Source of the DNA: Dactylellina haptotyla
Taxonomy: Eukaryota > Ascomycota > Orbiliomycetes > Orbiliales > Orbiliaceae
NCBI GenBank assembly: GCA_031310005.1
Contig: CM062381.1
Span: 62,001 to 126,000, forward strand
Length of the DNA: 64,000 nt
Direction of reading: 5' to 3'
Below are positions 1 through 64,000 of this stretch, piece by piece (positions within the stretch are counted from its first letter, which is position 1; every line of letters begins with the position of its first letter). A program made the position numbers and the translations under genes. Below the pieces are notes generated by a model. It saw nothing but the letters and a program-made list of their open reading frames with translations. It ran no database searches and was not told the DNA's origin.

Positions 1-742
1 TTCTTCTCCTGGTCTTCGATATCGATAAGGATAAAAGAAATTCTCCATCGTGGGACTTCTTAAAGAAATTTGTTGGGTGTGAATGAACGGTTGTTTGTAA
101 CTCTCCAACGCCGATGGGGCGTATGGGGACGATATTATGGTCTGCACAGGGGGCAATTTCTATCGAAGCATGTGCCACATCCTACCCGAAATGCGGGGTT
201 ACAAGAGCAAAGAGCAGGATGGCAGGCGGGGGTACGAAACAGAATGAAATCGTTCCGCGATGACGGTGCGCCGCCCTAGTGGCCAATATGAGCGAATTAG
301 GAAACTGAAAGTCCGCTGAGCAGCCCGTGATGACACGGCCAAGATGTTGCTGGTTCCTGCATTGTCCGTGCGCATAATTACAGTTACTGGATGTACAGGT
401 ACAAACGCTCGAACTCACTTCGATCTGTCGCTCGAGCCCAGTTTCTGGGGCAAGCTTAAAATGTATTAAGCAACACATCCGAGAAATACAAAATCTGCTT
501 TGAACATGTGGCTGAATCTCTAACCTCAAGGTCAGGGGGCAGGATGGCAGGGTTGAATCTATAGCTAGAATATTATTACCATGGCGCTCATCACAGGTTT
601 CTAGTTTAGCGAGTCCGGAGCACCAAAAGTGTTAACACGACCGACACCTTTGTTGATCAATCAAAAGAGGAAATATTGATAGGTGGTAGTCAAGCGATTG
701 TAATTTACTTGTAAATACAGATAGTCAATGGAGTTATTATTC
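1..742. other. Intergenic, no gene seen
   Basis: Only short overlapping reading frames without recognisable protein character occur here. It is the 3' flank of the minus-strand GH31 gene and the left edge of the window. No repeat or RNA gene was recognised. Confidence 0.6.
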
Positions 743-3406
743 TTATCCCTCTCTTTTTCTTTTTCCGATTTGGCCGCCGTGATGGAGAAATGCCCTGCTT
801 TGAAATATCCTGCTATCAGCTAGCATTAACTCCAAAAACGGGCCAACGACTGGCTCTTTCAATCCTAAAGTTAGAAGACTACCAACGCGTACGTTTATTG
901 GTCGTTGGTCATTCTTCACTATATCCCAGATGAGGTCTTTCTGATCAAAGTCGGTTTGGTAGTTCAGGCATATATTTTGCAGTCTTGCCGTGAAGTCATA
1001 TTTATCGAGTTGTATGTTTGGGTCTAGCTTAAGAACAATATTGGCCGTGCTAGGGGGCAAGTTGTGGAGAGTAACCGTCACAGATGGAACCTCTGGAAAT
1101 TGGTGCGCTTCAGCACTAAACTCGGTTCTACTTATAAGGCTTCCGTTTACTGACACGCTTAGATTTTCGGGCACCCGGCCGATGCCGATGAAACGGAAAC
1201 AGCACAAACTCTTGCGGTAAAGCACGGCCGAGAGAGCTCCTGAAGCTTGTGACCACTCCACGATAGACCTATAATAGGCTTGACCACCACTGCTAGTGCC
1301 ATTGTGCATCATGGGACTATTATAATCTGCTTCATCTTCGAAAATCTCGAACCGCCCATCCTTTCCGGCGACTATAATGATTTCAAAGCCGTTAGGATTG
1401 AAAGCACCATTGGGTGGCTGGGTTGAGATGTCAAGTGGTATAATTGCGCCTTCCGCACAAAACAAGGGGTACTCTGCTAGGTTTCTGTATATATTAACCG
1501 TTCGGTCGCCGTCATAGATGATGCCGGTATTTATGTCGACATGGCGGCCAGGAGGGATCCAGGCTTTGGACATAGCAAGCCTTGTGCTACAATCGCGGGG
1601 TGTGACAAGGGGGACAACGAAAGCCTGGGAGCCAAAATGGTACTGATTAGGAACTTTGTAAGCTTCGGGATGCAAAGGGTGCGTCCAGTACATTGGGTGT
1701 ATTAATGGTAATGGCAAATCTGAATCGCCAACATTGATAGAGAAAATGTAAGGGATAAGACGGTGGCGAAGGCGGAGATAATGAATCATAACGTCTTGGT
1801 ATTCGCGTCGATACTTCCAAGGCTCCTTCGAAGACCAGTAGCTATTCGATGAATGGAGACGCGTAATAGGAGAGAAGACACCAAACTGGACCCAACGGGT
1901 CACTAACTCGTCGTTCCTGTATCCGTGAAAGTGGCCACCGATATCGTGACTCCACCAGCCATACCCAATATTGGATGCAGTGGCGGTGAATTCAGGTTGG
2001 AATGCAAGAGAATCCCAAGAAGTAACAGTATCGCCCGAAAAGCCAACAGGGTATCTGTGACTACCAGGGCCTGCATATCGGGAAAATATTAGAGAATTCT
2101 TGGAGGTTTTCGCTGTGTCCAAATATTGAAAGTGATTTAGCAACCACAACGGATCCATGCCTTCGACTTTGGAATGAGAACCTTGCTGCCAATCTATCCA
2201 CCAAAAGTCACATACTTCTTCCTCAATGGGTTTGTGTACTACACCAAAGAAGGCGTTGAGGAAGGCCTTGTTGGTAGCGTCAAAAGGTATTGGGGCCTTG
2301 TGTGAGGTATCATGTCCAATGGACTTTGCCATACTTTCGTATGCATCTTCGTGATGATGGATCCCTCCATGAGGGTGATCATTAAGTGTAATTTTGAGAT
2401 TTCGGTTATGAATCTCTTTTCCAAAGTTTGCAGGATCCGGAAATAGCTTTCTATTCCAGGTGTATCCGGTCCAACCAGAGTGAGGTACGCGATCATCGTC
2501 AACGAGATGCCAATCCATGTCTAGCACTGCCACTGCCAAAGGAACTTTCTGCTCAGAAAAATTGTCGATAAGGGCGATGTATTCCACATCACTATATGCG
2601 TAATACCTGCTCCACCAATTACCTAAAGCCCATCTAGGTAGTGGTGGTTGCTTTCCTGAGAGGGTGTAAAGACCTTTGATTGCTGCCTTATAGTCTCGAC
2701 CGTAACAGAATAGATAACCGTCGACTCGATGACCTGCAGGTCGCGGGTTCACGAATCCGTTCGCGCCAAACAGTATCGATTTCGAGTCGTCAACGGATGC
2801 GATACCGCTCTTGGATAAGATACCGTTTTCAACGGCGCACCAACCATCGATTTCATCTAGAGTCCGAGCCGTGCCTCCTAGGTTTCCGCTGTCTGAGATT
2901 CCATAACGCCAAGTCGTGCCCCAAGTAGTGTCTTTGCCGGCAAGGGTGACTGTGAAACCATTTTGATTGAAAGGACCTTCATCATAGGTGAGGTGAAAGA
3001 ACTTCGTAATGATCTCAATTTCCGATTTGCCTTCTACCACCCGGTAATCGGGAACAGGAAAGGTTCGATTAATGGCAAAGGTAGACGCCCTATCTTCAAA
3101 TTTGCCATCGAAAGCCCATTCGTAACGAATCAAACGATCAGTAAGAACGCTAAAACGGTATTTATCCCCTTGCACAAGAGAACCCGTTTGAGCGGTGGGC
3201 TCATTTTCAAAATTGTATGTATCCATGGAAACAGCGTGAGCGACTGTGTGCGAAGTTTTGGCTATATGCTGGCCAGTTGCGGAACGAAAGAAGTTGTGAA
3301 ACTGTAGGCAAGACTTTGAACACGCGAGCATAGCAAACATTAATGATAAATGTAGACGCACATTAAAGGGGACTATACCGCCATCTATAGTTTTGCTTGG
3401 AATCAC
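743..3406 (-). CDS. GH31 family alpha-glycosidase
   Basis: A single open frame of 887 codons encodes a glycoside hydrolase family 31 enzyme, expected to release alpha-linked glucose or xylose from the non-reducing end by a retaining mechanism. The (beta/alpha)8 barrel begins near residue 255 (LGNWWSRYYAYSD). The likely nucleophile is Asp405 in FWWIDWQQG and the likely acid/base is Asp459 in FSGDTVTSWDS, both at GH31-typical places. The C-terminal region carries a DUF5110-like beta segment (EIFEDEADYN, near residue 690). The upstream Met gives a 60-residue extension with a weak hydrophobic stretch; Met61 (codon at 3226-3224) is an equally good start and would make a cytosolic enzyme. The alpha-glucoside permease gene is divergent next to it, which supports a role in alpha-glucoside use. 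The exact substrate cannot be told from sequence. Confidence 0.88.
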   Translation of the reverse strand: MIPSKTIDGGIVPFNVRLHLSLMFAMLACSKSCLQFHNFFRSATGQHIAKTSHTVAHAVSMDTYNFENEPTAQTGSLVQGDKYRFSVLTDRLIRYEWAFDGKFEDRASTFAINRTFPVPDYRVVEGKSEIEIITKFFHLTYDEGPFNQNGFTVTLAGKDTTWGTTWRYGISDSGNLGGTARTLDEIDGWCAVENGILSKSGIASVDDSKSILFGANGFVNPRPAGHRVDGYLFCYGRDYKAAIKGLYTLSGKQPPLPRWALGNWWSRYYAYSDVEYIALIDNFSEQKVPLAVAVLDMDWHLVDDDRVPHSGWTGYTWNRKLFPDPANFGKEIHNRNLKITLNDHPHGGIHHHEDAYESMAKSIGHDTSHKAPIPFDATNKAFLNAFFGVVHKPIEEEVCDFWWIDWQQGSHSKVEGMDPLWLLNHFQYLDTAKTSKNSLIFSRYAGPGSHRYPVGFSGDTVTSWDSLAFQPEFTATASNIGYGWWSHDIGGHFHGYRNDELVTRWVQFGVFSPITRLHSSNSYWSSKEPWKYRREYQDVMIHYLRLRHRLIPYIFSINVGDSDLPLPLIHPMYWTHPLHPEAYKVPNQYHFGSQAFVVPLVTPRDCSTRLAMSKAWIPPGRHVDINTGIIYDGDRTVNIYRNLAEYPLFCAEGAIIPLDISTQPPNGAFNPNGFEIIIVAGKDGRFEIFEDEADYNSPMMHNGTSSGGQAYYRSIVEWSQASGALSAVLYRKSLCCFRFIGIGRVPENLSVSVNGSLISRTEFSAEAHQFPEVPSVTVTLHNLPPSTANIVLKLDPNIQLDKYDFTARLQNICLNYQTDFDQKDLIWDIVKNDQRPINVRVGSLLTLGLKEPVVGPFLELMLADSRIFQSRAFLHHGGQIGKRKREG

Positions 3407-4057
3407 CAGTAACCACTACGAGGTATGATCTTTCGGACAATTAGCGAGATGGTTACGGCTTAAGGTCGTTCCTGTAGAAACAAGCCTCTTAGGTCACAAT
3501 CGCGTTAAATTTGTGAGTGAGCAAGTTTGTTCTAGACAAAAACTTCGTGATGCTGGAAACCCGCGACACTGTCGACTGGGATTGAATTGGGCCTAGATTA
3601 ACAGGCTATGAGCGAACAATTGTTGCGAACAATTTTGGCGAAAATTTTTAGCGAACAATCTAAGCGAACAACTCGACCGGAGATCTGTTGATCGTGAGTG
3701 CAGCCCTTGTCAGGATAGGTGTAGCTGCACTGAAGCGTGTGGTGCCATGCAAAAAATTCTCGCTTAAACTCAAGTTAGGCCTTGCGCTTCGGGCCAGTTC
3801 AAGGATTGTGCTTCATGAATTCATGAAGCATACTTTCCACGGTGGGGTGTACACGCAAAAAATTACGCTGGAAGCACCTTGAGAGCGATGGCTTGATTAT
3901 TTGGCATTGGATTGAAGTTATATTCAGACGAGCCAAGAAGAAATTACCATTATAAAAGGATCAATCACTTCCTACTATGGTCTCGCCTCAAGCTAGTTAT
4001 CCTTCCCAACAACCAAATAAAGCCTCCATAACCATTTGAACTTTGACTCTGTCTACG
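3407..4057. promoter_or_regulatory. Divergent promoter, GH31 / alpha-glucoside permease
   Basis: About 650 bases separate the divergent start codons. The region holds a five-unit 13-bp direct repeat (3612-3676) and a TATA-like box (tataaaag, 3951-3958) about 100 bases before the permease ATG. A shared control region for a sugar-use gene pair is an inference from this layout. Confidence 0.5.
3612..3676. repeat. Five tandem 13-bp repeats
   Basis: GCGAACAA starts at 3612, 3625, 3651 and 3664, and the related GCGAAAAT starts at 3638. The five starts are spaced exactly 13 bases apart, so this is a short tandem array. The first unit contains the palindromic core CAATTG. It sits between two divergent sugar genes, so it could be an array of binding sites for a regulator or a neutral minisatellite. 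Confidence 0.85.
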
Positions 4058-5851
4058 ATGTCATCAAAAGATAAAGTTGTAACGACCAATGTTGAAGTTC
4101 TTAAAGACTTAGTTAGGGATATTCCCGACTTTGCCGGGATTTCACAAGAGGCCCAGGATGCAACGATTGAAGAAAAGTCAATGGGGGTGTGGGAATGCAT
4201 GAAGACCCATCCACAGGCCGTCTTTTTTTCTATGGTTTTATCCACCTGTCTCATCATGGGTATTCCCCCTAACTCCTGGTTCGCGCTTAATGAAGCTTAA
4301 CTTACTCTACTACAGAAGGATATGATACCGCGCTTACGGGTAACTTCTTTGGGTTACCTCAATTTCGTAAACGATTCGGGAAGGAGCTAAGTAATGGTGA
4401 CTATCAATTGACTTCGTCTTGGATGTCTGGATTGCAAAATGGGACGCAAATCGGCCAAATATGCGGTCTTATGATTGCTGGGATCATCGCAGAAAGACAT
4501 GGCTATAAGAAAACTCTTCTTGGTGCATTAACCATGATGATCGCGTTTATCTTTATTCTTTTCTTCGCTCAAAACATCGCTATGCTATTTATTGGGGGTA
4601 TGGCTTGCGGTATTCCATGGGGAATGTTTCAAGTGGGTTTAAACCTTTCCTGATATAAAAGAAATCGGAATATCTCCAGAGACTTACCTGTCGTAGACGC
4701 TTACAACTACCTACGCCGCCGATGTTGCGCCTCTCCCACTTCGACCCGTTCTCACAACATATGTGAATATGTGCTGGGTTATCGGCCAATTCATTAGCAC
4801 AGGGTCCCTTCGCGGTCTTCTACATAGAACTGATGATTGGGCATGGAGGTAGGCATTTCAATACTTACACCGCCTTAATATCAATGAGATTAACTCCGTA
4901 TTATTTAGGATTCCTTACGCCATACAGTGGGTGTATCCGCCAATCATCATTGTTGGCGTTATTTTCGCCCCAGAAAGTCCTAGCTGGTTTGTACGCAAGG
5001 GACGTTATGATGAGGCCCGGAAATCACTAAAACGCCTCGCATCTGGTGTTTCGGATGACACCATTCAGAAAACCCTTTCAATGATCATTCACGTTAACGA
5101 ACTTGAAAAGCATCTCCAGGAAGGTACATCCTACCTTGATTGTTTTAAAGGCACCAACCTTCGTCGCACAGAAATAGCCTGTATGGTTTGGATGACCCAA
5201 GTTCTCTGTGGAATCTGGTTTGGTGGCAACGTTATATATTTCTTGGAGCAAGCCGGATTTAATACCAAAAAATCATTCGATTTTGGTGTGGGGCTGAACG
5301 GCGTTGCTCTTGCTGGTACAATTGGTGCCTGGTTTGCAACCCGTTGGTTTGGCCGACGCACTTTATACTTAGCCGGGCTAAGTGTAATGTTTACAATCTT
5401 AGTCACAATTGGGTTCTTGGGTATACCTAATCCTAAGCCGGCCTACGGTTGGGCGTCTGGTGCACTCATGATGCTCTTCGTAGTCACCTACGACCTGACG
5501 GTTGGTCCAGTTTGTTACTGCTTAGTCGCTGAAATCCCTTCCACTCGATTGAGAATCCGGACTGTCGTCCTTGCCAGAAACGCATACAATATTGTGAGCA
5601 TCGGCGCTAATTTTCTGAATCCACCCATCTTGAATCCAACTGCGTGGAATCTCCGTGGTAAGGGTGGTTTTGTTTGGTGCGGGTTTTGCTTTCTCTGCCT
5701 TCTATGGTCTTATTTCCGGCTTCCAGAACCAAGAGGACTTTCGCCAGCCGAACTCGATCTTCTCTTTGAAGAGAAGGTGAGTGCTAGAAAGTTTCATGAT
5801 GTTCATGTCAACCCATTTGAGACGGAGCGCCTTGAAAAACCCGATCTCTGA
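4058..5851 (+). CDS. MFS alpha-glucoside (maltose-type) permease
   Basis: Four exons (4058-4259, 4316-4632, 4697-4848, 4909-5851) join in frame to a 537-aa sugar porter of the major facilitator superfamily. The three introns are 56, 64 and 60 bases with GT and AG ends. Family marks include MEGYDTALTGNFFGLPQF after the first helix, GIIAERHGYKK in the loop after helix 2, the APESPSW motif before the central loop, and RWFGRRTLYLAG in the second half; hydrophobic segments are consistent with 12 helices. The combination is characteristic of fungal proton/alpha-glucoside symporters of the MAL group. It is divergent from a GH31 glycosidase, so uptake of maltose-like sugars followed by hydrolysis is the likely role. 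In unspliced sequence the gene looks broken, but all junctions restore conserved motifs. Confidence 0.9.
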
Positions 5852-6555
5852 ATCGGGCTTAGTTAAATTAAAAAAAAACCTGAACGTTGAAGAATTTATC
5901 AAAATCCCTAAAAATCTTGCAGATAAATATTAAAATTTCCAGTTTACCTATTAGGCCGTTATAGCCAGCATCAAAACGTAGTATCCTATATTAATTCGAT
6001 AAGTGGAGTGGCACGCCTTATCTTCTTTGCATGCAAGTCTAAAGGCAAGTGTCCGTAACTCTCTAACATGCAGTGTATAGGGCAATATGAAGTTTTGTAA
6101 ATTGAATTAGATTAAATTTAAGTAGTAGATTTCACGGAACGGAGCTAAATAAATGGTAGTTTTAATTAAATATAACCCCTTTACTGATTTATTATTGTCG
6201 ATTTCAGGACCGGAGCTCCTTGTCGCGAGACGCATCGGAGTTTGTAAACCAGGGCCCCAAAAGGTTAAAAGCTACTGCAGAGCTGTGGTTACCCAGAATT
6301 CACTAACGTCGCGTATTGTGCCATACATGTTAGGTACATTAGACAGGATAATAATAAAACTATTGAACAAAGGTTTCTAGAGATATATTGAGTTAAAACT
6401 CAGACCTTGTGCGATTATGCCTCTGTGATATGATATTGATACTATTCTACGCTCAAATTTTAATTTCGCTTCCGTTTAGTTTATTGTTTGGTATCTTAGG
6501 GAGGATACTTATGCCAGCCAATATGCATATATAGGTATACCACTATCACCACTAT
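5852..6555. other. Intergenic, no gene seen
   Basis: An AT-rich stretch between the permease stop and the 3' end of the minus-strand Cys-rich protein gene. It contains the 3' flanks of both genes and nothing else recognisable. Confidence 0.6.
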
Positions 6556-7674
6556 CTAGCCACCCAAACAAGTGTAAATACGGGGCTCCACATTGATATC
6601 ACCTTGAATCGCACAAGTACCGCCGCAACACCCTTCCGGATGGGAAACGTCACACACCTGTCCTCCTCCAACGCAACAATTCGGATGTTGAAAAAACTTC
6701 ACACACCGCCCACTACAACATGATTCTGGATGGCTAAGATCACAAACGACTATTCCTGAGCTGCAGGCTTGTACAGCGGTGGTTATCACTGTCGTAGTTT
6801 CCGTAGTGGACACAGTAACTGTTGATGTAATGATCTCTATGCCAGTCGTCACCGTTTCAGTCGCAATGATTTGTGTGTCTATGGAAGCTGTTTTAGTAAG
6901 GGTTGCCACAGTTAATGTTATTATCGTCGACTTTGTTGCAAAGTTCGTTTTGTAGAGAGTCTCTGTCATTTTATCAGTCCCCGCAGATGTCCGTGTTCTT
7001 GTGACGGTTGCAGAAACGATTGGAGTCACGGTGACATATTGCGAGAGGGTTTTGGAGCGTATGACCGTCAGAGTCGAGAAAATTGTTGAAGTTTTTGTCA
7101 ATGGACAAAGATTTAACCTTTTACAGGCGCTGTTAATTTGGGACGGGCTGAGATCCTGGGGTAGATAGAAGGGTATTTTAAATGCATAGCTATATCCGCC
7201 CCTTTTGACGATTTGTTGCCCGAGCGTAAGGTCTACCCGTTTCTTCATTCGTGCTGGAGGAGCGCTCGTAACAATAGTAGCAGTGGTATATATGGATGAT
7301 GTTGTTGTAACAGTCGATGTTTCCGAAACAGTCGTAGTTTCTACGACATTAGTGGTTGCAACAACTTGGGTCGTCTCCGTCACTGTCTCTATAAACGTTT
7401 CTAAAATCGTCGAAGGGTCGGATACAGTCGAAATTTTAGTGTCTATTATGAGTGTAATCTCTCTTACTATAAATGTCGTAAACTCAATATCGCTTTTGGT
7501 GACTGTTACCGGATTTGCGGTCTTTGTTTTAACTATAGCTGCAGTTCGATGGCTTGGGAGGATGTCCAGGTTAGACCGAGAAGCTAACTCCACATAGTGA
7601 ATAACGAAAAGTATAATATACCAATACGAACCTAGTGAAGACGACAGTCTGCGTTTTCCTGATGGTGGTGACAT
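6556..7674 (-). CDS. Secreted Ser/Thr-rich protein with two Cys-rich units
   Basis: The open frame begins further upstream at 7803, but Met at 7674 (MSPPSGKRR) is the best start because it is followed by a hydrophobic segment (YWYIILFVIHYVELAS) fitting a signal peptide or signal anchor. This gives 372 aa. The middle is dominated by Thr, Ser and Val repeats of the TVTTT type, as in O-glycosylated cell-surface proteins. The C-terminus holds two copies of a C-x7-CC-x3-C unit (CDLSHPESCCSGRC and CDVSHPEGCCGGTC) separated by a further CC pair, a spacing reminiscent of knottin-like disulphide folds. No enzyme motif is present and no family was recognised. It could be a cell-wall protein or an effector-like protein; no function is assigned. 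Confidence 0.6.
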   Translation of the reverse strand: MSPPSGKRRLSSSLGSYWYIILFVIHYVELASRSNLDILPSHRTAAIVKTKTANPVTVTKSDIEFTTFIVREITLIIDTKISTVSDPSTILETFIETVTETTQVVATTNVVETTTVSETSTVTTTSSIYTTATIVTSAPPARMKKRVDLTLGQQIVKRGGYSYAFKIPFYLPQDLSPSQINSACKRLNLCPLTKTSTIFSTLTVIRSKTLSQYVTVTPIVSATVTRTRTSAGTDKMTETLYKTNFATKSTIITLTVATLTKTASIDTQIIATETVTTGIEIITSTVTVSTTETTTVITTAVQACSSGIVVCDLSHPESCCSGRCVKFFQHPNCCVGGGQVCDVSHPEGCCGGTCAIQGDINVEPRIYTCLGG

Positions 7675-8560
7675 CTGGAAGGTGTAGGAATTTTCTACAG
7701 AACGATTTTGTATCGTACAAATACGATGGCCGTCTGAAGACTGCATCAATCTGGATTGGGAGGCAATTCTGCTCGCAGTAGGCGGTTGCGATCGAAGGTG
7801 CAATGCCCCCCTGCGAAAAGAGTAGTAATTAAGAGAGATCCAATGTTGAGTTGCATTTTCTGCACTTCCTGAGAAAAAGCGGTGAAATCAAGCTTGTAGA
7901 TCTTACCAAATTAACACAGATTCAGAATTAAGATCGAATAGGACTTATAAGAGCCGAGTAGATAACTCTTTCTACAAATCACAGCTGATGGAAGAACCCG
8001 GAACTATGGCTAGGTTGGCGAATAGCGATTGTGCATCTATCCTCTTCAAACGCCATGCGAACCAATCCAAAAGCAGGATATCACAACATATCTCAATCCG
8101 TACTCTTTGTACTGCTTTCATACTGCTTTCGTACCTTTCATTTTTTCTCTCAGCCCATACCCTGTTAATACTGATATATTCATTCTATTCGTTTCTACCC
8201 CCCTTGCTCTTTTATTGGTGCACTCTAGTACCTTCATCAGCTCTATCTTCCAGCCTCCTGCAGGGGAGTATGGTCAGCCTCCTGCGAAATCTGCCCTGAG
8301 CATATGTAAAGCCGCTCTCGGGCAACATAAAATTGGCGCAGATACGTACACTGAAGACAAGAACTGAAGAAAAGAATGAGGCCGCAGCAAGGGTATCATC
8401 ACGATCTGTCGGATTTAATATTGGCCAGAATCAACATTCCCGGGGCGATGTAGAGCCGTTAATTTGAGCCCATCTCGTTCCATTCGAGAACGAAGCCGCT
8501 GCATTCTGCTTTTTTGTCTAACGAGTTCCAAGCAATCCGAACTCTGAACCTCACGTTCAA

Positions 8561-8588
8561 CGAAAAAAAGAAAAAAAAGAAAAAAAAA
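8561..8588. repeat. A-rich low-complexity tract
   Basis: Runs of A interrupted by single G residues. Simple sequence with no assigned role. Confidence 0.8.
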
Positions 8589-10901
8589 TCTGCTTCTTGT
8601 TAAAGAGTAAAAATAGGAATTTTTTCAAGCACCTTGCCCATAAACAGTTCACGTTGCCCCAGATAGTTACTTTCTAGCAGGAGTGCTGGTAGCCAAATTC
8701 TAGCTAGTTAATACCGGGCACGCAACGCATGAAATACCAGGTCAGTGAATGACAGAGAGAAATGTCAAGACTAGACTTCCCAATTAAACCACGACAATTC
8801 TGAATAATCATTTTCGGGGTCCTCAGGTAAATAATTAACAACCCGATCGTATTGCAGACGAAGAGGTGGTTTTCAATCGCTCGAACTAAACTGAAGAATT
8901 CGAAAATAGGCAAACTCATCAAATCCATGTTTTCCTTAACAGGACGGTAATATACTCTTCCTGCAGCGGGTTTAGCAAGCTATCGGCAACAGGCCTACGG
9001 CACATGTTATCCATCCAACCATATTGTGCATTCTCTGCAATTCGGCACGCTCGTCGCCGAGTACGATTTTACCTACTTTTGTGTTGACCTGCAAACTAGA
9101 CTGGGCCTGTCCGTGCTGCCTGCGAGACAAGCCTGATCAGATAAGCCTGAGTCCATAAAAAGTTTTGCTTTGTGCTGCGACTGACCAGACGCGTGCTTGA
9201 TATCTTAACGCGTTTTTTATTCAATTTTGGAATAGCGCGGTCGCATCGCTCTCCACTATCAAGAGACACTAGAGAGTTCAAACGGATACACCAATGAGCT
9301 GAAGCAAGACCTTGCAGCCATACCCATTCAGCAGAATTGATCTATTTGAACTAAACTGAAGAAAAGTCCAAGTGAAATGGTGAGAAGGCGGAAGTTATGT
9401 TAACATGTTCAGTTGGATTTTGAACTTTCGATCACGGGTGCGGTGTTAGCCACCTCAAAATGCGACTTACTCAATGTTGACAGGGGCGGGATTCATGTGA
9501 ACCGGGTCCATTCTTAAACAGCAGCGTGGTAGAATCTATCGGAGGGGGGTTCTCGAACCAATCAATTGATGTAATGCAGTGGACATAGAAGTGAAATACG
9601 GAACTTTGGGGTATTTGAGCATTTGATCGTCTATCGCGAGCTACTCGACGCCTTCAAGCAGAATATCGACACATGTGCTCTGTGCATGTGGCGTATATCC
9701 CTTGTTCAGATCGCCTTGGCGTAACGGCAACGGCGGGGATGCGTTGGGAATGGTGACTTTCCGCAGTTGGTTGCTATAATTATATATATTTGGCTCTCAA
9801 ATGAGATTTTTATTTTATCTTCTCTTCGAGTTCAACAAGGGACTTTAATATAGAAGCTTTGGTCACCCCCTCAAAAGATACTTTTAAATTTGTGAAAGTA
9901 TCGTTATTTGTTTCAGTTACTAAAACTTCGGTTTTCACGACTTAAGTTCAACTCCACTCACATATAATCGTTGAACCCTAGGAAAGAAAAATAGAGCTGC
10001 TTCTGAGAATATACCACCTGGAGGTAAAGCCACTTGAGACGATTTTGGTAAAGTGCAAACACTCCCTTATATTGCGCCACACTCTCCATAGCGTCTAGAA
10101 TATAGAACTCAAGTCTTTCCTCTAATTTTCGTCCAGACAACTTGACAAACGAAACTTATCAACATTATTATAAGAAGCAATATTAGATGGATTGTGGATA
10201 CTATAGCAGTGTTTAAGGAGTTGTAGCTAGATATCAGGAAGAGTACAGGAAAACTGATGATATGATGAAGATTAAGCGCGGAGTTGGTTGGTTAGATCCA
10301 CTACATAGAGGTTAAGGGTTGATATTGCTTGGTTTTAGGTGCAGATTTGTCTCGGCAGTGTGCTCAGCAGAGAGTCTGCTTTTGTGTTGGACTGGGAACG
10401 AGATCAGTGCAGATACTAGTCGGACGTAACAATTTAGTCAGTCGGAGTAGGTGTTGAACCCTACCTCCAACGTAGCTGGACTAGGATTCCAATCGAATTC
10501 GAGCTGTATTATTAGATGCTGGGCGAGATAAAATCATTTTGTACAAGAAAGGCCACAATTAGTGGAGATGACTTACAGCAACCAGTCCCAAGATCATCAG
10601 CAAAATTGAAATAAATTATTATACGCCTCAGATCAAGCTTTAGGTCCAAATCAGTACAAGATGAGATATAAATTGACATTAGGAAGCCGCGACACAACTA
10701 GGCAGGTAGACAAACACAAATAGATCGAAATTTAGGTTTCTCTATAAAACGGGAATATTACTCTGTATGGAGTATGGCAAACCTTGTCCTTTGTAAATTG
10801 AGAGCACAATCTGGCGCCTATTGCCGTGTACAAGTGTTAAACATCGGTGGATTTTTCCATATCTTAAAACCTATGTTCGGGACATAGCGCAGAACAAAGT
10901 C

Positions 10902-10915
10902 GGCGTAATTACGCC
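10902..10915. promoter_or_regulatory. Perfect 14-bp palindrome
   Basis: GGCGTAATTACGCC reads the same on both strands. It lies about 700 bases before the PKS start codon, in the region expected to contain upstream activating sites. Dimeric fungal regulators often bind palindromes, but nothing here proves binding. Confidence 0.35.
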
Positions 10916-11529
10916 ATTGGAACCATGGTCTGTAAATTATTTTGATATCTCTGCTTTTCTCGCGGCTTCCTTTTTTACGCCTTCTATATTTTTCAATTTT
11001 TCAAAAAATAAATTCTTTTGTCATACATATATTTCCGTTTTGTCCGAAGGACGGGCTTTGGTCAGCGATCGGACGAAGAAATGCGGATGTTTGCTATTAG
11101 TATAATGAAGGTTCGGTGTTTCACCTTTGACTGTTCGGGGACCTTGTTTGTCAGAGGTAAATGCACTCGAACAAAACATGAAGACTTACTGCAACACAGA
11201 CGAGGGCTACACACCGATATCCACATACGCCGATAAACTTTAAATTTACAATTTGGTGAACTCAGTTCCAGTTGTTTGGTTGGTCGCTAAAACCCTGGTC
11301 TGGTCTGGTATTCGGGTTTCGAAGTTTCGGTGCATTTTGGAGAACTCTCCTCTGAGTTGCTGTGATTCGAAAATTAAAAATCGAAAAATTCTTATATCAC
11401 CTTTGATATCCACATGTGGGAATAGTCATATTATTGTGACTTCTCCCATTCCATTTTAGACCATTCCAGCTTTACCAAGCTTTACTGATTAACAATAATC
11501 GAATGTTTTTAGCTTTTGGCTTTTAAGTC

Positions 11530-11536
11530 ATATATA
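11530..11536 (+). promoter_or_regulatory. Putative TATA box of the PKS gene
   Basis: tatatag lies about 80 bases before the PKS ATG at 11614. Spacing and sequence suit a core promoter element; the call rests on this alone. Confidence 0.35.
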
Positions 11537-11613
11537 GATTGGAACTCGCCAAACTTTGACTCTGCAAATAATTACTGTCCGACTCGACCTGAGCGGTTTA
11601 GCCAGTAGTTAAG

Positions 11614-14600
11614 ATGGCATCTACAACAATGGAGCCACTCGCAGTTGTTGGACTTGCTTTCAGATTCCCTTCCGGAGCCAATGATGTCGAAAAATTTTGG
11701 GAAATGATTGTGACAGGAGACACTGGGCTGAAAGACATCCCTCCTGATCGATTTAACCTAGAAGCCTTCCGAAATGCGGCCATCGAAAATGATTCCAAAG
11801 GCGATACAGTAAGCTTCTGACACCATTCTACACAAACTCAAGGCGAGCGGCAGTTTTATCAGGCTGACAGAAAATTATTCTAACAGACTACCGGTAAAGG
11901 TTACTTTGTGGATGGCGATATCGCTGCCTTTGACGCTCCTTTCTTTTCAATAACGGCGGAAGAAGCGATATCAATGGATCCCCAGCAAAGGATCCTACTC
12001 GAAACGCTTTACCATGGCATCGAAAATGGTAAGCAATTTGAAAATTTACATTCGTAGTCGCTTGTTAATCTTATATGTGATAGCCGGTATGGATTTTAAT
12101 ATGCTAAAAGGGAGCAATACTTCTGTTCATGTTGGGTGTTTATCACAAGATTATAAACTCGCTTATACACGTGACCCAGAATTTGAGCCGAAGTATATCG
12201 CAACTGGCACAGAGCTAAGCATATTAGCGAATCGTCTGAGCTGGTTCTTCGACTTGAAGGGACCAAGTATAGCAGTAGAGACTGCGTGTTCTAGTAGCCT
12301 AGTTGCTCTCGACTTGGCTAGCCAGTTACTCCGAAATGGCGAAACAAATATGGTATAGTGTGGCCAAATTTCTGTTCTAAGGTTTTACAATATCTGATTT
12401 TCAAATACGATACCAAGGCGGTTGTTGCAGGTGCCAGTTTAATACACATGCCAGATCCTTATATTTCTTTAGGGAGTATGGGGTTTCTTTCTCCGAATAG
12501 CAGATGTCATAGCTTTGACTCTCGGGCAAATGGGTATGCCCGTGCGGAGGGATTTGGCGTGGTATTAATTAAAAGGCTTTCAGATGCTATAGCAGATGGT
12601 AACACGATTCGATCTGTTATTCGAGCCACTGGTAGCAATTCCGATGGTTACACTCCTGGAATTACGCAACCGAGTGGAACAGCCCAGACTTTCTTAATTA
12701 AAGAAACATATAAAAGAGCAGGACTATCTATGGAGCCGACTCGCTATTGTGAGGCTCATGGAACGGGTACCCCTCTCGGAGACCCGATCGAAGCACATGC
12801 AATTGGGTCAGCTTTCCGCTCCGTCCGCAACTCACAGGACCCTCTGTATATGTGTGTTAACCGTTTTCACGAATCCCTGGTCATTGGACTTATGGATGAC
12901 TAATATATACTATAGAGGATCGGGAAAGGCCAACCATGGTCATATGGAGGCGGCTAGTGGGATTGCAGGATTGATTCGGACGATACTAATTCTTGAACGA
13001 GGAATTATACCACCAATTGCTGGCCTTGTCACCCTGAACCCTAACATAAAGTCTAGGATTTATAATCTCGAGGTAAAATTTCTTTTGATATCGGTCTATA
13101 TTTAACAGCTAACAATACGTAGTTCCCAAAGAAAGCAGTACCATGGCCGAGCGAAAAATTGCGCAGAGCATCGATCAATTCATTCGGAGTTGGTGGCACA
13201 AATGCTCATGTAATATTGGATGATGCTTATAACTTCCTTGCAGAGAATGGGCTTGAAGGAAGACATAATACCACCATTACACATCAAGTTAATGGCTGTG
13301 AGAGATCTGTCATTTCGACGAAAGCGAAGCTTAGCTACGAAACGGTAAACCCGTTCACACCCAATACTTCAATTTCCCATCCGTACCTCTTGACCTTATC
13401 AGCGGCTGACCGGGATGGAATTAAACGCATGGGAGAATCGTACGCCCAATATTTTGCAAAGGTGTCCGAGACCAACACCGATGAGAGAGTACTTCAACGG
13501 CTAGGATTGACACTCGAAAAGCATCGCCCAGCTTTATCATGGAGGTCTTATGCCGTTGTGAACTCAACACAAAAGCTTGCATGTCTTGGAGAGATAATAT
13601 CCGAGCCAAAACAATCATTCATCAACCCCAAAGTTGCCTTTATCTTCACAGGCCAAGGTGCCCAATGGGCCAGAATGGGTGTGGAACTACTGAAATATCC
13701 CGTATTTAATGACAGTATTGAATTGTCAGCGAAGTATCTTAGAAGCTTTGGATGTGCTTGGGATTTAAAAGGTGGGTGCAGCATTGAGAGATCGAAGTAT
13801 CGAGTTTAAAGATTTCGCTAAAATAATATACAGAGGAGCTATTATGTCAAGCTTCAGACTCTAGAATCAATGATCCAGATATCAGCCAACCAATCAGTAG
13901 CGCTGTCCAGATCGCTCTAGTAGATCTTCTAGAGAGAGTCAATATAAAACCTGCAATGGTTATTGGACATTCGTCTGGCGAAGTGACCGCTGCGTAAGTT
14001 TCCCCCGCATAAATTGTTGCAAACTGATATATTGATGTAGCTGTCACAGATACTGTAAAGGCGCTATCTCGCAGGAAAGTGCTATGAAAATTGCATATTT
14101 TAGAGGTATGGGTGGTGCAGCAGCTTCAAAAGACCTTATAATTCGCGGGACGATGCTCGCCGTAGGCCTCGGCGAAAAAGAATTACAACCCATCCTGGAA
14201 GAGCTTGCATTAATGGGACATAATGATATTCATATGGGGTGTATAAACAGTCCTAAAAATGTTACAATCGCTGGTAATATTGATCATATCGATGCTTTTA
14301 GCGATCTTATGGCGTCAAGATTCAAAGGCGTTTTTGCACGCAGGCTTAAGGTATCCTGTGCATATCACTCTCCCCATATGATAAACATTGCAGAAAAATA
14401 CCTTCAGTTAGTTGGGTCGCTCGATCAACGAACGGGGAATAGTGAGTCGATCCCTATGATATCTTACTTAACTGGAAAAGAAATTTCTAGTCGGCGACTG
14501 CAGAAAGTGGAATATTGGAAAGAAAACATGTATTCAACCGTTCACTTCGTCAAAAGCGTCAATCATGTGGATGAATCCGCAGGTCTCGCCAAAGGGCCGA

Positions 14601-17600
14601 AGAAAATTGACTTGAGCCACAGAAAGGGTGTCTTAATTACGAATTTCTTGGAAATTGGGCCTCATAGTGCTTTGAAAGCCCCTCTTCGGGAAATAGCGCA
14701 AAATTTTCGGTTTGCAAAAAATTTAGCATATGACTCAGTCCTTTTTCGAGGCTGTTCAGCGCTGGACTCATTTTTTGGAGCAGTGGGAAGCTTGCAATGC
14801 TCAGGCTTTAAAGTGGATATTTCCTATCTAAACAACGGCCATGAAGTCAAACCTCGCGCCCCATTACTAACACCACTACTCAATCTTCCAAGTTATCCAT
14901 TTAATCATTCTTGCACCTACTGGAAAGAAAGCTCTCGGATTAAAAGCGAAAGGTTTCGCTCACAAAAACCAAAAGAAATCCTAGGAACCCCTACGCCTAA
15001 CTGGCATCCTTATTCAGCTCAATGGAGACATTTTATAAGTCGTTCGAAAGTTGAATGGATCAATGATTATGCAGTAAGTTATTCAAGCAACTATCCTAGT
15101 GCAATAGCTAAAAGTGGTGTTAGATCAACAACAACATTTTATACCCTCCTGCCGGCTTGCTTTCCATGGCTATTGAGGCCATGGATCAATACGCACAAGT
15201 GGCTATTGGTATATTGCCAGCTGCGTTTTGCCTACGCGACATTAGATTCATCGACTTGTTAATCATACCCGATGGCGAGGAGCTGGAAACTCAGATTAAT
15301 TTACGTATTCTGGGAGAAGGCTTACCAAGCCTTGACGCCTGGTTTGAGTTTGAGATAGTAACAAACAAGCATGCTAATTGGCGACAAGTATGCAAAGGAT
15401 TAATCCGTGCGGAGAAGGAATTTCAAGGTAGCAAATCTTCCGATGGTGGCCACTACGGCGATGTTCAATCATCGATTGACCCCAAAGAATTCTACCGAAG
15501 TATTGGCGCAGTAGGGTACAATATCGGCCCAACGTTCCAAAGAATTCGTCACTCTGTCAAATATACCCAAGAAGGAATTAAAGCGATGGTAGAGATCTAC
15601 AGGAAACCGGAGGAGCCATATAGCTGGGCCGCACTGGATCCAACGCATGTTATCCATCCAATAACATTAGACGCTCTCTTCCAAGTTCATTTGGCCGAAA
15701 TACTTCGAATATCGTCAAAATTTATGCCATTGATGCTACCGTCTAAAATAGGAAGCTTATGGCTGTCGCGTGATGGTTTGAACCATCAAGGCTCCTCAAA
15801 CTTATTTGCTGCGAGTCAAGTTGAACATTACGGAAATGACACTAGCGAGAGCTCTATCTCAGTCATCGATTCTGACAATTTACGAAGATTAGAAGTGAGC
15901 AGATTGGAGATGTCATGCATCAAGAACGACTCAAGGTCCAAAACTGAGCATCACAATTGCTGGAAGATTGACTGGACAAAGGTTCCTTTCGCATCAGAAT
16001 TGACCAATGGATTCTCCGATCGGGCCTCAGAAGCTAATCTGATATTCATTGAAGTACATGTATTGGACCCAACTTCTGAGACCAAGGCAGTAGCCATGGC
16101 TTTACAAACAACGCTGCACCAACAAGGGCGCTTACGATGTGGGGTTATTAATTCTCAGAAACTTGCCAGGAATCATAATCACAAGGCCCCAGAACTTAAA
16201 ATAATACTGTGGGACTTGGAGCGGCATTCAATCTTAGATGATATAAGCGAAGAGCACTTTTTGATGCTACAAAATACTCTTGATAGCAACAACCACATAC
16301 TTTGGATCCGGACATCAGATCCATTATCAAATAGTTACTGTTCTCAACACTTGATAGATGGGTTATCTCGAGTGGTACGGCAAGAACACAACATGAAAAA
16401 CTTTGCTACGCTCACAATCGGGAGCAAGAAGCTAGACAGCCGCGTTAAAGCTATAACTAAGGTTTGCAACATGCTTCTTTCAGATACGGAAGATAGCCCA
16501 CAGACTTTCCGAGAAACAGTCGAAGGCGAAATTCAAGCATGTGTATTAAAGAGCATACCTACGCTAACTCAACGAGCGCAGCTTGCACAGAAAGATGCAA
16601 AGCCTCGGCCAGTCCTTATTCCATGGGATACCATTGTTCCCCTCAAAATATGCCCAAGCTTATTTGAAACCCCGGATAGTATCTATTTTATTGAAGATCT
16701 AGCATATTATAATCAACTTGAGGATAACGAGGTTGAAGTGGAAGTGAAAGCCATGGGCCTCAATTCCAAAGGCTGTTTAAACTCCTTAGGAACTATCAAC
16801 GAAAAAAGTATCGGTGTTGAAGTTGCAGGCATTGTTACCCGTATTGGTCACGATGCTGAAGGTCATGGCTTTTTACCAGGTGATTCTGTCTGTGGATTTT
16901 CACTTGATAGCTGCCGCATGTTTTCTCGAAACTCGGGGAAATACTTCTCTAAGATACCGGAATCTCTTACACTAATCGATGCGGCTTCTATAATTAGCCC
17001 ATTTGCTCTTGCTTTCCACGCGCTAAAATATATCGCTCAGATAACAGCAGATAAGACTGTCTTAATCCTTTGGGACGGAGGAACAACTTGCCAAGCTGCC
17101 ATCCAAGTGGCTCGGTGTCTGGGGGCATCCGTGTTGGTGTTGATTAACTCGGACGAGAAAAGCCATCATGATCGCGAATTGCTTACAACACAATATCGCA
17201 TTCTGCCTGCTCATATTGTCGATGGTAGAGAAGCCAGTGTTTTGAAAGATATCAAGCAATTAACAAACAACCAGGGCATTGACGTTGTTTTTGACTCGGT
17301 GTCTTGGGAGGTCCCATCGTACCTTTTGGATTCTCTCACACCCTTTGGCCACTACATAGAAGTTAACTCACATAACTGGGTTACCCGAATACCATTACAA
17401 AAAGGGCTTTCGTTTAGTACGGTGGATTTAAGTCAGATATTTATCAAACGGCCCGACTACATCAAGAAAATTGTCGACGAGATATTTGGGCTCTTTGAGA
17501 AGCACCGATTACGGAATGTACAACAAACTCGCAAATTCGGTATTGAAAACATCATAGAAGCCTTTCGTACCATAAAAGCGGGAAAAGAAAACCGTAGCAT

Positions 17601-18915
17601 AGTTATTGAAACTAAGGCTTCATGCGAGATCCCGGTATGTAAAATATTCCTGTCCTATTCTCCAAAAGATCTATATTCCTCATACAACTTTGATAAACTT
17701 ATAGTCTGTCTTGACGCCAAAGTCTGGGGCAACTTTTAAACCGAATGCGTCTTACGTGATCGCTGGAGGTCTTGGCGGTCTCGGACGCGATATTGCCCGG
17801 TGGATGGTATCCAAGGGTGCGAGGAGCCTTATTCTTCTATCACGATCAGGTTCAAAGTCAGATTCGGCGAAGGCATTTATCACTGAAATAGAGAGCATGG
17901 GTGCGAGTTGTGTTGCACCAGCATGCGATATCTCCAACCAACTATCGGTTGAAATGATATTGAAGACAATTTTAAAAACTCTGCCACCAATCAAAGGGTG
18001 TATCCAAGCCTCTATGGCTCTTCAAGTAAGTACTCTTAACAAGATTATATTTGAAATTATGTGAAGCTTACTGTTGTTCAGAATATTCGATTTCAGTCTA
18101 TGAGCTACTCTAAATGGACCGAGCCAGTCGCTTGCAAAGCATCTGGTAGTTGGAACCTACACTTGGCTTTACCAAAAGATTTAGATTTTTTTGTACTTCT
18201 TTCTTCCATACAAGGATTGATTGGTGGTAAAACCCAGAGCAACTATGCTGCAGGGAATACGTATATGGATGCTTTAGCAGTTCATCGCGTCTCGCAAGGA
18301 TTGAAAGCAGTATCTATATTACTTGGGCTAATGGAGACAGATGGGTATTTGGCGGAACATGAGGATGAGAAAAAGCTTATGCTCGCACAGAATACTTATG
18401 TTCCGGTCGATCGCTCAGTTTTCCACACCTTATTGGACTATTATTGCGATAGTAATTTACCACTATTGGCTTTGGAAGAGACGTGGGTGGCAATCGGTCT
18501 GAAACTATTAAATAGAGATCCTGAGCTCGACGCTCTTGGGACGGGTTGGGCTAGAAATCCTATGTTCCGAGAACTCCGCCTGCTCACCGATACAACCGGA
18601 ATATCGAAAACAAACAAGAACGATACCATATCGCGATTCGCATCAGTAAAATCCGATAGCGAAGCAGCCGAAATTGTTACAGAAGCCTTAGCGGCGAGGC
18701 TCGCCTCAATTATATCAGGCACACGTCCAGAGGATATTGATACAAGCAAGTCCGTTCAAGCGTATGGGGTCGACTCTCTACAGACAATGGATTTGCGAAC
18801 ATGGTTTTCAAGATCTTTTCGATCGGACTTACCTACATTTGAAATTCTAGGGGCTGATTCGATCATTTCCTTGGCTCAATCCGTGGTTGAGCGAAGCGAA
18901 CTTCGTCTAAAATGA
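11614..18915 (+). CDS. Highly reducing type I polyketide synthase
   Basis: Eleven exons join in frame to 2231 aa: 11614-11808, 11887-12028, 12084-12352, 12418-12851, 12916-13072, 13123-13771, 13834-13993, 14050-15073, 15124-17634, 17705-18025, 18082-18915. Domain order is KS, AT, DH, structural KR, ER, KR, ACP; there is no methyltransferase between DH and ER. KS keeps Cys181 (ETACSSS), His316 (EAHGTGT) and His356 (GKANHGHME). AT has Ser662 in GHSSGE. The DH first motif reads WINDYAINNN with Tyr1009 where the catalytic His belongs, while the second-half Asp1193 ([10 protein letters not shown]) is kept. The ER nucleotide loop is [11 protein letters not shown] (near 1657-1667), unlike the usual GGVGQ form. 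KR has GGLGGLG plus Lys1973, Ser1995/1996 and Tyr2009. ACP has Ser2186 in GVDSL. It is expected to build a polyketide from malonyl units in the cytosol. No release domain is present; an FSH hydrolase gene lies in the cluster. Confidence 0.93.
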
Positions 18916-21414
18916 TTTGGGCGGTCGATAGAATCCCAGTCAAGCATAATTATCTGAATCTATATCGCGAAATTTAACGAAATCTCAATTCTTTCTATTT
19001 AAGGGATAGTTTTCAACTTTAACTACACTGTTTTGACGCGAATTTACTGTATTTCTTTTGGTGGTTGTTCCTCCAAGATCGTTGTTAACAAAATCGGTCA
19101 GTTATCAGTTTTGTACGCAGCTGGCGATTTTGATACTGAATCACATGTTACTTTAACCATCTTGAAGCGGTTTTCTCAAATCCCGCTTCCGGGGTTTATT
19201 ACTCCCGTTTTAGTCTTCCGCAGTATTGTCATAAATTTGATTTTAAATGGTGGCTTATAACCTGCTTCGCCGTATTCTCGTTGTTGAATCCCAGTGCTAT
19301 GACTTATCGCTGAGGAGTTCGGGTGATAAGCACATGGTAAACCCAACGCGGAAATAAGGCAAGATACCCAACCGAAAAAGGTAAAAAGTATCACAACAAC
19401 CGCTCACCCCGAAGAACGCCGGTCAAAATCTTAGGCAACTATCCGACAAATCAAAGTAAACTTCTGTGTAAATATATAACATCTAACGACTTCTCTTGGA
19501 GATGAAATTGTAACCAAACTCAGCCCGATTTGCGTTCCTAAAGATCTATTTCCAAAATCTGAAAGTAGATATATCGTGGTGACCACACGATTCAGCTAGG
19601 TTGAAATGTCTGGGATTTCCTTCACTTTTGCCGATCTTTTCAAGGCAGACTTGCCTAAGTTTCGACGCCGGTACTGACTTTTCGGGTAAGCACACACTAT
19701 TATTCGGAGCACACTTCTTTTGACATTAATACCATATCCACGAGTGAATCGAGAGAACTTATCTGCACATTTATCAAGAAGTTTCGCGAATGTCGATACG
19801 AAATTTATCCAAATAGCATGTTTAGAACCTGCCTCCAATGCAAAGCTGAGCACCAACCGACATTTCTAAATGAAAAGCAGATGAAGCAACACCTTGACAC
19901 GCAGCTGCATATTATTGTAAGGATAAAGACCTCAGCCCGAAGACTAAATTTCAGGTATTTGGAATAGACGTCGCCAGCTTTCGAATTATATTGTCTGAAA
20001 TAATTGGGGGTGCGAGAGAATTAGCCAGGCAGGACGCAAACCGTCTCCTGTCCAAAGATAATAGGAATTTTCGCGAAACCTTGAGAGCGTTTTCGTCGCA
20101 GATTAATTGGTTTGTACGCATATTCGTCGCCCAATGACTGGCGCCTCGCAGAGAACACCAGAGGCAACGCTTGACGATAATGACATGCGATTAAATTAGA
20201 AAATCACAACGGAAAGAACTTGGAGAGTTAGACGTATCCTAACCTCCAAAGTCGGACAACCCATTCTGCTGGCCTTAGGTCTTATGCTAGGTCCCTGCCT
20301 TGACAGCGCCTGGATTCGGGGCGAGTTCTGGGTAATATTACGCGCCCTGGGTGGTGAGTTGCTAATTTCCGAGACAACCGTAAACCGCAAAAAAAACCTC
20401 GCCCTTCTGAGTAGATTTTCAAACTACATTCCGAATATTTCGGGGCCCTGATTTTGAAACGGCGGCGCAATCTTTGCATTGAAAATTCGCTGTAATTTCT
20501 TCACTCGAAAACACGCGAACAAAACTCTGGACTAAACTTCGAACGAGCAAATGAACAGGGATTTACTAAACATGAGAAACTTATTCGTCTTCGTAGTGTT
20601 CCAAGCTTGTAAATATAAAAGATGGGCAAAGGTGGTGCTAATAACCATCATCTAGCTCTACAATTAAGATCTCCACGGGCTGTGAGATATCGCGACCGAA
20701 TGAATTCGAGTTCTATAATGGTAGGACCTGTGCTTTATCATTCCCGTCCCACAGGTTGACACACCAATTCATGAGAGAGTTTTTGCCAATCGCCAAGCAT
20801 GCCTTTCCCATATCTCACAACTTACGTTTCATCTTTCTGCTCATTGTTATTGGCAAATTAGATACCAGAATATGTATTTCGGAACATAAGTGTGGTTCAG
20901 GCGCTCTCTAATCTATTTTCGAATAATTGCGGAATTGATACTTTGGGATGAATTTGCTTGAACGCCTGCTTCTTGAATAGTTGCCTGCGATTTTGGAACA
21001 ATAAAGTGCAAATAGTTCGCGGTAGTATTTGAACTCATCGTTTTCTGGGGGAACTACAAAAGTCTCAGGATTTTTTATTCGTCATTCCCGTAACCTTTGA
21101 TCACCAAATAACCAGATATTAACAATTCTCTTTAGGAATCTATGGGAAATACCAGATCGATATGGATCCTCACGTGCAACAATTCTGGTTTCAGTGCGAG
21201 GCGTGGGGGGCTCATACATCTATCACAACACATTTTTGCTCCCCTTACGAACATCTTCCAAGTTGTGCAGTTACTTCAAGATTAGGTCTTGTAATCGATA
21301 TCTTGTGCCATTAGTTTGTAAACAGGTAAAAAGAAAAGGGCATATATAGAACGTATACATTATAATGGATAATATATGTGATATTAGAGAGTTTAAAGCG
21401 GAAATATAAACCAA
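18916..21414. other. Intergenic, no gene seen
   Basis: About 2.5 kb between the PKS stop and the 3' end of the minus-strand regulator. Reading frames are short on both strands and show no family features. Confidence 0.55.
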
Positions 21415-22942
21415 TCAGACTGTATTTAGCGTAGTTTGCATTCTTCGAATTATCCGTAGAAGCTCGATTTCCTTTTTATCTATCGCATCAAGTGCCAGAT
21501 GAGGAACATCAATAATTGACGGAAAAGCTTGACTACTTGATCTTGAAGTTATAAGATTGTCCATAGTTACGTTGATCATTTGGAAGCGATTTAAGAAGTG
21601 ACCTATTATCTCAAGAAAACATGAGACTTTCAAGTTAAGAAGATGCGGCAGAGAAAAGATTCCGGTATGAGGGGTTCGGCCATAGTTATCAGTCGAGTTG
21701 CGCCGTCTTTGCCGAAACCACTCTTGAATCTGCAGCAATAAGCTTCGGTAGATCGTAAGAAGCCGTTCTCTACAGGATATTAGAACCAAAAGTGCCGTTG
21801 AATCGTTGAGGATTGAGTGATGCTGGCTATTTGATACTATCTCTGAGAAACTTGAGTTCAGGCGCTTTCTACCTTCACTAATATTGTCATCTGTTTCCGA
21901 GCTTCTCTCCGATAGCAAGCCGCTAGATAATGAGCAGATTTGGCGATAAATATCGAATAAATAATGAGAAAGTATAAAAGTTTGGTCCATATAATGAAAA
22001 TGATTGTCTAGTATATCCGCTGTTGATTTAATTCTTGACGGTTTCGTTTGATTGGCTTCGGTCAAGTCCTGTAGTGATTTCGATTGTGCACATAATGCCG
22101 CATTCAGCTCTAAAACTACCTTCATCCAATCAGGGGCTTTAGAGAGCTCCTGAGTAGTCTCGGGCTTTTTTGATGAATTTCGGTTGTTTGGCGACGGTTT
22201 AAGGATTCTATTTTTCTGCAATTCAAATGTCGCTTGCGTTCGATTGTAGAGACTCCCAGGACTCTCTATTTTACTTTTTTCATGGATAATACTTCTTAAG
22301 CTTAGAGGTGGAGATAATAATGACGATGAGTGTCCCTGTTCGGTGTTCTCTGTTGGTTCATGGGGGTTCTCTGTTGGAATTAAAAATTCTGCATCGAAGA
22401 TGCACTGACTAAAGTCATCGAAGTCAAGTTCTAGGTCGTAGCCAGCGTCTGAGTTTTCGAATGATAGATTCATTCCACTATCCTCATTATCAATCGGATC
22501 ACTCTCTTGTGAAGCGGCTATATCGTGCCTCAGCTCAGCGGCAATGGAAGCGCCACTTTCAAGGCTATATTCCACATGATCTGCGTTATCCATTTCATCA
22601 TCTGTCGAATCAGGCGAGGGCGAACCAAATATATCCTACGATGGTATTAGCTGCCAGTTTATATAGGGTAGACTAGATTCGAATTTATACAAAAGATGAG
22701 TCTGAGAGACTTCTCTGGAATTGAACCTCCGAGTTTCCTATTTTGGCAACGGACTTTTCTCCCTCTTTAGATGAGGAGTCTTGAATTGATTGACGTAGCC
22801 TTCTCGGCTTCGGGGTGATACTACATTCTAGTCCAGATTTGATACAGCGCATACATGGACTCGTAGCGTTCCTTCGCTTGCATGATAGTTTTTGCCGATG
22901 GCATTTATCACAAGCGCGACGGTTCTTCTGAATCGGAAACAT
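21415..22942 (-). CDS. Zn2Cys6 transcription factor, probable cluster regulator
   Basis: Two exons (22942-22691 and 22635-21415, minus strand) flank a 55-base intron and give 490 aa. The N-terminus has a fungal binuclear zinc cluster with spacing C-x2-C-x6-C-x6-C-x2-C-x6-C (starting ACDKCHRQKLSCKR at residues 10-23), followed by a basic linker (KPRRLR). The region encoded by exon 2 is acidic and Ser-rich (DIFGSPSPDSTDDEM, then LDFDDFSQCIF), then becomes helical with Leu-rich stretches. This arrangement, with no fungal-specific TF domain visible, is like aflR-type pathway regulators. It lies about 2.5 kb downstream of the PKS, tail to tail, so control of the surrounding biosynthetic genes is a strong inference. 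Its binding site was not identified. Confidence 0.88.
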
Positions 22943-25900
22943 TTTGTTTTAACTGTTATTTGATTTCTTTTGCTCTCTGGGTTTGCAGCAAGCAGACTCT
23001 GGAGCGCGCAATGCTATTTATACATTCCGTGTTTCTAATTTTCTCAGCCCGCATGAAAGTTTGCGCTCGATACGTAAAAAATATGGAGCCGAAGTAAGTT
23101 TGTGCAAAATGCGTTCTGTGCACCACAAACTCAGCCATGTGATTTCTTAGTAAGATGTGGATCTAAGTTGGTACATGTATGTATCTTTCTTAAGGAGAAG
23201 CAAATAAAAGGGGATCTCCGTGCCGTGTTTTAAACTAGCCAAGAAGGCGATAATCTTGGCCATCGAGCAAGAATGGTGAAAAGCTGCAATAACAAAGGTT
23301 TTATTTCATCAGGCTTTCCATTCATTTCCACACCGTTCTGGTTTGGAAAATAATTGTTCGATACCTTACCATTGCGCATCCTTTCTAATAATTTTTGTTC
23401 TTGAAAATGCTCTCACGTTATAGATGCAAAACGGTTCTGAATACTAGATATTCTGTTGCCAGGATGGTTAGATTGTAAGATATAGGCCATTAGGTAATGC
23501 TATGTGGAACTGGACGAGCATCAACCACTCGAGAGTTACTGGCTGATTGGAAAGGGATCACCGTACTTAGCTCGCGCCGCAATAGCTCAAACTCAAAAGT
23601 TTTTATCAAACAGAATCCCACCAATTTTCACCGAATCCCACCCCTGCACATTAACCCGTGAAGCAAACGCAACAAATCATACAATTCTACAGCGACGGTC
23701 CCTCGCGAACGATCACTATCACAACAATCCGCCCCCACGAGCCGTATTCGAATGGTGGCGGCAGCGGCGCTAGTACACATATAATGTATAGCAAAGATCG
23801 ACTCTATATATAATTGCGATACTACTTAAGTAAGTATGTATGTATTCCTTATCAAAATGCTGGACTCTCTACGGCTGCAAATGTTTGGCACCCTGCATCT
23901 TTCTCAACTACACCCCCAAAGCATCATGCAAATCGAACTATGTGAATGCGGGCTGAAATTCGTTTAAGCCGATCCGTGAGTATCTGGTTCTAACTTGACT
24001 TTTCCATAGTTGGGTAAATCCGCGCCAATCTTCCTATCTTGCCGCCCTAATGACGCTCGCCAGAAGTTCTACCAGGCCTCAACTGTTTTCCGTCGCCAAT
24101 TTGTGCCCATACTCCAGCATGCAGTTAAACTAGGCATAACCGGGTTAGGCTTTTACAAGTTCTATTTGAAGCTACTTAAACTTTAGTGGTCACCAAACTC
24201 AAAAATATTTTTGTCACATGGTTCTTTTAGTCTCATTCAAGGTACAAACAACCTTTGGCTGGATGAGCTTGCTCCTTTTGGAAATTTACACCTGTGTAGT
24301 TGTCAAATCTTGTGGCCTGATCTTAATATTCCGCGAGCGGATTAGGTATCAAAAAGCGCTCAGACCGTGTGGCCGTTGGGGTCAAACTGGCTGACAAGCT
24401 ACCTGACAGGCAATCTGCCGGACGCAAAGCAACTCTTGGGTTGGGTCTTTTACGCCTAGTTCGTGCAGTAGCCGGAACTCTAAAATCCCCTTGAGACTCC
24501 AAATATGAACCTAGAATATTAGGCCTGGAAACAATGAAGCTTACTTGAGAAGTCCTAGTCCCTTTGCTGGGGACGTGTGTGTTGTGCCATGTCGATTATG
24601 TGTGGTGCATAGATAAGTTAGTCGTAGCTCCCAACGCAACGACGGGTCGGCTCACAGCTTCTCTGCACCTGATTGAACCGAGATGTGCTAAAATCAATTT
24701 CTTATCGTACTGGAAGATGAGCTAGCCTTCAAAAGAAAAGCAGAAACATAAAATGATCGTTTCAAAATTCTGAGCGAATTAATCGCTATATAACAAAACG
24801 ATGTTATACTTACATGGTTGTATGTTATTCAATACACGCTGTTGATGTACTCACCAGTAGGTCTGATATTTAGTTACTGAAGCATTCCATATTCTATATA
24901 TCTTCGCTGTTGGGAAGCTTCATATAAGATATGAAATCCACATAGGACTTTTACACCGCTACTGAATGGATCATTATGCTAATGAACAACCATAAAAATG
25001 GCGTCCAAGAAGAGGATTTTTGTCATCTTCTTTTCGGACCACACACATTTTCACTAGTTGGCTTATTGGAGCTTAGCTTCGTAGCTGAACTTCGCAACTG
25101 AATGTCACTGAACAATGCAATAAATATTACTCTATTTTATAAACCTCTTTATTATGAGTGGACTCCCATGATCATTGGCCGTTCCCCCCACAAGTTCCAT
25201 CTTTGGCTGAGACAAGAATATCATATTGGAGCTTGAGGGCTGATGCAGAAGAAGTGCATCTGAATATGCAGAAACCTCATCTAAGCTAGCCCACTTCCTT
25301 ATATGGCATGGCGTTCTTGGGCTTGAATTGCACATGTATGGGGGTTTCCGCTTTTCCAACCAATATAGCTCCAGAAGTATAAGATGAAACCGCATCTCTC
25401 CGATTTGTGGTTCCGCGAAGCTTATTGAAGGATTATCCCACGTGCCAAAGTCTGAAGTGAAAAGACTAAAGTAGCATGATCGTGCACCTAGTTTTGTGGG
25501 GCGAGTCATGGAAAGGGTGTATAATTTTCGATCCCCCACCCTCTTAGTTCTATTGAAACTATTCTTGGCACATTTGTGGGTTTATAAACTTTTGACGGTT
25601 TTGATAAACTAGCAGGAGACTAATGCCTCAGTGTACCAACACCACCATCAGCGTGCCTTCCTGGTCTGGATGGGTGGAGGTTGGTTTGGAAGGTCGTCCA
25701 GAATATAAAAAAATAGTGTTAACAAATTATGACATTCGGGTGCGCCCGGCTGAATTTGGCCTTCCATCCCGCCGTTTAAGAACTTCATACTTATAAAAAC
25801 TTTCTGCCAAACTGCCATTTTGGGCAAAAATGCGCAATTTTATCTCATGAACTACATCTAGTGAGCTCTATCTAGCGTATCCTAGCGATCATTTGGGACG

Positions 25901-28273
25901 GGCGACCTATTTTCGTCCAGATCTATAAAACGCTTTGGTGAAATCAATCATAACCGCTCGGATGCTAGCTGTTTTGATGGTGTGATCGGGCGGGATGCCT
26001 TGCGAATTGTGAGAAGTGATCGTCAAATAGTCAGATAAACGAGATGGATTCGTACTTAGAATCTCTTCTTTCTAGTGGTCACCTCCTTCATCTATCAACA
26101 AAGAGAATAGTGCAGATTTTCGCGCTTCGCGATGCGACACAACTTTCCTAGACCGTCTTTAGGTGGGTCTGACACATTATCATCTTTATCGCATTCTTCA
26201 AAGAATTTGAACTTTATTAGTAAGTTTTCGCGCTCCATGAGACGTTAGTAAAATCTCTTTTCTTTATTTTGGCTTTTGCGATGACGCTTAGCCTAACTTT
26301 CCATTTAGCAAGATGATTTTTTACACATTAGGTTCGTTCATACTATATTTTTGTGCTGGAAGGACATCATAACCCAATATAGTAATATTAATCACTATTA
26401 CAGCTATCAATATGGTTGTGATGACACACTTATATTGTGTTTATGAATATATATATATAGGCACTTTGATTCTTTTGAACGAAAAGTGCCCTTTTTCTTT
26501 GAGATTTATTTCTATGTCTTAGCCACTGGTAGACGACGACCTAGGTAAATATAAAAGTGCGTTGAAACAGCCTAATGAAGAAATGGGTCAAAGGGAGATA
26601 ATTCATTCTTATATTTTTTTAGAACTTTCTTCACTGAATGAACACTCTCTCAAAAGCGTTTGAGTTCTAGTACCATTATAATTAAGAAACTCGAGAACTT
26701 CTTACTCTCTACGCCCGCCAGACTTTTGCAATTTAGTCCGAGATGCTTTTGAAATTCAGTCCGAGTCACTTTTAAAATCCCGAATCACCCAAATACAAAA
26801 GAGTCCGATCAAGCCGTCTTATTGTCTTCCTAGTTTTTCAAGAGAAAGGTTTTCTTTAGGTAAGTCGCTTCCGAGTCAATTTTCCACCGTTCTCCTATCA
26901 TTTCCGAACCTTGGCTCAGCAGTGCGAAGAATTGCATTCCTCTACTTCGGCGTTTTGTGGGGATTTTTGATAAAGATAGCTCGGCACTTTGAGATTCGGT
27001 GTTTCCTTGTGTTGTGGCTCACCTCGAACCAAAGCAAACAACACAGGTCGTGGCTTTCAAGATTCCGGACCAATCAAATGCAATGCCCAATCTTGTATTG
27101 ACCGTGGAACTCAGTCGCCTAGCCGTGCCCTCGCAATCTGTAGTTACTATATAGGTGTCTACTTCCGATTACGGTTGCCCATAATTTCAACAATGAGGCT
27201 AGATAATATATAATATATTGAGTAAATTATTAGAAAATAATGGCTTTAAATACTCTGGATTCTGATTTGGGATCGCCCTAGATGATATTTGTTTATCATA
27301 TAATGTATTGGTTAGTAGTCAGGTAGTCAGACAGGTAGCTGACTGGGTAAGTGGCTCGTTATAAAGGTAATGTAATAGTGTATTATGCCTGGTCAGCTCT
27401 TATGGCTCTGCGTGATAGGCTTACCTGCTGCGTTTTTAGTTGACTGGCTTACTGACTGCCATTGGAGCTAGGCAAAGCACCTATAATATCATTCATCCAG
27501 CAGTTAACTGTTGTAGGCAGGCTGTGCGTATGGAGTCACGTCTACGAAGGTACCGTGTGATATCAGGAAAGAATGATGATCTACTATTGCTACTGTCTGT
27601 TATTATTTTATCTATTTGGTTTCTTTGTTCTCTCTGCCGGCCACGTGAATCGTGTGTTGCCAGTTGGTGATGAAGCAACTAGGCTGCTGCTACCACAGAA
27701 TTAACCAGTATAATGGATTATAAGTAATTATACATCAAAGCAGCCCAAAATCAACATCTAAACTATTTGACATTGTTATATTTTAATTATTTACTTAGTA
27801 TATATATTGATACCTAGCCTGTTAGTCGAGATATGGGGGCTTCATGCTATAATATGTTTGCTATAGGTGTTCTGTTTTCAAAATTCAAATTACTTAGTTA
27901 GTTAGTGTGCAATCAAGATATCAATTGAATTGTTCAAAAGAATAAAACTGAAACACGTTAACACCTGGGACCAGTGTAGCAAGGTATAAGTAAGGTAATC
28001 GATGTGGAAGTGAGACGGTCGCAAATTTGAAAATTAAACAATCAATAATAGAAAAGAACAAAAATTATGTTAATTTTATACTGGGTCTAATCAGACTCAA
28101 ATTGCTGGATTTTGAGCTGATCGTACGAAATATATGATAAAGCTTTTTGAATAACTCCCCGTACTGAGACTAAGGGGTAAGTTGTTTTGTAAATACACTC
28201 AATCCTGTCGCTCCGCATCTATTTAATTGTATCTCTTAGCTAGCATTATGCTCGCAGGAATCTCATATTCCAT
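22943..28273. other. 5.3-kb gene-poor stretch
   Basis: No gene is supported on either strand. The longest frames (for example 25132-25509 minus, 23504-23773 plus) lack ATG starts at their reported ends or any recognisable motif. The stretch is AT-rich and includes a short AT dinucleotide run near 26448 and an LTR-like repeat copy (27509-27707). It splits the cluster into a PKS/regulator part and a tailoring part. Confidence 0.55.
27509..27707. repeat. Diverged interspersed repeat, possible solo LTR fossil
   Basis: A segment of about 200 bases starts TGTTGTAGGCAGGCTG and ends near CCACAGAATTAACC. It is related to the segment at 48149-48358: both share GAGGCAGGCTG-like starts, a T-rich centre with TTCTTTGTTCTC, a GCCACGTGA block, and a GCTGCTNCC end. 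Size and TG start suggest an old isolated LTR; no internal coding part is seen, and the family is unknown. Confidence 0.4.
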
Positions 28274-29149
28274 TTATACCAACGGTTCATCGATCCCCTC
28301 CAGCAGTTTGTGGATGGTGTCGATTGAATAATTCAAAATTTCAGGAGCCCTTCTACCGGGTACCTGGTGGCCCTCGTTGTGTACATATGAGTGTCTAAAT
28401 TTTGAATCGCATAAAAGCTCTGTAGCGGCACTTGCTTTCGAGTACATGAAATCGTTTGCAGCCCAGATGTGAGCCGTAGGTATCGATATCCGGTGTTTGC
28501 TATTGCTATCTCTTAGTTCAACAATTTCATTATTTCGAAGAGCTTCAACATCAACTGCGGCACCCGAGCAAAAGAAAATAGCGCATTTGAATGAGCTTTT
28601 CCAAGCATGCCCATTCTTAATGGCAGATAGCTCTTTAGCTAGTGCCCAAGTTGAGAATAGTGATCCACCCTGCGAAAAGGCAATGACAGCATCGTAAGGG
28701 TCCTCAGCTTGTAAGTAACCATCCAAACACTCCAGTGCTGTTAAAAAAGTGGATGCATCTTTAGGGTCGAAATATCCAAAATAATTCTCATCGTCCGAGA
28801 ACATATCCCCAAGCTCTGAGTTCTTATATTAGGCGGTGTATCTTTAGCTTATTGAAGGTAGGGTACAAACCTGGTGCCTTTGGCCAAGCCATTACTCCTT
28901 CTACGAAGTCATATTGATGTTTCCCTCGAAGCCCGGATCTTATTGCAGCTGTTGAATTCGTTAGAGCAAAACGGATTCTTAAAGGGAAGGCGATCAAAAA
29001 AAATGATTAAGGGGTTTAATTACCGGTTTGAGTTTCGAAAACCTTTTAATTTAGTTAGCAACAACCCTTACTTTCAGTTGGCAAGATTGCAATATTTTAT
29101 CACCCACATTACTATTTGTACCAAGACCATGAAGACAGAGAAATCTCAT
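28274..29149 (-). CDS. FSH-family serine hydrolase (LovG-like group)
   Basis: The main exon is 28815-28274 and an upstream exon ends at 28871 on the minus strand, joined across a 55-base intron to read DFVEGVMAWPKAPELGDMF. The N-terminus MRFLCLHGLGTNSN starts at 29149, but the junction between it and the middle exon (region about 28960-29110) could not be fixed. The fold is alpha/beta hydrolase: the nucleophile elbow is AFSQGG, the acid lies in IWAAND, and the base in HNEGHQVPG, completing a Ser-Asp-His triad. The first Gly of the usual GFSQG elbow is Ala. Fungal FSH proteins in HR-PKS clusters, such as LovG, act as free-standing thioesterases that release the chain. The PKS here has no release domain, so this role is likely but inferred. 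Confidence 0.78.
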
Positions 29150-30439
29150 TTGGCACTCAAATTAGGAATTCAGAGTTCGTAATTTGGGGAAAATATCTTT
29201 AGCGAGATAACTCTAAAGGTTTTGGCCACTAGGAATGGAGTTTTAGGAGAAACTGTAGTACCTATACTTCGAGAAACCAAATATCACCCCTTGGGCTAAT
29301 AATGAAGAATAGAATTTCGTCGACGATATACGGGGGTCTATATCTATGCCTAAACCTTCATTTCAAGTCACTACGCATTTCCGTTATTTCGGATTTAGAA
29401 CTTCCACCTATGGTGACATTTCTAGGCTCCAACAAGTCTCACACATCAAACAATACCCATTCGGGATGTACATGTACCACTCCCGAACTCTACAGACGCT
29501 TCAATTATCCGAATGTTTCGGATTTCGGGGATTAGTTGGTTCTGCCGAGATTAGCAACACCTTGATGCATCTTTGAGCTTAGCCAGCCAAATTGAATTGC
29601 TAAAGCGAAGCATTGCCCAAGATGGTCTCCTTGGGCCAGACAACACAATAATAATATGTGAAACTTTGGGTAGAGCAATAAACAATAGAAGGGAAGGCGA
29701 TGGATATTGAAAACGTAGACCAGAAGACGACACAGACTGGCTTTATATTTTATTTAAGGGTACGTATCTGCGGCTTAATCTCTATCCGATGTGAAGAAAT
29801 CGAGTTTCTATAGCTGGGCGAAGCGATAGAGGTGCATTCGCCCTGCAGGTTCTCTCAAACCCGACGAACCATAGATATTGGACAATAAATGGGTAGATTT
29901 ATGGGCTGATATCAAGGTTCAAACTAAATTGGTTATCACTGAGAAAGAGGTCTTTGGCAGCCTCTACGCTGGTGGATGAGTGTTTGGTAACTCCTATGTC
30001 ATCAAATCGCTTGATGAAGTACTTTATATTGAAATTGGATCTAAATAATTATACCTGAATGAAATCATGCCCAATTAAGACCCCAGAAAGCCCGACGAGG
30101 GAAAATCGTTATAAATTTCTGAACTCTATTTTCACTGGTGGTCGATACATCTCTTGCATTATGGTCTGGAGCAGTTGTCTCCGAAAATACGTATCGATAT
30201 CATCACTACTCGCGAAATGGCGAATACAAATTGCAAAGGTCCGACCATCGTAAACTACTAAGCCCATAGCCGAACGGTATGCGACCGACTCAAAAGTACC
30301 GAGTGGTATTTTACACGCGTGTTGTTATCTCTCAGAGATTTCGCTCCAAGCATCCTATCCACCCTGTAATTATTTCCACCAGACCGTTACAGCTTCAACT
30401 TAGCCTCTGGCGAGAGACAACAGATCTAAATCAAAAAGA
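29150..30439. other. Intergenic between FSH hydrolase and aldo-keto reductase
   Basis: About 1.3 kb between divergent start codons, which must hold both promoters. No gene or repeat was recognised. Confidence 0.5.
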
Positions 30440-31853
30440 ATGACCGGCCCTTTCGCCATTCTACCACAAAAGTTTCTTCAGTCTATTAAGGATACAAGGG
30501 TAATTTATAAACGTCTTGGTGGTTTAATGATATCAAATCCTATAATGGGTTGCATGGGAATTAGTAATCCAGCATGGTGGAACTGGGTGCTTGATCAAGA
30601 TAAGGTTTGTTCCCTGTAAACTGATTCGAAGGTTATATTATCAACGCAAAGTCTAGGGAATTTTCGTTTGCAGGCACTCCCGCTCCTAAACGAGGCCATC
30701 GAATCTGGTATCAACACAGTACGTCTACGGCTCCAACTTCCTGAAAGGTGTTTGTCTTACAGGCTATACCATCGTCCTTGAGAAAGGACAAGATAATTGA
30801 CACATGACTAATCTGTGTAAATTAGTTTGACACAGCCAATGTGTACTCTAACGGTGCTTCTGAACGGTTAATGGGCCAAGCACTTAGAAAGTATGAAATT
30901 CCACGTCGAAAGGTAGTGCTCATGACCAAAGTTGGACGAGTGATGGCGGATGGTCATGATGAAGGGATTCCATTCATGTATAATGAGGCATCACAAAGTA
31001 AAGACCATGTTAACCAGTTTGGTAAGAGAAGTAACGCCAAGACACAACTGAAAGAGTCTTAAACTAACTGTTCAATCATATCAAAAATATCGACAGGCCT
31101 TTCCCGAAAAGGGATTTTTGAGTCTGTAGAACAGTCTTTAAGTCGTCTGGGTACATCATATATCGATGTTTTACATATTCATAGATATGATCCCTTTACA
31201 CCACCAGAAGAAACGATGAAAGCGCTCCACGATCTAGTTACTTTAGGCAAAGTTCGTTACCTTGGTGCAAGCTCTATGTGGACCTACCAACTTGCTAGTT
31301 TACAATTTATAGCCGAGAAGAACGGTTGGACTAAGTTCGTTTCTATGCAAAACCATAATAATCTTCTTTATCGAGAGGAAGAAAGAGAAATGAATAAGTT
31401 TTGTGCAGAGAACAAAATCGGCATATTGCCTGTAAGTGTAGCGATGTTTCAGAGATAGACTATTCTGATCTCCGGGATAGGTTATTACGAGGTTGACCGT
31501 CTAAATAGTGGGCCCCACTAGCATCCGGACATCTAGCGTGCTTGCCTAAAGAGTACGGATCATCTGCTAGAACAGCAGATAACTCGAATAACCCTCGGTT
31601 TTCTTACGGGCAAAGTGCAGACGATATAGAAATAATAAACAGAGTTGCAACACTCGCAGCGGAGAAAAATTGGACTATGACAGATGTTAGTCTATCATGG
31701 CTGAATAAACGTTGTACTTCTCCTATAATAGGTATATCAAGTCTAAAGAGGTTGGAGGCTGCTATTTCAGCACGAGGAAAAGTCTTAAGTGAGGCTGAAG
31801 AAGCGTATCTTGAGGAACCCTATATTCCGAAAGCAATTGAGGGCCATTTTTAA
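30440..31853 (+). CDS. Aldo-keto reductase
   Basis: Five exons (30440-30604, 30674-30718, 30826-31021, 31097-31431, 31509-31853) with introns of 69, 107, 75 and 77 bases give 361 aa. The catalytic tetrad is visible: Asp72 and Tyr77 in [10 protein letters not shown], Lys105 in VVLMTKVGR, and His164 in VLHIHRYDP. Later marks include [31 protein letters not shown] and the spliced [11 protein letters not shown]. The layout matches the fungal aryl-alcohol/versiconal-type group of NADPH-dependent AKRs. It should reduce an aldehyde or ketone in the cytosol. Location in the cluster suggests it acts on a PKS-derived carbonyl. The neighbouring FSH gene is divergent, so the two may share regulation. Confidence 0.88.
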
Positions 31854-33026
31854 GCTATTAGAAGGTTAATTCAGTGCCTATTCTTCTTTACCTCCGTCGA
31901 AAGAAGGCAGTCGGTTGCAGAATCCTCTTGAAGATCGATTTTTCGTTTGTGCGAAAGCTGCGGTGCAAATACCATGATACCGCAGCTACCATAACGCTAA
32001 CCATAAGAGCTTTAATATGTATTTAGGAGTTTTGGAGGTGCGAAGCACCCTCCGGTCAACACCTCTCTAGCATCGACAAATCATCGTGTGACATGCTAAT
32101 AGCTAGGCACTGGATCATTTTAACGGCTTTAATAAGTATTTTCTGCTTTACCCCCATAAACTCGCGCTGTAAAATATCACGACGACATGGTCTCGCCGTA
32201 TGGCTAGTCACAACCATGATACTACGCTTCTCCGAGTCAAACGCAAAGGTAAGTGTAGTTGGCATTCTTGTAAATAGCTTCATTATTGGAACTCGGGTGT
32301 AAATCGGAAGAATACGTGGAGTATAATGATCGCACGTTTGGGTCGCGAAACATAATTTCATCTTGCTTATAAAATAAGCAGATTAAGTTGATTCAACAGA
32401 AAAAAGGACCGCCACTGGCCAGAGTGCTCATTCTTCAGGAACTAGAACAAGCCACATCTAAGCTGTATATGTACTTACATTTGTATTGTTATTAGGTCAA
32501 CACAGTCTCTAAAATTGAGGTACAGGAGTTGTTGGTCTACGAACGTTGTTCTCCAGCAAGCCTCTGCTGTCAAACACGGATTAGTTCTATGTTCGGCTCT
32601 CAATCGAGATACTTGGATCTTCGATCAGGAAGCAAGTATACTGAGAGATACTTTGTTTGTTGAGCGCTATCTTTTCCTTCTACTTCCATGCTTTCGTCTC
32701 AATTGTTCATCTATTCATATATCACAAGATATGTGCTTTCAGATATGAATGGTAGAGGCTAGGAACGAGTCCACGTCCCAAGGAATTTTATTTATCAGAT
32801 ATTCGAAAATATGTGAAATGCGGCCAATATTTCTGAAAAAGGCCAAGTAACTGATGTGGCAATATTTCTACGATGTTTGTTTAAGACCATGTTCCATGAC
32901 CTCAGTTACGAGGTTCTTAGAGATAATGGCTTTACGGGATACACCAAATTGGCTATTTAGTAGTCTTGAGTAATTTTTAGTAAATTTATAGATTTCTTGA
33001 TAATGTAGCTCCTTTATTTACAAAAG
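31854..33026. other. Intergenic, no gene seen
   Basis: About 1.2 kb between convergent genes. Overlapping complementary frames near 32056-32361 have no recognisable features. Confidence 0.55.
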
Positions 33027-33944
33027 CTACTTCCCTACTTCACAACTATCAACTACTTCCAACCTTCTAGTATATGAATCATCCGTGGCCGGGATTGATG
33101 CTTCTGGATCTTCTTCTGCATTTTGAGACCTGATAAGATTGTACAAAAGTTGCGTGTCCATGTTTAACTCTGTGCAAAAAGCAAAGCCGGCGACCCAGAA
33201 GGTCCAGGCACCGTTCCAAGCAAGAGGCCCCGAGTGGAAAGCATGAACAACAACCGTTGGCACATATAATAACGGAAAGAGAAAGTTTACGAAAGCCATA
33301 TATTTTGGAATGAGGGGTTTCGGTCGATTATCGATGATGATAGCGTAGGCGAAAGCCATATTTTGCACAAAGAATGATGGCCACGGCATTGTAATGGATA
33401 ACCAAAACAACTCATTCAATGCTTGAGTGATCTCTGGGGGCCGGTCTAGACGGAATGCTGCTGTGCCTAGAAAGACCCCAGGCATCATAAAACCGAACAC
33501 ACTACCGGCGCCACCAGCTAGCTGTAAAGCGCTGACAAAGTAGGGTACGTTTGGAATTCGACGAATTTGAGACGAGACTAAGACAGTGTAAGGAAGATAG
33601 AACAATCCTGAAATCATCAATAACGCCGCCCCGCCCATGATGCCTTTCTCGTGGTCTTTGTAGTGTTTCACCGTTCGCTCAGCATCCCACCATGGCCTCG
33701 GTGGGGGCAAGAAGCCAGAGGCTATCATGCATAGGAAAAAACAAAGTCCACTAAGTGCTCCTGAAAATGCACTGAAATATTGAACATTTTTGAACGATAA
33801 TGCACGGGATTGGCCTAAGCGTGCGAGGTGGTGTTCAAAGAACGCTTCCATAGTGGAAAAAAGGGAGGTGTGAGGTTTAGCAGGTGGTAGCACGACTGTG
33901 CTAGGTCTTTCCGGGTGGGTGAGATACGGCAGCATGAAGTACAA
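33027..33944 (-). CDS. Multi-pass membrane protein of unknown function
   Basis: A single open frame of 305 codons. Starts are possible at 33944 or at the internal Met at 33851 (MEAFFEHHLARLG), and the latter is better placed before the first membrane segment. About six hydrophobic segments can be seen, roughly at residues 57-80, 101-122, 135-165, 178-204, 215-238 and 246-262. They include LSGLCFFLCMIASGFLPPP, MMPGVFLGTAAFRLDRPPE and FFVQNMAFAYAIII. It is too short for an MFS transporter and has no ABC or P450 features. The C-terminus is polar and acidic (EEDPEASIPATDD). Its place among biosynthetic genes suggests a role in the pathway or product handling, but this is only positional. Confidence 0.7.
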   Translation of the reverse strand: MYFMLPYLTHPERPSTVVLPPAKPHTSLFSTMEAFFEHHLARLGQSRALSFKNVQYFSAFSGALSGLCFFLCMIASGFLPPPRPWWDAERTVKHYKDHEKGIMGGAALLMISGLFYLPYTVLVSSQIRRIPNVPYFVSALQLAGGAGSVFGFMMPGVFLGTAAFRLDRPPEITQALNELFWLSITMPWPSFFVQNMAFAYAIIIDNRPKPLIPKYMAFVNFLFPLLYVPTVVVHAFHSGPLAWNGAWTFWVAGFAFCTELNMDTQLLYNLIRSQNAEEDPEASIPATDDSYTRRLEVVDSCEVGK

Positions 33945-35252
33945 TTTAAAATTGTATGGCGAATCAAAATGTATTGGTCTGATGGTTCAAAGAAATAGTA
34001 ACTGGAGGAAAAGCCCCGCTGATTATATATCGCTTTTCGGAACCTATCTTGCCAGGTTCTCAAAACATGGGGTTCGATTTTCTAAATTGGCCGATATATC
34101 GATAGCGATGCATACCCCTAATTTTGAGATCACATTTATCCTTCAGGTATCCTCCTGAGGCTTTCGCCAACCTCGGTCCGTGGATGATTGCCTAAGCTTG
34201 CTTTAGGCATTAGTTAAAAAAGAAATGAAATGAAAATAAAAAAACATACACCGAATAAATCACAGATATCAATTTTTGAAAGAACCGGCGTCCAACTAAC
34301 TCCGCCCGGAGATCCGACAAAAAGTCCGAATATTTGACCGAAACGCATGCCGCATATTGAATCGGTATTCGTGCAGGCGTCGAAGTAACAACTCATAGCG
34401 CGTGACAAACACAGGAGCGAAAAAATCAACACAACCCGAGCGCTACAGTGGCCTAAAGAATGAAATAATTCGTAATACTGGTAATTAATTAAGAGGCGAG
34501 CTGAATACGAGAACTCCAATTGCTCTATGCCACAGTTTTAAGGATATATCGAATAGGTTCGCATTGAACGGCGATGTTCTTTTGGTGTTTTCATGCGACT
34601 TCGAAGCAAGATAGCACGTGACCAATTCTATACAAACTAAACTATGCGTGTACGAAGCTCCTCCTCTTCACACTATCACTATTCCTACTATTATAATTCT
34701 ACTAGCATTGGTAGTATACCATCTTTGGCAACTTAAAACGGAATTGAAGGTCTAATACTACCACAATGGTATCATGTTAGCCTAAAACCCCATCAATCAT
34801 TATTCTAAAGGCTACTAAAGGGGCTGGAACTAGGGGTGGCAGTATGGAATTTACAGCTAAGACCCAGTTATTACTCAGCATCCAATGGTCGTAAGCACCA
34901 AAAAAACTGATACTGCTGTTCTCCTAGCTGTTCCGGGTATGCATGTCGTTGATTGCTGTATTCTATTAACAATTTGTGATATAAGTATTGGTTGAAATAC
35001 AATATCGCATGCTTTAGGTAATTATTAAAGAATCTGTAGATATCATTATATGACCTACACAATGATGGCTTAGAGTAGCCTTAGAAGTTCCCGTTATATC
35101 TTTTCACGTATATGAGTTACTTAGAGTTTCTCATAGCTTCCAGGTCTCTTTATCCATGCGTTTTGACCCTAGTTGTCAGATGAGATCTCAAGCTGAAAGC
35201 TAAATGTATTTGGTATTGATTTATTATATGGTTACTGTACTCTAAAGTAGGA
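33945..35252. other. Intergenic, no gene seen
   Basis: About 1.3 kb of AT-rich DNA. Minus-strand frames at 34214-34519 and 34871-35062 have no family signature. The 5' end of the membrane-protein gene and the 3' end of the P450 gene flank it. Confidence 0.5.
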
Positions 35253-37028
35253 TCACATCTTCCTCCGTTTGATTCCTGCTACAGGCCCTTTTTTCAACGT
35301 TAAGAAATAGTCTAGACATTCCCAACCACCATTCGAACTCTCGCCAATCTTCCTAAGACTTTCGTCATCTGGTATAGTGAAATCGAATTCCCAGACTAAT
35401 CTTGCAATTATAATCCTCATTTCCATCAAAGCAAGGTTTCTGCCCATACAGGCTCGCGGGCCTATACTAAAAGGGCAGAACGCATACTTCGCCTTTTCAA
35501 CATCGGATTTTGTGATCTTTCCTAATTGAGGGAAGTATTCATCCTCAATCCATCTTTCCGGAATGAACTCATCAGCACAAGGGTATATCTCTGGATCTCT
35601 ATGAACTGTATAGATTGGGGTTCCAACAATAGTGCCACCCGGAATGAGCTTTTTATCAATAATTAAACCGTCATCTAGTACTTCTCTTTGGATATCCCCA
35701 GGAACCGCGGGACTGATTCTCATGCTCTCGTTTATTACTGCATTGAGATAAGTGCAATTCCGCAATGCTGGATTACTTCCGTGAACAATTTCTTCTATAT
35801 TTTCGAAAGTACCCCGAATTTCTCTCTCTAACTTCTTCAGCACCCTTGGAGTCCGCAAAAGCCAGAAAAATGCAGCAGAGAGACTACTAGAGGTGGTGTC
35901 CGCGCCAGCTGCGACTAATAGACTGCTTTCACTCCATAGTTCTGGCAAAGGTAATTTTTCCCCTGTTTCAGGGTCGGTTGCGTTGAGTAAGTAATAGAAA
36001 AAATCCTTTCTTGTGTTCTCAGGGTTTTTGGTACGTTCGCTAATACGACCTGCTACGTATGCACGAGTTTTTTTCGTAAATATGCGTCGATTTTTAGCCA
36101 TTTGGGGAATAAAAATTTCATCCAGTCGATAATTACTCATCGCAGGCCAAAGTCCGCACTGCAATAGCAGAAACCTCAGCGATTAGCCTTTTCGATAGTA
36201 TTCTACCATGATATGCCAGTTACTTACTAAATGATTTCTAGCAATCGTGTCCTCCGTTTCTTGATGCATGGCTTTGTCGCCGGTTCCGTCAGTGTGTCCA
36301 AACGTTTTGCCGAAACAAAGATTTCCCAGCACATCGAACGAGAAGCAATTGAACCAATCTGCCATATTCCTAAATTTCACAGAGTTGCTGTCGTATTCTC
36401 CAGTATCATTACCATATCCGACATACTCTTTGGGAGCATTGATAAGTCGCTGCTGCAGTATGCGGCAACAATCCAAAACAAGGTCTTCCACCCCTCTAAG
36501 CGCAGTTTCACTAAATGCTTGAGATAGTATTCGTCGTTTCCGGCTATGAATATTCTTATCTATTGCGCTATGTACGCTTGGCTTGGTTTTAATGGCAGGA
36601 AATACTGTATAGTATTGTGATTTTTGGAGCTTGCTGGAGTGTCCGTAAATAGTATGCAAGGCGTCGGGGGTACAAATAGAAATGTAGCCCGGGGCGATGC
36701 GTACGTGAGTACCATATTTTTGGTGCAACAAATGCAACCACATGTAACGATTGCCTTTCAATCCGTGGTAAAGCTGAGCGAGAGGTGTGATAGAACATAT
36801 TAATGGCCCGGGGAAATTCCGAGTAGGATGGAGGAAGATGTTGTAAAAGGTGAGACAGAAGAACTATACATTATAGTATAATTAGATGGTAACAATAACT
36901 GAGATACGTGGAATTGAGATATAACTTACGTATAAGGTTATGATTGCGACAGCGCCAAGGGCTAAGCCGGCCAGACCGATATATTCTGCACCGGACCCTT
37001 GGATTCGCCCCAGTACTTTACTTATCAT
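35253..37028 (-). CDS. Cytochrome P450 monooxygenase
   Basis: Three minus-strand exons (37028-36930, 36863-36228, 36158-35253) with introns of 66 and 69 bases join in frame to 546 aa. Exon 1 encodes a membrane anchor (YIGLAGLALGAVAIITLY) for the ER. The proline-rich hinge reads NFPGPL after the first junction. The I-helix has AAGADTTSSS, the K-helix ExxR is NESMR, the PERF-type motif is PERW, and the heme loop is FSIGPRACMG with Cys482 as iron ligand. All catalytic marks are intact. The Met at 37028 is preferred because it starts just before the anchor. It probably hydroxylates or oxidises the polyketide product. The EthD gene is divergent across about 780 bases, suggesting shared control. 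Confidence 0.92.
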
Positions 37029-37806
37029 TTTAACTCGAAACGCCGTCCTTGTCAACAACAGTGTGTAGTGTGCTATTGTACAATTGGAGGATAATATTCT
37101 GCATGTCAAGATGCATGAATATATTTTTCCAAAATTGATCAGTGTCCAGATTCGGATTGACCAGCTTAAATAAATCTTAGTTTAGGACTTCTTATATAGC
37201 ATCTACCATTCTTAGAGAATTAACAGGGCTCCATTCGGTGATCGTCGGATCAAATCAAAGCACGACACCAAATTTCGGGATGTTAGATTGAGAGGTGATC
37301 CTGCCTGTAATTTCCTAACATAAACCCGAAATAATAAACTTCCGAATAAAATGCCGAATCAGAATAATTAAACATTCAAGTTCGGCGTATCCCAAAGGTA
37401 TTCTCCTTTGAAGCCACATTACAACGCCGCGTATCTTTACAAGAGAATTGGAATCGAGCAATTTTAGGCCGTAGCCGGGATTGATCGCTACATTTCTTAA
37501 TATTTCTAAATTCTGAGGGCTGCTGAGCAGGAAAGGGAGCGGGGCTCGGTGAAAACAACACAACTTACTGAACCTTTTCGAAGCTGGAAAAAGAAGCAAT
37601 GAATGAGAATAGTATCTGGAAACAATGTGAACACTATAGCTGTATCATGATGAAGTAAGAGACAATTATGCAGTCTGGTTGTATAAAACTGTCTCTTTAG
37701 TATGTTCACAAATGGAGTCTTCCCTTTGGCATGTTCTAGACAAAATATAATATCTAAACCCTTGACTTATCAACGATTTAACAGATACTACAGCTTCTGT
37801 ACGAAA
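37029..37806. promoter_or_regulatory. Divergent promoter region, P450 / EthD gene
   Basis: About 780 bases separate divergent start codons. No gene was seen; small frames on the minus strand overlap each other. Binding sites were not identified. Confidence 0.4.
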
Positions 37807-38328
37807 ATGAATACCGAACAGTTCATTCGTATTACTATGCTCTTCAGGAAACATCCAGACATTACTTATGCGAAGTTCCACGAGCATTGGGCCCATGTAC
37901 ACGCGCCTCTTTGTACAGAGTGGATGAGAAAATACAACATCCTTCGATATACCCAGGTAAAAGTCTTATTTGGCATTGACCCCTTTATTATAACATGTCG
38001 TTGTATATTCTAACGATTATCATCAAAGAACCATATCAACCGAGATCAAACTTTCGGCCTTCATAAAAATTCTTTGCCCTGGTTGCCAGTTGCCGCGTAT
38101 GATGGCATCGCAGATTTCTATGTGCGGGACCTGAAAGATTGGGTGGAGGCTGTTAAAGACGACTATTATGAAAAGATTCTAATCCCTGATGGCGCTATTT
38201 TTGGCGATCCTGTTTGTTCTTTTCTTGCAGTTGGGAAAGACTATATTGTTATGGATAGTGGGGAGGTCGTGATGGACCATACAACCACCTATTTAGAGCC
38301 TGATATGGCAACAACGGCTGAGGTTTAG
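37807..38328 (+). CDS. EthD-domain protein
   Basis: Two exons (37807-37956 and 38029-38328) separated by a 72-base intron give 149 aa. The N-terminal half carries the EthD/ferredoxin-like dimeric barrel motif: MLFRKHPDITYAKFHEHW followed by AHVHAPL. The second half contains YDGIADFYVRDLKDW, typical of the same family. Start at Met37807 (MNTEQF) puts the first beta strand at residues 6-10. Fungal EthD proteins in polyketide clusters are small cytosolic enzymes or helpers linked to decarboxylation, dehydration or ring-forming steps on polyketides. The neighbouring carboxymuconolactone-decarboxylase-like gene points the same way. The exact reaction cannot be deduced. Confidence 0.82.
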
Positions 38329-38798
38329 AACTGCGTGCTATATATACTTAAAATGTAACTATTTGCTGCTTATTAATTATTATGTATGTTAAACTTGATT
38401 TGTAGAAAAGTAGACAGATATGCTCGACGATGGCTACATGGCGGCGCTTGTAAAATCCAGAGTAGTTTCACTCTATTCAAGCTATAGTCATGCTGACACA
38501 ACTTTTCGGACACGCATAAATCAAACCAATACTTCTTTTGATCAGTTCTTCTAAGATGGTAAGGGTTTCATTGCCTAGTGACTATTCTAATTAAAGCTAG
38601 TATTTAAATCTAAATTATAGGTCTAGACCCAGATTTATCTGCGAAAATAGAATACGCTAGAGACTCATATATGCAGAGGAAATGTTTGATTTAAAGGATG
38701 AAACAAAATGATTAGATTCCAACCGGGATGTGAGAATAGCTTTGACTTTCTTATAATCCTATACCTAAAGTATATACTTATCTCAAGAACCCTCAGCA
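38329..38798. other. Convergent intergenic, no gene seen
   Basis: About 470 bases between the 3' ends of the EthD and CMD-like genes. AT-rich; no feature recognised. Confidence 0.55.
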
Positions 38799-39482
38799 TC
38801 AGGTAGCGCATTTTTCCGAAATTGGCCAAATTATTTCACCTTGAGGAACAGGAATTCCGCCACCGTTTAGAATGAAAGCCGTATGTGTATAAAACCCAAT
38901 CCACTGAATAAGTGCCCCTGTCCCTACTCTACCAAAGGTATTTTCAGCCTTCTGCCATAAATCATCAGGCAAAGAACCCTTTTTAAACTTGCTACCAGCT
39001 CCACACAAGTTCCGTGCTATCTCCCAGCTCATAAGCTCCTGCTCAGTACCATCCGAAAGCGATCTGCCATTTAGCAGATCCTCTATTTGAAGGTCCGAGA
39101 ATCCAAGGGTTTTGGCTATGCGTACATGACAATATAACATAAATTCAACTCCGTAATGTTCTGCAACAGTAAGGATTGCCACTTCCCGGCACCGTATCGG
39201 GAAATCAACGGCACGTAATGAGGCTGCCATTATGTCATATCCGATGTAGACGGAACTCGGGAAGTACATAAAATGTTGCCATAAACCCACAAGGGCCCCC
39301 TCTTCATTTTTGTAAGTGAAGCTAGTAGCAAGTTATTTTAGTGTTCGTTACCTTAAGAGCTTAGATTAAGAAGCTTACCTTCCGGAGACAAATCTGGCTA
39401 CTACTTCATCGATATACCGGTAATTTGATTTTTGTTCCGGACTTAAGGTACTAGGGTCAAGAGGAGGAAAGCGTGTCGACAT
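38799..39482 (-). CDS. Carboxymuconolactone-decarboxylase-like (AhpD fold) protein
   Basis: Two minus-strand exons (39482-39379 and 39321-38799) with a 57-base intron give 208 aa. The N-terminus MSTRFPPLDPSTLSPEQ and the spliced SFTYKNEEGALVGLW are typical of fungal CMD-family proteins. The core CREVAILTVAEHYGV, then CHVRIAKTLGF, fits the AhpD/CMD helix pair; the redox CxxC of true AhpD is absent, so peroxidase activity is unlikely. CMD-like proteins in secondary-metabolite clusters are thought to act in decarboxylation or aromatisation-type steps. It is convergent with EthD and divergent from the acyltransferase gene, in the densest part of the cluster. Confidence 0.82.
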
Positions 39483-40227
39483 TCTAATCTTATTGATTTT
39501 ATAATATCGCGCTCTTTTTATTTATATAAGTTTGAATTAAAATACCTATGACAGGTTATAGTTTTAGGATTCTGGACTCTTAGTGACAGTATGCGATCTC
39601 TAAAAATGGAGGGATCGTAGTATTTAATTATGATATTAGCGCCAAAATTATAAACCCCGCTCCAGAGATCAAGGAGGTGCACGGAGTGTTTCTCGGTACC
39701 ACTTTAAAAATAACTACCGAAGGAAAATCTCGAGTTTTCAAAATTTAGTCTTGACACCGATTTGAATCCGTAACCGGTAAAACACCGTCGGTGAATTAGG
39801 AGTTTGCCTTAGATTGATCGGCAGTCTATCTCCAAAAAAGTCGGACTTGCCTTTCGCTTAGGTTTCAATTTATGTCAGCCTACTCGGAGCTAAGTTTCTC
39901 CAGCTATATTATTTTTTATAGCCTAAATCTCTCAGAGGCGAGTAAAGCTTTGAAAAATCATTTTCATGTTAATAAATTTACTATTATTGCACTCGAAATT
40001 TAGCTTCGCTTCCGAGATTTAAGTAACAGGTTTGAAACTTCTTAGATCAAATTTTGATTGAAATATACACTATAAAGATATCAAGCGCGAAAAATAACAT
40101 CTAAGAAGAGAGAACGGATTTTGATAGAAACTCTTATTTTCTTCCCCTCCTTCCTGTTTTCGTTTTTTCCAAATTTAATATTTCAATTAATACCGAATAA
40201 ACAAAGCGAATTACAAAATAGCCAAGT
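39483..40227. promoter_or_regulatory. Divergent promoter region, CMD-like / acyltransferase
   Basis: About 745 bases between divergent start codons, with a possible TATA element (tataaag) near 40072 ahead of the acyltransferase. No gene was recognised. Confidence 0.4.
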
Positions 40228-41712
40228 ATGTATCCCTGGAAGGAAAATAAAGACAGGCAGTGGGTACGTGACTTCGACCCTATTGAAAAAACATTGAGCT
40301 ATTTCGCCACTGGATCGCTAGAAGTAGGATGGGTCATCTCAGTTGGTGGTAGCCTAAGAAATTACGCACAAGCAGTTTCTACAAAAGATATCCTTGATGC
40401 TTGGTTAGCTTTAAGACACTGCTATCCTATAATTGGCTGCACAGTTTCTGAAACAAGCCTTTGCTATACAACTCTCGACAAGAACGAACTTCAGGAATGG
40501 GCAGCAATGACTCTTTTAATTGAGTACGCTGAAAATTCAGCCCGGGAATCAGCACTCTCAATAGGAGCACCAAAAGATACTCGAGCGGCACAATTGGTTT
40601 ACTTTCCAACAAGATCTGAGCTATTCCTTTTATTACGTCATGAGATTGTTGATGGAGTCGGATCATTAATACTTTTCAATAATTTACTCAGGATTATCAA
40701 TAAATCAAGCAGAATTATTCTTGGAGACAATGAGATGGCGCGACTATCAGTCCCGATCCCTCAATTTGCTTGTGGGAACAGACCGTCCGAAGATCAAATT
40801 GCGGAGGCACGGCAGATTTCGACTAACTTTACCAAACAAAGAGCATTCGGCCTTCAATTGCGGCCAGAAATCTCTACGCTCAAACGAAGTCGGATAGAGT
40901 ACGTTTTTTCAGAAGATGAAACCAGTGTGATACTTGCAGCTTGTAAAAAGAGTAACATTACAATAACTCATGCATCTACAGCGGCGGCTGCACAAGCAAT
41001 GCTGGAGATCTCTGGAAAAGAACTTGGAGTATTCTGCACGGTTGGCAACATCAACATGCGAGATCTCCTCCCAGCGCCCTTCAATAATTCAGATGATCCG
41101 CGCACTGTGGCAAACTTATTTACAACTGCTTTTCTCGCAATCCCTATTTCCAAATCTAGCGAATTTCTGGATTTATCGAATCAAATCAAACATGCATATA
41201 ACTACTGGAAGGATAAAGAAGATAATCTTGCTTGTAGCTCCGTTATGCCAAATATTGTTGAAGATCTAATAGCGACAGCGACAAAAAATAGGGTTCAAAT
41301 ACCGGCCTTAATGTCACCGATCAGCTTGGGTGTTATTGAGAAATATATCACAGAGCCTATTGAAAATTTTTGGTTCAACCTTGGCTTATCAGGCCCAGGT
41401 GGATGTCTGTACGTCTATACAGCCAATAATCGCTTGCGACTTGTATCCTGTTACAACTCAGCATATCATGATGATAAGGATATTGAGATTTTTGGCCAGA
41501 TGACAGCAAAATACCTGTACAGAGCCGTTGCATTAACTGACCGATCGAAAGTAATTATGTGTTCCCAGAAGAGCTGGGTAGATGCTTTGTGGGAAAATAC
41601 AAGGGCTTTATGTTATTTAAGCAATCTATTGCTTTATTTTAAACAGCACTGCAGCTACTCATTCACCATTGTCAAAGAGATGATGTACACTTACTATCGA
41701 AGAAGCGATTAA
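40228..41712 (+). CDS. Condensation/BAHD-superfamily acyltransferase
   Basis: An intronless frame encodes 494 aa. The central motif is LLRHEIVDGVG, with His138, Asp142 and Gly143 matching the HxxxDG active site of CoA-dependent acyltransferases and NRPS condensation-like enzymes. The N-terminal layout (LEVGWVISVGGSL, then DILDAWLALRHCYPIIGC) and the C-terminal GLSGPGGCLYVYTANNRL and SCYNSAYHD fit fungal O-acyltransferases. It should transfer an acyl group from CoA to a hydroxyl in the cytosol; the acyl donor and the acceptor are not known. In the cluster it could acylate a hydroxyl set by the P450 or by a reductase. The lack of introns contrasts with most neighbours. Confidence 0.78.
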   Translation: MYPWKENKDRQWVRDFDPIEKTLSYFATGSLEVGWVISVGGSLRNYAQAVSTKDILDAWLALRHCYPIIGCTVSETSLCYTTLDKNELQEWAAMTLLIEYAENSARESALSIGAPKDTRAAQLVYFPTRSELFLLLRHEIVDGVGSLILFNNLLRIINKSSRIILGDNEMARLSVPIPQFACGNRPSEDQIAEARQISTNFTKQRAFGLQLRPEISTLKRSRIEYVFSEDETSVILAACKKSNITITHASTAAAAQAMLEISGKELGVFCTVGNINMRDLLPAPFNNSDDPRTVANLFTTAFLAIPISKSSEFLDLSNQIKHAYNYWKDKEDNLACSSVMPNIVEDLIATATKNRVQIPALMSPISLGVIEKYITEPIENFWFNLGLSGPGGCLYVYTANNRLRLVSCYNSAYHDDKDIEIFGQMTAKYLYRAVALTDRSKVIMCSQKSWVDALWENTRALCYLSNLLLYFKQHCSYSFTIVKEMMYTYYRRSD

Positions 41713-42587
41713 ACTTTTTTTCTATAGCAAGATTTTGCAAACAAAGAAATACGCCGTCTATTGGCAAATCCTGAACAACAAATAAATCACGAATGATAGC
41801 GAGATACGAAGTACCTTCTTGGTAATCCAAACAATGCCACCCTACAAGTGGCCCACCGAGCGTATTTTTAAGTAGTAGCTAAGCGAAGATTAGAAACTAA
41901 TACACTAAGTCGTAATCTACTCCGGCGAATCTTGTCTCGTAAACTACAGTCTCGGCACTACAGTTTAGTTACGAGACTGCATAAACCAGACGCCAGTCCA
42001 CCAGTGAACAAACAACGCACTATTCGGCGTGGGCCACTTGACAATGTTTCAGTCTCGTAGCCAGCGCTTTGAGTGTTTCCGTTTGCAACTCTGGGCATCC
42101 GACAAAAGCTCTTTTCATTCACCGGAGCCGATCTTCGCGGGGGAGAATGCAGCTTAATCTCCGAACGCTTTCACGAAGAAATTTACGACTCAGGTCTAAG
42201 CTTTTTATCTAGTCGAGCACAATATGGCTTAGCTTAACCCAGAACCTCGGATATCCGTTGTTCGCGCAAAACGCATCTTCTCAATTTGGATACTTTATTT
42301 AGCCACGAAATCGAATTTGCTATAATTGATAAATGGTAGTTGACTTGAATTTGCTTGTATCTTTGCAATCACTTCCCAAAAAAATTGCCCTTCCAAAATT
42401 CGTTCAAGTAGATAAGCTTCAGGTTGATTATCTAGTATGTATTTCCCTTTTTTTTTGCGCTCAGAGGAAATATCCATATGCAAATGACGTGCCTCAAACA
42501 ATTAAAGACTCTACCTTGGGTGGCTCCGATAACGATGTTAATATTTACAGGTTTGCCGAAAAATAATTATCGAATAAGAGATTCTCC
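41713..42587. other. Intergenic with foldback element
   Basis: About 875 bases with no gene. It holds the inverted-repeat element at 41845-42040 and the promoter of the downstream SDR gene. Confidence 0.5.
41845..42040. mobile_element. Candidate foldback or MITE-like element
   Basis: The segment begins CAAGTGGCCCAC (41845-41856) and ends with the exact reverse complement GTGGGCCACTTG (42029-42040). Inside it, CTCGTAAACTACAG (from 41936) and an imperfect mirror CAGTTTAGTTACGAG form a second palindrome. No coding frame is present and no clear target-site duplication is visible. Short non-autonomous DNA transposons have this design, but the call rests on the inverted ends only. Confidence 0.42.
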
Positions 42588-43810
<1,223 letters not shown>

Positions 43811-44350
43811 ACTTACGATTCTCGAATGGGATTTCATTTTAGCAAAAAGAAAAGAAACTTTGATCTGTATGGATAAAGACCCAGTATTTAACTGCTGTTT
43901 CAATACAAGTTGATTTCGTATCTATCCGCGCAAATTGGTTCAAATGTGATCTCTTTTGATGATCGGAAAGTCATTATTTATCCAGTGCCACCAAACTATG
44001 CCTGATTCGGAGAATTAGAACGACATAGGACCGAGATAGGAGACGTACAGAATTGCCCTGGCATACTAATACTAATAGACCTATTCGACCTCCACACCAA
44101 CCGAGTACTCATTTTACTTACTCTAGATATCAAAATAGCGTATACTTTCTTGTATAATAACATGAAATCTATTAGTTTGGTTTATATAAATATAATGTTG
44201 CGATATACTCCGCTACCTCTAAACAGTACCTTGGCTATGTGGAACCGTTTGTCCCTATATGAAGTGCATGGCTGCTACAAGCAACTCAATGATTCAAAAG
44301 TTGCAACGACAGTTCTCAAAGCCAAAGCCTCAGCAAAGATTTAAACAGTC

Positions 44351-44371
44351 GTAGCTATGGGGCATAGCTAC
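44351..44371. repeat. Short hairpin
   Basis: GTAGCTAT and its exact complement ATAGCTAC flank a 5-base loop (ggggc). It lies in gene-poor DNA and is not followed by a T-run, so a terminator role is not supported. Confidence 0.5.
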
Positions 44372-44595
44372 CCCTACCAATCGTCAGTCATCCGCCCGAA
44401 TGCTACGCAAAAAAATTTGTTCCGATTCGGCAATGCAGCCATCGTAAAGAAGTATTATTTCTATTGCAACTACTTGTGATTTAAACCTAATGAGTAACAG
44501 TCCAGAAACTCATACGTTATGCACCATTGTTCCAGAATTCAAAAAGCTACATGACTTCATAGATTCAAGAAAGTAACCTTTTTATACATAATGCT

Positions 44596-45043
44596 TGTCT
44601 CGTAAACCAGATGCCGTGACATAATGCCAAATCGATCGATATGATTACCTCTTTGCAAATTTAAAGTCAAACTGATGTAATTTCTTTTAATTCCAGATTT
44701 TATCGAATTTAGTCTATAGTTATCAAAGAGCATTATCAATGTACAATTTAAGGTCTTTGGCCAAGGTCAATAGTCTGGGCACATTTGACAGGAACTTAGG
44801 TCCCAACCAACGAAAACAGTTGGATAATTGATGGAATTTATTATTCATATGCCGGTTTTTTTGTGCAATGATGATGATAACGATGATGATGATGATGATG
44901 ATGATGCCACTGCTTTTATTGTGATTGATTGCTTAACTAATTTTCCACGCCGGATCGCAAACAGAGGTCTGCGTTGTTAGAGAGAGACAACAATACATCG
45001 CATCACATTACATTACCAACCAAACCTCCTGGTTACGAGACTG
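44596..45043. repeat. Inverted pair of a CTCGTAACCAG-type motif
   Basis: TGTCTCGTAAACCAG (44596-44610) is matched in inverse by CTGGTTACGAGACTG (45029-45043), about 450 bases apart. Related copies occur near 41934, 42051, 47791 and 47921, so the motif is scattered over the right arm of the cluster. It may mark ends of small non-autonomous elements. Confidence 0.4.
44868..44907. repeat. GAT trinucleotide microsatellite
   Basis: About thirteen GAT units with one interruption (ATAAC). Simple repeat without a coding role. Confidence 0.9.
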
Positions 45044-46011
45044 CCAAACCTCCATTTACGACGAGTACGAGTATCAGATCGAGAGGCAAAACAAGGTGCT
45101 CAGACATCCGAATAAACCTCATACTACGGCCGTTCTGTCAGAATTCCTTCAGGCGACTTCATCACTTCACAACTTCTAATCTAATTTTTCCATTTTCGAA
45201 ATATGACAACATGTAAAGTGGGGTTTCCCCACTGAAAATACGGCAAAATGGAGGTAACAGCATAGACAAATCGGAATAAGAAGGGAATATCGATCCGAAG
45301 GCGGCGTGGGAATGATGAGATGCCAGATAATTGTATTAAGCTCGGTACAGTGGAAAACGAGGGGGTACCTGGCTCAACTCAATCCGATGAATTCTATTTC
45401 TTTAGTTGATACCAATACCATTGAAGGACCGTTTACGAAGCTTCCATATTAAGCCAGATTATCTACATGGCCGATAGTGAGAAATATCCGCCGAAATCAC
45501 TCGGTCGGCGTGGGCCACAAAAACGCCTACTGCCATGGTGCAACATGATTTCGGACAACACGGAACTTACTCTGAGGTCCGGCTCTACGGTGGACACCAA
45601 AACCTGTTGGGTTTATCGGAGGATGAAACCAAACTCTGCAGATAGCTTTGATTATTATTATTTTTTCTGAAAAAGAATGAAGATCAAAGTTTTTTGCGAA
45701 ACGTTTACTGATTCGGGGATAGACAGAATTCTTTGTTCGGGCTTCGGCCTTTTATGATTCAAGCAGGCATATTTGATATAGCGTCATATTGATGCAGCCA
45801 CCTGTTGGTAATTGACAGTAGATTTCAATTCGAGCTCGGAGGGAGGGATAAAGATTTATAGTAACTGGGTTTAGACTTTGCTTCGAACGTCTGAATAGAT
45901 AATGTACCCAGCCTCCCAACAATTATTTGAGACTTAAATATTCGAACAACTATTTATATCTAAGCAATACCATTGCATAGAGATTCACTTACAGGTGAAT
46001 ACAGAATTAAA

Positions 46012-46058
46012 ACACACACACATACACACACACACATATATATATATACATATATACA
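46012..46058. repeat. CA/TA dinucleotide microsatellite
   Basis: Runs of CA pass into TA. The tract sits about 40 bases before the start codon of the medium-chain reductase, in its presumed 5' leader or core promoter. Confidence 0.85.
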
Positions 46059-46099
46059 AGTGGCGCCGGCTTATAACTTCCTATTTTATATCAATCATT

Positions 46100-47606
46100 A
46101 TGATGTATAAGACAAGTCAATGGCGACTGAAAGAAAGGGCAGGCGATAATTTTATCCCTAGCGAAACTTTCGAGTTGAGTAAAAGAGAAATATCAGATAG
46201 TGAATTAAGAGAAGGCGAATTGTTAGTTAAAAACCTTTATTTCTCGAATGATCCATGCCAGAGATCATGGGTAGATAAGACGATCGATGAAAAGAGGCTT
46301 TTCAGAAAGGCAAGTAAACTAATAAATTTTACGGGACTTATTCTATTTCTTCTTCCATCTTTCTTATTTTTGGTTATCTATTCATTATTTGTTTTTCCTC
46401 TGGTTTTACTATTTAGCCAAGGCTTGAAGTCATCAAAGAGGAAATTGTTCTTAAAAACTCTATATATCACTCTATTAACGGGCTTTCACTAACAAGAGCA
46501 TTTATACTTCGTTTTGTAGCCGATCGAGCCTGGTGACTTGATGGAAGCTTGGGGCATCGCAGAGGTCGTTGTGAGCAAATGCTCAGTCTATGAGAAGGGC
46601 GAGTTGGTTATAGGCCCACTATTTTGGGCAGAATATAGTATAATTGACGCGGGTACGATCTGGTCAAAAGCTACTGGAAATCCTACAGAGACCTTAGCTT
46701 TGAGCTTGAATGTAGGTCTACACGAAGCGATTTATATTCACCATATTAGAGAGGAAAATGTCTCATAGCTTTGAAGCTAACTGAAGAGCTGTAGGGGTTA
46801 ACGGCATATTTCGGTCTTTTGAATGTTGGTCGTATAACATCTGGGGATAGCGTTGTCGTAGTATCCGGTGCAGCGGGTGCTACTGGTTCTATTGCTTGCC
46901 AAATCGCAAAAAACGTATATGGGGTTAAAACAGTAATTGGCACTGCAGGATCTGATGAAAAATGCAAATTCCTTACGAAAGAGTGTGGTTGTGACATTGC
47001 ATTGAATTACAAGTCTCCAAGCTTTGATGATGATTTTATTTCTGCGACTAAGGACGGAATTGATTTGTATTTTGATAATACAGGGGGGCATATCTTGAAT
47101 TTGGCGGCATTAGCGATGAGAGAATTCGGGAGAATAGTAGTTTGTGGTTCAATCAGCAACTATGATCATTTGGACGGGAATACACGTACCCAAAAGGGCG
47201 TACTCTCAACGATGGCCTGGCTAGGGGTCGTAAGTAATAGGCTTTCGTCAATTAACTTATATCCTTTAAACAAGAAAATGCTAACTATAAGAAATTCCGG
47301 TATAACATAATAGATTGCTTGCAAGCTCAAGATAGAAGGGTTCATTTACTTTCAATTTCTCGACCAATTCCCCAAAGCATTGAAACAGCTTGAAACTTGG
47401 ATCCAAGAAAACAAGATTGCCGTTGTCAAAGATATATGGGAAGCCGATATAACAGAGGTCCCTGAGGGTTTGTCAAAATTATTGCACGGGTATGTCAGAT
47501 AGAGGAATGCCATTACAAAGTTGACTGAGCTAACGACTACCAATTCTGAAAAAGGAAAAACGTTGGAAAATATATAACAAAACTAACAAGGGAGGGCAGT
47601 CAATGA
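46100..47606 (+). CDS. Medium-chain NADP-dependent reductase (PTGR-like)
   Basis: Five exons (46100-46309, 46520-46711, 46795-47229, 47326-47489, 47555-47606) join in frame to 350 aa, the usual size for the prostaglandin-reductase/NADP-dependent MDR group. Marks are YFSNDPCQRSW, then IEPGDLMEAWGIAEVVVS across the first junction, GLTAYFGLLNVG across the second, the nucleotide motif SGAAGATGS, and the spliced end LLHGKNVGKYITKL. No zinc-ligand set is seen, consistent with a zinc-independent 2-alkenal or enone reductase. The first intron (210 bases) starts GCAAGT, a GC-AG type. The intron after 47229 is the least certain; stops in that stretch rule out read-through. It may reduce a double bond of the polyketide after release. 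Confidence 0.83.
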
Positions 47607-48387
47607 ATGTAGTCGCATATATAAAGTTCTATAACGTGGCTGAAACCGCACCAAGGTAGTTTAGAAATGGGAATCTATAAATTAAAAAGATATACACCGG
47701 ATAAGACTGGGGATGCCCATGTTAAGTATATAACATGCCAACACATTTAACCTATTGTTCTACTTCTTTGCAAGAAGGCCCACAAAGTCTAGCTACGAGA
47801 CTGAAAAGGCGGCTACTCATATAGAAACAGGTAGACTAAATTACTCCATGAGGTGAAACTGATAATGGGTAAGAGAGATATCCAGAAGTGAATACAAAAT
47901 CCGTTATTTAGTAACCCAATTGTCTCGCAAGGCCAGATGCCGTACGGGTCCCACAAAGGTAACCCAAACTAAGTCTAAACTTAAAGAAAGAGCCAAAATA
48001 TATTAAATTCAAGCTAATACATAATTGTCCTAACTACAATGCTCAAAAAAAAATAACTTGCTGATTGTAATATAAAACCAATGAGTAGTCTCATTTAATA
48101 ATTGACTAATCAAGGTCTAAATATGAGCCAGATATGTGCGTATATGTTTGTTGCGGAGGCAGGCTGTTGCGAATGGATTCAAGTAACAATGGTAGGGGTG
48201 GTATGTATGTACGAGGGAAAATATGATGATTCTCTATAGCTTCAGTCTATTGCATTATATTGTTTCCTTTATCTTCCTGACTTCTTTGTTCTCCTTGTCA
48301 GCCACGTGATACATGTGTTACCCGGGTGAAGCCATTGGGCTGCTTCCATAACAATGCTGCATTTAATTAGACTACCAGACTTTCCAA
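47607..48387. other. Intergenic with repeat fossil
   Basis: About 780 bases between convergent genes. It contains motif copies at 47791 and 47921 and the LTR-like repeat at 48149-48358. No gene was seen. Confidence 0.55.
48149..48358. repeat. Diverged interspersed repeat, possible solo LTR fossil
   Basis: A second copy of the repeat at 27509-27707, in the same orientation, starting TGTTGCGGAGGCAGGC and ending near AACAATGCTGC. Divergence from the first copy is substantial, so both look old. No internal region is attached. Confidence 0.4.
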
Positions 48388-49878
48388 TCAAAAGCCTGCT
48401 CTAATATATTCGGTACATTGATCGCCTGCAATTCTCCCGTATACAACACACTCTAAAAGTGAAGACCCGCCCAGCCGGTTCCCTCCATGCACGCCACCCG
48501 CGATTTCGCCTGCTGCCCAAATACCTTCGATTTTTACTCCGTCCTTTCCAAGCACTTCACTTTTTTCGTTAATCAATACACCACCCATTGTAAAATGCAC
48601 AACAGGCGTTACGACTCCGATGTAAACTACAGACTCGAGTGTTGGATCAGTTAATGTCCAAGAACCAAAAGACGTTCGATAAAACTCGTCGGCTTGCTTT
48701 CCCACTACCGTAGAGGCATATCGCTGTATAGATCTCAGTGTCTCTTCACCCAAATCCGCGATGGTTGTCTTTTTCATTAGACCCTTGAATATATAAAAAT
48801 CAACATGGGACTTCGCCGCATTGTAAGTACCCTCGTCAACAACTAATGTAACAGTCCACTGCTTCGGCGAAGTCGTGTTAGGGTCTGTTGTAGTAATGAC
48901 GTGGGTAATATTATCGCGAGTATCCAATTCATTCACAAATCGTTTGCCTTTTAGCAACAAGATTCCTCCTTCCCCACGTAGCATTTCTGCCGCTAGGAAT
49001 TTAATCGGCGACAATAAGTTCGCTGGATCCACAAAGCCAGATGGGTGGACTTGCACCAAATCCATATCGATCAGTTGTGCTCCTATTGCCGTAAGAAGAG
49101 ATTGTGAACCCGGCAGCGGTTGGTTGGTCGATGGATACCCAGCCAAATCTGGCCTGTATTCTGCGAGCGAGCCTTCCGCATCGCCGGCGAATCCTCCCGA
49201 CGCGAAAATGACAGGCCCGTAGAGTTCGTTCTTCTCGCCATCTTCGCACGTATATTCAACGCCCCCGACGCGATTGTTGGAGTATAGAAGCTTGGTAACC
49301 GTGCATGAAGTATGCAAATGGAAGAAGGGCGATTCTTTCAGCGACTTCAGAAACGCGGATACGATAGCAAAGCCTGGTGGTGTTTGGCCGGAGCCACGGT
49401 GTGTTCTAGGTAACGAATGGCCGCCCAGCTGGGCAACCTTGCTGAGGTCTATTCCCTTGGTTTCGGCGAGCCAGGATATTGCGGAAGATGATGAACTTGT
49501 CAAAGTTTTGATAAGTGTCTCACGATGTGCTGTCAGAGTTGACATTGCTTTTCCAGCTGATTTGACAGTGTCGGCGTAAAAGACGTCATCCGATATTGGT
49601 TGGTACTTGGTGGGTGCACCATTGATCCCAGAGGAAGCTTTTATAGAGTTACCGCCAGGTTTAGCAGTACGCTCCAGAAGCCGGACAGTTAGACCGTGGG
49701 AGATTAATTGGCTTGCTGCCGTCAGCCCTGCAAGTCCTGAGCCGACAACTATGGCGCCCTCCTTGGCGCCCTCCTCTGGTTGGGAAATGGGTGACATAGC
49801 CTTGAAATTCGAATTGTATGCTGTGAATAGTCCCAATATACCGGCCAAAAACAAAATTAACGTATATATGCCATTCAT
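48388..49878 (-). CDS. FAD-dependent fumarate reductase (Osm1-like)
   Basis: An intronless frame encodes 496 aa. A hydrophobic N-terminus (LILFLAGILGLFTAY) is followed by the dinucleotide motif AIVVGSGLAGLTAA, the flavin-linked PGGNSIKASSGING, the catalytic-region LVQVHPSGFV and MLRGEGGILL, and the C-terminal HFTMGGVLIN and HGGNRLGGSSLLE typical of flavoprotein fumarate reductases. It reduces fumarate to succinate with reduced flavin, reoxidising FADH2/NADH, in mitochondria or ER in yeast homologues. It lacks the cytochrome b5 domain some fungal forms carry. Its base composition is visibly more GC-rich than the cluster, suggesting a conserved housekeeping gene that marks the right border. Confidence 0.9.
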   Translation of the reverse strand: MNGIYTLILFLAGILGLFTAYNSNFKAMSPISQPEEGAKEGAIVVGSGLAGLTAASQLISHGLTVRLLERTAKPGGNSIKASSGINGAPTKYQPISDDVFYADTVKSAGKAMSTLTAHRETLIKTLTSSSSSAISWLAETKGIDLSKVAQLGGHSLPRTHRGSGQTPPGFAIVSAFLKSLKESPFFHLHTSCTVTKLLYSNNRVGGVEYTCEDGEKNELYGPVIFASGGFAGDAEGSLAEYRPDLAGYPSTNQPLPGSQSLLTAIGAQLIDMDLVQVHPSGFVDPANLLSPIKFLAAEMLRGEGGILLLKGKRFVNELDTRDNITHVITTTDPNTTSPKQWTVTLVVDEGTYNAAKSHVDFYIFKGLMKKTTIADLGEETLRSIQRYASTVVGKQADEFYRTSFGSWTLTDPTLESVVYIGVVTPVVHFTMGGVLINEKSEVLGKDGVKIEGIWAAGEIAGGVHGGNRLGGSSLLECVVYGRIAGDQCTEYIRAGF

Positions 49879-51278
49879 AACGAACTAGAACAGATGATGT
49901 GCGCGGTGTGGGACTAAGAATCGTAGTTAATTGCAAATTTTGATACATGAAATCGATTTAAATCACGATTGCATTTGAGTTTCCCTGTGCGGCTGCGTTG
50001 CATTTGTAACGCGCTAATCAGACCATTTTTACACCACCCACGCCACTCACACAGCGTGCACCGTCATTAATCAACGTACCCGAATTCCAATCCCGAGGCC
50101 AAGACTCTCTTCAAGATAGCGATAAGAGTTGATATTTACTAATTTTACTAATCATACTCGGCGCCGTCGACATCTGTTTCGCACTTTAGTACATCTGTTA
50201 GAGCTACTTATGTAGCTATATGGTGTTCGGTGAGCCCATGGGCCCGAGGCTAATGTATTATAATATTCTCTGTGTGGCGTGTAACCAACACATGCATTCA
50301 AACACATGTCATAAGATCGCCACTCGAAATACGTTTCTATACGGCTCTAGTTGAGCATGCACCGGGCACTCTGTTGCCTATGGAATGCCAGACTAGGATA
50401 AAGGCCGTTGCACCGGCGACATGTTCAACCAGGCCAATCACTATACTCTACTGGTGTTGCTCAGGTTCAAGGCTTATTCACAGCTGTGCATAGCAGATTT
50501 TGTATGTTACAAGAGGTAGGCTTATGCAGCAACTATTCGACAGTAGCCCTATAGGCTAAGGACCAATGAGCAAACCTTAAAAGAGTAATTCGAGAAATAC
50601 TTGAGCGCTGGCTGGGAAGGTACACGTAGTAATATAATATGCTGCCATCGATATTGAAACGAATAATTGCGGTCACGCTGTCTCTCTTTAGGTGCTACTC
50701 TTGGGTGATGAGATGGCGTTATAAACTGAATACGTTGAATATCGGGGTTATAACATGGAGGTGATGCTCTTTTGTGATTAAAAAATCAGGAGACGCCTCT
50801 ATCAAATATTTGTGGATTTCTCAACTGTCTTTCGAGTTCCCGAAATCAAAGATCTGCTCTATGATGTTTCTTACATCTCTATTACATTGTATTTTAGCCG
50901 TTGGTTGTCGCCGCGCCGTGTTGATACCTGCGTTTGGGGTTTAAGTAGGGGTTATCAAACATGCCTAAATTTTTCAAGCTTCTAGTTAAGTGGGCTGTTC
51001 ATACCGACCGCAATTCTGGATTTTGCCAAAATATTAACGCTGAAAGTACGTAGCGCGCCAAATTGGTGGAATCATCAAGTTAACAGTCCACGGCAACCAA
51101 CCGAATAATGGCGGGGTAGCACCGTATTGAAGATATCATCTTAACCTGCTTCGTCGTTTACCCTTCAGATTTTACTGCTTAGTAGAATAGAGGTTACTTG
51201 AAACCGAAGCGATCTAGCCCCGGTGTAAATTGATATAGTAATAAATTAAATAGAAACCTTCCTCCTCGCTAACGATAA
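49879..51278. other. Intergenic, no gene seen
   Basis: About 1.4 kb with no gene supported. It includes the fumarate reductase promoter and the 3' flank of the secreted-protein gene. Confidence 0.55.
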
Positions 51279-52052
51279 TCAAAAAAGAAATATTACAAGA
51301 ATAGAAATCAAGAAACGTTGAAAAATCTGTATCCTAGGGATTCTCAGTCCGGTTGAAGATGAGCCGCTTCGCGAGCTACTCGTCGAGACCTGTCCTGTAC
51401 TAGCATCTACCGTCTTCCCTGTTACGTATTGAATATTGGAAACGGCCATCCCTTTCAGTTGGACCGGCGCGCCGAGAGTGGTTGGACACGATGGCTGATT
51501 CGCCGCGGGCCAATCTAACGAACATTTCTCATCACAGCCCCATGTACAGATGGGATCTAAAATGTTGTAAAGAACGTAATTCTTTGCTACCCAGCTGTCA
51601 GGCTGCTCGAGGCAGCTAGCGAGAAAGTTCATACTATTGGCAGCGCTGAATGCGAGTTTCTTGCCCTGGGTTTTGAGGAGACCTCTGCATTGGTCGGTCG
51701 GTACGTTTTTGTATTGCATGGCTACGGCACCGCCAGCGGTAGGCCGGTCGCTGGCAGAGTAACCCGTATAGAGGTAGTTCCAGGCATCGTAGCTGACATC
51801 GAAGGCGCCACCAGACTGGTCGATACGGAGCAGGTTGACCGACCGACCCTCGTAGGACAGCTCGACGCAGAGATTGTTACAGTCAACGGACCCGGGCCAG
51901 TAAGCAACGCGATTCGTATCAATCTTGCAACCAAGTACGCCAACCGAAGAACTGAAGCTTTCGTGGGGTGTAACCCACGCCGTTTCCGAGCGGCAGAGAA
52001 CTGTGAACAGCGCGACGAGCAGCGCTGTCGATTTTATTAAGTGGGCAAGCAT
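51279..52052 (-). CDS. Secreted, probably GPI-anchored Cys-containing protein
   Basis: The frame opens at 52112, but Met at 52052 gives a clear signal peptide (MLAHLIKSTALLVALFTVLC, cleavage near RSETAW) and a 257-aa protein. The mature part has repeated cysteines: VLGCKIDTNRVAYWPGSVDC then NNLCVELSYEGRSV, later DQCRGLL, ASCLEQ, CTWGCDEKC. The end has a Ser-rich stretch (STSSSRSGSSSTG) followed by a hydrophobic tail, the pattern of a GPI-anchor signal. The core resembles conserved hypothetical secreted proteins of ascomycetes; I cannot name the fold. It lies next to the LysM/chitinase pair and may be a cell-surface or secreted factor. Function unknown. Confidence 0.75.
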   Translation of the reverse strand: MLAHLIKSTALLVALFTVLCRSETAWVTPHESFSSSVGVLGCKIDTNRVAYWPGSVDCNNLCVELSYEGRSVNLLRIDQSGGAFDVSYDAWNYLYTGYSASDRPTAGGAVAMQYKNVPTDQCRGLLKTQGKKLAFSAANSMNFLASCLEQPDSWVAKNYVLYNILDPICTWGCDEKCSLDWPAANQPSCPTTLGAPVQLKGMAVSNIQYVTGKTVDASTGQVSTSSSRSGSSSTGLRIPRIQIFQRFLISILVIFLF

Positions 52053-52729
52053 AAATAAACGAGTGGCGGACGACACAAAGGTCGCCTTGAAGGAATGTAT
52101 AACGTTGAGCAAATGTTTAAATGAATGTGTTGTATGAAAGCTAGACTTATCGCTGGTCGCCGACCGGATCGCCGCGGCGGGCGCAAGGCATTGCGTGAAT
52201 GAGTGAATGATGATAAGAAGGAAGAGGGGTGCAGAGGCCCTTTTCGCATCGTTAATTTGATTTCCCCAAATTTAAAGGGGTGAGACATTCGCCAAAATTA
52301 CTGGCCGAAGCTTTTGATGAGGCAGCTGCTCAGCATAATGTGTTGCTTCGCTGCGCTCCACGCGATTCTCGAAACGGGGTTGTTTGTCAGCCAAATTAAC
52401 AACAAAATTAAAAAACGAAACAAACAAAGAACACCGAACGGCAGAACCTCGAACCAACATGATGGAGGCATCTCAGCAGACACGCGCAGAGTCTTGAATA
52501 TCCGAATTATTTAACAAGGAGGAACAAAATATATGCTACTAGCTACTTTTCAAAATGTAGAAGCCAAGAATAATCAGAAAATTGAAGGTACCAGAATCTA
52601 ATACAAAAAAAACTAGTATGATCTGCATTCACCCGCATTGCAAATACCTCGGGTCATACGTCTAACGAGACCAAACGTTATATATACTTCGGTGACCAAA
52701 TTTTCGAACACTTATCGTTCCGGTTCTCG
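52053..52729. other. Intergenic, no gene seen
   Basis: About 680 bases with short frames only. It holds the secreted-protein promoter and the 3' flank of the LysM gene. Confidence 0.55.
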
Positions 52730-55700
52730 TTATCCCGCGAGTGTGCAATAGGCGTAATCTGGCCACATGTTTCTACAATCCGAACCCACTGAAGGATTCC
52801 ATTCATAAAATTTGGCCATAGTAATCCCTGCCTCCGTAAGAATATCTGCGCAAGATATATTCGCTTCGAGAGTAAAATCCACAAAGTCAGTATTATTGTG
52901 TCATGAGGAGTTGAAAATTGAGACAAATATATATACGTACTGGCGAGTTTCCATCGAGTGCAGTTGGTCGCGGTACCATCACGAGTTGGACCGGGTATCG
53001 CTCCTGAGCTTGTCTTAGTCGCCGTGCTACTAGTGGTGGTTCCACCAGAAACGCCGACGCAATATGCGTAGTCGGGCCACATGCCCGTACAGTCCGAGCT
53101 CACGGTAGGATTCCATGCGTAGAACTGAGCAATGGTGATGCCTTCCTGAGATAAGATATTGGCGCAGCTTGTATCTTTTGCGTTAGAGGGGTCGAAGTTA
53201 GTTATACCTGGCATGAAGTATTCTGTAGAAAAGAGTACGAAAGGCCGATAGATATTAAAAGCTCACCGGATAAGCGCCACTTATTACAAGTAGCTATCGT
53301 TCCTTCTCTGGTAGGCCCAGGAATAGCACCAGAGCTCGTCGTCGTAACTCTTGATGTCGTCGTAGTTGTTCGGGAAGTAGTACTTGTCGACGTTCCAGAG
53401 ACACCTACGCAGTAAGCGTAATCGGGCCACATACCAGTACAATCCGAGCTCACAGTAGGATTCCACGCATAGAACTGTGCAATTGTGATGCCGTTCTGTG
53501 AGAGAATATTCTCGCAGGATGTGTCTGACGATATCAAATCATGTTAGCACAAACTATAATAGAAGAGCAGCGAGTTCAAGAATTCATACTGGACAAAGCC
53601 CATTTGTTGCAGTTGGCTGTGGTTCCCTCTCGCGTCGGACCAGGAATATTAGGAGTCGTGGTTGTCGACCGGGAGGTAGTCGATGTAGGCGTCGGGACTA
53701 AAGTGGTGACAAGATCACCAGTCTGTGGCCAGGCGTCTTTGCCATCGTAATCTGGGCCCCATACACAGTACCAGGTGTCCTGCCAGAGATTCTGGCAATC
53801 GGAACCGACTGCTGGGTTCCATTCCTTGAAGTGGGCTAGGGATACACCTTTCTTGTTTACGAAGCTGGTGCAACTATCGTTAACTAGAGTTGCCATGTTA
53901 GATCTATATTCTGTTCTGGACCTGCGCTTGGTGTTTGAATAAGAACTTACCATTTTTTGCCCACTGGTAACACGGGGAAACAACACCGTTCTGAACAGGA
54001 CCCGGTGCCGGGAAGGCTCCTTCTTCCTCTTTCTCAGGTAGTACTATAAAAATAATTATTAATCGATATCCCTAACGATGGTCCAATGAGAGGGTTGCCG
54101 AGGAAGCACGACTATACCTAGATCTCCAATTGATACACAATACTGATAGCCAATTTTGAAAGCACAACTTGTACCAGGTGTCAATTTCTGGTTCCATTGC
54201 TCAATATCCTCCTGCTTGACTCCATACTGAGTAGCTGCGTCCGCACAACTTTTAGAGTACTCAGTACTACCAAAATAGTATGCGCAATCAAGACGGGTAC
54301 CGTTAGCTAGTGGCATTGGAGTTCCCGTCGCTACTGGGCCTTCGGTAGTTGTAGCCAGCGAATTCCAGTCGAACGTTGTCGGTGGGGCTGTATTGGTCTG
54401 GATGCTCAGAGGATGTCCGCTGTACGTTGTGACTGGGAATCGTAAGTATCTCGTTGAGAAACGTAGTATGTAATAGTTTACATAGCTGTAGGCTTCTTTT
54501 GACTCTATACTCACTGGTTCCGACAGGTAGAATACAATAATTATAGCCTGCCCAAAGATTGGTGCAATTCGAGTTGATCATTGGATTCAAGAAAATAAAG
54601 TCCTCCAGAGAAATACCATTCCTCTGTATAACGAGATTACAATTGTCTCCGAGTGAAACTTGGTAGTATCGTCCGCACCGGGTGTTGACGTCTGGTGCTA
54701 AGCTCGTTGGGATAGACCTTTAAGACGATCGAAGTCAGGTACACATGCGATAACAAGAGTATGGGCTTTACTTACACAGCGGTAGAAGCAGTAGATATTT
54801 GCGAAGTTCCTGGGTCGGTGACCGTTGGAATCGTAAATGGACCATACGGATTGCTGTATATTGAATTCAGTCAGTCAGTCTTTTTCAGTCTATGAAATGA
54901 AGTCTAAGGAAAGTATCCTAGGGTCAGACTAATTACCTCACACAGATATCTTGACCGACAAAGTAGCCGCCATCGAAGTTGCGGCACCAGTGATCAATAC
55001 CAGGGTTCCAGCTTTGGAGCATAACTGCGGTAACGTTCTGTTTTAAGCTATAGGCAACGCTGTTGCAGGTATCATTCGATTTGACTCGGTAGACATCGCA
55101 TCGGCCGATATCAGGTAAACATAAGCTCCCAGAAGTCGGGAAATTACCGCAGCCTTCTCCGAGGTTGTTCGCCTGCAGTAGGTTGAGAGTGCTGATTCGA
55201 TTTTTTGAGGATATTTCGGTACAATTTGCCCCAGAAGGGATCGGGATCGTGGTTCCCAAACATGTGGGAGTGACGGCAGGGTGCGTAGTTGTACTGTTGA
55301 GAATTACAGGCGTTGGTTTAATAATCGGATATCCAGTCACGGAGCAACTAGACTTGATGTCGGAGAAGTCTACATTTAAAGAGTCCTCATAACCGAACTC
55401 AGAATTAAGAATCGCTTGTTGGTTCTTCAGAAGACCTGTGCCAGGAACTAAGCATTAGCACAAAGACCACATATACTATTTCCCTGTTTCCCGAATCTTT
55501 GACAGACATTCTTTACACAGTGCGGCGGCTCCGGTTGGAGCAGGTGTAGCTTCACTAGTAGATTTGGCACACCAAATTCCCTGCCTACTCATGGTATAAG
55601 TAACAAGTTCGTCCCTTTCTCGAATACCGATAATCGAGCATCGTCAGTTCGTGTCGGCGGACAAGGGCTAACTTACGAATCTTTTAGACAGTTCAAAGTT

Positions 55701-56062
55701 CGTCCGTAGACGTAATAATTAGCGAGTGATACCGCAGAATAAGCAAGATCCGTAACGCCATCAATATAGACCCAATTTCCGCAAGCAGTTTGTACGTTAT
55801 TGACATAGGCGGTTAAGCTGTTGCTGCAGGCAGTCGAACATAGAGATGTCAAGACGGATTCTTCAAAGTCGCGCGAATTAGGTTCACTAGCAAGTTCATC
55901 CGGGCAAGACGATATTGGCGCAAGCAGAGCAGTATTGCATTCAATGCTGGCGCCTTTCTCCCTAAAGTCTTCCCAGTATAAGTTCACTTGTGCCAATATA
56001 GCTTTGCTGGAGCAAAGAAAGGCTATAAAGGTTATTGATCTCATGCCTCCTAACTTTGGCAT
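52730..56062 (-). CDS. Secreted protein with eight LysM modules
   Basis: Eleven minus-strand exons join in frame to 856 aa: 56062-55677, 55584-55508, 55435-54937, 54853-54776, 54717-54515, 54432-54118, 54043-53951, 53883-53590, 53524-53267, 53174-52941, 52863-52730. A signal peptide ([19 protein letters not shown], Met at 56044) leads a Cys-rich N-terminal region, followed by eight LysM-type modules, which bind chitin or peptidoglycan-like glycans. The last four share the pattern CxKWxLS...SCxxIL...GITxAxFYxWNPxV...C...WPDYAYC, linked by Thr/Ser and PGPTR linkers. Each of these modules is split by a phase-1 intron after the first Cys motif. Modules six and seven are nearly identical. The donor after 55508 is weak (gtctgt), but the join restores the conserved LCKECLLKNQQ. 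It is divergent from a chitinase gene, as in known fungal LysM/chitinase pairs. Confidence 0.88.
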
Positions 56063-58572
56063 TCAAAGACAATCGTGAGGAGGTAATGATAGAAGATGAT
56101 AGATGTCTAGGGATTAGTATAACATTGGAATATTGATGTATCTAGTCTAGTCGATTTATTTATTGATGAGTACAGTTATCATAAGTTAGTATGTAGGAAA
56201 CCGAAAACAGTGATTGAAACAGAAGCGCACCAGTTCCGAGGCCAGATGTTCGAAGGACCGACTTGTCTCTCTGTAGATTCGTTCTCTATGCATGGACTAA
56301 CTCAAGTTTAGGAATTGACTATAGTAGGATAACTGAAGCCTGAAGACGTTGGGGGGCTCTCGCATCGGCGGGAGACCTTTCTTACGGTTATCAGAATAAT
56401 TTTGCTAGAAGAAGAGAACGGCGCGGATAACTGCCGCAATAGTCATGCACTCTCGGTAACATTGAGAAAACTGGGTACCATGGACATAGCATGGGTCTAA
56501 AACCTCTTCTTTGCCGGAATTTCCGAATATTTCGTCAGATTTCAATGTCATACAATCATCTGATCATTAAGGAAGGAAGTATTTCGCTACTGAGGCTCAG
56601 CTTCACGTTTCATTGGGCAGCCTTTCCCTTGACCAGTTTTCTTATTGATCGGGGGCTAAACAGCGGTACCGGTTCTTCTTTTAAGCAGCTTCCGTATTTG
56701 GATGGCATCGGCAATATTTCAACATATCATATCATCAATCTCCGCTCGTGATGCCAAACTTCATTATTCCGGCAGATAGATACAGGAGTATCCTAGCTCC
56801 TGAACCTAGCTCCATTTTATCGTCCCTGGAAGACACAAGTACCTGAACCCAGTATGCCGGGCCCTTTAGTCTCGTCGAAATAAAGTTATCGGCATGCGAA
56901 AGTGGATCATCATGTTCAGTTCGTCAGGTACGATCGGAACCCGCCTCACTCTCCCATTTTCCCCGAAAGAAGAGTTTTTCACTGGCACATTGTGAGCAAT
57001 TCGGGGATAGGCAGCAATCGACATACAACCGGAAGACAGGGAGCATGTCTTAATTTTATTTTATTTCTGTATCTGGCCCATTTCATCGTAGTTGTCCGAG
57101 GCTTATTTAGTGGTTCTTGCAACTGCCGAAATATTCAAAATTAACGTACCTTGAGCCTGCTGGATGCATTCTGCAGGAGAAAACGCATTTATGAAAGAGG
57201 TGCATGCGCCTGCATATTCCCGCTTGTACCCTGTAGCTGATCAGTTTAGCATCACGTCAAAAAATATCCGGTCCGGCGCCTTGGCTCGGGCGTCGATATT
57301 GAATGAGAATATTCATGAATGGGAGTGGAGGGTTTCCATATCTAGTTTTGTATGTCCAAATCCAATTCATTTGGTCGTCTTGGATTTATCTGCCTTAGGT
57401 AAACCCCTGAGAATCAGCCGGACGCAAGAAATTTTCAAAATTTTGACTACCTCGCCGTGGCAATGCTGCAGTATACCGCACTGCATTACTGATTCCGGAC
57501 CGATATGTGTTCTGCCGTTCGATTTAGCCTCCAACACAAACCTAACCATACGCCACTTTCGCGTGAAATATTATGCGGAATTCAAGTTCCGACTAAAAGG
57601 ATCCAGGGGCTTCGGGTAAGGCGTTCCCTAGCAAGGCTTCACTTGTATGTTCTGCATCAAGACGGATCTAGTCGATTCATGGGTATTCGCTCGCGCTCCC
57701 GAGAAAGCCCCTATAAAAATAATTTGGCCAAGTCAGGTAAGCGCCAAGGTAAGCGCCAAGGGTATCACCTAGATTGGTCAAGCCAGTGAGCGGCAAAACC
57801 AGGATATTATGCTTTCGCACTTCATATCAAAAATCTGACAGGCCTTTTTATTTCTGTGAAAAGTACATTGGGTTTTGTATCCGGGAGATAGAAAGTTGAA
57901 TAAATTACCATGCCCATACTTTGGCGCCCGCTACCCAAACCCGAAACGTAAGGTTCACGACATTGCCATTGTATTTGTTTTATTACACTGACGATCGAAT
58001 GTTCATGTAAGAAGAGTTTTCAATGGCATGTCAGACAACGGCTGGAAACAACAAGGATACTTCAGTTCTTAAGCGAAAAGTGAGCACTGGCCGCGAAGCT
58101 CCGGCATGTGAAATGTTCCAAGAACCTGATATAAACATGGCTACCTAGAAACTAAACCCTTGCGCAAAACATGGTACAGGAGGACGTTCAGCGGAAATTG
58201 GATAACCACCGGGGTTTTTTGAGTTTGCAACCGATTAATATACAAGCTTCCTAAAAAGTTCAATTAGCAAGACTCAGCACCCTCGGCCGTAAGTATACTG
58301 GGAAATCCGATTTTAGTGAGCTCACAATCATCAGTAAATCTCCGTAATATCTTAGGCTATCCTTCCGTATCATAGTTTATCGGAATGACTTGTCTAAGGG
58401 ATAAGCCAACTGCCGACAAGCCTGAACCAGAGTGTCTTTATTTCTAATACTGAAAGAGCATTCTCTCGAATTTCTTCCTCAGCGAGGTCTATCTTCTCTT
58501 CCATGCCGTAAGGTTCATAGAAATAGGAAATTTTTTTTTATATGGCATTTTGATGGCATTGTAGGGTCAAAC
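56063..58572. promoter_or_regulatory. Long divergent intergenic region, LysM / chitinase
   Basis: About 2.5 kb between divergent start codons with no convincing gene. A 151-codon frame at 57164-57619 has no recognisable feature. A tandem pair of GGTAAGCGCCAA occurs at about 57737-57760. The region probably holds the promoters of both genes. Confidence 0.45.
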
Positions 58573-61500
58573 ATGAGATCTCTGATTCTACGAAGCTTAG
58601 CGGTCTTCATAGCGCTCTCCTCGGTTACCGATGCTCGCGCGACCGGTCCTCAAGAGTATCGTCATCGGCACCACGCCAAACGCTACGAAATCACCGATCC
58701 TGAGCACGCCGACGCTATATCGCAAAATCCTTCAAATGCAAAAGTGCACGCTGGTCTAAATAAGCGTCAAGACTATACCTGTGGTCCAGGCAGACCGTGC
58801 CATAACGGCGCTTGTTGTGGTCCTTCGTAAGTGAAATATCGAGCATGGACGAACGCGAACTGAGGCGTGGGTTTTACGGAGATCTGAGAATCCTGACTTT
58901 CCCAATCTATAGTGGCTGGTGCGGCTATGGTCCTGAAAGCTGTGGCACAGGTTGTAGCTCCAATTGCGACGCCAAAGCTGAGTGTGGGCAATACGCGGAA
59001 CCAGCAGGCAAAACATGCCCATTGAATGTCTGTTGTAGTAAGTATACATACCGTAGCCTGGATACTTGATATCCTTGGAATGGCTGATGGATTACTTGCT
59101 AACAACTGTACAGGTCAGCACGGCTTCTGTGGTACTACTACTGAATTCTGCGATGACAAATGCCAAAGCAACTGCGGAAAGGTCAACCGCCCTGCCGGTG
59201 GTGGTAATGTAAGGAAGAATGTCATCGGATACTACGAATCTTGGGCAGCCACTTCCAAGACGTGTAGCAGAATGCAGCCAGAGGAAGTCCCAGCTTCGGG
59301 GATGACACATCTTAATTTTGCTTTTGCCTTTGTGACACCAGATAGCTACGGTATGTATTCAACATTGCCCCCCTTTTTGAATGACATCGGTGAACTTACA
59401 AGTTTGGACCACTATTAGATGTCGTTCCAATGCCCAATACCGATGCAGCGCTCTTTTCTCGTACAACCGCCCTGAAAAGCACATATCCAGGGCTCAAAGT
59501 TTGGATCAGTGTTGGCGGCTGGACTTTCAATGATGTAGGTTTTCAGAACTGCGCACTGGAGCTTATGGATGTAAGTTTAGAGAAAGGCTGATCACAGAAA
59601 ATTATTCAATTGACTAGAATGGTACAATCTGGCAACCAGTTTTCTCCGATATAGCTTCATCACAGGCGAAGAGAGGCAAGTTTATCAATAACATAATCAA
59701 GTTTATGATTCAGTATGGTTTCGACGGTTGCGACCTAGACTGGTACGTCAATTATTGCTTTTTTTTTTCTGGTAAATTAAACGTCATTCAGCTAAAATAT
59801 ACGTGTACTGCAGGGAATACCCGGGTGCGCCAGATCGTGGCGGCCACAAAGCTGATGTTGAGAGTATGTAATCATTAATCTTCACTCTAATTGCATGTTT
59901 ATAGTATGCTACTAATACTTATTCACTTGGCGTCGCCTAGATTACGTGTCTCTTATGAAGGAGACCAATGATGCTTTCAAGGCACACCCTAAGAAGGTTA
60001 ATTCAAATGACCCATTATCTATGATATAGTTTTCTAATAATTGAGTTCTTCTCCAATAGTTCGGCCTTAGCTTCACTGCGCCAACATCTTTCTGGTATCT
60101 TAGATGGTTCGACCTGGAAAAGATACATCCTAATGTATGAAATCTAATATCTACTGAAGCTTTTCGCAAGCTAATGCTGACTTTGTCTTGATCCGCTGAT
60201 ATTTTAGGTTGACTTCATTAATGTTATGAGTTATGATTTGCATGGTATTTGGGATAGCACCAACCCAATAGGTGCACAAGTGTTAGGGCATACGAATATG
60301 ACTGAAATTGACTGTAAGTTGCGATATACAATTTTACAAGGTCTTCTAGATTCTGCTAACTTATTTTTAGTGGCTCTCGATCTCTTCTGGAGAACCAAAG
60401 TCCCATCTAATAAGATTCACTTGGGCTTCGGGTTTTACGGACGAAGTTTTAAATTGAAGAACCTTGGTTGTTCCGATCCTGGATGTCCCTTCGAAGGACC
60501 TGCCGATGCTGGTCCTTGTACTGATACCGCTGGAATCTTATCTTATAAAGAAATACAATCCCTGATTTCTGCATGTACGTGCTTACAGAATATAGTCTCC
60601 AGAATAAATAAACATTTCAGAGAAAAGTACTAACATTGCTCCGCATTTGAAATAGCTGGTGGGGCAAAACCGAAACTGGACAAGTCCGCTCAAGTGAACT
60701 ACCTCACCTGGGGTAGTGGGAACTGGATCAGTTATGATAATAAGGATACCTATGAAGCGAAGGTGGATTTCGGAAATAAAAGAGGTTTGAAGTAAGTCGC
60801 AAATCTATTATATCGACGAATATCAAAAGTTTTATCACTAAAGTCTCAAGTACAGTGGCCTGCTTATCTGGGCTGTTGACCAAGATGACACGCAATGGAA
60901 TGCCATCAAAGCCGTTACCGGACAAAATGTGCTTACTACAAACGAGTTTCAGGATATCCCTGAATCGGACCTCCTGCCCAGAGATTGTTATGTCACTGGC
61001 ATATGTGGAACTGCTTGTGCAGCTGGCTACCTTGCGATTACGGATAAGATCTATTATGCTCATAAGGATAGGCTCCACGATCCTAATGCCGACTTTGACC
61101 CGAAAAGATGTGGTGGTGACAAACAGAGAAGCTTATGTTGTCCATTTGCCAGTCGTCCGAACAAGAGCAAGTGCCATTGGAGAGGTAATGAGGGCCATTG
61201 TAACGGTAGATGCCACGATGGAGAGGTTTTCATGATTAGTGACAACCAGGGAGATAATAAACATTCCTGCCTCAAGTAAGTTGCCCGTTGTCGCTGTAGG
61301 TCCGCTTCCCAATGGTATTGTTGTGTTATGGATACCGTTTACAGTGCGCTTCCGTATTCAGTCACTTACTGAAAATGCAACTATGCTACCATGAACCTCA
61401 AAATGCTATAAGAAAAACAAATGACTTATATACGAGTAATTACTAACTTAAATTTATCATTTTAGAGGTTTAAGGGCATTCTGCTGCGAGGTAGAAAACA

Positions 61501-64000
61501 CCAAGATTGTAGAGGCATGCGACTACGGCACTTGTGGTGCTACGGATTGTAGTGCTATGGGCGACAAAACAGTGCTGGTCGAGGGTGGAAAAGAATTTAA
61601 TGGTTGCAAGAAGGGTGTTTCAAAGCCTTTCTGCTGTACGAAGAAATCTGTGAGTTATCGCGTAGCTGCTTGGGAATGCTACCTTCGATCTGCTAATCAA
61701 ATTGATAAAAGGGTGTGAAAACTTGCAACTGGTCGGGACACGGTGCCGATTGTGTAGAGCCTGTTTGCAAATTAGACCAGATTCAATTACGGACATCGTC
61801 AAGAGGTGATGCAGGTGGTGAATGCAGATGGGGCAGGCAACGTGCGCTCTGCTGCAACGCTCCTAAAGGCTACTCTAACTTCCTTCCGGTCAAGTTGGAT
61901 ATGGTCTTCCCAACCCTTCCCCCCACTGACTACGATCCCGTAAGCGCCCTTCTATCTCTTCAGAAGATATAAATCTTATTTGGACCTTCGAGATTAACCA
62001 AAAATTCTAGGCATTTGGGTTGGTCCTACATGACAACTCCATACCCAACCCGAGAGAAGGACCGTTTGCTATGGTTATCATTGTTGGTAGGTGTTCCGAC
62101 AATAACCACTGCCATTAAATTACTGTTTTACCATAGATTTTTGCGGTCGACAGAAAACTTGCTCAGAATTGAAACTAATCGTGTGAGCGACTCTGCAGGA
62201 CCGGCGGATGATGTTAGCTCCTTCTCGAAACGAGACGGATCACATATGGAGCTTTTCGATTGCCCCGCATCTCGTAATGGTGACAATGGCATTCACAAGG
62301 CCAAGGCTGTTTGCCGAGGAGATCCTGAAAACTGTAACCAAATCTTCAAACTCGAAGGGGGTGTAGAGGGAACGTTTGTCAAGATGCCTTCTCACGTAAG
62401 TCTTATCAAGCTGTGGCACTTTTAGATAAATTACTAAACTAACCCGCGGAAAGTGTACGGGAGATCGTTATGTCAGGGCTATACATCTCAAGAGAGCCGA
62501 AAATCAGAAATTACCAAGTCGCCTCCTCCCAAGAGATGTTACATCTGAGGTCTATGAGTTTGCTTTTGACTACAACTTTCATCTGTACGTCTATATAGAC
62601 TATCTCTACTATATCCAGTATGGTTCATGCTGACGGTTCTTACATCTATAGTCGTAAGAGAGCTGAAAGTGATGTCTCTGTTCGAATCGTAAGTCATATT
62701 GCTATTTCAGCTGCGGGTGAGGACTTAAGTTGTGCTTACTGAACTACTTCTGACTTTCCATCTTGAACCCAGGACTATGCTTCACAATATAAATATTTTG
62801 ACCAGTTTGTGGAAGGTGCTCCATTCCGCAAACGCTCAGAAGGCGTTCCCACAGTGGATGAACTTTATGAGGCATGGGAGTCTATGCTTTCCGTACACCC
62901 AGAGACAGATATTATTGAAAAGCGAACTGCTGAAAATTGGCTCGAACATGATAGTCGTGCTCTGCACCCGAGATTTTACTCATCGAAATCTGAAAATTGG
63001 GAGCACCTTTGGGAGCTCCTCCTAACCAGCTGGGAATATAGTACGACTATTGATAAGAAATGGGATTTTAAAATTGAGAAAAAGCTCTTCAAGGCAGAGA
63101 AAACTTGCACTTTCAATGGTGGAAGTCTCAAAGCAGAGGCATCTGCTGGTATGAACGTTCATGGAACAGCTAAAGTCTTGGCAGGAGCCAGTTTTGTGGT
63201 ATAGAAGCTACCCTATATCCGAAAATCCCCAATGCATGTTTTAACATCAAATATTCTAGGGTAAATTCACTGCTAGTGGTATAAACTTCGAGGAGTCATA
63301 TGCCTTCTTTGGACACGACCTCACTGTCACCATGGGGCTCGACCTAAGCTTGACCGGGCGCCTCAAGTTTGATCAAACAACATTTGGTTTCCCCAAAGAT
63401 GGTAAGCATTGGATTTACCTCCCCTGTACGAGGTATCATGATCAGCATAATCTTTGCGCTAATACTTGAACTTTCTAATACTAGTCGACGTGAACATCAA
63501 GTAAGAGTATATCTTAAATAGCCCCAGGGCTGCGATATTTTATATTGACATATAGATGAATCCTAGCATTGGTGATGCGTTTAACGTCAAAGGGTAGGCC
63601 TACTTGGGAGACATCTTGTCAGAGGTTTATTCAGAATTGCTAACTCTAGGTAGAATTTTAGAGGTTGTACCCGTTATCGGCGCGAGAATGGCGTTGTCGG
63701 GTGACTTGACCACATCAGCGTAGGTTTATCCTCCCCAACCATGAAGACATAACCTCCTACCATGCAAACAAATTATTGATCATCTCATAGAACCGTCAAC
63801 TGGGAACAAGGCATGAACTCCAAATACGGCTATTCTTTTCCAAACCATAAGCTTGGAGTTCCAAATGATGAACCGGATTTCAAGGGGGGTTCATTCAAAA
63901 TCATTGGTAACAAGAAGATTGGAGCAGCTACAACTGGAACTCTTACTTTTAGGATCGCACCGTATGTGCAACTCCAACTATCTGTTGGGAGTCTTGGTGG
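58573..64000 (+). CDS. GH18 subgroup-C chitinase with chitin-binding modules (partial)
   Basis: At least 24 exons fall in the window and the frame is open at the right edge (about 1226 aa so far). Exons: 58573-58826, 58913-59037, 59114-59350, 59419-59570, 59618-59742, 59814-59863, 59941-59996, 60060-60134, 60208-60313, 60371-60574, 60656-60791, 60856-61275, 61466-61649, 61712-61939, 62011-62086, 62199-62395, 62454-62584, 62652-62688, 62773-63198, 63260-63401, 63485-63500, 63567-63593, 63654-63719, 63791 onward. A signal peptide is followed by a Lys-Arg site (NKRQDY), hevein-type chitin-binding units (CCGPSGWCGYG, CCSQHGFCG), and a GH18 barrel with the catalytic FDGCDLDWEYPG. After the barrel come Cys-rich units and a long region beginning near SKRDGSHMELFDC that is characteristic of large subgroup-C fungal chitinases. 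It should cleave chitin outside the cell. The LysM gene is divergent from it. Confidence 0.9.

Follow-up and report, generated by a model that had tools for sequence, protein, structure and literature searches.

The Dactylellina haptotyla window analyzed here (the whole stretch of 64,000 nucleotides, contig 3, positions 62001-126000, of a 39.8 Mb genome in 11 contigs) contains an uncharacterized PKS gene cluster that likely belongs to a set of at least five such loci in this genome, all built on an Orbiliomycete family of PKSs without a methyltransferase domain. Three of the loci share a core of genes for an FSH1-type serine hydrolase (FSH), an EthD-domain protein, a carboxymuconolactone decarboxylase family (CMD-like) protein, and a short-chain dehydrogenase (SDR), and the DH and ER domains of the PKS in the window are probably inactive.

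Gene content of the cluster

Eleven open genes of secondary-metabolism type were recovered between positions 11614 and 47606 by a gene finder and manual splicing. The bounds are the same as those of a preliminary description of this DNA, and its claim of eleven such genes in 36 kb is borne out by the gene models; both the genes and their co-localization are direct observations. The cluster occupies 74-110 kb of contig 3, near the contig end, and comprises:

11614..18915, + strand: PKS, 2225 aa, 11 exons, KS-AT-DH-linker-ER-KR-ACP, without a methyltransferase domain
21415..22942, - strand: Zn2Cys6 regulator, 490 aa, 2 exons, Pfam match to Zn_clus
28274..29149, - strand: FSH1-type serine hydrolase (Pfam FSH1), 226 aa, probable chain-release enzyme
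30440..31853, + strand: aldo/keto reductase (AKR), 361 aa, Pfam Aldo_ket_red
33027..33851, - strand: multi-helix membrane protein, 274 aa, without a family match
35253..37028, - strand: cytochrome P450, 546 aa, Pfam p450
37807..38328, + strand: EthD-domain protein, 149 aa, Pfam EthD, a relative of CTB10
38799..39482, - strand: CMD-like protein, 208 aa
40228..41712, + strand: PapA/condensation-like acyltransferase, 494 aa, single exon, HxxxDG
42588..43876, + strand: SDR, 338 aa, NCBIfam SDR models
46103..47606, + strand: MDR reductase, 353 aa, Pfam ADH_N_2/ADH_zinc_N

In the gene model of the MDR reductase, intron 1 (46310-46519) is of the GC-AG type, with a GC donor (GCAAGT). Measured in 2-kb steps over 10000-48000, GC content was 0.38-0.43 across the cluster versus 0.42-0.47 outside, and GC3 was lower in most cluster genes than in most flanking genes. 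The best upstream dyad, CGGN3CGG, was present in 6 of 11 upstream regions, with two gene pairs sharing regions, and counts of at least six for some dyad were reached in 2 of 200 shuffles. The sole repeat in the 23-28 kb gap was at 27509-27698, and these ~190 bases, or part of them, recurred at three other genome places with 73-80% identity. Beyond the cluster, the region 52730-63723 holds genes recognized by eye from translations only, one for a secreted protein with LysM-like repeats and one resembling a GH18 chitinase.

Sister PKS loci in the D. haptotyla genome

With P0060 as the query, the genome was found to hold the following loci of the PKS family, alongside more distant PKSs:

Locus A: the PKS locus of the window
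Locus B: contig 8, 503-510 kb, family PKS locus
Locus C: contig 2, 1292-1299 kb, family PKS locus
Locus D: contig 4, 2611-2619 kb, family PKS locus
Locus E: contig 10, 1763-1771 kb, family PKS locus

The PKSs of loci B-E were 51.1-53.3% identical to that of the window. In tblastn searches, nine of the eleven cluster genes (the PKS and eight others) had matches in the 118.8 kb around B-E, versus none of the seven longer gene models in the window outside the cluster, whether the low-complexity filter was on or off; the cluster set is therefore what stays linked. Among the four loci, FSH homologs were found at all four, CMD-like and EthD homologs at three each, SDR at two, and the acyltransferase, regulator, AKR, and MDR at one each. 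This disparity between cluster and flanking genes makes it very improbable that the cluster consists of the PKS, the regulator, and some neighbors while the other genes are unrelated, even though the P450 and membrane protein are unshared with the sister loci and the AKR and MDR each have just one of two other places near a family PKS.

Whole-genome searches, in which the counts of places are lower bounds, located FSH homologs at at least five places (A-E), all four of those outside the window being within 30 kb of B-E. EthD homologs occupied at least four places (A, B, C, and E; three of three outside the window within 30 kb of B-E) and CMD-like homologs at least five (A, B, C, E, and contig 4 at 3608 kb; three of four), the fourth non-window CMD-like place adjoining a more distant HR-PKS (contig 4, 3608-3615 kb). 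SDR matches of at least 49% were at A, B, E, contig 4 at 3601 kb, contig 8 at 487 kb (15 kb from B), contig 7 at 1768 kb, and contig 10 at 54 kb, such that three of six other SDR places were near B-E, as were two of four for the acyltransferase and one of two for the AKR as well as the MDR. The acyltransferase had a 45% homolog at B, a second near B, copies on contigs 1 and 6, and a fragment on contig 10; the second homolog near B (contig 8, 522643-523929) was 36% identical. AKR homologs were at D and contig 8 at 1747 kb, followed by weaker ones, and MDR homologs at C and contig 1 at 2756 kb, again followed by weaker ones. Within the flanks of the loci, the regulator had a partial match at C, 58% identical across the zinc-finger end (48 residues) and 32% identical across 116 residues. 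The P450 had no partner near B-E, and its best other copy in the whole genome (contig 1, 694 kb) is at a place without a family PKS, while no other copy of the membrane protein was located by these searches, near B-E or elsewhere.

Loci A, B, and E each carry all four of FSH, EthD, CMD, and SDR beside the family PKS. At E, these are arranged as FSH(-), EthD(+), CMD(-), SDR(+), with the same relative order and strands as in the window; the AKR, membrane protein, P450, and acyltransferase that are interspersed among them in the window are missing from between them at E. Locus C had no SDR match nearby, and D had FSH and AKR with no EthD, CMD, or SDR match. Random-placement figures were 2e-9 for FSH, 3e-7 for EthD, 1e-6 for CMD, 6e-6 for SDR, 3e-4 for the acyltransferase, and 0.01 each for the AKR and MDR; the identity limits behind those for SDR, AKR, and MDR were set after the lists had been seen, and since the loci may stem from block duplication, the per-gene figures are not independent and would overstate independence. 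The window AKR was 82% identical to the AKR beside the PKS of D (contig 4, 2625.2-2626.6 kb), whereas the two PKSs were only 51% identical, a hint of later exchange between the window locus and D.

The tailoring set had been described as unusual, yet it is not unique, because its core was found beside sister PKSs of the same genome; the protein-database search with the CMD-like protein gave no relative that would extend the set to other species. Membership of the outer genes, marked as inferred in the preliminary description, is supported by the sister loci for FSH, EthD, CMD, and SDR and more weakly for the acyltransferase, AKR, MDR, and regulator, and not for the P450 and membrane protein.

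State of the reducing domains in the window PKS

In Pfam searches, the window PKS matched KS, AT, DH, ER (PF13602), and KR above the cut-offs, while its ACP match, at 25.0 bits, fell slightly short of the cut-off of 27; the ACP serine motif, GVDSLQ, is present. The domains follow the HR-PKS order of KS, AT, DH, ER, KR, ACP. The domain and motif states are likewise direct observations, and the active-site motifs of an HR-PKS are not intact in two domains:

15068..15070, + strand: codon of PKS residue 1009, where Tyr replaces the DH catalytic His, from the sequence and alignments
17071..17094, + strand: PKS residues 1660-1667, WDGGTTCQ, where the ER of most relatives has an SGAGGTGQ-type nucleotide-binding motif

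Among the five own-genome paralogs, the window PKS alone has the DH His replaced by Tyr and the ER glycine motif lost; the other four keep both. Known DH domains require the catalytic His. When each of 28 family rows was compared to the PKS of B (to which P0060 is near-identical), the two lowest DH identities were those of the window PKS (42%) and of P0074 from A. entomopaga (41%), with the others at 46-54% and P0060 at 94%. The same two were lowest for ER (49 and 43%; others 52-72%, P0060 94%). The window KS (70%) and AT (56%) fell within or close to the spread of the other rows (66-77% and 55-64%, respectively), while KR (59%) was lower than is usual where the KR motifs are intact, and ACP (65%) was also lowered. 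The gene model for the PKS of C misreads the KS site, which lowers its KS figures, and the translated DNA shows that site to be intact. ER divergence is not limited to the window: it also occurs in the AOL_s00043g828 group, which keeps the DH His but has ER identities to B of only 52-56% and ER motifs that are altered in part.

Given the Tyr in place of the DH His, the lost ER glycine motif, and the unusual divergence of both domains, the window PKS is predicted to be a KS-AT-KR-ACP machine: DH and ER are probably inactive, and KS, AT, KR, and ACP function is probably kept. A new point is that, among five sister synthases, that of the window seems to have lost two of the three reducing steps. 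The earlier label of a methyltransferase-free HR-PKS thus holds for the missing methyltransferase and for the domain layout, but not for function, as DH and ER appear inactive.

It is unlikely that DH and ER remain functional despite these changes, as in an ordinary HR-PKS cluster yielding a normal reduced polyketide. The open reading frame is full length, the second DH residue, Asp, is retained (LDALFQ), the KS, AT, KR, and ACP motifs are intact, and Tyr also occupies the DH His position in four of 32 aligned homologs (P0066, P0074, P0080, and P0088); nevertheless, that reading has to accommodate the loss of a His regarded as essential together with that of the ER glycine motif, in one of the two rows most diverged in both domains. 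Decidedly unlikely is that the DH and ER changes are early signs of a PKS pseudogene in a decaying cluster. The window PKS does have a long end branch (0.93 on the whole protein versus 0.47 on KS, AT, KR, and ACP alone, the latter with a different row set), and the somewhat low KR and ACP identities and the site near the contig end are in keeping with decay, but all eleven genes are open, the PKS is intact across its 11 exons, and KS and AT are as conserved as in relatives. Moreover, P0074 is in the same state: it too carries Tyr in place of the DH His and has lost the ER motif, while its KS, AT, KR, and ACP motifs are kept. The window PKS and P0074 grouped with a support of 89 on the whole protein; this grouping was absent on KS, AT, KR, and ACP alone, with a p-AU of 0.193, a value compatible with both arrangements.

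The best 23 matches to the window PKS were all from Orbiliomycetes, with up to 52% identity for full-length alignments and 57% for part-length ones. Phylogenetic reconstruction placed it within an Orbiliomycete HR-PKS clade (23 rows versus 6 non-Orbiliomycetes, support 100), and a second tree returned the same placement (28 rows versus 2 non-Orbiliomycetes, support 100). Two clade members have the same layout, and their Pfam domain lists contain no methyltransferase family: AOL_s00043g828 (PKS I-1) of Orbilia oligospora (2248 aa) and H072_3762 of D. haptotyla (2198 aa); they are 50 and 52% identical to the window PKS, respectively, and differ from it in keeping the DH His. Across nine segments, the contig 8 PKS locus was 87-99% identical to D. 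haptotyla CBS 200.50, and a domain-wise comparison of it with H072_3762 gave 94-98%; the contig 10 PKS locus was 92-98% identical by segments to H072_11126 of the same strain. Such identities are those of D. haptotyla or a near relative.

Three further Orbiliomycete homologs, P0066, P0080, and P0088, had changed DH and KR motifs, so that other members of the PKS family show loss of reducing domains as well. A wider reading, which we regard as rather unlikely, is that one Orbiliomycete cluster multiplied and its synthases shed reducing domains stepwise, with the EthD-CMD-SDR core (plus the MDR here) dehydrating, cyclizing, and reducing in trans; it draws on the DH and ER loss in the window PKS and P0074 and on the DH and KR motif changes in P0066, P0080, and P0088. 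If true, the clusters would be a natural series for the transfer of programming away from the synthase and onto free enzymes, and they might serve in signaling to prey.

Tailoring enzymes and described clusters

The gene families are essentially as named in the preliminary description, apart from the acyltransferase, which had been called BAHD-type and instead looks PapA/condensation-like. BAHD acyltransferases have a PF02458 match and a DFGWG motif besides HxxxD; the window protein had no PF02458 match up to E 5, and no DFGWG was recognized in its translation, while HxxxDG is present and PapA_C matched below threshold (21.2 bits, cut-off 30). The Pfam families named above for the regulator, FSH hydrolase, AKR, P450, EthD protein, and MDR were all matched over their cut-offs, the EthD protein reaching 65.8 bits against PF07110 (cut-off 22). 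NCBIfam SDR models were matched by the SDR, all below their cut-offs. The FSH hydrolase matched FSH1 with 98.8 bits, and its Ser-Asp-His residues are present (Ser in AFSQG, checked against paralogs; Asp and His identified by eye from translations), such that by family and catalytic residues it is likely LovG-like, with a putative releasing role. Alone, the CMD-like protein reached 11.9 bits against PF02627 (cut-off 23, E 0.23), whereas in an alignment with its four own-genome paralogs all five members matched PF02627 at E up to 1, the best at 9.4e-9. A word-based search of a 5.8-billion-protein database returned 138 candidates, none a relative of the CMD-like protein at E 0.001; it occurs at no fewer than five places in D. 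haptotyla, yet had no relative in that search. Solved structures offered no meaningful relative of this protein or the acyltransferase. The membrane protein matched no Pfam or NCBIfam family and had 59 relatives, the best-scoring being fungal (~50% identical) and one mycobacterial (39%). Its predicted structure had a mean pLDDT of 90.6, and because the best PDB match of the model was only at E 0.084, we assign it no function.

In the reading that we favor, of a multiplied locus with a shared core and a PKS with inactive DH and ER, the PKS would extend malonyl units and reduce them with KR only, and the FSH hydrolase would free a little-dehydrated chain. The EthD and CMD-like proteins could then act in dehydration, decarboxylation, or cyclization of the released chain, with the SDR, AKR, and MDR tuning carbonyls and double bonds, the P450 oxidizing, and the acyltransferase esterifying a hydroxyl, under presumed activation of the cluster by the Zn2Cys6 protein. 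The EthD, CMD, and SDR steps would be common to the sister loci, and the AKR, MDR, P450, and acyltransferase would be additions.

Parts of this arrangement resemble characterized systems. As in the lovastatin system (LovB/LovG/LovC), the window has an HR-PKS with a separate FSH1-type hydrolase, and LovB was third among the solved relatives of the window PKS; LovG is the releasing hydrolase of the lovastatin HR-PKS. LovB carries a methyltransferase, which the window PKS does not have, and the DH of the latter looks dead. The window MDR has ADH_N_2, and a trans-ER role for it would be speculative. The EthD protein is a distant relative of CTB10 (profile E 7.5e-12, 48.5 bits) from the cercosporin pathway, which has a non-reducing PKS. 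EthD proteins have been considered putative decarboxylases in anthraquinone-type clusters, according to the available part of PMC4591646. The preliminary description knew of no pathway with EthD, CMD-like, and acyltransferase enzymes around a methyltransferase-free PKS, and likewise we found none in searches that covered an open-access paper collection, neither a paper combining EthD, CMD, HR-PKS, and gene cluster nor a title or abstract describing a cluster family of this kind.

The cluster itself has probably been cataloged already, as BGC 3.1 of D. haptotyla YMF1.03409. The available portion of PMC10580851 lists PKS clusters 2.1, 3.1, 4.2, 4.3, 8.3, and 10.2 as absent from the older genome, and we read the window cluster, on contig 3, as BGC 3.1 because KS matches here occur on contigs 2 and 3, at two loci each on contigs 4 and 10, and at three on contig 8, besides contigs 1 and 7, which fits these additional clusters. 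We infer the identity rather than observe it, since the assembly sizes differ: 39,806,839 in 11 contigs here, whereas PMC10580851 gives 39,557,028 for YMF1.03409, whose 11 contigs were joined into 10 scaffolds. The nosporins of D. haptotyla (PMC10672892) were considered as the product, and nothing was found to link them to the cluster.

Few PKS genes have been reported in nematode-trapping fungi (PMC6453484, in the portion available); nonetheless, a single PKS family accounts for at least five loci in the D. haptotyla genome, and three of these share an enzyme core. The sister loci are internal controls for the roles of EthD and CMD-like proteins beside a reducing-type PKS, and offer a naturally occurring contrast between synthases with the full domain set and one that would have lost DH and ER. 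In the presence of nematodes, a significant rise was reported for 8 of the 23 D. haptotyla clusters at 24 h and for 11 of them at 48 h; the products may hence bear on predation, although the available text of PMC10580851 does not reveal which clusters these were. In O. oligospora, deletion of AOL_s00043g828 gave three new HPLC peaks, neither furanones nor pyrones, as reported in the accessible part of PMC5930339.
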